This document shows, in pieces, positions 1 through 45,933 of a stretch of DNA of 45,933 nucleotides (positions are counted from its first letter, which is position 1; every line of letters begins with the position of its first letter). Position numbers and translations under genes: made by a program. The DNA is from Fischerella sp. CENA71 (GTDB lineage: Bacteria > Cyanobacteriota > Cyanobacteriia > Cyanobacteriales > Nostocaceae): NCBI GenBank assembly GCA_024239075.1, contig JANBVI010000042.1:1-45933 (forward strand), in the 5' to 3' direction. The notes under the pieces were generated by a model that was not told the DNA's origin, searched no databases, and was given only the letters and a program-made list of their open reading frames with translations.

Positions 1-2
1 TC

Positions 3-170
3 AAGTACGGTCTAGAACGCCTAAAAAAGCTAATTGATAGTGATGCTTTAGCAATTTATGTCAACTGGTGTAACCAGCGTGGATGGACAGATTTATTTGT
101 GTATGAAGGGCGTTTCTGGGCCTTTCCTCCTTGCGCCGTACTGCCGCTGCCAATCTTTGAGGCTCCTTAG
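3..170 (+). CDS. C-terminal fragment of an unknown protein (5' truncated by window edge)
   Basis: An open frame enters from the window edge and ends at TAG (168-170), giving about 55 residues rich in Trp, Phe and Pro near the end (ending PLPIFEAP). I do not recognise the family. The same frame stays open after the TAG as far as TAA at 315-317, and that stretch includes an acidic patch, so the TAG could be a nonsense mutation in a longer gene. The continuation contains a HIP1 octamer. No promoter or start is visible inside the window. Confidence 0.45.
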   Translation, partial: KYGLERLKKLIDSDALAIYVNWCNQRGWTDLFVYEGRFWAFPPCAVLPLPIFEAP

Positions 171-371
171 CCGGAATTGAAACAGATTACTGACGATGAT
201 GGCGTACCTGTACCTGAGTGCCGTGTTCTAGCCAGTCCATCACAGCTTTGTAATGCGATCGCACTCCTGAGTATCTTTAATTATTGGCCTATTGTGGAGC
301 GATCGCATCACCATTAACGGTTAATAATGATTTTGACTTGAAAAAATATTTAGGCTTATTCGTCTTGTAGA

Positions 372-1307
372 TCATGAGGTAGATTCCAACGCTGTTCGCT
401 CCCAATTTCCACTATTTGCAGCTGCATCATAGGTACTCTGCAAAAAGGCAAGGAGTACTGCATCTGGATCATCAGCTCGCCGCACTGCTTCATAGGGCAA
501 AATGAACTCTCGCATATCGGAACTGTAGAATGCCTCCTTTGGCTGGATGGAGTAGTCTTTAAATCCCTCCGGTTCGGGGTAGGCATAGGAGTAAAAAACA
601 GGTTCTGCCACTGCCCCACCACCAGGCCAAAACCCACAGCTGCTCACTTCATGCGAGTAAGCCTCTTTTGTTACCCAATCCGCCATGTTGGGAACCCCAC
701 CTGGATGTTCTGGAGCGCGACGCCCAGAGAAGCGGGTAACAGCCAAGTCAAAGCTGCCCCAGAAAAAGTGTACAGGGCTAGATTTACCAATAAAACGTGA
801 GCGAAATATTTTCATCACCCGATCTGCTTGCACCAGAATACGCCAAAACCTCTGGGCGTACTGAGGATCATAAGCTGCATGTACATGATCTTGCTCAAAA
901 GGAATTGGCTGGTCTACTTCTTGTGGCATTGTCCAAATCCGAACGGGGACGTCAATTGCGCTGAGTGTACCCATAACATCCTGGTAGAAGTCAGCTACAG
1001 AGCGAGGAACAAGTGCGATTGTTCGCCTTATGCCATCGCTAGTATCGAAAAGTAACTGATGCTCAAGAAAATCAAAGCTAATCTCTAAAGTGCGTGTTTC
1101 GTAAGGAATTGAAGAGGTTGTTAGTCCACGTGGGGTTACATAAAGTGTAGAGTGCCACCAGTGGTTAATTTTGGGAGCCAGCGCCAGCCGAATTTTACCA
1201 ATGATTTGAGTCCACAAATGCAACGTTGCATATGTATCTTGCCATGCCGCAACAGGCAGACTGGGCCAAATGGTATCAGTGAGTTTGCCATGAACAGGTT
1301 CTACCAT
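372..1307 (-). CDS. DUF5996 family protein
   Basis: A 311-residue soluble protein of the DUF5996 family, recognised from the N-terminal WPSLPVAAWQDTYATLHLW pattern, the following HWWHSTLYVTPRGL stretch and the later GSFDLAVTRFSGRRAP and GFWPGGG segments. The biochemical role is unknown; the family is widespread and usually a single-domain protein of about 300 residues, so this copy is full length. I chose the ATG at 1307 rather than the one at 1322 because a GGAGGT ribosome-binding site lies 7 bases before it. No signal peptide or membrane segment is seen. It stands alone: the next gene on this strand starts at 1882 with no coupling. Confidence 0.8.
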   Translation of the reverse strand: MVEPVHGKLTDTIWPSLPVAAWQDTYATLHLWTQIIGKIRLALAPKINHWWHSTLYVTPRGLTTSSIPYETRTLEISFDFLEHQLLFDTSDGIRRTIALVPRSVADFYQDVMGTLSAIDVPVRIWTMPQEVDQPIPFEQDHVHAAYDPQYAQRFWRILVQADRVMKIFRSRFIGKSSPVHFFWGSFDLAVTRFSGRRAPEHPGGVPNMADWVTKEAYSHEVSSCGFWPGGGAVAEPVFYSYAYPEPEGFKDYSIQPKEAFYSSDMREFILPYEAVRRADDPDAVLLAFLQSTYDAAANSGNWERTALESTS

Positions 1308-1462
1308 AACGCAAACCTCCATGCAGGGATATTGGTAAGGGAAAATACTAAACCTAAATTACTATACTGAGTAGACTAGACGAGTTGACCGACGCGATCG
1401 CTTATCTATTAAACCAGGTACGGTAGCCTAAGTTCTGTTTTTAATTGATTAATTTTGCTTAC

Positions 1463-1882
1463 TCATCCAATTCCCAACCGCAGATACTCAACTTTCATGC
1501 AAGCATCCATAACCACATTTAGTCCTGCATCTAAGGCTTTTTGTGCTGCTTGTTGGTTTACAACACCCAGTTGCGCCCATACAGTTTTGGCGTTGATGGC
1601 TATTGCTTCATCAACAATTTCACTCAAATATTCAGAGCGGCGAAAGACATTAACAATGTCCACCGATCCCGGAATTTCTTTGAGGGAAGAATAACTCGGT
1701 TGACCATCGATTTCTTTGACAGTTGGGTTCACGGGGTAGACGGTATAGCCCACACTCCGTAAAAATTGGGCGATTTGATAACTGGTGCGTTCTGGTTTAT
1801 CAGAATGACCAACAACGGCGATGATTTTGGCATGAGTCAACACGTCACGCATGGCGCTGTCATTTCTTTTGAGAAGAGGCAT
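1463..1882 (-). CDS. CoA-binding (Rossmann-fold) domain protein
   Basis: A 139-residue protein made of one CoA_binding_2 domain (YccU-like). The N-terminal IIAVVGHSDKPERTSY is the nucleotide-binding glycine loop. It is followed by VYPVNPTVKEIDG and, in the second half, VWAQLGVVNQQAA, then VVMDACMKVEYLRL, all typical of the family. Family members bind CoA or acyl-CoA; the substrate here is unknown. A GGGAGA ribosome-binding site precedes the ATG by about 8 bases. The length is normal for the family. It is monocistronic as far as the sequence shows. Confidence 0.85.
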   Translation of the reverse strand: MPLLKRNDSAMRDVLTHAKIIAVVGHSDKPERTSYQIAQFLRSVGYTVYPVNPTVKEIDGQPSYSSLKEIPGSVDIVNVFRRSEYLSEIVDEAIAINAKTVWAQLGVVNQQAAQKALDAGLNVVMDACMKVEYLRLGIG

Positions 1883-1945
1883 ATTCTCAATCTCCCTATC
1901 GGTTGGGTGCTACTGCAAATGGTAGGTCACAAATTGCTATTGGGT

Positions 1946-1975
1946 GCGATCGCCTCCGGCGGGCGCTCCGCGCTA
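1946..1975. repeat. HIP1 octamer with adjoining GC-rich palindromic repeat
   Basis: GCGATCGC is followed by a GC-rich run (CTCCGGCGGGCGCTCCGCGC) of the kind dispersed in intergenic DNA of Nostoc-like genomes. It lies just upstream of the CoA-binding-protein gene. No function is claimed. Confidence 0.5.
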
Positions 1976-2149
1976 TCACTCCTTGGTTGTGAGGATTAGG
2001 GGCGATCGCTTCTGAAAATCGCCTCAGAAAAATTTGAGTATCTGCTTTTTTCTTGTACAGACTGCTATTTAAACGTTTTCTTTATTTTCTGTTTTATCGG
2101 CTCTAATCTTGCTGTAGGGTATGGCGGAAATTAAGTATATAGTGAAAGT

Positions 2150-2185
2150 TAATTCTATCCTATGCTGTCGTAAGGCGTTGAGCAC
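2150..2185 (+). repeat. Degenerate CRISPR repeat 1 (array 1 type)
   Basis: The last 20 bases (TGTCGTAAGGCGTTGAGCAC) match the 3' half of the array 1 repeat with two C-to-T changes; the 5' half has drifted. The hairpin is kept: GUC-GUAA-GGC replaces GCC-GCAA-GGC, with a G-U wobble, still a GNRA loop. The 8-nt would-be crRNA handle TTGAGCAC is unchanged. Confidence 0.75.
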
Positions 2186-2251
2186 TTTCACGATTTCAAG
2201 GTTTAACACCTTTGAGTGATTCAGGGCAGCTGGGATTAACATAACCGTGCC

Positions 2252-2287
2252 TGCTCCAAACCTTTGATGTCGTAAGGCGTTGAACAC
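2252..2287 (+). repeat. Degenerate CRISPR repeat 2 (array 1 type)
   Basis: Thirty of 36 positions match the array 1 repeat. Mismatches fall at the first three bases, at the two stem/loop positions also changed in degenerate repeat 1 (GTCGTAAGGC), and at one G-to-A in the handle (TTGAACAC). It is separated by 66 bases from degenerate repeat 1. In that gap a short inverted repeat (AAGGT-TTAAC-ACCTT) could be a separate operator or hairpin. Confidence 0.85.
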
Positions 2288-2428
2288 ATTAGCAAATAAC
2301 TTGACATCCTGCTAAATTTTTGCTGTTTCTTAGTTTATTCTGATGTTTCAGGATTTAAATGTAGATGTAGAATTTCACGCTGAAATACAATCTAGTTTTG
2401 AATCGAAGCATGATGTGCTGTCGGTTCT

Positions 2429-2464
2429 TGTTTGTTACCTCAGATGCCGTAAGGTTTTGAAAAT
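2429..2464 (+). repeat. Degenerate CRISPR repeat 3 just upstream of cas6
   Basis: Only the core GATGCCGTAAGG matches the array 1 repeat closely; GGC has become GGT, so the stem can still form with a wobble pair, and the handle is degraded (TTGAAAAT). It lies 26 bases before the cas6 ribosome-binding site, so it would be in the 5' leader of the cas mRNA if the promoter is upstream. Confidence 0.5.
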
Positions 2465-2504
2465 TTTAGTTATTTAAGATTTGTCATTTAGGAGGATTCC
2501 TGAA

Positions 2505-3170
2505 GTGATTGCATCTGTAGGTTTTTCTGCATTTCAGGATGCAGGTAGTGAACTTGAGCCATTTGTTGAACTTTGCTTTCCAGTGCGGGGTAACTATGCA
2601 CCTGCTGACCACAATTATGCTCTTTTTGCAGCGTGCGTTCACATCATTCCAGAGATACGTCAACAAACAGCACTTAGTATTCTGACAATTCCTGGTTTTG
2701 CTGATAAACAAGGTAAAATTCTTCTGACAGAACAATCCTGCTTACGAATTCGTGTACCGATTCCTCAAATTTCATTAGTTTATAAATTAGCTGGAAAAAG
2801 TATTCGATTAGGAATACATGAGATTCAAATTGGTATTCCAGAAATATTTACGCTCAAGCCAGCAAAGACGCTTAAGTCAAGAATTGTTGTTATCAAAGGA
2901 TATAGCGAACCAGAATCTTTTTTAAATGCAGCACAGCGTCAGCTTGATAATTTAGAAATTTCAGGTAAACTTTCTATTCCGGTAGATAAGAAAGGTGAAC
3001 TTAGTCGCAAAACGCTTAAAGTCAAACGATATAAAATTGTTGGTTTTACAACTGAGATTTCAGAATTAAGTGATGAGGATTCTTTAAAGTTACAGCAGTG
3101 GGGAATTGGTGGCAAAAGACACCTTGGTTGTGGATATTTCTTGCCTTATAAGGGAGGTAGGAATGTTTAA
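2505..3170 (+). CDS. cas6: Cas6 endoribonuclease, MYXAN-type system
   Basis: Cas6 cuts the long array transcript within each repeat to make crRNAs. The 221-residue protein has the RAMP fold pattern and the glycine-rich C-terminal loop GIGGKRHLGCGYFLPYK, with a conserved Lys/Arg/His patch. It resembles the MYXAN-subtype Cas6 (Cmx6). I start it at GTG 2505 because AGGAGG at 2490-2495 sits 9 bases before it; the upstream TTG at 2481 would put the ribosome-binding site inside the gene. It is the first gene of a co-directional cas operon and overlaps cas3 by 8 bases. Degenerate repeats upstream may be its own RNA targets (inference). Likely substrate: the 36-bp repeats of array 1. Confidence 0.85.
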   Translation: MIASVGFSAFQDAGSELEPFVELCFPVRGNYAPADHNYALFAACVHIIPEIRQQTALSILTIPGFADKQGKILLTEQSCLRIRVPIPQISLVYKLAGKSIRLGIHEIQIGIPEIFTLKPAKTLKSRIVVIKGYSEPESFLNAAQRQLDNLEISGKLSIPVDKKGELSRKTLKVKRYKIVGFTTEISELSDEDSLKLQQWGIGGKRHLGCGYFLPYKGGRNV

Positions 3171-5589
3171 GGTGTTGTTGGCAAAATCCCTATCAACGCG
3201 GCAGGAGAACGAAAACGATATAGCACGAGGCTCTGCAAAGTATACAGGACATATTAGCTTGGTGATGCAAGCGGCTGATGTTTTGGTGGATAAATTGGGT
3301 AAGTCCATTCTTCAGCAATTAGGGATAAAACATATTGATTTAGATTACTTTGCAACGACAGTTAGATTGGGTGCATATTTACACGATTGGGGTAAAGCAA
3401 ACCAACATTTTCAGGAGATGGTTTACCTAAAAACTCTTAAAAAATCACCAGATCCAAACTTCCAAAATTTCAGAAAGCGGATTGTGAAACTTTCAAACCA
3501 GCATTCAAACAGGCAAATGCTGCGTCATGAAATTATTAGTGGCATTTTGGCATTGCAAGTACCTAGCTTTAGAGAATGGTTGGAACAATGCCAAAATGCC
3601 GACTTGATGATTGCTATTTGGGCAGCAATGGGGCATCATCTCAAAATAGGGTTAAATCAAAATAATCAAGCTGCGGAATTTATAGCCGAAATTCCTTCAG
3701 GCATTGGAGATGAATTAAAAATTTATACCCATCATTCAGATTTTCAGGCAGTCTTGAAAATGGGTCATCAAGCTTTAAGATTACCTAAAACACTACCAGA
3801 ACTACCTCCAGAAAATTGGTCAAAGTTGCAATTACAAAAGGCTTTAACAAATCTACGCAACGAATTTATTCAATTTGAATCTCAACTAGATTGGGAGCAG
3901 CAAAAATTCATTGCTGCGGTGAAAGCAACAGTAATTGCAGCAGATTTGGCTGGTTCTGCGTTACCTCTAGCTGAAGAAAACTTTAAGGTATGGATTGAGC
4001 AAGTATTATCTTTGCAACTCTCAAAAGAAGATATTCAGAAATTAGTCAATCAACGCCTAAAAGGTCAAAAATTACGTCCATTTCAAGAGTTAGTTGCCAA
4101 ATCGCATCGTCGAGTAACGCTCGTCAAAGCAGGTTGCGGAACAGGCAAAACCATTGGTGCCTATGCTTGGGGAGAAAAATGGGCTGTAGGACGTAAATTA
4201 TTTTTCTCCTATCCAACTACAGGTACAGCTTCCCAAGGATATATTGACTACGCACATGGCACAGAAATTGAAGCTGATTTAATGCACTCTCGTGCTGATT
4301 TAGATAGAGAATTACTATTCTCTGGTGACTCAGATAATTCAGAGAGTATCAATATTAGACTGATGGCTTTTCAGGCATGGCGGAAGAAACTAATTGTTTG
4401 TACAGTTGATTCCGTATTGGGCTTAATTCAAAACAATCGTAAACCACTTTACTCTTGGGCTGCGATCGCTCAATCAGCTTTTGTTTTTGATGAAGTTCAT
4501 GCCTACGATGCACGTCTTTTCGGGGCGCTATTGAAATTTATCAAAGCGTTTCGTGGTGCGCCTATTCTCTTGATGAGTGCTAGCTTTACTCCTGAACAGC
4601 TACAAGCTATTCGTCAAGTACTTGCAGAACAAGGCGAAGAATTAGACGAACCCATCGAAGGGCCAAAGGAACTAGAGGAACTTAAGCGTTACGACATTAA
4701 ATATGTTGTTGGAGTAACTGACTTGGATGAACTCAAGGAAATTTGGCAACCTGCAATAGAAGCTCTCAAAAATAAACAGAAAGTGTTGTGGGTGACTAAT
4801 TCTGTCAAAACCTGTATCGAAATTTATCGCACAGCCAAAATTAAGCTTGCTGAACAATTACCAGAGTTAAGCATCGAACCATTAATCTATCACAGTCGTT
4901 ACCGTTACAAAGATAGGCTCAAAAAGCATAAAGCTGTAATTGAAGCCTTTGGAAAAGATGAACCAGTCTTGGCTATCACTACGCAAGTTTGTGAAATGTC
5001 GTTGGATTTAAGTGCTGATTTATTGATATCTGCAATGGCTCCCGCAGCATCTTTAATTCAACGCTTGGGAAGATTGAACCGCAGAATGACTAGACAGGGA
5101 GAAGGGACAAGGCTGGCAATTATTTATCCTTGGGATAATAAGCGACCCTATGATACAGCAGAGCTTGCAACAGGAAAGCAACTAATTCAGGAATTTTCCG
5201 GTAAAACAGGTATTTCTCAACGAGATTTAGCTGAATTTGCTGCTTGTCTTAATTCTGAGAAAGTCGAGCAAGTTAAATCAAGTTGGTTGGAAGATAACTG
5301 GTGTAATCGCCCAGATTTTCTACGTGAAGGAGGATATACAATGACTGTGTTATTGGATGAGGATGAGACAGAAATCTGGGATATTGCCGAACAGCGCAGA
5401 CAAGAATTACTCAAACAAGGCATAAATGAATCCCGGATGAAATTGTTCAAACAGGAAGCACAAGCTTGGTCAGTACCTATCCGAATTGATCCAACCTACA
5501 AATATTGGGAATGGCGACGTAAAGGTTTTTATCCTGTAACTCCAACAGGTATTATCCGCTACACTGAAGAGGTAGGGGCAGAGCAGTGA
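3163..5589 (+). CDS. cas3: Cas3 nuclease-helicase (N-terminal HD), MYXAN-type system
   Basis: Cas3 is recruited by the target-bound Cascade complex and unwinds and degrades target DNA. This 808-residue protein has the usual order: HD nuclease first (HDWGK at residues 74-78, MGHHLK later), then a superfamily 2 helicase with Walker A GCGTGKT (Lys about 329), DEVH (443-446), motif III SAS and the motif VI-like RLGRLNRR. All key residues seen are intact. The start at ATG 3163 is supported by GGGAGG 5-11 bases upstream; an earlier in-frame ATG (3106) lies deep in cas6. The GTG of cas8 overlaps its stop, so translation is probably coupled. Confidence 0.93.
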   Translation: MFKVLLAKSLSTRQENENDIARGSAKYTGHISLVMQAADVLVDKLGKSILQQLGIKHIDLDYFATTVRLGAYLHDWGKANQHFQEMVYLKTLKKSPDPNFQNFRKRIVKLSNQHSNRQMLRHEIISGILALQVPSFREWLEQCQNADLMIAIWAAMGHHLKIGLNQNNQAAEFIAEIPSGIGDELKIYTHHSDFQAVLKMGHQALRLPKTLPELPPENWSKLQLQKALTNLRNEFIQFESQLDWEQQKFIAAVKATVIAADLAGSALPLAEENFKVWIEQVLSLQLSKEDIQKLVNQRLKGQKLRPFQELVAKSHRRVTLVKAGCGTGKTIGAYAWGEKWAVGRKLFFSYPTTGTASQGYIDYAHGTEIEADLMHSRADLDRELLFSGDSDNSESINIRLMAFQAWRKKLIVCTVDSVLGLIQNNRKPLYSWAAIAQSAFVFDEVHAYDARLFGALLKFIKAFRGAPILLMSASFTPEQLQAIRQVLAEQGEELDEPIEGPKELEELKRYDIKYVVGVTDLDELKEIWQPAIEALKNKQKVLWVTNSVKTCIEIYRTAKIKLAEQLPELSIEPLIYHSRYRYKDRLKKHKAVIEAFGKDEPVLAITTQVCEMSLDLSADLLISAMAPAASLIQRLGRLNRRMTRQGEGTRLAIIYPWDNKRPYDTAELATGKQLIQEFSGKTGISQRDLAEFAACLNSEKVEQVKSSWLEDNWCNRPDFLREGGYTMTVLLDEDETEIWDIAEQRRQELLKQGINESRMKLFKQEAQAWSVPIRIDPTYKYWEWRRKGFYPVTPTGIIRYTEEVGAEQ

Positions 5590-7118
5590 AATTAGAGTTT
5601 GATTTAGGTAATCCTAGCTTTACTTTGTTGCATTGTGCTGGTTTAGCTGGATTATGGATGACTTTAAACCAGTTAGAAATAGAAAAAGTGGCTTGTCCGG
5701 AGGGTTTAAATTGGCAGCTTTCTAAACGAAAAGTCATCTTAAATTGGCAAGGCAGCGATAAAACCGTTTTGGAATGGCTATTAAAAGAATCATTCCAAAT
5801 AAATGATGGACTAATTGCCCTTCGCGGTTTAGATTCGCAAACTATGCGTAAGGATGCGAATGTGATTGTGCACCAGGGAATTCTTGGTACTTTTTTACAG
5901 CATACCAGCACCCATAAATCGAGTGGAACCAAAACCGAATTTCTATCACTAGGTGAGGGAGAAAAAGAGATTCAGGTTACATATAAAGCCTTACAAAGCT
6001 ATGCTTATCAAGATTTTGCTGGGAATCTTTGTGATAAAAACGCACAATTGCTGACAAAACCCATTAGTGTTGCTGGATGGTTAAATCCTGGTGCAGTGGT
6101 ACGTCATGTTGCTTTCAGTTCTGATACTTCTTTTGAAGAACTTCCAGAAAACGCATTTGTTCTGTTATTCGCTCCCGTTGCTTGTTATTACTACATTCTG
6201 CGCTCGAAGTTGCGAGATAAACGTGCACAATATGCATTGGTAGTTCCAGAAATCACTGATTTAGAAAAATATGCTCAATACCGCCAAAATCAACATTTGA
6301 GATATGCCACTTATAAAGATTTTCATGCTTCTGGTTTGGGCGATGCGGGACTAAGATTTTTGACTTTGGAAACAACAATAGATATTACTAAAGACTTTGG
6401 TGTACCGCGTTGCCAAGTTTTAACTTTGGGAACTGTTGCATGGGCAACTCAACAAAAAACTCGGACAGATATGTATGTGGTAGAAGCCAGTGACAAGGTT
6501 TGTCACAACTATAAGGTTTGTGATGATTGGTTGAAAGACAAAGCCATTGAAGGTAAAGAAGGTGGATTTGTTGCCACTAACTTTGCAAAAGAACTAATAG
6601 CTGAAAACTTGGCAAGAAAGCAACCTTGGTATTCAAGAATTTCAGAAAAAGTAAACAGTAATGAAATGTTCAAAAAGCTAGCTTACGAAAGAGGAGGACT
6701 ATATCAAGTGATTCAAAAAATTCAATCAGATGAACGCGAAAAACTATTTGTTCAAGCTTGTCATGAAGCAATTAAATTTACATACGGACAAATTTCTGAA
6801 CAAGCAAAGAAACGGGGAGAAGTTCCAAACTTCGACCGGGAAACAGTACGCATTAGAACCGGATTAGGTCGATGTAAAAATTCGGATACATTTCGAGAAT
6901 TTATTACTGATTTTTGGTCACGAGCAGGGAAAATTCCTACTTTACAGGAACATTGGGAAGAGTTAATGGAGTTTGTAATGGCTGATAAGAACTGGAAAAA
7001 ATCGAGAGATTTAGCTTTGCTGGCATTAGCTAGTTATAAAGGCAAAGGTATTTCTAATGGAGATGATGCTGATGAAGATAATTTGGATGAAGAAAATGTA
7101 ATTGATATTGGCATTTAA
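5586..7118 (+). CDS. cas8: Cas8 large subunit, MYXAN type (Cmx8-like)
   Basis: A 510-residue protein in the place of the Cascade large subunit, which in type I systems recognises the PAM and recruits Cas3. Assignment rests mainly on position between cas3 and cas7 and on resemblance to the MYXAN-type Cmx8/DevT-like family; Cas8 proteins diverge strongly, so the subfamily is less sure than the role. It starts at GTG overlapping the cas3 stop (GTGA), preceded by a GAGGTAGGGG-type ribosome-binding site. The C-terminus is acidic (DADEDNLDEENV). No zinc-finger CxxC pair is seen. Confidence 0.75.
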   Translation: MKLEFDLGNPSFTLLHCAGLAGLWMTLNQLEIEKVACPEGLNWQLSKRKVILNWQGSDKTVLEWLLKESFQINDGLIALRGLDSQTMRKDANVIVHQGILGTFLQHTSTHKSSGTKTEFLSLGEGEKEIQVTYKALQSYAYQDFAGNLCDKNAQLLTKPISVAGWLNPGAVVRHVAFSSDTSFEELPENAFVLLFAPVACYYYILRSKLRDKRAQYALVVPEITDLEKYAQYRQNQHLRYATYKDFHASGLGDAGLRFLTLETTIDITKDFGVPRCQVLTLGTVAWATQQKTRTDMYVVEASDKVCHNYKVCDDWLKDKAIEGKEGGFVATNFAKELIAENLARKQPWYSRISEKVNSNEMFKKLAYERGGLYQVIQKIQSDEREKLFVQACHEAIKFTYGQISEQAKKRGEVPNFDRETVRIRTGLGRCKNSDTFREFITDFWSRAGKIPTLQEHWEELMEFVMADKNWKKSRDLALLALASYKGKGISNGDDADEDNLDEENVIDIGI

Positions 7119-7175
7119 AGGTTTGAATAAATTAGATTTTTAGGAATGTTTGTAATTTTTGAGGAGATTTCCAAA

Positions 7176-8096
7176 ATGTCGTTTCATTTATTCGGAAATG
7201 TGTTGACTGGGTATGGTACTGCCGCTAATAACCGTGGAGAAAACGAAGGTAATATAACTACCCTACAAAAAATTCTGTGGAAAGGAGAAGTACATACAAC
7301 AGTTTCATCTGAGGCAATTCGTTGGGCATTGCGCTACTACTGGCAAACTGCTGGCAATGGTTATCAAGTCAATCGTCGTTGGGATGATGATATTAACGAT
7401 AATATTTGGCAGAATGAAAATTTTGATGACACCAATTTTATTGATGATGATGTGTTAGGTTTTATGCGTGCAGAGGGTGCAAAAGTGGAAGCTTCAGATG
7501 AACCCAAACAAAAAGGAAAAAAAGCACCCAAAGGTACAACAACTGCTAAACGAGGAGTTTTAGAAGTAACTCGTGCTGTTTCTACAACACCTTTTAGTGG
7601 GGATTTAACCTTCAATGCTGCTAGTGGTAAAAAAGGACGGACTTCACTTTACGGAACCGAAGTTCATGCAACTCGCTATCAATATGGATTTGCACTAACC
7701 CCAGAACGTTTGAAAGATAAATCTCGCATAATTGCAGTTCTAGATGGTTTGAGTTCTCTAGGCGAAGTAGCAGGTAATCATTCTCGCTTTCTCTACGATT
7801 TTTCTCCCGAAAGTTTAGTTTTACGATGGACGCATGATTTTTCACCCCGAATTCTTTATTGCTATGAAGAGAATGATACAGAAGTATCAATTAGGGAATT
7901 GGTAAGAAAAGTCAAAAATCAGGATATTGAACCGCAAGAGCTGTGGATAGCAGGTGCAATTACAGAATCTGAGGAAGTGGAAGAATTAGAAGAGTTGGGA
8001 GTGAATATTTTTCCAGGAATTAAATTCGCTGTACAAAGCATGAAACAAGTCATTGCCAGAGATTTGCAGCTACCTCAACTGGAGTTAATTCGATGA
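7176..8096 (+). CDS. cas7: Cas7 backbone subunit (DevR-like), MYXAN-type system
   Basis: Cas7 polymerises along the crRNA spacer to form the Cascade backbone. This 306-residue protein begins MSFHLFGNVLTGYGTAANNR, followed by EGNITTLQKI and SSEAIRWALRYYW, the DevR/Cst2-like pattern. A low-complexity lysine-rich stretch (KQKGKKAPKG) and an acidic patch lie in the insertion around residues 70-125. I use ATG 7176, which has GAGGAG 9 bases upstream; an in-frame ATG at 7146 lacks a good site. It overlaps cas5 by 4 bases (ATGA). Confidence 0.9.
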   Translation: MSFHLFGNVLTGYGTAANNRGENEGNITTLQKILWKGEVHTTVSSEAIRWALRYYWQTAGNGYQVNRRWDDDINDNIWQNENFDDTNFIDDDVLGFMRAEGAKVEASDEPKQKGKKAPKGTTTAKRGVLEVTRAVSTTPFSGDLTFNAASGKKGRTSLYGTEVHATRYQYGFALTPERLKDKSRIIAVLDGLSSLGEVAGNHSRFLYDFSPESLVLRWTHDFSPRILYCYEENDTEVSIRELVRKVKNQDIEPQELWIAGAITESEEVEELEELGVNIFPGIKFAVQSMKQVIARDLQLPQLELIR

Positions 8097-8743
8097 CGGC
8101 AACAACTGAGAAAATGTTGGCTTTGGAAGTAGAAGTTCCCATAGCTAGCTTTCGTCAATCTCGTGCAAGAGAGTACGCTGAAACTTACCCAGTACCTCCA
8201 CCATCCACAGTTTATGGAATGTTACTTTCGATGGTGGGAGAGATGGATAGATACAAGCATTGTGGAACTCGTTTAGCGATCGCTCTACTTTCCCAACCAC
8301 AAAAATCTACTGTTATTCGCACATTTCGTCGTTTTAAGAAGAAAGATATCCATGACCCTAGTAATGCCAGACCAGATTATCAGGAACTGTTGACTGATAT
8401 TAGATTTATTACTTGGGTTGATGCTGGATTAGATAATTCGCAGCCAACGCTACCAGAACGCTTACAGATGGCATTTGCCAACCCTGCTTCTATCAATCGT
8501 TTTGGCGGTCTTTGTTTAGGAGAAAGCCGAGATTTGGTCAATGCTGTCACCTTGTTGCCAAAAAACTATCAAGGTCAATCGTTGCAATGGCTGGTGTGCG
8601 ATGAAAATGGGTTGTTAACTTTACCCTATTGGGTGGATCATGTCGGTTCCAAGGATACTCGTTGGCAGAGATATCTTATACTTGAACCTTCTGATCTATA
8701 TCATCCTCCTGAGTCTGCCTGGACATTAATTCAAGCAGCTTAG
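8093..8743 (+). CDS. cas5: Cas5 subunit (DevS-like), MYXAN-type system
   Basis: Cas5 caps the 5' handle end of the crRNA in Cascade. The 216-residue protein has the N-terminal pattern of the DevS/Cmx5 family: LALEVEVPIASFR, then YPVPPPSTVYGMLLSMVGE, and FRRFKKK in the thumb region. It overlaps cas7 by ATGA and ends 66 bases before cas4-cas1, a gap that contains a degenerate CRISPR repeat. The length is normal for this subfamily. No lesions are seen. Confidence 0.9.
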   Translation: MTATTEKMLALEVEVPIASFRQSRAREYAETYPVPPPSTVYGMLLSMVGEMDRYKHCGTRLAIALLSQPQKSTVIRTFRRFKKKDIHDPSNARPDYQELLTDIRFITWVDAGLDNSQPTLPERLQMAFANPASINRFGGLCLGESRDLVNAVTLLPKNYQGQSLQWLVCDENGLLTLPYWVDHVGSKDTRWQRYLILEPSDLYHPPESAWTLIQAA

Positions 8744-8746
8744 AAA

Positions 8747-8782
8747 CACAGTGAACCTTCGATGTCGTAAGGCGCTTAACCC
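8747..8782 (+). repeat. Degenerate CRISPR repeat 4 between cas5 and cas4-cas1
   Basis: AACCTT and GATGTCGTAAGGCG match the array 1 repeat core; the 3' handle is degraded (CTTAACCC). It carries the same GTCGTAAGGC hairpin variant as degenerate repeats 1 and 2 rather than the GCCGCAAGGC of the array, so the intergenic copies form their own subgroup. In an mRNA crossing this gap it could be a Cas6 cleavage site separating interference and adaptation genes (inference). Confidence 0.75.
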
Positions 8783-8809
8783 ACAAAAACAACCTTACGG
8801 TTATCTACT

Positions 8810-10477
8810 GTGCAAACTCTCGAACATTTTGAAATCTCCGCCAAACTCGAAACCATTCGTGTCTCTGCCCTTCATGCCCTTGCCTACTGCCCGCGACTGT
8901 TCTACCTTGAAGAAGTAGAAGAACTTTACACCCAAGATGCAGCCGTGTTTGCTGGACGCAGACTGCACACTGAACTCGAAAAACAGGAAGATGAGGAGTG
9001 GGAAGAATTATTTCTCGAAAGCGAAGAATTAGGATTACGCGGTCGGCTTGATGCACTCCGCACCCGTGACGGGCAAACAATTCCCTACGAACACAAACGC
9101 GGTCGCGCTCACCGAGATGAAAATAAGCAACCCCAAGCTTGGGAGAGCGATCGCTTACAAATCCTGGCTTATGCTTTCCTCTTAGAATCAGCTTTGGGAA
9201 TTACGGTTAAAGAAGGTCGCATTCGCTACCATGCTGATAACGTACTGATTCACGTACCATTAGATGATTCTGGACGGGCAGCAGTTCGAGAAGCAATTCA
9301 ACAAGCGCGTACACTTAGACAATCAACACACAGACCGCCAGTAACTAACAATGAACGATTGTGCGCCCGTTGTTCTTTAGCTCCAGTCTGTTTGCCAGAA
9401 GAAGCAAGACTTGCCCATGATAAGGAATGGCAACCAATTCGCCTGTTTCCTGAAGATGATGAACGGCAAGTGATTCATGTTTTGGAACCAGGAACATCTG
9501 TAGGCAGAACTGGAGAACAAATCAAAATTGCTCGTCGTAATCAACCAGTAGAGAAAGTTCCTGCTCGTCAGGTTGGGCAGCTAGTTTTGCACAGCTTTTC
9601 GCAAATTTCTACCCAGGCACTGCACTTTTGTGCTGACCAGAGTATAGGTGTGCATTTTATTTCAGGAGGTGGACGCTACCTTGGTAGTTTTGACACCCGA
9701 CAAGGTAGCATTCAACGCCGTATTCGTCAGTATGCGGCTTTAAGTAATCCTGATACCTGCCTTGAATTAGCCCGTAAACTGGTGATTTGTCGCGGTCAAG
9801 GACAACGTAAATTCCTGATGCGAGGCACTAGGGGTAAAACCGGAGTCCCAGAAACTTTGAGTAAAGCGATCGCTCAAATGAAAGCGGTACTCAAGCAAGT
9901 TCCCCAAGCAAAATCTTTGGAATCTCTATTAGGACTCGAAGGTAACCTTGCTGCCTTGTATTTTAGTGCGCTGCCGTGTTTAATTTCCAAAGAAATTGCA
10001 ACTGAATTGCACTTTAATGGTAGAAATCGCCGTCCACCCAAAGACCGATTCAATGCAATGCTGAGTTTTGGGTATGCTTTACTACTCAAAGATGTGATGA
10101 ATGCTATCTTGAGCGTTGGCTTAGAACCAGCTTTAGGTTTCTATCATCAACCGCGATCGCAAGCTGCACCTTTAGCACTAGATTTGCTGGAAATTTTCCG
10201 AGTACCTTTAGTAGATATGACAGTGATAGCTTCAATTAATCGTGGTCAATGGGATGTTAAGGCAGATTTTGAAGTCAGAGGAGAGCAGGTTTGGTTGAGT
10301 GAAACGGGTCGGCGCAAGTTTGTGGAACTTTATGAGCGCCGCAAACAGGAAAGCTGGAAACACCCGGTAACAGGTTATTCGCTTACCTACCGTCGCCTAT
10401 TTGAATTGGAAGTACGGCTGCTAGAGAAAGAATGGTCAGGTGAGGGTGGTTTATTTGGTCAGCTAATCGTGCGCTGA
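8810..10477 (+). CDS. cas4-cas1: Cas4-Cas1 fusion protein
   Basis: A 555-residue fusion. Residues about 1-215 are Cas4, a RecB-like Fe-S nuclease that trims prespacers: Cys27 (YCPR), GRLDALR, EHKRG, and the C-terminal cluster Cys185, Cys188, Cys194. Residues about 225-555 are the Cas1 integrase with the metal triad Glu377 (GLEGNLAALYF), His446 (FYHQP) and Glu461 (LLEIFR). Such fusions are known in MYXAN and some other type I systems. The start is a GTG with no strong ribosome-binding site. It is followed 8 bases later by cas2. Codon and base use look more GC-rich, with several HIP1 sites, than in the upstream genes. Confidence 0.95.
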   Translation: MQTLEHFEISAKLETIRVSALHALAYCPRLFYLEEVEELYTQDAAVFAGRRLHTELEKQEDEEWEELFLESEELGLRGRLDALRTRDGQTIPYEHKRGRAHRDENKQPQAWESDRLQILAYAFLLESALGITVKEGRIRYHADNVLIHVPLDDSGRAAVREAIQQARTLRQSTHRPPVTNNERLCARCSLAPVCLPEEARLAHDKEWQPIRLFPEDDERQVIHVLEPGTSVGRTGEQIKIARRNQPVEKVPARQVGQLVLHSFSQISTQALHFCADQSIGVHFISGGGRYLGSFDTRQGSIQRRIRQYAALSNPDTCLELARKLVICRGQGQRKFLMRGTRGKTGVPETLSKAIAQMKAVLKQVPQAKSLESLLGLEGNLAALYFSALPCLISKEIATELHFNGRNRRPPKDRFNAMLSFGYALLLKDVMNAILSVGLEPALGFYHQPRSQAAPLALDLLEIFRVPLVDMTVIASINRGQWDVKADFEVRGEQVWLSETGRRKFVELYERRKQESWKHPVTGYSLTYRRLFELEVRLLEKEWSGEGGLFGQLIVR

Positions 10478-10485
10478 GGTGTTAT

Positions 10486-10779
10486 ATGGGTGAAGCGCAA
10501 CATTTATACTTGATCTGTTACGACATTCGCGAGCAAAAGCGCTGGCGTAAAGCTTACAATCTACTCCAAGGATACGGAGAGCGAATACAGTATTCAATAT
10601 TTCGTTGTTGCTTGACGCAACGCACACGGGAAAAGTTACGTTGGGAGCTCGAAAAGGTATTAGCAAAGGAAGATAATTTGCTTTTGATTCGGCTGTCACA
10701 TCAGTGTGTTGCAGCAATACCGAGTTATAACCGCCCAAATACGTGGTTGTGTCCAGAGGGATCATATCGGATTGTTTGA
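10486..10779 (+). CDS. cas2: Cas2, MYXAN-type system
   Basis: Cas2 dimerises and joins Cas1 to form the spacer-integration complex. The 97-residue protein starts MGEAQHLYLICYDIREQKRW with the conserved Asp of the YDI strand, followed by GERIQYSIFRCCL, as in the family. It lies 8 bases after cas4-cas1 and is the last cas gene before array 1. No lesion is seen. Confidence 0.92.
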   Translation: MGEAQHLYLICYDIREQKRWRKAYNLLQGYGERIQYSIFRCCLTQRTREKLRWELEKVLAKEDNLLLIRLSHQCVAAIPSYNRPNTWLCPEGSYRIV

Positions 10780-10927
10780 TGCATGGATATGCGGTTGTTA
10801 AAGAAAACAATTGTCAAAAATCGGCTCAATGTCTTATTGGGAAAGTGTTTTATGGTTAAAAGAAGTGTCGGAGGTGCTTGTAAAATCAGAATCCGATGTT
10901 TGTCAGGTAAGGATTTCGAGCATCGCC
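10780..10927 (+). promoter_or_regulatory. Leader of CRISPR array 1
   Basis: The 148 bases between cas2 and the first repeat are non-coding and AT-rich and lie on the side from which the repeats read with the handle TTGAGCAC at their 3' end, so this is the leader side. A possible -35 (TTGTCA near 10812) has no convincing -10. The last base of cas2's frame overlaps nothing. Confidence 0.55.
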
Positions 10928-11462
10928 GTGTCCAAACCTTTGATGCCGCAAGGCGTTGAGCACATCAAGATTCTGAGCATTTAAAACAGATTAATCAGTG
11001 TCCAAACCTTTGATGCCGCAAGGCGTTGAGCACAACGGCGATCCGCGTAAACCAGAGATCGCAGCAGCCGTGTCCAAACCTTTGATGCCGCAAGGCGTTG
11101 AGCACAAACAATAACCGAAACATATGATCTACAAACAGATCGTGTCCAAACCTTTGATGCCGCAAGGCGTTGAGCACAAGAATTTTAATTGTACTTTTGA
11201 AGAGATAGCAGTGTGTCCAAACCTTTGATGCCGCAAGGCGTTGAGCACACACTAGCGAGAAGACACAAGCCGCTTTTTACTCCGTGTCCAAACCTTTGAT
11301 GCCGCAAGGCGTTGAGCACTTGAACCCGCACTTCCTTGATTTTTAAGGAAGAAAAGTGTCCAAACCTTTGATGCCGCAAGGCGTTGAGCACACTCATCGC
11401 CATATTTACCCGATATAGCTGTAGATGTGTCCAAACCTTTGATGCCGCAAGGCGTTGAGCAC
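10928..11462 (+). CRISPR. CRISPR array 1: 8 repeats of 36 bp, 7 spacers
   Basis: Eight identical repeats start at 10928, 10998, 11070, 11142, 11213, 11284, 11356 and 11427. The repeat runs from GTGTCCAAACC to GGCGTTGAGCAC. Spacers are 34, 36, 36, 35, 35, 36 and 35 bp. Each repeat can form GCC-GCAA-GGC, with cleavage 3' of the stem leaving an 8-nt handle TTGAGCAC; this supports transcription left to right, in line with the upstream cas operon. All repeats are identical, including the last, so no degenerate end repeat marks the trailer. Spacer 6 contains an inverted repeat (CTTCCTT/AAGGAAG). Confidence 0.97.
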
Positions 11463-11659
11463 ATGCGGTCGCCCTTTGCGCCCCAACAAGCGATCGCCAG
11501 TTCGTTGAGCGGACACAAGAGCAACAGACCGAACCAGGAAGTTGGGGACTGAAGCTAGACAAACCACCCCAGATTGATCAGAAGTGGGAAGAGTTCATGA
11601 CAGCGCAGTGGCGTGGGGAGCAACGTGCAACTGGACTCTATATCCCATATCCTACGCTC
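11463..11659 (+). other. Trailer of array 1 with a possible gene remnant
   Basis: One forward frame is open from the end of the last repeat through about 11827. It reads as plausible protein up to about 11640 (for example KLDKPPQIDQKWEEF and TAQWRGEQRATG), then runs antisense into the carbonic anhydrase gene. There is no start or family match, so it may be the cut end of a former gene. I see no other structure except one HIP1 octamer. Confidence 0.25.
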
Positions 11660-12400
11660 TCAATTTGCCTGAATCGATCCTCGATAAATTCGCTCCATCT
11701 GCTCGGGAGAGAGCTGTGTCATTGGAAACCGCTCATGTCCACAGATAGTGAGTTTGTCAGGAGCTTCAACCTCCAGAAGCTGGCTTTGGGGCAAGACATA
11801 GCCGTGCTTGTCCGGGTCGTATGCTAAAACTTCTCCTGTCTCAATCTGATAAATCCAAGCATAAATTTTGAGTTGCCCTTGGTAGAGTTTAGAGTGAATG
11901 ACTGGATACGTCCGCAAATTCTCTATTTGGGTGAGGACATTTTCGGCAATTATGATTTCTAGCAGTTCTTCGGCCTGGTAGTGACTGTAGTGGTCTAAAA
12001 CCAGCCTTCGAGTTGCCTCTGCATATTTAAGCCAATCATGCACGAGCGGCATTTCCTCTCGCAGATTGTTTAACTTCATTAGCCCTTTCATTGCACCACA
12101 ATGAGAGTGACCGCAGATAATAATTTGCTGAATATCTAAGGCTTGAACAGCATATTCAATTGTCGCACCCTCACCGCCATTAGTTGCTCCAAATGGTGGA
12201 ATAATATTACCAGCATTGCGGATGACAAACAGTTCACCTAACTGGGCTTGTGTAATCAGATTTGGATCGACACGCGAATCAGAACAGGTAATAAACAACA
12301 CTCTAGGCTTTTGACCATGAGAAAGTTGCTCAAACAGTTCTTGATGCGTTGAAAAGTAGCTACTTTGAAATTCACGCAGACCTTTAATTAATTTCTTCAT
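11660..12400 (-). CDS. icfA: Beta-class carbonic anhydrase (IcfA/CcaA-like)
   Basis: Interconverts CO2 and bicarbonate; in cyanobacteria this class includes the carboxysomal enzyme of the CO2-concentrating mechanism. The 246-residue protein has the zinc ligands Cys39, His98 and Cys101 (CSDSR and GHSHCGAMKG) and the Asp41/Arg43 dyad. The C-terminal extension beyond the core (IYQIETGEVLAYDPDKHGY) is typical of cyanobacterial members, but it is shorter than some carboxysomal forms, so the cellular location is uncertain. I start at ATG 12400; the frame extends two codons upstream to GTG and TTG. It stands alone between array 1 and a small-RNA-like element. Confidence 0.9.
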   Translation of the reverse strand: MKKLIKGLREFQSSYFSTHQELFEQLSHGQKPRVLFITCSDSRVDPNLITQAQLGELFVIRNAGNIIPPFGATNGGEGATIEYAVQALDIQQIIICGHSHCGAMKGLMKLNNLREEMPLVHDWLKYAEATRRLVLDHYSHYQAEELLEIIIAENVLTQIENLRTYPVIHSKLYQGQLKIYAWIYQIETGEVLAYDPDKHGYVLPQSQLLEVEAPDKLTICGHERFPMTQLSPEQMERIYRGSIQAN

Positions 12401-12518
12401 CACCAAATTCCACAGATACTCGTGGGTTTAACATGCTGACTCTTTTGGTTTTAATAGTAAGTGTCAATTAAGAAAAATTCCTCTGCCATAGGTTTATTTG
12501 ATGCATTGAATCCGATTC

Positions 12519-12626
12519 TTAACTCTTCAAGTAGAGTCAAGAATTCATGAAAAATGCTTATACTGCAATTACTAAGCAAGAATTAATTATATCAGTCCCT
12601 AGTCTTAGACCTGCTGGGGACTTTTT
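12519..12626 (+). ncRNA. Small-RNA-like element, copy 1 (palindrome, -10 box, terminator)
   Basis: From left to right: an inverted repeat TTAACTCT-TCAAGT-AGAGTCAA (12519-12540), a -10-like TATACT (12559-12564), a conserved stretch ATTACTAAGCAAGAATTAAT, then a terminator hairpin AGTCCC...GGGACT with a T-run (12594-12626). A transcript of roughly 55-60 nt would start near 12571. A second copy at 42271-42379 keeps the body and terminator structure with compensatory stem changes. Size and layout recall NsiR1-type heterocyst small RNAs of Nostocales; that identity is from memory and unproven. Confidence 0.65.
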
Positions 12627-12732
12627 CTAATTGATGATGCATTGACTATCAGACATACATCAAAACAAATGGTAGTAATTTAAGTATTACTTGCGGCTAA
12701 TTAATAATTAGTACTGTTGGTAGATTGGTTAT

Positions 12733-13663
12733 CAATAGACCTCTTGCAAAAGTCGCTCAGGAAGACTGGACTTGAGCTAGATGAAGCTCATAATTGTAGA
12801 GAGCAGCAATCAGATTAAACCGTAAACTAAATCGTTTTCGACGATTTCTATAAGTCAGAGACAATATTTTAAATACCTTCAGTTTACGATTTACATGCTC
12901 ACCTAAAACTCGAATCTTGGCTAATTCTTGATTGCTCTTTTTCTCATGATAACTTAATTTACCTTTTCGGGGTTTTTTCTTGGGAATTCGACTATTTCCA
13001 TGTAGTTTTTGAATACCTTGATAAGCTTTATCCCCTAAACATTCGATGTTTTCTTTGAACCTAACTTTACTCTTTTTAAATATACGGAAATCATGCTCTC
13101 TACCCTTTCCATGAGCGGTACAGATGATTTGACCATTCGCTTGGTCTACCACTACTTGCGACTTGAGCGTATGCTGTTTTTTCTTCCCACTGTAAAACTT
13201 TTTTTGTTTTTTTTAGGGCGTTCAATTGGACTTTCTGTTACATCAATTACTACCACCTCTAACTGATAATTAGAAGTAGTGAGTTTTTTCTTGCCTGGAA
13301 GAGTGAAAGCCCTAGACTTAGTCAGCGTATCTTCTATTTTTCGGATAATTCGGTAAGCTGTAGACTCGTTTACTCCCCAAGATTGACCAATATGAAAGTA
13401 CGTGCGGTATTCTCTCCAATATTCCAATGTCATCAACAATTGGTCTTCTAGCCTGAGTTTACTTGGCCATCCTGTTTTTTGTTTTGCTTGACTGGGCGAT
13501 CGCACGACCTCTAACATCTGGTTAAAAGTCTCCGGACGTACACCACACTCATAGTTTAAAGTCTTCTGGCTTTAAGCTCTTCACTTGTTCGTAGGTCATC
13601 AATGCTACCCAACTCTAATCTCACTTGTCCCACACATTTGGTACTTTTGCAAGAGATCTATTG
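12733..13663 (-). mobile_element. IS5-family insertion sequence, probably inactive
   Basis: About 931 bp bounded by 21-bp terminal inverted repeats: CAATAGACCTCTTGCAAAAGT at 12733-12753 and its complement with one mismatch at 13643-13663. It contains one transposase gene on the minus strand split between two frames and broken near the N-terminus. The insertion lies next to a truncated NmrA-like fragment, which it probably cut. I could not identify a clear target duplication. Confidence 0.85.
12757..13599 (-). pseudogene. IS5-type DDE transposase in two frames with an extra N-terminal frameshift
   Basis: The first frame (to about 13200) includes GWPSKLRLEDQLLMTLEYWR, an HTH (GVNESTAYRIIRKIE) and the first catalytic Asp (VVIDVTESPIERP). 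At the A-run after RPKK (A AAA AAC on the minus strand, about 13205) a -1 shift restores YSGKKKQHTLKSQVV and joins the second frame with GDKAYQG and the C-terminal E region. That slip site is probably programmed, as known for IS5 relatives. A second, non-programmed 1-base lesion near 13551 separates the true N-terminus (MTYEQVKSLKPEDFK from ATG 13599) from CGVRPETFNQ, so the element is probably dead. Confidence 0.85.
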
Positions 13664-13751
13664 TCTTGGGTATGACTTTGAGGAACACACCAAAACATTG
13701 CCTCAGCCCCATCAAATGCCCGAATAAGTACCTCAGCATCATCTGTTGATC
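13664..13751 (-). pseudogene. Fragment of an NmrA-like NAD(P)-binding protein
   Basis: On the minus strand this stretch encodes about 29 residues (STDDAEVLIRAFDGAEAMFW then CVPQ) that match the region after the NAD-binding fold in NmrA-like SDR proteins. The IS5-type element cuts it on one side and the AraC remnant abuts it on the other. NmrA-like genes are often neighbours of such AraC regulators, so both are probably leftovers of one divergent pair. Confidence 0.6.
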
Positions 13752-13752
13752 C

Positions 13753-14544
13753 TTGAATTACCTCCTAACTGCACCTTGGGGAATTCGCTTTCGGGCAGAA
13801 GTAGGAGAAGCGGTGTTTCACATTGTCACACGGGGGCAATGCTGGCTCCAGATTAACGACAACCAAAAACCTTTACTCCTAGCAACTGGGGATTTCGTCA
13901 TGTTTCCCCACGGACACGAACACATCATTTGCGATACGGTCTCTAGCCCGATTACCGATTTTGAAGATACGTCGATCATGCGACCGAATCATGGATATAA
14001 CAGTATTTGTTTTGGTGGAGATGGCTTACCGACTGAGCTACTAGCAGGTTGTTTTCAAGTCAGAGGCGATCGCCGTAATCCCTTGTTAGCCTCGCTGCCT
14101 AGTTTGATTCACGTCCGTAGCGATCATGGACAGCTAGTTCCTTGGTTAGAAACAACGTTGCACTACATCACAGCCGAACTTGCTATCAGTCAGCTTGGCT
14201 TTCAAACGGTAATTGCACGACTCGTCGATGTTCTTTTTATACAAGCAGTTCGTGCTTATGTTGCCAGCATTTCTAATGATCAGCCCAACTTGTTACGCGC
14301 CCTAACAGATCCACAGATGGTAATTGCTTTATCGTTAATACATCGATCACCTGAAAAGCCTTGGACAGTAGCATCTCTGGCAGAACAATTACCAATGTCT
14401 CGATCTGCATTTTCAGCTCGTCTGGTAGGTTATGAATCCGAAATATCTTTTAGCAAAGCATTCAAGCGGTGGTCTGGCATTGCCCCCAGTTTCTATCGTC
14501 AGGATTACTCTGCATTAGAGCTTTCAGCATCATCTCTTGCTTGA
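13753..14544 (+). pseudogene. Decayed AraC-family regulator (Cupin_6 sensor plus HTH)
   Basis: An open frame of 263 residues. The N-terminal cupin sensor is recognisable (APWGIRF, FHIVTRGQCWLQ, GDFVMFPHGHEH) and the centre is intact. In the C-terminal AraC domain MSRSAFSARL is joined directly to VGYESEISFSKAFKRWSG, so about 35 residues between the two HTH motifs are missing. The N-terminus is also short: a stop lies just before the TTG start, and the usual first 20 or so residues are absent. DNA binding is therefore unlikely. It lies back to back with the NmrA-like fragment. Confidence 0.8.
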
Positions 14545-15150
14545 TGAGATTACTTAATTTTGCATGTTTCAGGATTTTATGAATTCTTAAAACAGCAATC
14601 AGTTATGCAGCAATGTAGGCGATCGCAACCATCGCGGCGATAAGTTCCGGTTTTAGTTATTATCTACAGTCAAACAATAACAACCTATAAGTAGTTACTC
14701 AAAATTAATTACATAGTTTTGTCCAAATTCTCTGAGTATTTTTTCCAGAGATTCAACAAACGTTTGCCAGCTAGAATAAGCATCGAGCTCAATCCATTGA
14801 TATTTATCAAAGAAAGAGGGTTTATTTCTCTGATGAAGAACATCTAAAACCTTAATTTTTATGCAAATTTAACTTTAATTATATTCTATCAGTTGTTTGT
14901 GTAATTAATTCTGCTTAGTTACTTAATATCACTCCGTCAGCTAATTTTTAGCGAGTAATTAGCTTGCAGTAAGAGTTTTAGCGCTGATTTTATGCAAATT
15001 AAATTTATCCATTTGACCAATTTTCCAATCAAATCGAAAAATCTGTATCTTTAGATACTTTTTACAGCTTTTTTGCGAAATGTCATGTTATTGTAACTTT
15101 AATCAAGTCTTGCTCAGTCAATTCGGAGAGTCATAATTATCAAGTGGTTC
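14545..15150. other. Long non-coding gap with a transposase-like remnant
   Basis: No complete gene. It holds a HIP1 site near 14620, the remnant described separately (14695-14867), and two similar AT-rich stretches containing TTTATGCAAATT (about 14857 and 14989). The end contains GGAGAG (about 15125), possibly the ribosome-binding region of the HPP gene although 20 bases from its ATG. Confidence 0.5.
14695..14867 (-). pseudogene. C-terminal remnant of a transposase-like protein
   Basis: A minus-strand frame of about 57 codons without a start codon ends at 14695. It contains LDVLHQRNKPSFFDKYQWIE and, after a few residues, FVESLEKILREFGQNYVINF, which reads like the conserved C-terminus of a cyanobacterial transposase. 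The upstream part is missing. The family is not certain. Confidence 0.45.
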
Positions 15151-15708
15151 ATGATCGACTATAAAAAAGTTCGGTTGAAATGGGAAAATTATTGGTTTAA
15201 AACCTTTGGCAGATGGCGCTCATGTCCGCTGACCTGTCCAATAGACAGACCTCATCATCGGCACGTTTTTTGGAGTTGGATTGGTAGTTTCTTGGCCATC
15301 ACTGCAACGTCTTACCTTGCTGTAAAAACTAATTCTCCTTTGCTGATGGCTCCTTTTGGTGCTACAAGTGTCTTGATATTTGGTGTCCCTGACAGTCCTT
15401 TGGCTCAACCTCGCAATGTCATTGGGGGTAATCTTCTAGCTGCGCTCGTGAGTCTGATCATTCTGCATTTTCTTGGTTCTTCTCCCTTGGCAATGGGAAT
15501 GGCTGTTTCTAGTGCGATTGGAATCATGCAGCTTACCGGAACTGTACACCCACCTTCGGGTGCTGTTGCATTAGTCGTGATGATGACCAAACCCGACTGG
15601 CAATTTCTGCTAACACCTGCCTTTGAGGGATCGATGATTCTAGTACTATGCGCTGTGATCTTCAATAATTTAGCCGAAGAGAGGACATATCCAAAACACT
15701 GGTTTTGA
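15151..15708 (+). CDS. HPP family membrane protein (nitrite-transporter-like)
   Basis: A 185-residue inner-membrane protein with about four hydrophobic segments between residues 40 and 175 and the signature TGTVHPPSGA. After a basic N-terminal tail (residues 1-40) come FWSWIGSFLAITATSYLA and APFGATSVLIFGVPDSPLAQ, both conserved in the family. Cyanobacterial and chloroplast HPP proteins have been linked to nitrite transport; the substrate of this copy is not shown by the sequence. No partner genes for nitrate assimilation are nearby. It appears intact. Confidence 0.85.
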   Translation: MIDYKKVRLKWENYWFKTFGRWRSCPLTCPIDRPHHRHVFWSWIGSFLAITATSYLAVKTNSPLLMAPFGATSVLIFGVPDSPLAQPRNVIGGNLLAALVSLIILHFLGSSPLAMGMAVSSAIGIMQLTGTVHPPSGAVALVVMMTKPDWQFLLTPAFEGSMILVLCAVIFNNLAEERTYPKHWF

Positions 15709-15807
15709 TTCTCTCTCTAGGGGAGCAGAGCATCCTTAAGCATCGAACAAAAAATAATTTTCAACACCGGAAAGTTTTATGACAATGGACAAGAATTCAT
15801 CCACTTT

Positions 15808-15936
15808 AAGTACATGGACATTAAAAAACAGCTAACCTTGGCACAGCCCCTAAAGGGCTGTGCCGCCCACAGCGACAGTCTTTGAGACAAATAGATAACT
15901 CATAAAGGTTGGCTGTTTTTTCAGGTGGATCTACTT
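15808..15936 (+). repeat. Hairpin element C (about 129 bp)
   Basis: Outer arms AAAAAACAGCTAACCTT (15823-15839) and its complement at 15905-15921 pair over 17 bp with one G-U. Next to the left arm is a perfect inner hairpin GGCACAGCCC-CTAAA-GGGCTGTGCC (overlapping the arm end at 15839). The 3' single-stranded side has TTGAGACAAATA and ends in ATA before the right arm. Weaker pairing continues outward to AAGTA/TACTT. Layout and motif match elements A (16197) and B (40616), though the arm sequence is unrelated. Confidence 0.65.
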
Positions 15937-15989
15937 ACCAAGCGGCGATCGCTGTTTTAGGCAGGATAGGCATTTGGATTTTCCACTCT

Positions 15990-16319
15990 ATGAGTAACTC
16001 ATCGATGGCTTTGACAGAACAATGGGCTGTTCTGGAAGTGAGTGATGGCGAAAACATGACCGTTCGCCAAACCAATGGCAATCAAATGCAAGTTCGACTG
16101 TGTGGAATTGATGTGCTCAATGTGAAACAAGATAAAGCTTCAGGGCAAGCATTGGGTAATAAAGCTAAAGAAAAACTGCGATCGCTCAGGCACAAGGGAG
16201 CGAATAAATTAGCAAGCGCCGTCGAGGCGCGCTCTTCAGGCGAAAGCGCGCTCGAAGGTGGGTTGAGCCAAAATATTTTTAATACGGCGCTTGCTAATTT
16301 ATTTATTGGAGCTCCTTAA
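15990..16319 (+). pseudogene. Truncated staphylococcal-nuclease-like (thermonuclease) gene
   Basis: The frame encodes the first third of an SNase domain: WAVLEVSDGENMTVRQTNG, VRLCGIDVLNVKQ and KAKEKLRSL. The Arg and first Asp of the active site (RLCGID) are present, but the Pro-Glu that follows in active enzymes is replaced by VLNV. The domain then stops: residues after LRHK are encoded by hairpin element A, which brings in the stop codon. The frame is open upstream to 15909 inside element C, but ATG 15990 is the likely start. Active nuclease is not expected. Confidence 0.7.
16197..16317 (+). repeat. Hairpin element A inserted in the nuclease remnant (121 bp)
   Basis: Outer arms AATAAATTAGCAAGCGCCG and its exact complement (16285-16303) form a perfect 19-bp stem. 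Inside is a smaller hairpin (CGAGGCGCGCT/AGCGCGCTCG, one bulge) and the segment GGGTTGAGCCAAAATAT...AATA. GGAGC occurs at both ends. AAG flanks the element on both sides (16194-16196 and 16318-16320), a possible 3-bp target duplication. It shares motif, layout and 3' end (TTGGAGNTCC) with element B at 40616. Confidence 0.75.
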
Positions 16320-16358
16320 GAGCGAAACGCTCATCAGTCCTTGGGTTTAAAGTCGCTA

Positions 16359-17804
16359 TTAGCAAATATGCCCATACAAATTAAGAACTTCTTGGATTTC
16401 ACGAGTCATTTCCTGACGCAATTTCCAAGGTAATAAAACTTCAACTTTGGAACCTAAAGCCCGCAACCATCTGATAACATAATAATCAGTTGTTCTGTAA
16501 TTTACTCGGTAGTATGCATCGGTATTAGGACGAAATTTAAGAATATTTAAAATTTCTGCTTGATGTTTCTGATCAATAACATATTGTTGAATTAAATCGA
16601 AGGTGTCCTCGTAATTAATTTCAGTAAAAGTATCGTGGATACTGATTCCATCAATATAAGCTTGATGGAAATCCTTCTCAAACCGTAATATCATCAATGA
16701 TTTTTCTTTGTAAAAGTCACATCCCCAAGCTTCTTTTAATTTTGTATTGATAGTTTTTGGAGTCGGTAGTAGATTATTATCATTAATTTCTCTTAATAAT
16801 TGAGGAACTCGAGCATCCTTCCAATTGAGCATTTCTATATTTTGTGAAAGAATACGATCAAGACGATATTTGTACCAATTAATATCACCTTTGGGAGTAG
16901 TTCCATAAGCACATAGATATTTAGCCCGTTCCATAAAATAAATACAAACTGGATAAATAACACACTCTTTTATTTGATTTTGATGGGCGCTATGATATGT
17001 CAAAATTAAAGGCGTAATTTGCCCAGAATCCCAAATTTCTTGCAATTGGCTCTGAATTTCATCTACTGCATCTTGTGTTGAGCTTGATTCTGGTACTACA
17101 TAGTCAACATAGAGAAATATCCGATGATTATCTTCGTCTATTTCCTGCTCTGAAAACTCGTCGGCTAGTACTGGTAAATTAGGGTCAAGAAAACTAAATA
17201 AACCTAAAGTACCTGCTAAATAGGCTTGTTTCTTCCTGCTTAAATTTGCTTGAGTCAGAGAAGTATTTTCGGTTTCTTTAAAATTTGGTAACTTTTCGAC
17301 TCGACGGTAATATTTGCTTCTACCAGCATTCTGATTTATTTTTTGTAGATAATTACGACTGACTAATAAATCGAAATCGCTTTGCAGAGATTTACGAACT
17401 TGGCCAAATAATCTTTCGTCTAGAAGCTTTTCTAGTTCCAAGTCAGCTATGGGTATTTGCGCTTGTAGAGAATTTCGCCATTCGTCAATGGGTACTTCCA
17501 ATTCTAATAACCATTGTTTGGTTGTTTTGCTGCAAGCACAGTTAGAATCTTGATGCTTAAGAATGTCTGCTTGCTTTTCATCCTTGTGGGTTTCGGTAAA
17601 AAAAGCTTTACGCCAATCTATATAAGTAAAGCTGTCTGGGAGACTTATGTAACCATTTTCGCTATATAGCCACCGTAGCAATGCCCATAAGCGGATAGCA
17701 CGGGTAAGATTTTGACTTTGGTCAAGGGAGCCATTTGCTAGTTTTTGCAAAACTTTACAATCTGGAGCGTGTTGAAATAGAGTATTCACAGTAGTTTTAG
17801 GCAT
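16359..17804 (-). CDS. TIGR03985-like CRISPR-associated WYL-type regulator
   Basis: A 481-residue protein of the CRISPR-associated family TIGR03985, known from cyanobacterial cas loci. The N-terminal half is helical with wHTH character; the middle to C-terminal half has WYL-like features (ERAKYLCAYGTTPKGDINWY, YKYRLDRI) and ends RWLRALGSKVEVLLPWKLR. WYL proteins usually control transcription in response to a ligand. It is transcribed divergently from the type III operon, 95 bases apart, so it probably regulates that operon and itself (inference). No lesions are seen. Confidence 0.8.
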   Translation of the reverse strand: MPKTTVNTLFQHAPDCKVLQKLANGSLDQSQNLTRAIRLWALLRWLYSENGYISLPDSFTYIDWRKAFFTETHKDEKQADILKHQDSNCACSKTTKQWLLELEVPIDEWRNSLQAQIPIADLELEKLLDERLFGQVRKSLQSDFDLLVSRNYLQKINQNAGRSKYYRRVEKLPNFKETENTSLTQANLSRKKQAYLAGTLGLFSFLDPNLPVLADEFSEQEIDEDNHRIFLYVDYVVPESSSTQDAVDEIQSQLQEIWDSGQITPLILTYHSAHQNQIKECVIYPVCIYFMERAKYLCAYGTTPKGDINWYKYRLDRILSQNIEMLNWKDARVPQLLREINDNNLLPTPKTINTKLKEAWGCDFYKEKSLMILRFEKDFHQAYIDGISIHDTFTEINYEDTFDLIQQYVIDQKHQAEILNILKFRPNTDAYYRVNYRTTDYYVIRWLRALGSKVEVLLPWKLRQEMTREIQEVLNLYGHIC

Positions 17805-17899
17805 TTGAGCAATTGTTTATAGATTAGCAGTTATTTGGAAGAGGGTATTTCCGATGCTGTGCCATAATGGGCATGACAATTTTGTGATACATCTAGCGC
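17805..17899. promoter_or_regulatory. Divergent promoter/operator region of the type III operon
   Basis: The 95-bp gap between the WYL regulator and the CARF-nuclease gene must hold both promoters. It contains TGCCATAATGGGCA, an imperfect inverted repeat (TGCC/GGCA) near 17860, a candidate operator for the regulator. The promoter boxes cannot be fixed by eye. Confidence 0.45.
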
Positions 17900-19363
17900 A
17901 TGAGTACATCAGAGTTTGATGGGTATAAAGTAGACCATTTGTTTTTGCTGATTGGTGAGAATCCTTTACCTAACTATGTTGCAGCGAAAATGCTGTTAGA
18001 GGAAGGTGGTAAACCTTATCTAGTTTTTAGTGAACGGACGGAAAAACCTGCGGAACGTCTTAAGGAGGAGCTAGGTTTAAGCGATAACGAAATGGTTCCG
18101 TTGAATAATAATGAAGCAAATTCTTACGAAATTAAGAAGAGAATTAGAGAAAAAATTAAGGAAATTCAACGGGAAATTATATCTAAATACCCAGATAAAA
18201 ACCAGTTTGGATTGAATTATACAGGTGGTACAAAAGCAATGGCTGCCCATGCCTATCAAGCGTTACTTATCCTTGATGATAACGACTCAAAAATTCAACT
18301 TAATCCTCCTCCTAGTTTCAGCTACTTGGACTCTAGTAGTTTAAAAATGTTAGTTGAACAGAAAGGTAATCCTATCCCAATAGATGTCAATTTAAAGGAA
18401 AAGCTTTCACTCAAGAATGTTTTTGACTTACATGAACCTTGGAGTCAAAAACAACCACCTATTGAAAATCCAAAATTACCTGAATTGGCAAAAGAGATAG
18501 CGGCTCTTCATACAGATGTAAATGTTGCAAGAGCATGGCGTTGGTGGTGCGATTATGTATTGCGTCGAAAAGCAAGAAACTCTCAAAAGCCAAGCGAGTG
18601 GTTAAAAGAGGATTGTTTAAAAAATATTACTATTCCCTTACAAGCAAATATTGCAGATATAAACCTAACAGAGTATTTAGTTACATTAATGAATTCAGTT
18701 AATAAGGACGACTCTGTTTCAGAAATAATTCAAAACATTCTGCATATATTTAAAGATAATGAATTTAAAAAAATCAGAGAAATGTCTCAATTATCTAACT
18801 CTTTATGGTCTTCATCAAATACTCAATATATTGAAAAGATAGTTGGGCTTATTCAATCAAGCTTGGGTTTGTCTGGAGCAGAGTTATCATTAGCTGATGC
18901 TAGCCAAAAGGGACAATTTAAAAAAATTAAGCATTTGTGTAAATGGCTTGATGGTGAATGGTTAGAACATCATGTTCTGCAAGAAATAAAAAATATCTCT
19001 TCTCCTGATAATTTTATCAGTGATAGTAAAATGTCATTTCACATTCAAGATGATAAAGGAAATGACAAATTTGAATTTGATGTTGCTTTCATTCATAATT
19101 ATCAACTTTTTGCTATCTCTTGTACAACTGATACTGAACCCGAATTATGCAAGTTAAAATTATTTGAAGCCTATCGTCGAACACGACAGATGGGAGGAGA
19201 TGAAGCAAGAGTTGCTCTAGTATGCTGCTATGAAAAACCTGAGAAAATTAAAAAAGGTTTTATGGCTCAAATTCAAGATGAGAATGTTAATGTTTTTGGC
19301 TGTGGCGAACTAGCAAAACTTTCTGAAAGTTTAAAAATATGGATTCAAAAGGTTGATAAATAA
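17900..19363 (+). CDS. CARF-domain nuclease, Can2/Card1-like (DUF1887)
   Basis: A predicted cyclic-oligoadenylate-activated nuclease acting as the accessory effector of the type III system. The N-terminal CARF domain (about residues 1-170) has the ligand-binding motif YTGGTKAMAAHAY at residue 107 onward. The C-terminal restriction-endonuclease-like domain has FEFDVAFIHNYQLFAISCTT, with Asp394 as the catalytic acid; the usual lysine position reads Thr (SCTT), a variant I recall for DUF1887 proteins. The 487-residue length fits the family. It starts the operon and its TAA overlaps the cas10 ATG (TAATG). Can2-like proteins cut DNA and/or RNA non-specifically; the activity here is inferred. Confidence 0.8.
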   Translation: MSTSEFDGYKVDHLFLLIGENPLPNYVAAKMLLEEGGKPYLVFSERTEKPAERLKEELGLSDNEMVPLNNNEANSYEIKKRIREKIKEIQREIISKYPDKNQFGLNYTGGTKAMAAHAYQALLILDDNDSKIQLNPPPSFSYLDSSSLKMLVEQKGNPIPIDVNLKEKLSLKNVFDLHEPWSQKQPPIENPKLPELAKEIAALHTDVNVARAWRWWCDYVLRRKARNSQKPSEWLKEDCLKNITIPLQANIADINLTEYLVTLMNSVNKDDSVSEIIQNILHIFKDNEFKKIREMSQLSNSLWSSSNTQYIEKIVGLIQSSLGLSGAELSLADASQKGQFKKIKHLCKWLDGEWLEHHVLQEIKNISSPDNFISDSKMSFHIQDDKGNDKFEFDVAFIHNYQLFAISCTTDTEPELCKLKLFEAYRRTRQMGGDEARVALVCCYEKPEKIKKGFMAQIQDENVNVFGCGELAKLSESLKIWIQKVDK

Positions 19364-21078
19364 TGAATAATTTAGTTGCTACAGTAATTGATACTACTGG
19401 AATACAAAAGTATATTTTTGGAAGCAATCGCTTGCGTGAAAATATCGGTGGTTCATATTTGGTTCAAGTATCAACAAGTAAATGGGTTAAAGAATGCTTG
19501 AGGGAACTGCGAAAACTAGGCCAAGTTTATATTCCCAATGATGAAACGGAAGATTTTGAAGCGCATATTGCTACAAATATAGGAATCATAGGTGAGTTCG
19601 TTTATGCAGGTGGTGGTAATACAGTATTACTTTTCAGAACAGAAGAATATGCGAAAAATTTTACTAAACAATTAACCAAGAAAATACTCCATGAAGCACC
19701 GGGATTAAATATTGTTATAGCCCATGAGGTTTTTGATTGGGATAATGACTCACTTCAAGAAGTTATGGAGCGAAAATTAATCCAAGAAAAATTGGAAAAC
19801 CAAAAGCGCAAACCAAAACCATCAATGCCAGTATTAGGTTTAGCTGTTACAGCTACTTGTGATTCAACTGGATTAGTTGCGGTAGACAATAGTAAACGCT
19901 ATGGTATTCCAGAGAATGATAGTTACTTGGTTTCTAGAGAGACAGTCGCTAAACTTAAAACAGTTGATAAAAAATATGATGAGCTTGCAAATTTAGAACT
20001 TAAAGAGAGTATTTTCAAAGATTTAAATTTGGGTGATTACCACATACCATATGACGTTGATGATTTAGGACGTTCGGAAGGTGATAGCAGCTATATTGCA
20101 ATTGTTCATGCTGATGGCAACAGATTAGGGAATCGCTTTCAGGATTATTTAAAAACTGCATCTGATAATGGAGATTGCATTATCAAAATGCGAAAATTTT
20201 CTCAATCTGTAAATAATGCAGGAAAGAGTGCTTTACGCGCGATCGCTGAAATTTTGATAAATTTAATTACAATTGAAGACGAACGAGCAGTAATTAAGTA
20301 CATAGATACAGAATCAGGAGAAATTAGCAATAAGATAATCCTGCAAAAAAGGGATGGAAAAACCTATTTACCTTTTCGTCCTCTAGTCTACGGAGGTGAT
20401 GATATTACTTTTGTATGTGATGGACGTTTGGGATTATCTCTAGCTGCAAAATTATTAAATAAATTTGAGGAATTTACTAGTAATTTACCAGATGATAAAG
20501 AGAAAGCAACTGCTTGTGCAGGTATTGCAATTGTGAAAAATCATTATCCTTTTGCTAAGGCTTATGCATTAAGTGAAGCGCTATGTATTCAGGCTAAAAA
20601 GTGGATGAAAAAAGAAACAAATAACTATCAAAAACCAATATTTTCTGCTTTAGATTGGCATATTGCAGCTAGTGGACTAATTGGGTCAATTCATGAGATT
20701 CGCAAACGAGAGTATGAAGTACAAATTCCCGAATGGAATAAGGTAGCTTCTTTAGTAATACGACCAATGCATTCAGGTTCATACGAAAATGAATGGCGTA
20801 CATGGTCTAGTTTTACCAAAGTTATTAATGAATTTAATACACACGAAGATTGGAAAGATAAGCGTAATAAAGTAATGCGATTGCGTGATGTACTGCGTCA
20901 AGGACATGAAGCGACAAAACAGTTTCGACAACTACACAGTCTTGAAAGCTTACCAAAATTTCCACAAGCTAATACTAAATTGGGAGAGGAAGGTTGGTGG
21001 AATGGTGTTTGTGCTTACTTCGATGCCATTGAAGCGATGGAATTTCACATACCTTTAGGAGATTCAAGCGATGAGTAG
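19363..21078 (+). CDS. cas10: Cas10, HD-less with GGDD cyclase motif (type III-D)
   Basis: Large subunit of the type III effector; on target-RNA binding the palm domain makes cyclic oligoadenylates. The 571-residue protein begins directly at the first palm-like domain (DTTGIQKYIFGSNRLRENIG), so the usual N-terminal HD DNase is absent. IAIVHADGNRLG lies near residue 245-256 and the cyclase motif YGGDD at 343-347 (GGDD 344-347). It overlaps the next cas7 by 8 bases. With no HD domain, the defence output probably depends on the CARF-nuclease and on target RNA cleavage by Cas7 subunits. Confidence 0.92.
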   Translation: MNNLVATVIDTTGIQKYIFGSNRLRENIGGSYLVQVSTSKWVKECLRELRKLGQVYIPNDETEDFEAHIATNIGIIGEFVYAGGGNTVLLFRTEEYAKNFTKQLTKKILHEAPGLNIVIAHEVFDWDNDSLQEVMERKLIQEKLENQKRKPKPSMPVLGLAVTATCDSTGLVAVDNSKRYGIPENDSYLVSRETVAKLKTVDKKYDELANLELKESIFKDLNLGDYHIPYDVDDLGRSEGDSSYIAIVHADGNRLGNRFQDYLKTASDNGDCIIKMRKFSQSVNNAGKSALRAIAEILINLITIEDERAVIKYIDTESGEISNKIILQKRDGKTYLPFRPLVYGGDDITFVCDGRLGLSLAAKLLNKFEEFTSNLPDDKEKATACAGIAIVKNHYPFAKAYALSEALCIQAKKWMKKETNNYQKPIFSALDWHIAASGLIGSIHEIRKREYEVQIPEWNKVASLVIRPMHSGSYENEWRTWSSFTKVINEFNTHEDWKDKRNKVMRLRDVLRQGHEATKQFRQLHSLESLPKFPQANTKLGEEGWWNGVCAYFDAIEAMEFHIPLGDSSDE

Positions 21079-21787
21079 CTACACCCTAAAAATAAAGTTG
21101 CTGAGTGATACAACATTTGGTCGTGGTGATGGAGTTGCGGGGTTAGTTGATCAAGAGTTAGAACACGATAGCTACGGATTTCCTTATTTGCGAGGACGTA
21201 CCTTAAAAGGGTTACTAAGTGAAGAATGCGATAACTTAGTTGCTGCAATACTACATGATAATCAGCACGAAAATTGGCAGAAAATTTCTGATCAATTGTT
21301 TGGTAAGCCGGGTAGTACACTTGATAATCAAGGGATTATGCATGTAGGTGACGCATGTTTAGCGAGTGATTTACGAACTGCGATCGCATCGCAAATTGAT
21401 GAGGAATCTGAAAAACAACGTAAAAAGCCTGAATATCAACCAAGGTTGAGCAATATTGACATATTAGAATCATTGACTACCATCCGTCGTCAAACTGCAA
21501 TTGACCCAGAAACAGGTTCTTCTGCTGAACGTAGTTTGCGGTCAGCGCGTGTAATTTTGCGTGAGTTATCTTTTGAGTCAACGCTTGTATTTGAAAAGGA
21601 ATTAAACACAGATTTAGAAGAAGATAAAGATATTTTGACACTTTTAATAGTAGGTACACTAGCGTTAAGAAGGGTTGGAAGCGGACGAAATCGTGGTCGA
21701 GGTCATGTGCAGTGTACTTTATGGAATATGCAGCATGAAATTACTAGAGAGATTAGTTATATTCAACGTTTCGGGAGAGGAATATGA
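21071..21787 (+). CDS. cas7: Cas7 (Csm3-like RAMP), type III-D effector
   Basis: A 238-residue RAMP backbone subunit that binds crRNA and probably cuts target RNA. It has TFGRGDGVAGLVDQELEHD, whose acidic residues sit where Csm3/Cmr4-like Cas7 proteins carry the catalytic Asp, then LRGRTLKGLLSEECD and the glycine-rich GSGRNRGRGHVQC near the C-terminus. In Synechocystis III-Dv, as I recall it, the corresponding Cas7 is fused to Cas5-Cas11; here it ends in its own stop, overlapping the next ATG by 4 bases. Confidence 0.82.
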   Translation: MSSYTLKIKLLSDTTFGRGDGVAGLVDQELEHDSYGFPYLRGRTLKGLLSEECDNLVAAILHDNQHENWQKISDQLFGKPGSTLDNQGIMHVGDACLASDLRTAIASQIDEESEKQRKKPEYQPRLSNIDILESLTTIRRQTAIDPETGSSAERSLRSARVILRELSFESTLVFEKELNTDLEEDKDILTLLIVGTLALRRVGSGRNRGRGHVQCTLWNMQHEITREISYIQRFGRGI

Positions 21788-23505
21788 AAGCAATTACTTT
21801 TTTACTACATACACAGCAACCCATTCTCGCAACATCACTTCAAGGCGACCCTAATAGCAATGTTTCTTATGATTATATTTTGGGTAGCATGATTCGCGGA
21901 GCTTTGATTAGGCGATATTTAAAATCACCACAAAATAACATTAGAGAAACTGATGATATTTTAGATTCTGAGCGGTTTCCACAAATCAAGCGATTATTTT
22001 TTGATGCTTCTAAAACACGATACTTAAATGCTTACCCTGTTGCAAATAATAAGCAACGTGCTTTACCAATACCACTTTCTCTATATAAAAATAAAGGTGA
22101 TGAATTATCAGAAGAAGATTCTACAGATGTTTATGATTTTAGTAAGATTCCAGTTGATGAAAAGGAAGAATATTTACCGGATGATTTTTCTGCTAAATTA
22201 CTAAATGAAAGTTTCTGTAATCTCGATGATGAAGAGATAATTGTTCATCGAGTTAAGCGGAGAATAAACATACATAACCAACGCGATCGCAAACGTGGAA
22301 AAGGTACTGATAGTAATGGCGCAGTATTCAGTTATGATGCTATAGATGCAGGGCAAACTTTTCAAGGAGTAATACTTTGTGACTCACAAGAAGACAAACT
22401 TATTATTGAATATTTACTAAAATCACAGGATATTTGGTTAGGTGGTTCTCAAAGTGCAGGTTACGGACATACAAAAATAGAGTTAATTTCAAATGATAGT
22501 AATTGGTCGGAAGTTGCAATAAATTTAGATGCCCGTCTCCAAAATAAAAAAAATATTACAATTACACTTCTTAGTGACACAATTTTAATTGATAATCATG
22601 GGCAATATTCGGCACTTCCAGATATATTGCGTCAAAGAATTTCCCAAGCTTTAAAGTTAGATACAGAACTTGAATTTCAAGAAAATGCTATTTATACTAG
22701 TAGCATCATTGTCGGAGGGTTTAACCACAAGTGGGGTCTACCTTTACCACAAACACCTGCTTTAGCTGCTGGAAGTGTATTTGTTTTAAAAAAAACTGGT
22801 ATAGATTTAAAGCAATTACAAAAACTTGAAGAACAAGGAATTGGTGAACGTAGAGTTGAAGGCTTTGGACGCATTGTAGTTAACTGGTTAGATGAAGATG
22901 TAACTAAATATCAAGTTAACTTAAGCACACCAGAAACTGAAAACCAGCAAGATAAGAATAAATTAGAATTACTGAGCGCACATTCACTCAAAATAGTAGA
23001 AAATATTGCAACAAGAATTATCAAAAAAAATCTTGATATTTTAATAACGAAAAGAGTTAGTAGTATAGAAATAAAGAAAGAAAATATTTCTAATAGCCAA
23101 CTTTCAAGATTGATGATTATTACCAGACAGGCGTTATCTCAACTTGAACTAGAACGAACTAAACCTGAATCTCAGCGTAAGACCATATTAGAATTATCAG
23201 AATCTATAAGTAGCTTACTAAAGAATTTATCTTCTAATGCTCGTAGCCAATTTGAACGTACTCGTTTAAATACAGGTGAACGATTGGATGAGCAAATACA
23301 TGAATGGCTCAAATCACCAAAAGGTTGGATAGAACGTGATTGGTCTAGCGATCCACAAACTAAAAATATGGTTGAGAATAACAAGCCATACATCAAAATT
23401 GCTAATGTGCCAAAAAGTATTGATGATTACCTTGCATTAGAATATACATTTCGTTTAATTATCACAATTACTAAAAAGACTATAAAGGATAAAAATAATG
23501 ATTGA
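21784..23505 (+). CDS. csx10: Csx10-like Cas5 subunit with helical C-terminal (Cas11-like) region
   Basis: A 573-residue protein. Residues about 1-380 contain two ferredoxin-fold RAMP-like modules: GDPNSNVSYDYILGSMIRGA at the start, GGSQSAGYGHTKI in the middle and GIGERRVEGFGRIVVNW at the end of the second. Residues about 390-570 are helical and charged, in the place of the Cas11-like part of III-Dv Cas7-Cas5-Cas11 fusions. It is expected to bind the crRNA 5' handle next to Cas10. A GGGAGAGGA site precedes the ATG, which overlaps the cas7 stop. It overlaps the next gene by 8 bases. Confidence 0.75.
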   Translation: MKAITFLLHTQQPILATSLQGDPNSNVSYDYILGSMIRGALIRRYLKSPQNNIRETDDILDSERFPQIKRLFFDASKTRYLNAYPVANNKQRALPIPLSLYKNKGDELSEEDSTDVYDFSKIPVDEKEEYLPDDFSAKLLNESFCNLDDEEIIVHRVKRRINIHNQRDRKRGKGTDSNGAVFSYDAIDAGQTFQGVILCDSQEDKLIIEYLLKSQDIWLGGSQSAGYGHTKIELISNDSNWSEVAINLDARLQNKKNITITLLSDTILIDNHGQYSALPDILRQRISQALKLDTELEFQENAIYTSSIIVGGFNHKWGLPLPQTPALAAGSVFVLKKTGIDLKQLQKLEEQGIGERRVEGFGRIVVNWLDEDVTKYQVNLSTPETENQQDKNKLELLSAHSLKIVENIATRIIKKNLDILITKRVSSIEIKKENISNSQLSRLMIITRQALSQLELERTKPESQRKTILELSESISSLLKNLSSNARSQFERTRLNTGERLDEQIHEWLKSPKGWIERDWSSDPQTKNMVENNKPYIKIANVPKSIDDYLALEYTFRLIITITKKTIKDKNND

Positions 23506-25030
23506 AATGCGCCATATTTCAAATCGCAATATTATTAAACGAATAATTGTACGCGGTAAATTAATTTTAAATACTCCCACTTGTTTAGGTAGTGGTGACG
23601 CAGATAGTCCGCTTGATTTGGCTTTACTAAGAGATAGCACTAGCAATCATGCTTTGTTAACAGGTTCATCTATCGCAGGAGCATTAAGAAACTATCTGCG
23701 TGAATACGATAGAGGTTATAGTGTCAAGGAAAACCGTAATGAGATCACAACTAAATTATTTGGAGATTTATTTGCTTATAAGAATGAAGAAAAATTATCA
23801 GAAAATGAAAAAATACAGCTTCGAGAAAAAGACAATCAAAGTCTTTTAATTATTGATGATGCCGTAAGTACAACTGCTATTCAAGCGGAAATTCGTGATG
23901 GAGTTAAAATTGATAGTGTAACTAATACAGCAGCAAATAAAGCGAAGTATGATTTGGAAGTATTAGAAGCAGGAACTGAGTTTAATTTAAATTTTGAGTT
24001 ACTTATCGAAACTGATGAACATACTTTAATAAAAGCATTAGCAATAGCATTGCAAGGATTAGAAACAGGTCAAATCAATCTAGGAATTAAAAAACATCGG
24101 GGTTTTGGTCGCTGTCATGTGGAAAAATGGCAAGTATGGCAATTTGATTTAAGAGAATACGAACAACGCATACAATGGTTAAACTTTCCGCATTGGGAAT
24201 CGGGTTTTTTAAATGATACTCATGACAATATCGCTGATGCTTTGGGCGTATCTCTAGATTGGGAAGATAAAAGACAGCACATTACCATCACAGCTATATT
24301 TACCCTCGCCAGTCCTTTATTAATTCGCTCCGCACAAGCATCGACGGATAAAGCACCCGATGTTGTTAATGAAAATGAAGGAATAATCTCGGAAAAGAAA
24401 ACCAAAACCGCACAAGCATCGACGGATAAAGCACCCGACGTTGTACATCTCAAGTCTCGACGCAATGGTAATTTGAAATCAATATTATCCGGTACAAGTT
24501 TAACTGGTGTGTTGCGACATCGTGCGGAAAGGATAATTAATACTATTGGTGTAAATATAAATATTGTTAACGATATATTTGGATTCGTTGATGAAAATAC
24601 CAAAAAAGCAAAAGCCAGCCGTTTAATTGTTGACGAAGTTGAAATTAATAACACTACAGATTTAGTCCAAAATCGGATTGCGATCGATAGATTTACAGGT
24701 GGAGCTTTGCATGGTGCGTTGTTCAACGAGCAACCTGTTTTTGGAAATGATGAAACAAGTTTAGTCATTACACTAGAATTGCGTCAACCAAAGCATTACG
24801 AAATTGGGTTACTACTTTTATTGCTCAAAGATTTATGGACTGGTGATTTACCTGTAGGTGGAACCAGTAGTATTGGACGGGGAAGGTTACAGGGAAAACA
24901 CGCAACTATTGAGTTTGACAAGAAAACTTGGGTAATTGAACAAAAGTCAGTAAATGAACCTTTATTAATAGATAATGCTGAAGATTTAGAAACATTTGTT
25001 GCTGCTTTACATCAGGAGGTAACTACTTGA
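23498..25030 (+). CDS. cas7-2x: Double Cas7 (Cas7-2x), type III-D effector
   Basis: A 510-residue protein with two Cas7 modules in tandem. Module 1: TCLGSGDADSPLDLALLRD, LLTGSSIAGALRNYLRE, HRGFGRCHVEKW. Module 2: FTLASPLLIRS, ILSGTSLTGVLRHRAERI, GGTSSIGRGRLQGKHA. This repeats the pattern of Csm3-like subunits and matches the Cas7-2x subunit of III-Dv complexes. Each module may provide one RNA-cleaving Asp. In module 2 the loop before ILSGTS contains a duplicated 12-residue stretch (AQASTDKAPDVV twice), so the active-site loop is enlarged. Its stop overlaps the csx19 TTG start by 4 bases. Confidence 0.82.
   Translation: MIEMRHISNRNIIKRIIVRGKLILNTPTCLGSGDADSPLDLALLRDSTSNHALLTGSSIAGALRNYLREYDRGYSVKENRNEITTKLFGDLFAYKNEEKLSENEKIQLREKDNQSLLIIDDAVSTTAIQAEIRDGVKIDSVTNTAANKAKYDLEVLEAGTEFNLNFELLIETDEHTLIKALAIALQGLETGQINLGIKKHRGFGRCHVEKWQVWQFDLREYEQRIQWLNFPHWESGFLNDTHDNIADALGVSLDWEDKRQHITITAIFTLASPLLIRSAQASTDKAPDVVNENEGIISEKKTKTAQASTDKAPDVVHLKSRRNGNLKSILSGTSLTGVLRHRAERIINTIGVNINIVNDIFGFVDENTKKAKASRLIVDEVEINNTTDLVQNRIAIDRFTGGALHGALFNEQPVFGNDETSLVITLELRQPKHYEIGLLLLLLKDLWTGDLPVGGTSSIGRGRLQGKHATIEFDKKTWVIEQKSVNEPLLIDNAEDLETFVAALHQEVTT
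24331..24447 (+). repeat. Direct repeat inside cas7-2x
   Basis: A 36-bp unit (GCACAAGCATCGACGGATAA and following bases to TTGT) occurs at about 24331-24366 and 24412-24447 with one T/C difference, 81 bases apart, in frame. It encodes AQASTDKAPDVV twice. Confidence 0.9.
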
Positions 25031-25619
25031 ATAAACCAAAGCGTAAACCTTGAAAAATTCCAGCTAATTTTGATATCAAAACCTGGTTGGAAGTACAAGC
25101 GAGTCAATACAAATTAAAGTTTTTATTAGCACATGCTGAAGATGGAGTAATTTGGGGTAAATTTCAAGATGGAAATTTGATAACAGCAGATAGTATATTT
25201 TCTGAATTTGCCAAATTACCTAAATTACGTAAATTAACATTACAAGAATGTCGAATTTTGGTGAAAGTTCTGAAGTGATGCTTTGGAAAACTGATGAGGG
25301 TTTTAAAGCGCGTCTTATTCAAGATGAAAAAAATACAGAATTTATTCCTGAAAATCAGATTCTTTGGGGTACACAAGCAAAAACAATTAGCGATGGTTTT
25401 ACTTTAGTATCGGATGGTTCGCAAGGTTTGTGCCATGCTGTACCTTTAGTTGATATTAATTTTGATGCCAAGCAAAAATTATATCGTCCATTGCGTTTAT
25501 GTGTTCGCCATTATATTAATTATGACGAAGAAACTGGTTTAGCTCGTATTGATTTAAGTCGCTTAGTTAAGCTTACTACAGAAAAGGAGTTAGCAAATGC
25601 TTCCCAGACATCTAAATAA
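25027..25619 (+). pseudogene. csx19: csx19 with a premature stop and a frameshift
   Basis: The position between Cas7-2x and the Cas7-insertion gene, and the size, fit Csx19 of type III-D(v). The gene starts at TTG 25027, overlapping the previous stop, but meets TGA at 25051-25053 after 8 codons. The same frame continues from KIPANFDIKTWLEVQ to LTLQECRI, then one T is missing in a T-run near 25258, shifting to the frame GESSEVMLWKTDEGFKARLI that runs to the end at 25619. Restoring one base gives a continuous protein of about 197 residues. Two lesions argue for real decay rather than one sequencing error. Weak internal starts (TTG 25087, 25248) give two partial products. Confidence 0.8.
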
Positions 25620-27843
25620 TGTACCAGAAAATAAAAAAGCAATAGCACCTTATAATTTTGTAGAGTTACCAAATGATATAGTTAAAGTTGAGCCTGAATC
25701 TCTACCTCAGCATAATGTTTATTATCCTGAATCAGAGAATCGATATACAGGTCGGATTCAATGCACATTGACAACTGAATCACCTTTATATATTCGTTGT
25801 GGATTAACTAAAGAAGAATTTGTATGTGGCGCTGAGTCAAAAGATTTACCTGATTTTTTCTATACAGAGATAGCAAATAAAGCCAGAAAACCAGTGATTC
25901 CTGGTAGTAGTTTGCGAGGGATGATAAGAAATTTACTAGAAATAATTAGTTTTAGTAAAATAGAGCTTGTATCGGACAAACAAAGATTATTCTTTCGCGC
26001 AGTAGCAGCAAATCCAAATAAAGATTCTTTAGGAAAAGAATATAAAAAATATGTCGATCCGAAAAAGGTTCATGCTGGTTATCTAAAAAAAGATAATCAA
26101 GGATGGTATATTCAACCAGCGATAACCTGTAATGGTAGTACTTTTGCTTGGGTACGAGAAACTGACTTGAGCTTACCTGGATTGAAACAATTTAATGATG
26201 ACAATTACTGTCCTCAATATATAAATGTTAGTTATACACAAGTAAATATTGATTATAAAGATAGAGCCAAACGCTTATTTGCTCAAGATGTTGATTTACC
26301 AGAAGTGCATCATAAAAAAGGAGTACTGATTACAAGTGGAAATATGAAGCAAGAAAATCAAACGCAAGCTTCACCTCGTCGAAATCATTGTGTTGTTTTT
26401 GAATGTCTAGTTTTTGAAGCAAATTCTGAATCAGCAAAATTAAGAATAAATGATACAGCAATCGAACATTACCGTAATGCTTTGACTGATTTCCAAAAGC
26501 AATTTCCATTTGCTCAAGATTGGGGAATTTTACAGGAAAATCAAAGAAATCGCCCTATATTTTACTATCTTCCAGAAGGTGCTAATACGGTTAGTTACTT
26601 TGGTCAAAGTCCTAATTTTCGTATTCCTTACTCTCCCAAGGGTAATGGACACGCAAGTACTGTTGCAGATTTTATTCCTGAACATCTGAAAAAATCTGAA
26701 ATCATCGATTTAGCTGATGCAATTTTTGGTTGGATGAAGGATGAGAATGTCCCTATAAATTTACGTCAGCGTGGAAGTCGAGTATTTATTTCTGATGCAA
26801 ATTATGTATCTGCTGAAAATAATATTTGGTATACGGGTGATTTTAATAACACAGTGACTCCTCAAATTCTTAGCCAACCCAAACCTACTTGCTATCAGCA
26901 TTATCTTGTTCAACCAGAAGAAACACAAGCTGATAAATCAAATCTCAAACATTATGCTAATCAACTCATTGAGGAAACTGTTATAAGAGGTCATAAACTA
27001 TATTGGCATCAAGGAAATAATCCGAAGTTCCAATATTTAAGCAACAATCAAAAAGATAGAATTTCTGACACTCAAACTACTAAAATTAAGCCGATAAGTA
27101 GAGGAGTGAATTTTGAATTTAATATTCACTTTGAAAATTTAAGTGATATAGAGATTGGTGCATTAATTTGGGTAATGAGCATTTCTAGTGATAAATCACA
27201 AATATTTGGTATTGGTAAAAATCATGAAGAATACCGTCTTTCTTTAGGTATGGGTAAACCTTTAGGGATGGGTGCAGTGAAGATTGAGCCAAATTTATAT
27301 CTGAGCGATCGCACTTCTCGCTATAAACAATTATTCGATGATAAGCAGTGGAATCAAGCTGAATCGACACCTACTGACGACCAGCAGCTTTATTTTATAC
27401 AAGAATTTGAAAAATATATAATCTCTAAAATAAGCGATGATGATAAACCCAAAGAGGTAGAAGTTAACAGTTTAAAAAACTTACCACGTATTGAAATGCT
27501 ACTTGCAATGTTGCAATGGGAAGCAATATCTGATATTCAACAACAAACTCGGTATATGGAAATCAAGCGCGACGTTAGAAAACCTCATATTGGTAGACCG
27601 AGTACATCCCACGAGCCAACTGTAAATGAGTATAAAGAACGTCCAGTTTTACCTACACCATTGCAAATAAGGAATATTGTAGATAATCATAAATTTCCAA
27701 CAGTTCCTACAAAACCATTTGAAAAGCCAAATCTTAAACCAAAAAATAATAGAGATTCTAGACCTAATAATTATCGAAATAACCCAGGAGATGAAAATAA
27801 CCCTAATCCTGCGATGCAAAGACCTAAGCCACCAAAAAAATGA
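25597..27843 (+). CDS. Cas7 with large insertion (TIGR03986-like RAMP), type III-D
   Basis: A 748-residue RAMP protein matching the Cas7-insertion subunit of III-Dv complexes. The RAMP signatures are GRIQCTLTTESPLYIRCGLT, VIPGSSLRGMIRNLLEI near residues 105-121 and LSLGMGKPLGMGAVKI near residue 550. Between them lies a long insertion. The last 100 or so residues are Pro/Asn/Lys-rich and look disordered (PNPAMQRPKPPKK at the end). It starts 23 bases before the csx19 stop and its own stop overlaps the ATG of cas3 (ATGA), so the operon continues into cas3. Confidence 0.82.
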   Translation: MLPRHLNNVPENKKAIAPYNFVELPNDIVKVEPESLPQHNVYYPESENRYTGRIQCTLTTESPLYIRCGLTKEEFVCGAESKDLPDFFYTEIANKARKPVIPGSSLRGMIRNLLEIISFSKIELVSDKQRLFFRAVAANPNKDSLGKEYKKYVDPKKVHAGYLKKDNQGWYIQPAITCNGSTFAWVRETDLSLPGLKQFNDDNYCPQYINVSYTQVNIDYKDRAKRLFAQDVDLPEVHHKKGVLITSGNMKQENQTQASPRRNHCVVFECLVFEANSESAKLRINDTAIEHYRNALTDFQKQFPFAQDWGILQENQRNRPIFYYLPEGANTVSYFGQSPNFRIPYSPKGNGHASTVADFIPEHLKKSEIIDLADAIFGWMKDENVPINLRQRGSRVFISDANYVSAENNIWYTGDFNNTVTPQILSQPKPTCYQHYLVQPEETQADKSNLKHYANQLIEETVIRGHKLYWHQGNNPKFQYLSNNQKDRISDTQTTKIKPISRGVNFEFNIHFENLSDIEIGALIWVMSISSDKSQIFGIGKNHEEYRLSLGMGKPLGMGAVKIEPNLYLSDRTSRYKQLFDDKQWNQAESTPTDDQQLYFIQEFEKYIISKISDDDKPKEVEVNSLKNLPRIEMLLAMLQWEAISDIQQQTRYMEIKRDVRKPHIGRPSTSHEPTVNEYKERPVLPTPLQIRNIVDNHKFPTVPTKPFEKPNLKPKNNRDSRPNNYRNNPGDENNPNPAMQRPKPPKK

Positions 27844-30582
27844 ACATCCCGCACCTCTTCCACACCCTCACTACCCATCATCCCTACAACTTTCAAACCC
27901 AAGCGATCGCACGCATCCTCAACCATGAGGATACCATCCTGCGCGCACCTACGGGTTCGGGGAAAACAGAAACAGCGATCGCACCTTTTCTCTTTGCCAA
28001 AGCTCTCAACCTTGACTTCCCCAACAAACTTATTTACGTTGTACCTCTGCGAACTCTAGCCAACAGCCTTCGCCAACGTACTGAAACATTAATTGCAAAC
28101 TGGGAAAAAGCTTATCCATTATATCGTTCTCTAGCAGTAACCCTACAAACGGGGGAAAACCCCGAAGACCCACGTTTTGAGGGTGATATTATTTTCTGTA
28201 CAATTGACCAGTTGTTGAGCAGCTTTTTAAATATTCCTTATTCTGTTGGTCGTGGTTCTGCAAATGTGAATGCGGGAGCAGTTTTTGCGTCTTATTTGGT
28301 ATTTGACGAATTACATTTACTCGACCCAGAACGGTCTTTTTCTACGGTTTTAAAGGTGTTGCAGCAAGTTAAAGGGATTTCACCTTGTTTATTAATGACT
28401 GCAACCCTAACAGATGAGCTTGCAAGTCAAATTCAAAAGATAATTGCAGAGTAAATATAAAATTTATCTTCACATCATGGAAATTATTCGAGTTGAAGAC
28501 TCTGATTTAAAGGTAATTGAGGCTAATCGCTGTCGAGTTTTTCGTGCTATGTCGCTACCTCTGAGCGCACAAGTTATTTGGGATGAGATTTATGCAAAGC
28601 AACGGCAGCGAGTTATTATTATTTGTAATACTGTTTCTCAAGCACAAGGAGTTTATCGTGATTTGTCAAGTTTAAATCACGAATGTGAGTTAAGTATTAC
28701 CCTACTACACGCAAGGTTTTTACCTGAACACCGTGCTAAAAAAGAAAAATATTTAACAGATATATTTGCTGAAAACTGGCGAGATAACAATGATAACACT
28801 TGTCAAGTTTTGATTGCTACTCAGGTAATTGAAGCAGGAATTAATATTACTTGTGAAGTTTTGCATACTCAACTTTGTCCGATGAATTCTTTGTTACAAC
28901 GTGCTGGACGTTGTGCGAGGTTTTCAGGGGAAAGTGGCGAGGTTTTTGTCTATAGGAAAATGGAAGTCAATCAAGAGAATCAGGAATTAGCTAATACTGA
29001 TTTATTTGAATGGGAAGATGCGACTGATTTGTCTATAGGTGCTTCCGTTGAGGGTCTAAATTCTGAAAATATTGAGACAAAGAAATCAAAAGAAAGTTTT
29101 TTACCTTATCAAAAAGAAATATGTGAGTTGACTTGGCAAGTTTTACAAGCACATACAGAATCGGAAATTGTGAGTCATCACGTTGGTTTTAGAATTGAAG
29201 AACAATGGATTAATCTAGTTCATGCTGAGGAAGATTTGCTGACTCTAAAACGTAGAAATAACAGCCAGATGGAGTTTGAAAGGAGATTTGCTGATGCTGT
29301 TTTTAGAGGAGACGAATCTGCGGCGAGCGATTTGATTCGTAAGGTAGATAATCGCAGTATTTTTACTTGGGAAGAGCCTGGTTTAGTTGATTGCGATGAT
29401 GAGCAAGAAATCGATATACAAAAGTTACTACCTTTTTCTGTTCCGGTTTCTACTATTTGCAAAGCTTGGCGAGATTTTCAAGAGAGTTTAGCTTTTGGGG
29501 ATGATTGGATTTTTAAGCGCATTGAAACCCCAAAGAATAAATCGCAAACTTACAGTCAACCTGTGCTGAGTTCAATAAGTTCCCGTGACTTCTTGATTGG
29601 TTGTTATCGAATTTTGGTAAATAATCGGTATATTTACTATGATGAGGAAATTGGTTTACAAATAGGAGTGAATATCCGCGGAAATAGGTTTAATTCAACA
29701 TCTAAAAAAGAGAGAACTATTACCAGTCAATACCGCTATTGGATGGATAATTATGTAGGTCATTTAGTTTTAATGTGGAAATGTTGGCGAGATAATTTCT
29801 CTACAAAGACTCTCAAAAATGGCGAGGCTACAGATATTAATTATCGCAGCGTTCGTGATGAGTTATTGGTTGCTGGTGGTAAGTTTATTAAAAACAAAAT
29901 TTTACCTCAAGCAGAAGTGAATGAAGCAGAAGCTTTATTTGAAATTTTAGTATTTTTAGCAATATTTACCCATGATTTAGGTAAATTGCAAGTTGAATGG
30001 CAAGATGTAATGAGAGGCTGGCAGAAAATTGCCCATCACCGTTTTGAAGGTAAAAATCCTCGCAAATATTTGCTAGCACATACCGACTATAATCCTGAAA
30101 ATGAGCAACTAAAAGCAGAATTTAAAGCTTTTGAAAAGAAAAATAAGCGTCCTAATCATGCGGTTGAAAGTGCTTTTTTAGCCAAAGAGATTCTGCACAG
30201 ATCTTTAATACCTCTACTTCAGGAGCATTTTACAGAAGATAGTGAGCAAATAAAATACTTTCGTGATGTGGTGATTATGGCTGCTGGTCGTCATCATTCC
30301 GCTTGGGCGAGAGGGTTTGAAAGTAAGGACGTGGCTAAATTAAAGCAGATTGAATTGTGTCCAGAATCACAGCAGGTAATTGCAGATAGCTGGCGATGTA
30401 TGAAAAAATTTTTACCTAGTGTTTTATCCTTGTTGGAAGCAAATTTGAATCGTCATGTTTACCAGCTTCAAGAGTTGGATTTGAATAAGTTTACTGCTGA
30501 TGAGGTGGAGTTTTTACAGCTTTATTCGTTGGTGGTACGTGCGCTGCGGTTGTGTGACCAAAGGTCTGTACAATTGATTTAA
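27840..30582 (+). pseudogene. cas3: Cas3 with helicase first and HD last; frameshifted
   Basis: The DNA-degrading partner expected for the second type I system. Helicase motifs come first: APTGSGKTE (Lys42), DELH (156-159), TATLTD, then after the frameshift QVIEAGINI and LLQRAGRCARF. The HD nuclease is at the C-terminus (THDLGK at 29968-29985, GRHHS later). The reading frame breaks at 28445-28454: the first frame ends IIAE-stop, the second resumes at KYKIYLHIMEIIRVEDSDLK. Joined, it would be about 913 residues. The lesion lies between helicase motifs III and IV, so ATPase-coupled activity should be lost unless the frame is bypassed. The first ~300 bp are C-rich with two HIP1 sites, unlike the rest. 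Confidence 0.85.
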
Positions 30583-30764
30583 GTATGGGGCATTGGGCAT
30601 AGCGATGGTACATCTTCCTTCTCTTCAACAACTCTATCCCCTTGTGGGTGTGGTTTTTCATGAGTAGCTGAGTGACTATTGTGTCTCTGTCCCTACATAA
30701 TTTTTTCCAAAAGTCTGGACTTTGTTCGAGAATACCCATATGATAATGTAATGCTATTAAATTG
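30583..30764. other. Non-coding gap before leader 2
   Basis: About 180 bases between cas3 and the array 2 leader. I see no gene, strong terminator or repeat here. Confidence 0.4.
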
Positions 30765-30968
30765 ATGTTTGGCAAACCGAAGCGGGGGGTAAAACCTGGG
30801 GGGTTCTGCCAAAATCGCCAGAACCTTGACAAGTTAATAGTTACAGCGTTTGGAAGTTTGCAACAAATAGGAATATGTTGCAATAAGTGAGGCTGAAATG
30901 AGGTCATTTTTGAGGTCTGCCAAAACTGCTTCTAGAATCCTTGCTCTGTAAGGGTTTCAGGGAGCGGA
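30765..30968 (+). promoter_or_regulatory. Leader of array 2 (204 bp, near-identical to leader 3)
   Basis: Same length and about 95% identical by eye to 39151-39354. It contains an inverted repeat GGTTCTG/CAGAACC (30802-30825) directly followed by TTGACA (30826-30831), with TTTGGA 17 bases later as a weak -10. A second inverted repeat TTGCAAC/GTTGCAA (30858-30883) is fully conserved in both leaders. The last 60 bases before the first repeat are also nearly unchanged, as expected for a spacer-integration signal. Confidence 0.8.
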
Positions 30969-32024
30969 CTTGAAACTTAGCGAATCCTGGAAACTTTAAA
31001 AGACTTCAAAATGCGACCGTTGTTATCTTTTTTTTGTTTCCTTGAAACTTAGCGAATCCTGGAAACTTTAAAAGACAAATCTAATTGCCTCCCTATTGTG
31101 TTGCTTCTAGAAACTTGAAACTTAGCGAATCCTGGAAACTTTAAAAGACAATTAAGTATGCGATCGCTAACTTGAGAATTTCTTACTTGAAACTTAGCGA
31201 ATCCTGGAAACTTTAAAAGACTTGAACCAGCATCGCCCATTGAATTTAAGCAAGAACTTGAAACTTAGCGAATCCTGGAAACTTTAAAAGACTAATAATT
31301 TAATCTTATTGGCATGATGACTCACACTTGAAACTTAGCGAATCCTGGAAACTTTAAAAGACTGCATATAGGCATATGGCACTTAACACACACTGGAAAC
31401 TTGAAACTTAGCGAATCCTGGAAACTTTAAAAGACTTCATCTACTGCCACAGCACCAGAAAAACCATCATTACAGGAGCTTGAAACTTAGCGAATCCTGG
31501 AAACTTTAAAAGACTCTTAAAATCATTCCTTGAGTAACGCCCCAATTATAAACTTGAAACTTAGCGAATCCTGGAAACTTTAAAAGACGCCTTTGCATTA
31601 TTGTGTTCATATCCGCCCTTGTCATCTTGACTTGAAACTTAGCGAATCCTGGAAACTTTAAAAGACGTCTTTTTCAGCTTCAAAGAAAGATTATTCAACA
31701 AAACTTGAAACTTAGCGAATCCTGGAAACTTTAAAAGACTCCCATCGATACTTAAAATCTTGGCTTCTTGAAACTTAGCGAATCCTGGAAACGGGATTGA
31801 AACAACTACTACGTTATTGGGTAATTGATCATCGGGAACTTGAAACTTAGCGAATCCTGGAAACGGGATTGAAACAATACATAATCTTCGCAGTCAATCA
31901 GTAATCCACCACGAGACTTGAAACTTAGCGAATCCTGGAAACGGGATTGAAACTCTACATCTACTTTTCTCATCCCTTGACCTGTTACTTGAAACTTAGC
32001 GAATCCTGGAAACGGGATTGAAAC
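30969..32024 (+). CRISPR. CRISPR array 2: 15 repeats, two repeat types, 14 spacers
   Basis: Repeats start at 30969, 31041, 31114, 31186, 31257, 31327, 31400, 31479, 31553, 31631, 31704, 31767, 31839, 31917 and 31988. All share the first 26 bases (CTTGAAACTTAGCGAATCCT then GGAAAC). Repeats 1-11 (36 bp) end TTTAAAAGAC; repeats 12-15 (37 bp) end GGGATTGAAAC. Spacers are 36, 37, 36, 35, 34, 37, 43, 38, 42, 37, 27, 35, 41 and 34 bp. The leader is on the left, so the TTTAAAAGAC type is the younger side. The spacer at the switch is only 27 bp. Confidence 0.97.
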
Positions 32025-32354
32025 ACGAGGGAATAATTACGATAAGTCATTTCAAAATAGGAACCGAAGGTGTATTCCCTATTTTCCTGAAGGATTCTCG
32101 GTTTCAGCATAGTGATCGCACTTACAAGCATTTATTCCTATGGAACGCTGAATATAGTTTTATCACCAAAGGGGAAAGCGGGTAAGCTGTGGCGATGGGA
32201 TATAACTTTCTGTTCGATTAGTCTGAAATCTATTTCTAACAGAATTGACTAATCGGTAAGTCTTTAGTTTTTTGATCTCTTTTGGGGAAGGATAAGCAGG
32301 TATTGGAATACCCCTATTCCAGCCCCATGCTATAAATAATTCAGCAAACAACAC
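32025..32354 (+). promoter_or_regulatory. Trailer of array 2 and promoter region of the second type I operon
   Basis: 330 bases without a gene. TATAAA at about 32331 may be the -10 of the cas8 operon; no clear -35 or ribosome-binding site is seen. A minus-strand frame here (to 32354) looks spurious. Confidence 0.4.
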
Positions 32355-34220
32355 ATGGCTTCATGCCACATGATCAAGCAACTATTCATTACAAAGACTT
32401 ACAGTAATTATGCTGACACATTTTTGGTGTTGGGGTTGGCGCATCTTGCCGAATATGCTTTGCAAGCAACTAAGCAAAAAAGCGCAATGCAACTGATTGA
32501 CAAGGGTACAGCTTACATCATCCAATTCAAACAGCCAATCAACCTAGAAGCGATCGCCAAACTTACTTACTCTGATCCTTTCCCAATTGTTAAAGGACAA
32601 AAAACTGATACCAGTAAAATACCCGCGGAAATTAAACCCTTTGACACTGTTGAACAAACCCAGACTCGCAAAGTTTATCGAGATTTCCTATTTAACAACC
32701 GAGGAAAAAGCGAAAATCTCGAGGAAACACCGAAACCACCAGACCCCAGAACCCAAAATGGTGTGATTCTGACACAAATGCGGTGCGATCGCAATCATAA
32801 TGACCTGTGGTTAGGTAGTTGGGAACTGGGAGATCATTACGGTGTTTTACTGGCTACAATATTGCAAGGTTTTAGCCAAGAAAATACTGAAATTCAACAA
32901 ATTGCGGATTTATTTTACAAAGCAACGGGTTGTAAGTTACCCAGTCTGGCGAGTGCTGTCAAGGTTTATTTACCTACCTCCGTCCAAGGAGTCAACCGAG
33001 TCAAAGCAGACAGCAACAAAGTAGATTCACAAAAAGCTGATTGGTTGAGTTTGTGGTTAATTGCGACGGGATTATTTCATTTTGCGATCGCCGAACGAGT
33101 GAAAATTAGCGATCGCGTCTTTGATTGGCGAGTTGTGGCTTTACAGCCTCAAGATATATCTTTAAGTAAATATCAGGATATACTCAAACAGCTATTAGTA
33201 TATAATCCTCCCAGTGGGGGTCATGGAATCGCCCGATTTGATGCCGAATTGGTATTACGCTTTTGTCAAGAATTGCTCAATCATCATCAAGCTTTAGCAA
33301 ATCAGGAAACCGCAGCTCCAGAAGATGATTTTGATATCTGGGATAAACCTGTAAACCACTTTGTTAGCAACTTTGCGGGGACTCATTTCGGTTTCAAGGG
33401 ACAAGTTTATGGAGTCAAAGAACTCTTTAGCTTGGGACTACCAACTTGGATACATCCCCACAACAGCGAGGAATTGCACAGCTTCCAGAGCATTTTAGCA
33501 GAACATCTCAAAATAGTGCGATCGCTCTCCATTGATGAGGGAAACAGCGAATTACTTGCAGCTTATCGAGATTTTATTACTAGTAATGATTTATACCAAT
33601 TTTTCCGCTTCCAAGTCAGCTATGCGGATTATGTGACAAAAAAACTAGCCGATGTTAATTCTAGAATTGTCTTATTTTCCAAACAGGGAATCGATATAAT
33701 GGTCAGAAATTTACATACAAAACTACGTCAAAATGACCAAGATTGGCAATTAACAGAAATCACCGAAGATCCAGGATTTTTAAATATTGCTAAAGCCATC
33801 AATAGTGCCACAGTCTATGCTGGAATAATCTGGGACAAAGAGGGAAAAACCAAAGAAACAGGCTGGGAGAGAATTTACGGATTGGCACAGCGTTTAACTG
33901 CTCAATCAGGTTCCAAAAAAGATTTTATCATTGAAATTAGCTCATTTTTAGCCAGTTATGAAAATGAAAACTTACGCAGAGACGACGAATTAAGAAAACA
34001 AAAGAAACCTCGCCGCATTTGGACAACAAAATCTGACTTAGATAGCCTAATTCACCTAATTGATAAATACGGTTCCAGCCTAGTTGCCAACCTGTTAATA
34101 GCCTACGGATATGCTAAAGGTTGGGGTAAAGGGAAAGATCCAGACAGCACAGATAAAGAACCCGATGAAATTGATGCAACTGAAGATATCGACATGGACG
34201 ACAAAACAGAAGCAGCATAA
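32355..34220 (+). CDS. cas8: Cas8-like large subunit, second type I system
   Basis: A 621-residue protein at the head of a cas7-cas5-cas6-cas4-cas1-cas2 operon, hence the presumed Cascade large subunit. I recognise no zinc-finger CxxC pair as in Tneap-type Cas8b and no Cas10d-like motifs, so it is not type I-D; a Cas8a/Cas8b-like variant is most likely. It begins with YADTFLVLGLAHLAEYAL, has QMRCDRNHNDLW near residue 138, and ends with GYAKGWGKGKDPDS followed by a strongly acidic tail. The start at ATG 32355 lacks a clear ribosome-binding site; ATG 32370 is an alternative. Confidence 0.65.
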   Translation: MASCHMIKQLFITKTYSNYADTFLVLGLAHLAEYALQATKQKSAMQLIDKGTAYIIQFKQPINLEAIAKLTYSDPFPIVKGQKTDTSKIPAEIKPFDTVEQTQTRKVYRDFLFNNRGKSENLEETPKPPDPRTQNGVILTQMRCDRNHNDLWLGSWELGDHYGVLLATILQGFSQENTEIQQIADLFYKATGCKLPSLASAVKVYLPTSVQGVNRVKADSNKVDSQKADWLSLWLIATGLFHFAIAERVKISDRVFDWRVVALQPQDISLSKYQDILKQLLVYNPPSGGHGIARFDAELVLRFCQELLNHHQALANQETAAPEDDFDIWDKPVNHFVSNFAGTHFGFKGQVYGVKELFSLGLPTWIHPHNSEELHSFQSILAEHLKIVRSLSIDEGNSELLAAYRDFITSNDLYQFFRFQVSYADYVTKKLADVNSRIVLFSKQGIDIMVRNLHTKLRQNDQDWQLTEITEDPGFLNIAKAINSATVYAGIIWDKEGKTKETGWERIYGLAQRLTAQSGSKKDFIIEISSFLASYENENLRRDDELRKQKKPRRIWTTKSDLDSLIHLIDKYGSSLVANLLIAYGYAKGWGKGKDPDSTDKEPDEIDATEDIDMDDKTEAA

Positions 34221-34304
34221 TCATCTTATTTTCGCTTCACTCTGCGAAACTTTGCGCGTACTTTGCACAACTCTGCATTAAAAAATAATTAGGAATCCCA
34301 CCCA

Positions 34305-35267
34305 ATGTCAAACAAACAATTCCCCATTTATTCACTCTCCATTAGCGGCTTACTTTCTTGGCAACTTCATGCCTTAAACAACGAAGGAAACGAAGGAAAT
34401 CAATCTTTAACCCGACGATTTTACATCATTCAAAAAGGCATGAACGAACCCGAATATGTGAATGGTATTTCTGGTGATATGCTCAAACATATTCAAGCCG
34501 AACATTTACACCGCATTGCCCTAGAATCAAACTTGCATTTATCCGCAGGTGGTAAACAATTTAATCCTGATCGCATTGGCTACGATATTGATAAAAACCT
34601 CCCGATTTTTAGCGACAAAGACACAGATTTAGCCGCCAAAACAGCCAAAGCTTTACAACTTTGTACCATCAGCGATTTAGAAGGATTCATGGTGACAGTC
34701 AAAGGAGGACAAACTCTCAAACGTGAGTCTGTAATTGAATTTGGCGCAGTTGTTGGTTTACCAACATTTGTCAAAACCCAAAGCTATTTTCACGCCAAAT
34801 ATGGTGTAGATAATCCCACACCCTACAACGTGCAAGTAAGTTCTGGTTTATACGCAACCGTCCTGAATATTGAAGCCTTCCGCATCGGTTACAATCCCCA
34901 TAACTTCAGCTACAGCATTGATATTACTGAACGCAAACAACGTTTAGATGCATTACTCAAAAGTGTACTTTACACCTATCTGCAACCCAACGGAGCCAAA
35001 CGCAATACCAACTTACCCCACCCCGACCATTTTGAAGGAGTAATCACCGTCAGCACCCGTCGCTGTCCCGCACCGATGTTGAGTCCATTAGAAGAAAGCT
35101 ATAACCGTCAAATTAATAGTTTGGCTAACACTTTAAATCATCTCAACGGAGCAGGGACAATTCACTGCTTTGAATTTGATTCAATGGCAGAATTCGCCGA
35201 ACAAATCCAAACAATTATTACACAAGGGCAACCCTGGGAGAGCGACAATGCCGAAGCAGTTGAATAA
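34305..35267 (+). CDS. cas7: Cas7 backbone subunit (DevR/Csa2-like), second type I system
   Basis: A 320-residue Cas7 with YSLSISGLLSWQLHALNNEG, then SLTRRFYII and the characteristic VNGISGDMLKHIQAEHLHRI. These fit the DevR/Csa2-like Cas7 group of I-A/I-B-like systems. It polymerises on the crRNA spacer. AGGAA lies about 9 bases before the ATG. Cas5 starts inside its last 20 bases. There is no internal lesion. Confidence 0.9.
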   Translation: MSNKQFPIYSLSISGLLSWQLHALNNEGNEGNQSLTRRFYIIQKGMNEPEYVNGISGDMLKHIQAEHLHRIALESNLHLSAGGKQFNPDRIGYDIDKNLPIFSDKDTDLAAKTAKALQLCTISDLEGFMVTVKGGQTLKRESVIEFGAVVGLPTFVKTQSYFHAKYGVDNPTPYNVQVSSGLYATVLNIEAFRIGYNPHNFSYSIDITERKQRLDALLKSVLYTYLQPNGAKRNTNLPHPDHFEGVITVSTRRCPAPMLSPLEESYNRQINSLANTLNHLNGAGTIHCFEFDSMAEFAEQIQTIITQGQPWESDNAEAVE

Positions 35268-35991
35268 TAATTCTTCTCTCCTCTACAAAGAGAAATGGCT
35301 CACCGTTAGCTACCAACCCGTAAGTTTATTTACTCTCAAACGCTCTGATGCAACTAGCATGGCTGCACGTTCCAATTTGGTACCCACACCCTATGCTATC
35401 AAAATGGCGTTATTAAAAGCATTACTAGAAAGCCAAGGGAAACACCACCAAGACGACTTTGAGATTTGGATCAAAAAGGAATTTTCCTGGATTCGTGATT
35501 TGCAGATATACCTGCTCCCACCAGAACAATTGGTAGTCAATCGCAACGGTTACAAACTCAGATATTACGACCAAACCGCAGATAAAGCCGACAAAAATCG
35601 CTCCACAGTACCTATGCAAGATGGGTTTGTATTTCGGGAATGGATACATTTACAGGGAGAATTAAAAATTTGTGCGGGAGAATGCGACAACCTCGCAGAA
35701 TTAACTCAATTATTCGCCCAAATCAATTATTTTGGTAAAAAAGGTTGCTTTTTCCAATTTCTTCCCGACGCAACCCAACAAACCGATACACCCACCTTTA
35801 CACCAGACCCCACCACTAGTTTCACCGTGCAACCAATGGATGATTTAGGTAAAAAAACTACCTTTAACCGCATTAATCCATTTTCCAATGATAAAGCCCA
35901 GATTGACAAAGACCGGATAATAGAACCAGGATTTTTACCATTACGACTTCGTTCTACTAGTGCCCGTTATGACTTTTACCAAAGATACTGA
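35248..35991 (+). CDS. cas5: Cas5 subunit, second type I system
   Basis: A 247-residue protein in the Cas5 position. N-terminal WLTVSYQPVSLFTLKRSDAT followed by AARSNLVPTPYAIKMALLKA is the Cas5 pattern (the strand leading into the P-T-P-Y helix). The start at ATG 35248 has GGGAG 7 bases upstream and overlaps cas7 by 20 bases; the frame is open further upstream but that part is the cas7 gene. The stop overlaps cas6. Confidence 0.82.
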   Translation: MPKQLNNNSSLLYKEKWLTVSYQPVSLFTLKRSDATSMAARSNLVPTPYAIKMALLKALLESQGKHHQDDFEIWIKKEFSWIRDLQIYLLPPEQLVVNRNGYKLRYYDQTADKADKNRSTVPMQDGFVFREWIHLQGELKICAGECDNLAELTQLFAQINYFGKKGCFFQFLPDATQQTDTPTFTPDPTTSFTVQPMDDLGKKTTFNRINPFSNDKAQIDKDRIIEPGFLPLRLRSTSARYDFYQRY

Positions 35992-37024
35992 TAGTAATAA
36001 TGCTGCAAATACCTTACAAAATAGCAGAAAAACAGTAAACCCCTTTGCTGGATTAAGTGTAATTTTACGCCCAACTGAAACATCATCTACAGCGATCGCT
36101 TTAAGGGAATGGCTAGTTGAGGTTGATACTGCACCCATCTGGATACCTCTACGTAAAATAGATGGAGTAACGAAAATCATGCCTGTACTACCAGAAGCGA
36201 TTTTGTACGAAAATTTAATGCGATCGCTCTTAGGGCAAATCGCTGAAAATAGCTTGGTAGAATGGCGAGAGAAAGCCTACGAAGTTGGTGGTGTTGAGGT
36301 CAATTCCCATTCCCTACACACCATCCAAATTGCTATTTCCGCAGTCAAAGCCCTTCCCCCCACATTAGGACGTGCTATCCATGCATTGTGTTTTCGCTGG
36401 TTTGCTAATGCAAATTCAGAATTAGCCGAAACGTTACACAAACAAGATCATCTACCAATAACAATCGGGTTGGAATACTGTTCTCCGAAAAAAAACCTGT
36501 TGAAAATCAGCTTATTACAAAAAGAATTACTCGCACCCTTACTGTGGGGAATGAATGCAGACTTGGGTAACGAGATTACATTAGCGGGAATACCCTGTCG
36601 TTTGGGTGGTTGGATCGATATTACCCAAGCAACCAGCTATGAGAAACTTGTACAACTACCAACTCAAAATTTCATCGAATTCCAATTTCTTACCCCCACC
36701 AGTTTCAAACAGGGTAAAAATATTCAACCTTTTCCCCTACCTGAATTGGTTTTTAATGGACTATTGCGACGTTGGAATCTATTTGCACCAGAAGCATTAA
36801 AATTTCCTAGCATCGAATGGAATGCGGTAGTTTCAGCTTACGAACTCAAAACCTACGCCATGAAAATGGAAGGTGGTGCAGAGATAGGTGCAGAAGGATT
36901 AGTCAGATATAGATTCACAGACAGCGAACAAGCCAGAATCGCCACCACTTTAGCGCATTTTGCCACCTTTGCCGGCATTGGTCGAAAAACTGCAATGGGA
37001 ATGGGACAAGTGAAGGGGGGATAA
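35969..37024 (+). CDS. cas6: Cas6 endoribonuclease, second type I system
   Basis: A 351-residue Cas6 that should process transcripts of arrays 2 and 3. The C-terminal glycine-rich loop GIGRKTAMGMGQVKGG is diagnostic; FLTPTSFKQGKNIQPFPLPE marks the second ferredoxin fold. It is the only Cas6 near these arrays, so it probably also supplies crRNA to the type III complex (inference). ATG 35969 is chosen; GTG 35960 is also in frame. It faces two repeat types in array 2 that differ exactly in the 3' stem and cleavage region. Confidence 0.88.
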   Translation: MTFTKDTDSNNAANTLQNSRKTVNPFAGLSVILRPTETSSTAIALREWLVEVDTAPIWIPLRKIDGVTKIMPVLPEAILYENLMRSLLGQIAENSLVEWREKAYEVGGVEVNSHSLHTIQIAISAVKALPPTLGRAIHALCFRWFANANSELAETLHKQDHLPITIGLEYCSPKKNLLKISLLQKELLAPLLWGMNADLGNEITLAGIPCRLGGWIDITQATSYEKLVQLPTQNFIEFQFLTPTSFKQGKNIQPFPLPELVFNGLLRRWNLFAPEALKFPSIEWNAVVSAYELKTYAMKMEGGAEIGAEGLVRYRFTDSEQARIATTLAHFATFAGIGRKTAMGMGQVKGG

Positions 37025-37030
37025 GGGAAG

Positions 37031-37076
37031 AGCAGGGAGCAGGGAGCAGGGAGCAGGAGTTAGGGGGCAGGGAGCA
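37031..37076 (+). repeat. Heptanucleotide tandem repeat (GGGAGCA type)
   Basis: Between cas6 and cas4: the unit GGGAGCA (or AGCAGGG) occurs about six times, partly degenerate (GGAGTTA, GGGGGCA). Such short tandem repeats are common between genes in Nostocales. Confidence 0.9.
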
Positions 37077-37083
37077 TTGACCA

Positions 37084-37674
37084 ATGACTAATATGAATGA
37101 AAATTACTTACCCCTGGCGTATCTTAACGCTTGGGAATATTGCCCACGGCGATTTTACCTTGAATATGTGCTAGGAGAAATGGAAGACAACGAACATATT
37201 ATTTTAGGTCGCCATTTACACCGCAACATTAATGAAGAACTAGTAATAACCGAAGGCGATACCGTAATTCGTCAACAACAATGGGTATGGAGCGATCGCC
37301 TGAAAATTGCCGGGATTATCGATGCAGTGGAAGAGTCTGAAGGTCAACTTATCCCGGTAGAATACAAAAAAGGGAAAATGGCACAACATCTCAACGACCA
37401 TTTTCAACTCTGTGGTGCAGCTTTATGTTTAGAAGAACGCACCGGACGCAGCATTGCTTATGGCGAAATTTTTTACCACGCCAACCGTAGAAGACAAACC
37501 GTAGCATTTACCCCACAATTACGACAAGCTACAGAAAATGCGATCGGGCTTGCTCAAGTTGCTGTTAATCAGCAAATGCCAGCCCCCATTAACAATAGCA
37601 AAAAATGCTCCTCATGCAGCTTGCAACGAATTTGCTTACCTTTTGAGGTCAAAGCACTCCGTGCAGAAATGTAA
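37084..37674 (+). CDS. cas4: Cas4 nuclease, second type I system
   Basis: A 196-residue RecB-family Fe-S nuclease that helps select and trim prespacers. Cysteines: Cys20 (EYCPRRFYLEYV) and the C-terminal cluster Cys175, Cys178, Cys184. Nuclease motifs: GRHLHR, AGIIDAVEESEGQLIPVEYK with the Asp and the E-x-K pair, and QLCGAALCLEE. ATG 37084 or 37093 could be the start. Free-standing Cas4 here contrasts with the Cas4-Cas1 fusion at 8810. Confidence 0.93.
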   Translation: MTNMNENYLPLAYLNAWEYCPRRFYLEYVLGEMEDNEHIILGRHLHRNINEELVITEGDTVIRQQQWVWSDRLKIAGIIDAVEESEGQLIPVEYKKGKMAQHLNDHFQLCGAALCLEERTGRSIAYGEIFYHANRRRQTVAFTPQLRQATENAIGLAQVAVNQQMPAPINNSKKCSSCSLQRICLPFEVKALRAEM

Positions 37675-37736
37675 AGAGGATTCTGCACTAGGTTTTGGTA
37701 AAGCAATTGTTTGAAAATTCAAAATCCCAAATTAAT

Positions 37737-38714
37737 ATGTCAGTTCTCTACGTTACTCAAGCCGAAGCTGTTTTAAGTAAAGTCTACGAAGCCTTCACTG
37801 TCTCTTTAAAGCAGGAAGATGGTACATGGAAAAAAAAAAATATACCCGCACAAACTGTAGAACAAGTAGTTCTCATGGGTAATCCTCAAGTTACCGGAGA
37901 CGCTCTGGTCTATGCTTTAGAATTAGGAATGCCCGTACATTATCTTTCCTTTTTCGGAAAATACTTAGGCTCGGCGCTGCCTGGATACTCCCGTAACGGT
38001 CAACTTCGGTTAGCTCAATATGCAGTTTACAACGATCCTGCACGACGTTTGGAATTAGTCAAAGCAATAGTTACTACCAAGATTCACAATCAGTACAACG
38101 TACTTTATCGCCATAACGAACGGGATAATCCGCTCAAACAACGCAAAACTATGGTTAAAACCCAAAAAACTATAGACCAGGTGCGGGGAATTGAAGGATT
38201 AGCAGCACGAGAGTATTTTGCTTGTTGGCAAAGAATGGTTGGGAAACAATGGACTTTCAACGGTCGCAATCGTAACCCACCCACCGATCCCGTGAATGCC
38301 TTATTAAGTTTTTCCTATGCTTTGTTGAAAACCCAAGTTACCTCTGCGGTTCACCTTGCTGGACTTGACCCCTATATTGGTTACTTACATGAAGTCCATC
38401 ATGGACAACCAGCAATGGTATTGGATGTCATAGAAGAATTTCGTCCTCTCGTTGCTGACAATGTAGTTTTGGGCTTGTTGGGTAAACGGGAAATTCAACC
38501 CCAAGATTTTACTGAAAGTTTGGGTGCTTATCGGCTTTCTGATGCAGGCAGAAAATGCTTTTTAGAAGCATTTGAACGGAAAATGAACGATGAATTTACC
38601 CATCCAGTTTTTAATTATCGTTGCACCTATCGAAGAGCGATCGAATTGCAAGCACGATTGCTGAGTCGGCATTTGCAAGAAGGTATTCCCTATAAACCCT
38701 TAACTTTGCGGTAA
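37737..38714 (+). CDS. cas1: Cas1 integrase, second type I system
   Basis: A 325-residue Cas1 with the metal triad Glu153 (GIEGLAAREYF), His218 (YLHEVHHG) and Glu233 (VIEEFRPLV). The N-terminal beta domain starts MSVLYVTQAEAVLSKVYEAF. I use ATG 37737; the frame is open to TTG 37695 but that part does not look like Cas1. It integrates new spacers next to the leaders at 30765 and 39151 (inference). Confidence 0.95.
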   Translation: MSVLYVTQAEAVLSKVYEAFTVSLKQEDGTWKKKNIPAQTVEQVVLMGNPQVTGDALVYALELGMPVHYLSFFGKYLGSALPGYSRNGQLRLAQYAVYNDPARRLELVKAIVTTKIHNQYNVLYRHNERDNPLKQRKTMVKTQKTIDQVRGIEGLAAREYFACWQRMVGKQWTFNGRNRNPPTDPVNALLSFSYALLKTQVTSAVHLAGLDPYIGYLHEVHHGQPAMVLDVIEEFRPLVADNVVLGLLGKREIQPQDFTESLGAYRLSDAGRKCFLEAFERKMNDEFTHPVFNYRCTYRRAIELQARLLSRHLQEGIPYKPLTLR

Positions 38715-38840
38715 AACACAAACAGGACAAGAAAATTAACAATTTAAGACTAAAGACATTTTTCAGACAAGGATTTAAACTCCGCCTGTAGCTTGCTTCC
38801 CGCAGTGTAATTGAGGCTGTTGCTCAAATTTCAAATCATA

Positions 38841-39134
38841 ATGAATAAGCTATTTTATCTCATAATTTACGATTTACCCGATAATAAAGCAGCTAATAAG
38901 CGGCGTACTCGGTTGCATAAAATGCTTTCTGGTTATGGAACTTGGACACAATATAGTGTGTTTGAATGTTTTTTAACGACGGTAAAATTTACTGAAATGC
39001 AAATCAAGATTGAAAATTTAATTAAACCAGAAGAGGATTCAGTTAGAGTTTACGTGCTAGATGCTGGCTCTGTAAAACGAACGATTACTTATGGTTCCCA
39101 AAAACCTCGACAAGAACAAGTTATTATTCTATAG
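38841..39134 (+). CDS. cas2: Cas2, second type I system
   Basis: A 97-residue Cas2 starting MNKLFYLIIYDLPDNKAANK with Asp11 in the conserved YDLPD strand end, then GTWTQYSVFECFL. The ATG is 30 bases inside a longer open frame that begins at TTG 38811. It ends 16 bases before leader 3. With Cas1 it forms the integration complex. Confidence 0.93.
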   Translation: MNKLFYLIIYDLPDNKAANKRRTRLHKMLSGYGTWTQYSVFECFLTTVKFTEMQIKIENLIKPEEDSVRVYVLDAGSVKRTITYGSQKPRQEQVIIL

Positions 39135-39150
39135 TTATGTTGTTAGCTTA

Positions 39151-39354
39151 ATGTTTGGCAAACCAAAGCGGGGGCTAAAACCTGGGGGGTTCTGCCAAAA
39201 TCGCCAGAACCTTGACAAGTTAATAGTTACATCGTTTGAAAACTTGCAACAAATAGGAATATGTTGCAATAAGCGAGGGTGAAATGAGGTCATTTTTGAG
39301 GTCTGCCAAAACTGCTTGTAGAATCCTTGCTCTGTAAGGGTTTCAGGGGGCGGA
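39151..39354 (+). promoter_or_regulatory. Leader of array 3 (204 bp)
   Basis: Same length as leader 2 with about ten base differences. Both inverted repeats (GGTTCTG/CAGAACC and TTGCAAC/GTTGCAA), the TTGACA box and the last ~60 bases are conserved. Confidence 0.8.
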
Positions 39355-40338
39355 CTTGAAACTTAGCGAATCCTGTAAACGGGATTGAAACTGAAGTTTA
39401 CACCGTTGATTAGTAGCGATATTAAGTATCCTTGAAACTTAGCGAATCCTGTAAACGGGATTGAAACAAAACCAGTAAAATATAGTTAGGTCTAAGCTGA
39501 CACTTGAAACTTAGCGAATCCTGTAAACGGGATTGAAACATGATGAAGAAGGAGAAGATAAATCAATCCTCACTCTTGAAACTTAGCGAATCCTGTAAAC
39601 GGGATTGAAACAAAATAGTTAGTCCATAAGTAACGGTCAAAGTCTTTTCTTGAAACTTAGCGAATCCTGTAAACGGGATTGAAACAATATAGAATTAACA
39701 CTTTTACTAATCAGTTTAACTTGAAACTTAGCGAATCCTGTAAACGGGATTGAAACAATCAATTTCGCTAATTTCAGTCACAACGTTATCACTTGAAACT
39801 TAGCGAATCCTGTAAACGGGATTGAAACTTCAAAAACGGCTGTTTTAATCTTGATACCAAAGACTTGAAACTTAGCGAATCCTGTAAACGGGATTGAAAC
39901 AATCTAAACTTACAACGCTTGTTGTGACTGTTTCTTCTTGAAACTTAGCGAATCCTGTAAACGGGATTGAAACCGGCATAAATATTGCACATCAATTCAT
40001 CGTAATGATGCTTGAAACTTAGCGAATCCTGTAAACGGGATTGAAACCAAATCCTGAGAAACCAAAATAATGATTACAACCTTGAAACTTAGCGAATCCT
40101 GTAAACGGGATTGAAACTTTTTATTGTCTTTCGTCTCACGTCCTTTCTGAAAAGCTTGAAACTTAGCGAATCCTGTAAACGGGATTGAAACCAGAACTAT
40201 ATTGGTAAGTTAAAGGGAATTCATTTTTCTTGAAACTTAGCGAATCCTGTAAACGGGATTGAAACCTTCGGACAATTGAGCGTTATGAAAAACTCAAAGT
40301 TCTTGAAACTTAGCGAATCCTGTAAACGGGATTGAAAC
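39355..40338 (+). CRISPR. CRISPR array 3: 14 repeats of 37 bp, 13 spacers
   Basis: Identical repeats start at 39355, 39431, 39503, 39575, 39649, 39720, 39792, 39864, 39937, 40011, 40081, 40155, 40229 and 40302. They differ from the old-type repeats of array 2 by one base (CCTGTAAAC instead of CCTGGAAAC) and end GGGATTGAAAC. AATCC and GGATT can pair, and the handle would be ATTGAAAC, as in many type I and III systems. Spacers are 39, 35, 35, 37, 34, 35, 35, 36, 37, 33, 37, 37 and 36 bp. Transcription is left to right from leader 3. Confidence 0.97.
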
Positions 40339-40363
40339 ATATCTGCGTCAACGTTATTTAACT

Positions 40364-40804
40364 TTATAATGCCGTAGGATTTGTCAAAAACACCGCCGCC
40401 GTACCCGTCTCACCGTGCCGTGCCTTAGCTACAAGTAGTTCTAAGATTCCCCGGTCAACGGTATCCGGGTTGTAGTACTCATCTCGGTAAGCCAAGATGA
40501 TGTGATCTGCCACCATTTTGGCAAGGTTATGAAATTCCCAATCTATTAAGGGTGCAAGTCCATCTCGATGTCTACGGATGCGATCGCTTATTCTGCCCAT
40601 AGCTTCTGGGTCAAGGCCTTTCCAATTAATAAAATATCGGTGCCCTCGCGTTCCCACCACGTGGGAACGCTCACCAATTCTTGGGTTGAGCCAAAATATA
40701 TTTGATAGGGCACCGATATTTTATTTTTTGGAGATCCCCAAGCATGATTCGCCTAAAATCGCTTCTTCAACCTCAATGTTTTGGGGTGGTAGTCGGTCAA
40801 TCAC
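40364..40804 (-). pseudogene. dnaB: dnaB-like replicative helicase remnant
   Basis: Minus strand: GGAGGT then GTG 40804 starts VIDRLPPQNIEVEEAILGE, the DnaB N-terminus. Hairpin element B interrupts it with an early stop (40721). After the element the gene resumes with LDPEAMGRISDRI, then jumps to the C-terminal helicase end (ADHIILAYRDEYYNPDT, then KARHGETGTAAVF), so several hundred central residues including Walker A are lost. It is a non-functional leftover, perhaps of a plasmid or phage-type replication gene. Confidence 0.75.
40616..40739 (+). repeat. Hairpin element B inserted in the dnaB remnant (124 bp)
   Basis: Outer arms AATAAAATATCGGTGCCC and its exact complement (18 bp) with weaker pairing further out; inner perfect hairpin GCGTTCCCAC-CAC-GTGGGAACGC; then GGGTTGAGCCAAAATATATTTGATA before the right arm is represented by the shared GGGTTGAGCCAAAATAT core. 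The 3' end TTGGAGATCCCC matches element A. AAG flanks both sides (40613-40615, 40740-40742). Removing the element and one AAG nearly restores the DnaB reading GIMLDPEAMGRI, which supports these borders. Confidence 0.8.
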
Positions 40805-40839
40805 GTCGCACCTCCAGTATTTTTAGCGCGATTTTGGCG

Positions 40840-40998
40840 TTACGACTCTTCCCAAGCTCTGTGAGCCTGTCGTTGCCGTTGTTCGATTTCTCGACGAAAT
40901 TCGTCTAGAGGATTTTTGGTTGCAGCTTTTTTGGCCACAGCAGAAGCTTTGAATTTGATGCCATTGCCGTAAGGATCGAGCGCTCGCAGGTCGCACTC
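40840..40998 (-). pseudogene. C-terminal remnant of an unknown protein upstream of dnaB
   Basis: A minus-strand frame of 52 codons with no start, bounded by stops at 40999-41001 and 40840-40842. It contains CDLRALDPYGNGIKFKASA and a charged end (DEFRREIEQRQRQAHRAWEE). It ends 36 bases before the dnaB-like GTG, so the two were probably in one operon. Family unknown. Confidence 0.4.
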
Positions 40999-41002
40999 TT
41001 AG

Positions 41003-41386
41003 TTAGGGATGGAGGGACGATAAAGAATCTTCTGACAAGACAAGTTGATAACCTGCATCAGCTGGTGATACGACTGAAATGAAAACCAATGGCTCTGAGC
41101 CGTTGTTGAATACTCCGTGTACACATCCGGTATGAGCGACTACTACATCTCCTGCAATGATCGGCTTCGTAGTACCTGTTTGATCCAGATAATATTCTCC
41201 CCTTCCGCTCAAAACAGTCCAGGTATCTTGCCCGTTAGGATGGGTGTGCATAGGGATTTTTTGTCCCGGCTTGATATACCAAGCCACAACGACAGCATCC
41301 TTAGATTCCGTAATCACCGAACGAATAGGCTCCCCATCTGTCGGCTGAAAAAATTTAGAACTGTTGAAAATCCTGGTCGTACTCAT
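41003..41386 (-). CDS. Small cupin-domain protein
   Basis: A 127-residue single-domain cupin: metal-binding motif 1 PGQKIPMHTHPNGQDTWTVL with its two His, and motif 2 GDVVVAHTGCVHGVFNNG with the last His. Such proteins bind a metal and small ligands or act as simple enzymes; the substrate is unknown. ATG 41386 is the likely start; a GTG 8 codons upstream (41410) is also in frame. It is followed by the remnants of the dnaB operon on the same strand. Confidence 0.82.
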   Translation of the reverse strand: MSTTRIFNSSKFFQPTDGEPIRSVITESKDAVVVAWYIKPGQKIPMHTHPNGQDTWTVLSGRGEYYLDQTGTTKPIIAGDVVVAHTGCVHGVFNNGSEPLVFISVVSPADAGYQLVLSEDSLSSLHP

Positions 41387-41897
41387 CTTTTTTAGTTCCG
41401 TCGAACTCACGTTTCATTATTGGTGCGATCGCACTCCTGTACTCAGCTTTGTTTGTAAAAAAACAGGATTTCTAATAGCTAGAGTGTGATCACATATAGA
41501 AATTACTATACGAGGACGTGGGGGCGACTTGATGCTTGTTGCAGAGTTTCATATTGCTTAACAGTATCTACTAATCCATCATCAATCATCCGGACAATGA
41601 GAGGTAGTTGCCTGATGGGTTGCCAGTTTGGTGTTTGGTTGCGATGATTTGGCATGATAGTTCTCGAAAGGTAATGCCTGACCATACCAGATGGAGTAGC
41701 GCTGGCACAATCTACCTACTGTTGGGAGCGATGAGAAAATGCGATCGCTCGTAGTATATAGTTTAGACATCTCCAGAAATGAGATATCGACCCTGAATAT
41801 ATAAGGCTTTTACATTCTTTTTCACGCCTATGTCTTTTGTACAGTCATCTAGTCATCTTGTTACTGAAATTTTAGTTTAATATTGAGGAATGAAAAA
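41387..41897. other. Gap between cupin and thioredoxin genes
   Basis: Contains HIP1 sites (about 41426 and 41741) and the small minus-strand frame at 41506-41655. No terminator or other feature is clear. Confidence 0.4.
41506..41655 (-). pseudogene. Short hypothetical protein, probably C-terminally truncated
   Basis: A 49-codon frame starting MPNHRNQTPNWQPIRQLPLI and continuing VRMIDDGLVDTVKQYETLQQ before ending SRPHVLV. The N-terminus reads as genuine protein and resembles small conserved cyanobacterial hypotheticals that I recall as longer than this, so the stop (41506) probably cuts it. No clear ribosome-binding site is seen. Function unknown. Confidence 0.4.
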
Positions 41898-42230
41898 ATG
41901 TCTACTGAAACTGATATAGTTGCTTACATTCAAGAAAGTGAATTTGATGCTCTTTTAAGTGAACAAAAAGTTGTTGTTGTTGATTTTACTGCTACTTGGT
42001 GTGGACCATGCCGTCTTGTTAGTCCGTTAATGGATCAACTTGCACAGGAATACAAAGGTCGTGTCAAGGTCGTTAAGGTAGATGTGGATAACAACAAGCC
42101 GATGTTCAAAAAATTTGGTCTTCGCAGCATTCCAGCAGTTTTAATTTTCTTTGATGGTGAGTTAGCAGAAACAATCGTAGGAGTATCCCCCTACGAGCAA
42201 TTTAGCAGTGCTGTTGACAAGCTTGTTTAG
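41898..42230 (+). CDS. trxA: Thioredoxin
   Basis: A 110-residue thioredoxin; reduces disulfides of target proteins using electrons from a thioredoxin reductase. Active site WCGPC with Cys35 and Cys38, the buried Asp at VVDFTATW, and the cis-proline in RSIPAVLIF. The start at ATG 41898 follows AGGA about 10 bases upstream. The length is typical. The small-RNA-like element copy 2 starts 40 bases after its stop, so its palindrome may act as the trxA terminator. Confidence 0.92.
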   Translation: MSTETDIVAYIQESEFDALLSEQKVVVVDFTATWCGPCRLVSPLMDQLAQEYKGRVKVVKVDVDNNKPMFKKFGLRSIPAVLIFFDGELAETIVGVSPYEQFSSAVDKLV

Positions 42231-42270
42231 TTTGTTGATATGTGTGAAAAAGCCCAATTTTAACTTGAGC

Positions 42271-42379
42271 TTAACTCTACTTGAAGAGTTAAAAATTAAT
42301 TAAAAATGCTTATACTGCAATTACTAAGCAAGAATTAATTCTATCAGCCCCGAGTATTAGACCTACTGGGGGCTTTTTT
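42271..42379 (+). ncRNA. Small-RNA-like element, copy 2
   Basis: Perfect palindrome TTAACTCT-ACTTGA-AGAGTTAA (42271-42292), TATACT (42311-42316), body ATTACTAAGCAAGAATTAAT identical to copy 1, and terminator AGCCCC...GGGGCT with an inner AGTA/TACT pair and T-run (42346-42379). Against copy 1 the outer terminator stem changes from AGTCCC/GGGACT to AGCCCC/GGGGCT, keeping pairing. The palindrome's 6-base centre is the reverse complement of that in copy 1. Confidence 0.65.
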
Positions 42380-42423
42380 AAATTTATTAGGGGTGAAAGT
42401 AGCGAAGACACTGACTTGAAAAT

Positions 42424-43680
42424 CTAACCCCAGCTAACAACTTGGGTAGAGTTTTGAGATTCAAGGGTAACTCGATGACCCAGTTGTTCCAGTCGTTTGA
42501 CCAATCTTTTAGTCATTGTTTCTGGACGCTGTTGATCAAAATAGTTGGCTCCTAATTCCCGATACGGCTCATGACGCTGAATAACATGGTAAGCAATGAC
42601 CAAAATCGAATGAGCAACCGCCATTGTAGCCCGTTTTTTACCACGCCTAGCCTAGCAGCAATGCGACGATATTGAGCAGCAAGATAAGTACGAGAGCGAG
42701 ATGCAACATGGGCTGATTGCATCAATCCAGAACGAAGAGTTTGGTTGCCTTTACGAGTTTTGCCCGAAAGCTGTTTACCTGCACTTTCATAATTACCTGG
42801 AGCCAGTCCTGCCCAAGCAGCCAAATGAGAAGCACTGGGGAAACGACTCATGTCAACGCCAATTTCTGAAACAATCATTTCTGCGGTTTGCCGTCCTACA
42901 CCAGGAATGGTGTCCAGAAGTTCGACTACAGGTTCAAAAGGGTCACAGTAGCGTTGAATTTCCGATATCATTACGGGCAATGGTTTCATCTAAATTATCA
43001 AGTTGGCAAAGCAGTTCAGCCAAAATAAATCTTTGATGAGGTCGTACTCTTCCTTCTAAAGCCTGTATAAGTTCTTCCCGTTTGCTACGAAGTCGCCCTT
43101 TGGCCAATTCTGCCATGACTGCTGAGTCAGTTTGTCCCGCAACAATTGCATCCAGAATGGCACGTCCAGATACTCCCATAACATCTGAGACTACAGATGC
43201 TAGTTTTATGTTGGCTCCTTCTAGTACCTTTTGAATTCGGTTAACTAGGTTTACCCGCTCACGAACAAAGTTTGTCCGGTGACGAGTTAGATCACGCAGG
43301 TCTCTTTGGGCAATTGGGGGTATAAAACTTGGCCGCAAAAGTCCATGTTGCAGTAATTCAGCAATCCATTGAGAATCTTTGACATCTGTCTTGCGTCCTG
43401 GTACAGCTTTGATGTGTTGGGCATTCACTAGCATCACTTCAAAGCTAGCTTCTAGAATGTTGAAGACTGGTTTCCAGTATTCTCCTGTGCTTTCCATCGC
43501 TACGTGCGTACATTCCCTAGCTAATAACCAGTCAGACAGTTTCAACAACTCCCCTGTCATTGTGGTAAAGGTTTGAGTCTCTTTGTGCCATCCCCCTTGT
43601 GGAGATGGAGTAATGGTACAGGCAACTACTGTCTTCTTATGTACGTCTAATCCAGCACATCGGGGATGAATGACTTCCAT
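42424..43680 (-). pseudogene. IS110-family transposase with at least two frameshifts
   Basis: Starts MEVIHPRCAGLDVHKKTVVA with the first acidic residue of the DEDD domain; MESTGEYWKPVFNILE and GRKTDVKDSQWIAELL follow. The frame breaks near 42960 after LDETIAR and resumes with EIQRYCDPF and the C-terminal DTIPGVGRQTAEMIVSEIG and ASHLAAWAGLAPGNYESAGK. A second break at 42646-42655 is a 5-bp tandem duplication (CCTAG CCTAG); removing it restores ARRGKKRATMAVAHSILVI. The end is at 42424. The enzyme is not functional as it stands. Confidence 0.9.
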
Positions 43681-43860
43681 GATTCTTCTCCCTCATTCAC
43701 TTTAGACGACTGGCATGGACACCTGAGTGTCAAACTCTGACTTGCGTGCTCTCCCAGTCGGGGGCGACAGTTGCTGGTGCTTGAAGGTATCCAGGTCAGA
43801 CTGTTGGGCAGGCTCTTAGCACCAAGGATCTTCGACCTCTTTACCAGTCTTAATAGCAAA
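43681..43860 (-). other. Upstream non-coding end of the IS110 element, possible bridge-RNA region
   Basis: IS110 elements are known to encode a guide (bridge) RNA in the non-coding end next to the transposase gene. Here about 180 non-coding bases precede the transposase start. On the minus strand GGTGCT and AGCACC can pair around a 36-base loop (about 43770-43820). The assignment follows from position and family knowledge only. Confidence 0.35.
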
Positions 43861-43926
43861 TGTATCTTATTTTCATGCGTGCTGGTGTACGCAGTTCATG
43901 GCGACTGTTGGCGAATTCGGAAACGC

Positions 43927-44362
43927 CTATGCGCTTGTAGTTAATTCAGCAATGAAACGATTGAGAGCTTTAAGTGCAGCTTTGTATCCAGTGGCTTGCT
44001 TACCTAACTTCAGTTCCAACTTTTAGGCGATCGCGTAAAGCTTCAAGTGCTTCTAGTTGGGGCAGTAAGGCGGTTGAGGTTTGAGTATTCTCATCATTCG
44101 GTGTATTACACGGTTGAAAGGAATCTGCCACCCATGTATTACTTGGTAGAATTTGTGATTCATCCCGTGTAATACTTGGTAAAGTATTGTCCCGCACAAT
44201 TTGTTCTAAATAGTCAGCACGAGTTTTGCCGTTGCATTCTGCTGCAATACCCAAAGTCTTCCAGGTTTCCGAGGTTAGTCTCAGGGAGCGAACTAAACGA
44301 TAGTCGTCGTAATGAAGTGCAAACTTTCCCTGAATATCCCGTTTCATTTTTGTTAATACCAT
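43927..44362 (-). pseudogene. Small cyanobacterial hypothetical protein, C-terminally frameshifted
   Basis: From ATG 44362 (or 44347) the frame encodes 120 residues starting MVLTKMKRDIQGKFALHYDD, with RSLRLTSETWKTLGIAAECN and RADYLEQIVRDN, a ribbon-helix-helix-like or small regulatory type N-terminus. It stops at 44000, but a one-base shift near 44005 opens GKQATGYKAALKALNRFIAE down to 43927, which looks like the natural C-terminus. The gene is therefore probably broken by one base. Function unknown. Confidence 0.55.
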
Positions 44363-44433
44363 GTATTACAACGATAGTGTAGAACATAAAATGGTGATGT
44401 AGTAAACTTAGTCGCGCTCTGGAGGAAAGTTTT

Positions 44434-45933
44434 ATGTCAATGCAGCCTCAAAGTATTCCTCCGGTTCCCCCAGATACTGAAGCTGTAGCGCGTGCAGCTT
44501 TTCCAAAAGGCAACATCTATGTTTTACTGCGCGACAACTTGGGCAGCATTTATTCTGATGAAGTGTTTACAGCGTTGTTTTCTAAGCGGGGACAGCCAGC
44601 AGAATCACCGTGGCGGCTGGCTTTAATCAGCATCATGCAGTTTGTGGAAAATTTATCTGACCGTCAAGCCGCAGACGCGGTGCGTTCCCGAATTGATTGG
44701 AAATATGCTTTAAGCTTGCCAATGACCGTTCCTGGGTTTGATTTTTCGATTCTGAGCGAATTTCGCCAGCGATTAATTTCTGCTGATGCAGAACAATTGT
44801 TGTTGGATAAGCTCTTGGAGCGATTACGGGATTTGGGATTACTCAAACGAGAGCGACAGAGAACTGACTCGACCCATATTCTCGCAGTTGTTCGTAACCT
44901 CAATCGCTTAGAAACATTGGGTGAGACGTTGCGAGCAGCACTCAATAGTTTAGCTACTGTAGCACCAGACTGGTTAATGAACCACCTTCACTCAGACTGG
45001 TTTGACCGTTATAGCCGCCGGATAGAAAATTACCGATTGCCGAAGTTGGATAGTGAGCGGGAGGCTTTGGGGAACTTAATCGGAAAGGATGGATTTGCAT
45101 TATTGAATGCCATTTATGCTATAGAAGCACCCGAATGGTTACGCCAGATCAAGGCTGTAGAAATCTTGAGGCAAGTTTGGGTACAACAGTTTTATGCTCA
45201 AGCGTGAAGAAGGTATTGTGCAATGGCGTACAACAATCATATATGCCACCTTCAACAATTGCTATTCACTCGCCTTATGATGTTGAGGCACATTACAGTA
45301 GTAAGCGTAGCGTTGACTGGGTGGGATATAAAACCCATGTGACGGAAACTTGTGGTGAGGATTGTCCTCACTTGATTACTCAAGTTTATACTACCTTGTC
45401 TACGGTAACAGATGATGCTGCGGTTGAACCTATCCATCAAGGCCTAGAAGAAAGATCATTACTACCAAACGAGCATTTAATGGACACTGGCTATGTAACG
45501 GCAGAACATCTTGTTAATAGCCGCACTCAGTATGATGTAGAAATTATTGGCCCAGTTCGTAGTGACCCTAGTTGGCAAGCGCGTAATCACCCGAAGTTTG
45601 CTGCTGACCAGTTTAAGTTTGATTGGGAGAACCAAGTAGCTACTTGTCCTATGGGGCAGCAGAGTGTGACTTGGCTACCTGAAATCGACAAGCGCGGACA
45701 GCCAATTATTGATATTCGATTTCCTACTGCCGCTTGTCGAGCTTGCCGAGTTCGCCGCCGTTGCACACGTTCAAAAAAAGATCCTCGTGGGCTGACTATT
45801 CGCACTCAAGCCTTTCACACAGCACTGCAAACTCGTCGTCAATCCCAAGAAACACCTGAATTTCTCAAAATTTACCACCACCGCGCGGGGATAGAAGCTA
45901 CTTTGTCTCAAGGAACCAGACGTACTTGTTTAC
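44434..45933 (+). pseudogene. IS1182-family transposase, frameshifted, cut by window edge
   Basis: GGAGGAAAG precedes ATG 44434. The N-terminal domain is intact (RDNLGSIYSDEVFTALFSKR, ENLSDRQAADAVRSRIDWKY, QRTDSTHILAVVRNLNRLE with the catalytic DST). The frame ends at TGA 45205-45207; REEGIVQWRTT lies in a second frame and, after another shift near 45238, the rest (HSPYDVEAHYSSKRSVDWVG through YHHRAGIEATLSQGTRR) is open to the end of the window. So at least two lesions lie within about 35 bases. The Cys-rich CRACRVRRRC part is typical of the family. Confidence 0.88.

Follow-up and report, generated by a model that had tools for sequence, protein, structure and literature searches.

A modular family of ~124-bp mini-transposons in Nostocales, probably moved in trans by ISAzo13-family transposases

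Two mini-element families in the window

The window, meaning the whole 45,933-nucleotide stretch of Fischerella sp. CENA71 DNA under analysis, contains three hairpin elements, C, A and B. By arm complementarity and fold tests, all three are present where an earlier note on this DNA had placed them. The outer arms of C (15807–15839 and 15905–15937) are 82% complementary, and the extended outer arms of B (40621–40646 and 40707–40732) are 92% complementary. Against 200 shuffles, the folding z-scores of C, A and B were -6.1, -5.9 and -9.2 on the plus strand and -5.0, -6.1 and -7.1 on the other strand, and the fold quality of each was roughly alike on either strand. None of the three reached the threshold of an Rfam family; the sole gathering-threshold match in the window was CRISPR-DR33.

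The earlier note had grouped the three hairpins as a single family. The layout common to A and B was borne out, both elements carrying TTGAGCCAAAATA and an ATA preceding the right arm; C, however, belongs to a separate family, with fixed-arm copies and ends of its own. A and B are thus members of one mobile family, and C is a different, ordinary mini-element. Four further full-length copies of C (two in its own genome and one in each of genomes G001 and G002) keep the arms, with 93–96% identity over ~131 bp. The TTGAGACAAA of C is similar to an apical loop that itself varies within the A/B family, where the loop GTTGAG occurs in 22 of 113 parsed copies. The features are as follows.

15807–15937, plus strand: element C, separate MITE family, fixed arms, ends TAAGTA...TACTTA
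16189–16315, plus strand: element A, type II, TTTAATA core, end modules GGCACAAGGGAGCG and TTGGAGCTCC, no exact 3-bp duplication
16203–16222, plus strand: A left arm, 100% complementary to 16284–16303
16268–16284, plus strand: A conserved core, CCAAAATATTTTTAATA
16284–16303, plus strand: A right arm
16324–16350, plus strand: possible remnant of a second copy (type I) adjoining A, read by eye against the listed copies
40612–40614, no strand: B target duplication CAA, left copy
40615–40738, plus strand: element B, complete copy, type I, TTTGATA core, 124 bp, supported by own-genome copies, empty sites and the CAA duplication
40615–40627, plus strand: B left terminal module, GGCCTTTCCAATT
40628–40645, plus strand: B left arm, AATAAAATATCGGTGCCC, pairing perfectly with 40708–40725
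40648–40670, plus strand: B inner hairpin, stem GCGTTCCCAC, loop CAC, inverted (GTG) elsewhere in the A/B family
40681–40694, plus strand: B apical hairpin, TTGG(GTTGAG)CCAA, loop variable across the family
40691–40707, plus strand: B conserved core, CCAAAATATATTTGATA
40708–40725, plus strand: B right arm, pairing with the left arm
40726–40738, plus strand: B right terminal module, TTTTGGAGATCCC
40739–40741, no strand: B target duplication CAA, right copy

Copies and distribution

Using DNA patterns and BLAST-type searches, we counted 131 strict core matches in five Fischerella-group genomes, between 10 and 48 per genome; two of them (L088 and L127) are a common gene and not elements. The own-genome search with B scored 40 of 89 candidates, and the search with A scored up to 21 candidates per genome, so that the copy numbers from both are at least those given. 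Outside the genus, one of 35 genomes (G011, which has no PF07592) matched A weakly. Three pattern matches of non-cyanobacterial origin (L197, L244 and L246) had no surrounding element and were removed before the counts, and a search of a phage collection with B gave no match. The A/B elements are ~124 bp long, multi-copy, dispersed and devoid of coding capacity, as expected of miniature inverted-repeat transposable elements (MITEs). They have terminal inverted repeats, with end consensus sequences GGnnTnTCCAAATAATAAAATGn and GGnAnnTCCAAnnAATAAAATnn, which are imperfect mainly near positions 3–6.

Target duplications and empty sites

The A/B family transposes. Of the 74 copies that have both canonical ends, 64 are flanked by an exact 3-bp target duplication, where shuffling gave a mean of 16.4 and a maximum of 27. 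TTA or TAA accounts for 40 of the 64; the other 10 copies have no duplication. The AAG that the earlier note had seen flanking A and B is, for B, the 3-bp duplication CAA plus the next G, but it does not hold in this sense for A, which has TCA on its left and TTA on its right.

Comparison with related strains, which the earlier note had proposed, revealed precise empty sites, including B's own in G001, G003 and G004. A further empty site was found for L046 by comparison with L050, and two insertions on plasmid2 of NIES-4106 correspond to empty Pelatocladus sites whose flanks are 99–100% identical and which carry a single TAA or TTA. Among 165 places compared within the collected DNA, 11 distinct insertions in total had a counterpart of 60–65 bases, where 64 is expected of an empty site; four of the 11 were examined base by base. 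Two pairs of copies, L057/L070 and L065/L115, have an identical right half and right flank with different left flanks, and L057 and L065 also have no matching duplication, a pattern that indicates recombination between copies.

A candidate helper transposase

A 1610-bp insertion sequence (IS) in AP018301 has end bases at 18/18 and a TTA duplication. Its transposase matches PF07592 (E=6.7e-61), with its two frames scoring 206.4 and 35.5 bits, above the curated cut-off of 26.9; against NF033519 the single frames scored 75.4 and 182.7, each below the cut-off of 200. Westiellopsis (G003) has three 1595-bp relatives of this IS, with end bases at 16/18 and duplications CTA, TAA and TTA; both ends are present in all three and the matched stretches are stop-free. 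The ISAzo13-family ISs of NIES-4106 and Westiellopsis have ends similar to those of B and a duplication of equal length.

When the left end of the NIES-4106 IS was compared with the window, its best prefix match on the minus strand was the right end of B (last 23 bases, reverse complement, 21/23), and the first 23 bases of B, at 18/23, were tied best on the plus strand. The right end of the IS matched the right and left ends of B at 19 and 16 of 23 positions, and at the ends of A agreement with the IS end was poor, at 10 to 12 of 23. MITE and IS ends differ mainly at positions 3–7; the left and right MITE ends are usually different words, whereas the IS ends agree with each other. PF07592 matches occur in 5/5 genus genomes and in 9/35 genomes outside the genus. 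The own genome, a draft assembly in 95 contigs, has two partial pieces only (best E=1.3e-14). The scan for a helper IS covered the window and loci of at least 1500 bases. The transposase that moves the A/B family is very probably of a known kind and made elsewhere.

Other candidates were rejected. PF13359 (IS5-like) was considered because the TTA/TAA duplication suggested it; it had nine own-genome matches, with no fitting ends around any. An IS1634 copy in AP018300 starts near a GGCCTTTCC end but has its own ends further in, and was therefore not taken as a helper. A 2004-bp candidate in Mastigocoleus (L245) reads by eye as two mini-elements and not as an IS. Single ends in the own genome were checked for membership of a long copy that could be autonomous; no such copy was found, and several of the ends were other mini-elements, fragments or chance matches. 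Separately, one of the PF13359 matches (C38) sits between two complete A/B-family copies 2.2 kb apart.

A limited vocabulary of paired arms

The earlier note had suggested that the arm sequence is free, or that the arms are rebuilt at each insertion. The arms instead form a vocabulary of repeated words: TGCCCAGCCG occurs on both sides in 24 copies at different sites, ten matched arm words are found on a single conserved backbone, and the arm word TATCCAGCCC is common to Calothrix, Mastigocoleus and Westiellopsis. A small number of fixed arm sequences had been named in advance as the outcome that would speak against hypervariable arms, and this is largely what we observe. Rebuilding of the arms by copying at each insertion was prompted by the unlike arms of A, B and C and has nothing further in its favour; with one arm pair in 24 copies, and with the arm words of shared and recent insertions occurring in other copies, it is extremely improbable. 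At three shared insertion sites that were aligned, the arms were kept at two (at one of them with a single arm base change), and a block was swapped in place at the third.

The arms nevertheless co-vary between copies beyond chance, as the earlier note had implied. Perfect arms occur in 65 of 107 parsed copies, compared with a mean of 24.0 and a maximum of 38 when arms were shuffled within core type, a procedure that preserves core type but not relatedness. In addition, three pairs of copies are alike in hairpin, apical loop and core and differ in one whole arm word, such that one member is matched and the other is not. Stems could stay paired, with their sequence left free, through selection on a fold of RNA or single-stranded DNA, the element working either as a structured RNA or as an intermediate that folds during transposition. 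The excess of perfect arms would fit such selection, as would the folding z-scores of -5 to -9 on both strands and the fact that the end modules are the most strongly associated pair over all copies. However, the arms are mismatched (less than 90% paired in the arm word) in 37 of the 107 parsed copies, and at least one of these copies transposed recently, with a relative's empty site having 99% identical flanks, which argues against strict selection for structure. Folding is also about equal on the two strands, A, B and C lack an Rfam family at threshold, and among distinct type II arm pairs 8 of 16 are perfect, inside the shuffled range (maximum 9). We therefore regard selection of this kind as unlikely.

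End, arm, hairpin and loop words behave as interchangeable repertoires, and loops are found in both orientations. By bias-corrected normalised mutual information, the strongest association over all copies is between the two end modules (0.46–0.47; type II 0.51; type I 0.28). For type II, the arm–arm association (0.39) equals those of the left end with the core (0.38–0.39) and with the apical loop (0.38); for type I it is lower (0.25–0.26) than those of left end with hairpin (0.34–0.35) and right arm with right end (0.32–0.33). Pairing partners are thus not always the top association, and we accordingly place more weight on the arm-pairing shuffles.

A history of old subfamilies, with one ancestral palindrome per arm word and mosaics made by ordinary recombination, would require neither templated copying nor selection for pairing. 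Arm words common to several genera, the recombinant pairs L057/L070 and L065/L115, and a swapped block that reaches into the hairpin are all consistent with it, and we give it close to an even chance. It is less easily reconciled with the ten matched words on one backbone, which need many two-sided changes, some of them whole-block, or with the three one-arm differences that switch between matched and mismatched states. The alternative that one arm is rewritten after insertion to match the opposite arm or that of another copy, templated inside the hairpin, so that new paired words keep arising and spreading, is put forward tentatively and is on balance doubtful. The block that differs in place extends into the hairpin, and therefore the opposite arm was not its only template. 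If such rewriting did occur, the family would preserve, within a bacterial genome, a natural record of sequences corrected on a hairpin template and of loops inverted.

The inner hairpins could also be independent mobile repeats, akin to small dispersed repeats (SDRs), inserted in a mini-transposon. Their length of ~21–27 nt and hairpin form reportedly resemble SDR families of Nostoc punctiforme. Two patterns with perfect stems and set loop lengths were searched in the own genome, the second giving one reversed-control match per strand; by-eye comparison of positions placed 11/11 matches of one and 23/23 of the other inside element copies. For these two types, with all 34 places inside elements, the SDR alternative raised by the earlier note is not supported, and we consider it very unlikely.

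Proposed origin of the family

Taken together, we propose that A and B belong to a family of non-autonomous transposons (MITEs) of Nostocales, ~124 bp long and moved in trans by ISAzo13-family transposases, with a probability of roughly 0.8. What is unusual about this MITE family is the modular make-up of its stems. An ISAzo13-family transposase would recognise ends of the form GGnnnnTCCAAnnAATAAA and insert the element at TWA-like trinucleotides, with the donor arms presumably copied unchanged at each insertion. Diversity of the paired arms may then arise once the element is in place, as copies or arms exchange short tracts or serve as templates for one another, and inversion in the hairpins may contribute; any preference for paired arms would be at most weak.

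This reading connects a puzzling hairpin family of cyanobacteria with a transposase family that has a name, and so opens it to testing. The copies are short and numerous and their sites are comparable from strain to strain, so that flipped loops and the matched or mismatched state of the arms can be traced at shared sites. Such tracing could show directly whether bacterial repeats are reshaped by gene conversion or by copying on a hairpin template. It also calls for caution: apparent covariation in repeats may reflect the swapping of ready-made blocks, and not necessarily a selected RNA.

Relation to known systems

Elhai et al. (2008) are said to have described the SDRs of Nostoc punctiforme as hairpins with compensatory changes that also occur inside mini-transposons; the two types of A/B inner hairpin searched here differ in being found only inside the element (0/34 own-genome places outside). 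The ends of mPing, a Tourist/PIF-Harbinger MITE, start with GG, as do those of our element. mPing likewise makes a 3-bp TAA/TTA duplication, but it is eukaryotic and uses another transposase system, and the likeness is an analogy only (PMC2836001).

We did not find the A/B family described in the accessible portions of the literature searched (including PMC10969869, PMC3542288, PMC3116915, PMC2836001 and PMC6005162), and an earlier description may exist. The MITEs of Anabaena sp. 90 measure 77–541 bp, number 147 complete or partial copies, fold with three inverted-repeat sets according to a figure legend, and were classed as type II, with no clear resemblance to ISs of the same genome (PMC3542288). 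Compared by description only, the A/B family differs from them in having a similar-ended IS in relatives. REPINs, which are small hairpin mobile DNAs associated with RAYT transposases, are reported also from Nostoc punctiforme (PMC3116915); unlike these, the A/B family has target duplications and ISAzo13-like ends that point to a DDE transposase. Chloroplast DNA similarly shows minute hairpin-loop inversions, in which a loop flanked by short inverted repeats occurs either way round; in the portion available these are not described as part of a transposon (PMC6005162).

The ISAzo13 family itself (PF07592, NF033519) resembles the element at the outer ends (GGGACTTCCAA..AATAAA) and makes 3-bp duplications of the same TWA type. 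The ISAzo13-family IS is 1.6 kb long with a two-frame transposase, whereas the element is geneless, carries inner hairpins and extended arms, and has a left end unlike its right end.

Two hairpin families in the window

The earlier note had described three hairpin elements, and all three were recovered where it had placed them, and on both strands each folds far better than its shuffled versions:

15807-15937, element C, a separate MITE
16189-16315, element A, a hairpin of about 124 bp with a TTTAATA core (type II)
40615-40738, element B, of the same family as A, with a TTTGATA core (type I)

The three had also been taken for a single family. A and B do belong together, but C stands apart, since a search with C misses both and its arms are constant. 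No Rfam family was matched at gathering score by A, B or C in a scan of the window; the eight Rfam matches there are all CRISPR repeats. As a blastn query, B gave at least 45 matches in its own genome (the best 40 of 89 candidates being scored). A matched in 6 of 40 genomes, namely all five of the genus, its own included, and weakly in G011, from outside the genus. C recovered four further full-length copies at 93-96% identity (two in its own genome and one each in G001, a Pelatocladus, and G002, also of the genus), with lesser matches of 49 bases in G007, outside the genus, and two short pieces in G001; neither A nor B was matched. Copies of C keep their arms and have the ends TAAGTA...TACTTA. 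Their inner hairpin is seen as CCCCTAAAGGG and as CCCTTTAGGGG, so the C loop also occurs in both orientations.

The window holds these other features:

8810-10477, fused Cas4-Cas1 gene
10927-11462, CRISPR array beside that gene (Rfam CRISPR-DR33, 8 repeats)
12737-13659, remnant of an IS; its PF13359 and HTH_Tnp_4 stretches lie in two frames, and the ends read AGACCTCTTGCAAAAG / AGATCTCTTGCAAAAG
14688-14925, further inverted-repeat element, perhaps another MITE (26-nt arms, 81% complementary, 186 nt apart)
16359-17804, WYL-domain gene, separated from element A at one end by 43 bases
17900-19363, gene coding for a Card1-like endonuclease domain, adjoining the WYL-domain gene
35960-37024, Cas6 gene

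Distribution and anatomy of the A/B family

A DNA pattern search for the strict core CCAMAATATWTTTRATA found 48, 21, 34, 18 and 10 places in the own genome (G000) and in G001-G004 of the genus, respectively, and the reversed control found 0 in the same genomes; two of the 131 places (L088 and L127) are one shared gene. Outside the genus, records of Anabaena, Mastigocoleus, Calothrix, Cylindrospermum, Nostoc and Amazonocrinis each gave one to three matches. The copy set, drawn from the collected loci, comprised 136 distinct places with the core, three non-cyanobacterial chance matches being left out; 113 were parsed and 23 were not. In an earlier parse the unparsed places were mostly truncated or altered copies, L088 and L127 among them.

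A copy runs, in order, through an end module, AATAAA, an arm word, the inner hairpin, TTGG(loop)CCAAAATATATTTRATA, the second arm word, TTTATT and an end module. The commonest arm pair has TGCCCAGCCG on both sides (24 of the 113 parsed copies), followed by left TGCCCAGCCG with right GCAAGCGCCG (14 copies). The own genome also has copies of a related subfamily, GGGATCTCCAATAAATAAATCAGCCCAGCCC...GGGCTGGGCTGATTTATT...GTGCC, whose interior is different (L248 and L255, each from 192; L260 from 2425 and L262 from 2111, both on the minus strand). At L267:538-1025, a 488-bp B-type copy has its inner hairpin split by about 364 bp with inverted ends of its own (GAAGGTTCGTG...). On contig C38 of the own genome (37559-39920), two element copies lie about 2.2 kb apart with a PF13359 transposase gene (38571-39020) between them.

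Target duplications and empty sites

Both ends were recognised by patterns in 74 of the 113 parsed copies. An exact 3-bp repeat flanks 64 of these, against a mean of 16.4 and a maximum of 27 when right flanks were re-dealt, and TTA or TAA accounts for 40 of the 64 duplications. B is flanked by CAA on the left and right. Its joined flanks align across the junction with one place each in G001 and G003 (Westiellopsis) and two in G004, at 83-86% identity (from query position 131 or 134 through 324, with the junction at about 165), and relatives carry several uninterrupted copies of this insertion site. The left-hand open frame at B (40364-40660) scores 26.8 bits for DnaB_C, just below the cut-off of 27; on this sub-threshold match, the gene apparently interrupted by B seems to be dnaB-like.

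The empty-site survey started from 165 distinct places (19 in NIES-4106 plasmids, 146 elsewhere), of which those whose flanks were not short served as queries, and yielded, within the DNA collected for comparison, 11 distinct insertions with a counterpart of 60-65 bases, where 64 is expected of an empty site. Four of the 11 were inspected at sequence level; in two the flanks are 99-100% identical, and the arms of one of these are mismatched.

A candidate helper

We searched the window, and those of the collected loci that reach 1500 bases, for GG...CC ends with a 3-bp duplication and a spacing of 700-2600 bases. The top result was a 1610-bp element in the NIES-4106 record AP018301 (47658-49267), with a TTA duplication and 18/18 identical end bases. 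It encodes an ISAzo13 transposase (PF07592) in two frames, either of which, taken singly, falls below the NF033519 cut-off. An eight-A run close to the frame junction resembles a programmed frameshift, and a long hairpin lies close to each end of the element (L321:7709-7751 and 9152-9188). Westiellopsis G003 carries three 1595-bp relatives, with duplications CTA, TAA and TTA, and ends of the same type occur on a plasmid of Nostoc sp. ATCC 53789.

For the left end of the NIES-4106 IS (23 bases), the best minus-strand match in the window is the right end of B (21/23), and the left end of B is a tied best plus-strand match (18/23). The right end of the IS matches the right and left ends of B at 19 and 16 of 23 positions; the ends of A match those of the IS at 8 to 12 of 23. 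PF07592 was found in 14 of 40 genomes, 5/5 of the genus among them, the own genome having two partial pieces only. Judged from the ends and the duplication, the helper of the A/B family is most likely ISAzo13-like. In G001 (Pelatocladus), an ISAzo13-type end (GGGACTTCCAAG) begins after TTA just within a GGCCTTTCCAA end (L329, about 2611-2625), apparently an IS that inserted in a mini-element.

Arm pairing and exchange of words

For pairing we used 107 copies, 6 of the 113 parsed being dropped for a wrong anchor or a different build. Arms are perfect in 65 of the 107, against a mean of 24.0 and a maximum of 38 on shuffling within core type, which leaves relatedness between copies in place; 37 have arms less than 90% paired. 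By type, perfect arms number 26/44 in type I (shuffled 4.3, maximum 11) and 39/63 in type II (shuffled 19.7, maximum 30). With distinct arm pairs counted once, the figures are 8/25 for type I (shuffled 1.4, maximum 6) and 8/16 for type II (shuffled 3.5, maximum 9), the latter within the shuffled range. Among 13 NIES-4106 copies added later, arms were matched in 8 and mismatched in 5.

Alignments were made for three NIES-4106 sites common to other strains. The element is retained at two of them, unchanged at one and with two substitutions at the other, one of which falls in the right arm. The third site (L073, in G001, versus L277) is alike in its flanks and most of the element but differs in a block that takes in the left arm and the inner hairpin's left half; the arms are matched in L073 and mismatched in NIES-4106. 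The pairs L057/L070 and L065/L115 have the right half and right flank in common and unlike left flanks, as expected of recombination between copies. In L055/L073, L041/L123 and L071/L129, the hairpin, apical loop and core are identical and one whole arm word differs, each pair having one matched and one mismatched member. Both a block that differs in place and copy-to-copy exchange are seen.

The loop occurs in both orientations in 9 of the 10 inner-hairpin stem-and-loop classes seen at least twice; 8 more classes were seen once. In a by-eye comparison of places in the own genome, two inner-hairpin types were never found outside elements (11/11 and 23/23 places inside copies). Under the tests used for MITEs, the A/B family behaves as a MITE, and its unusual feature is its repertoire of interchangeable paired blocks.
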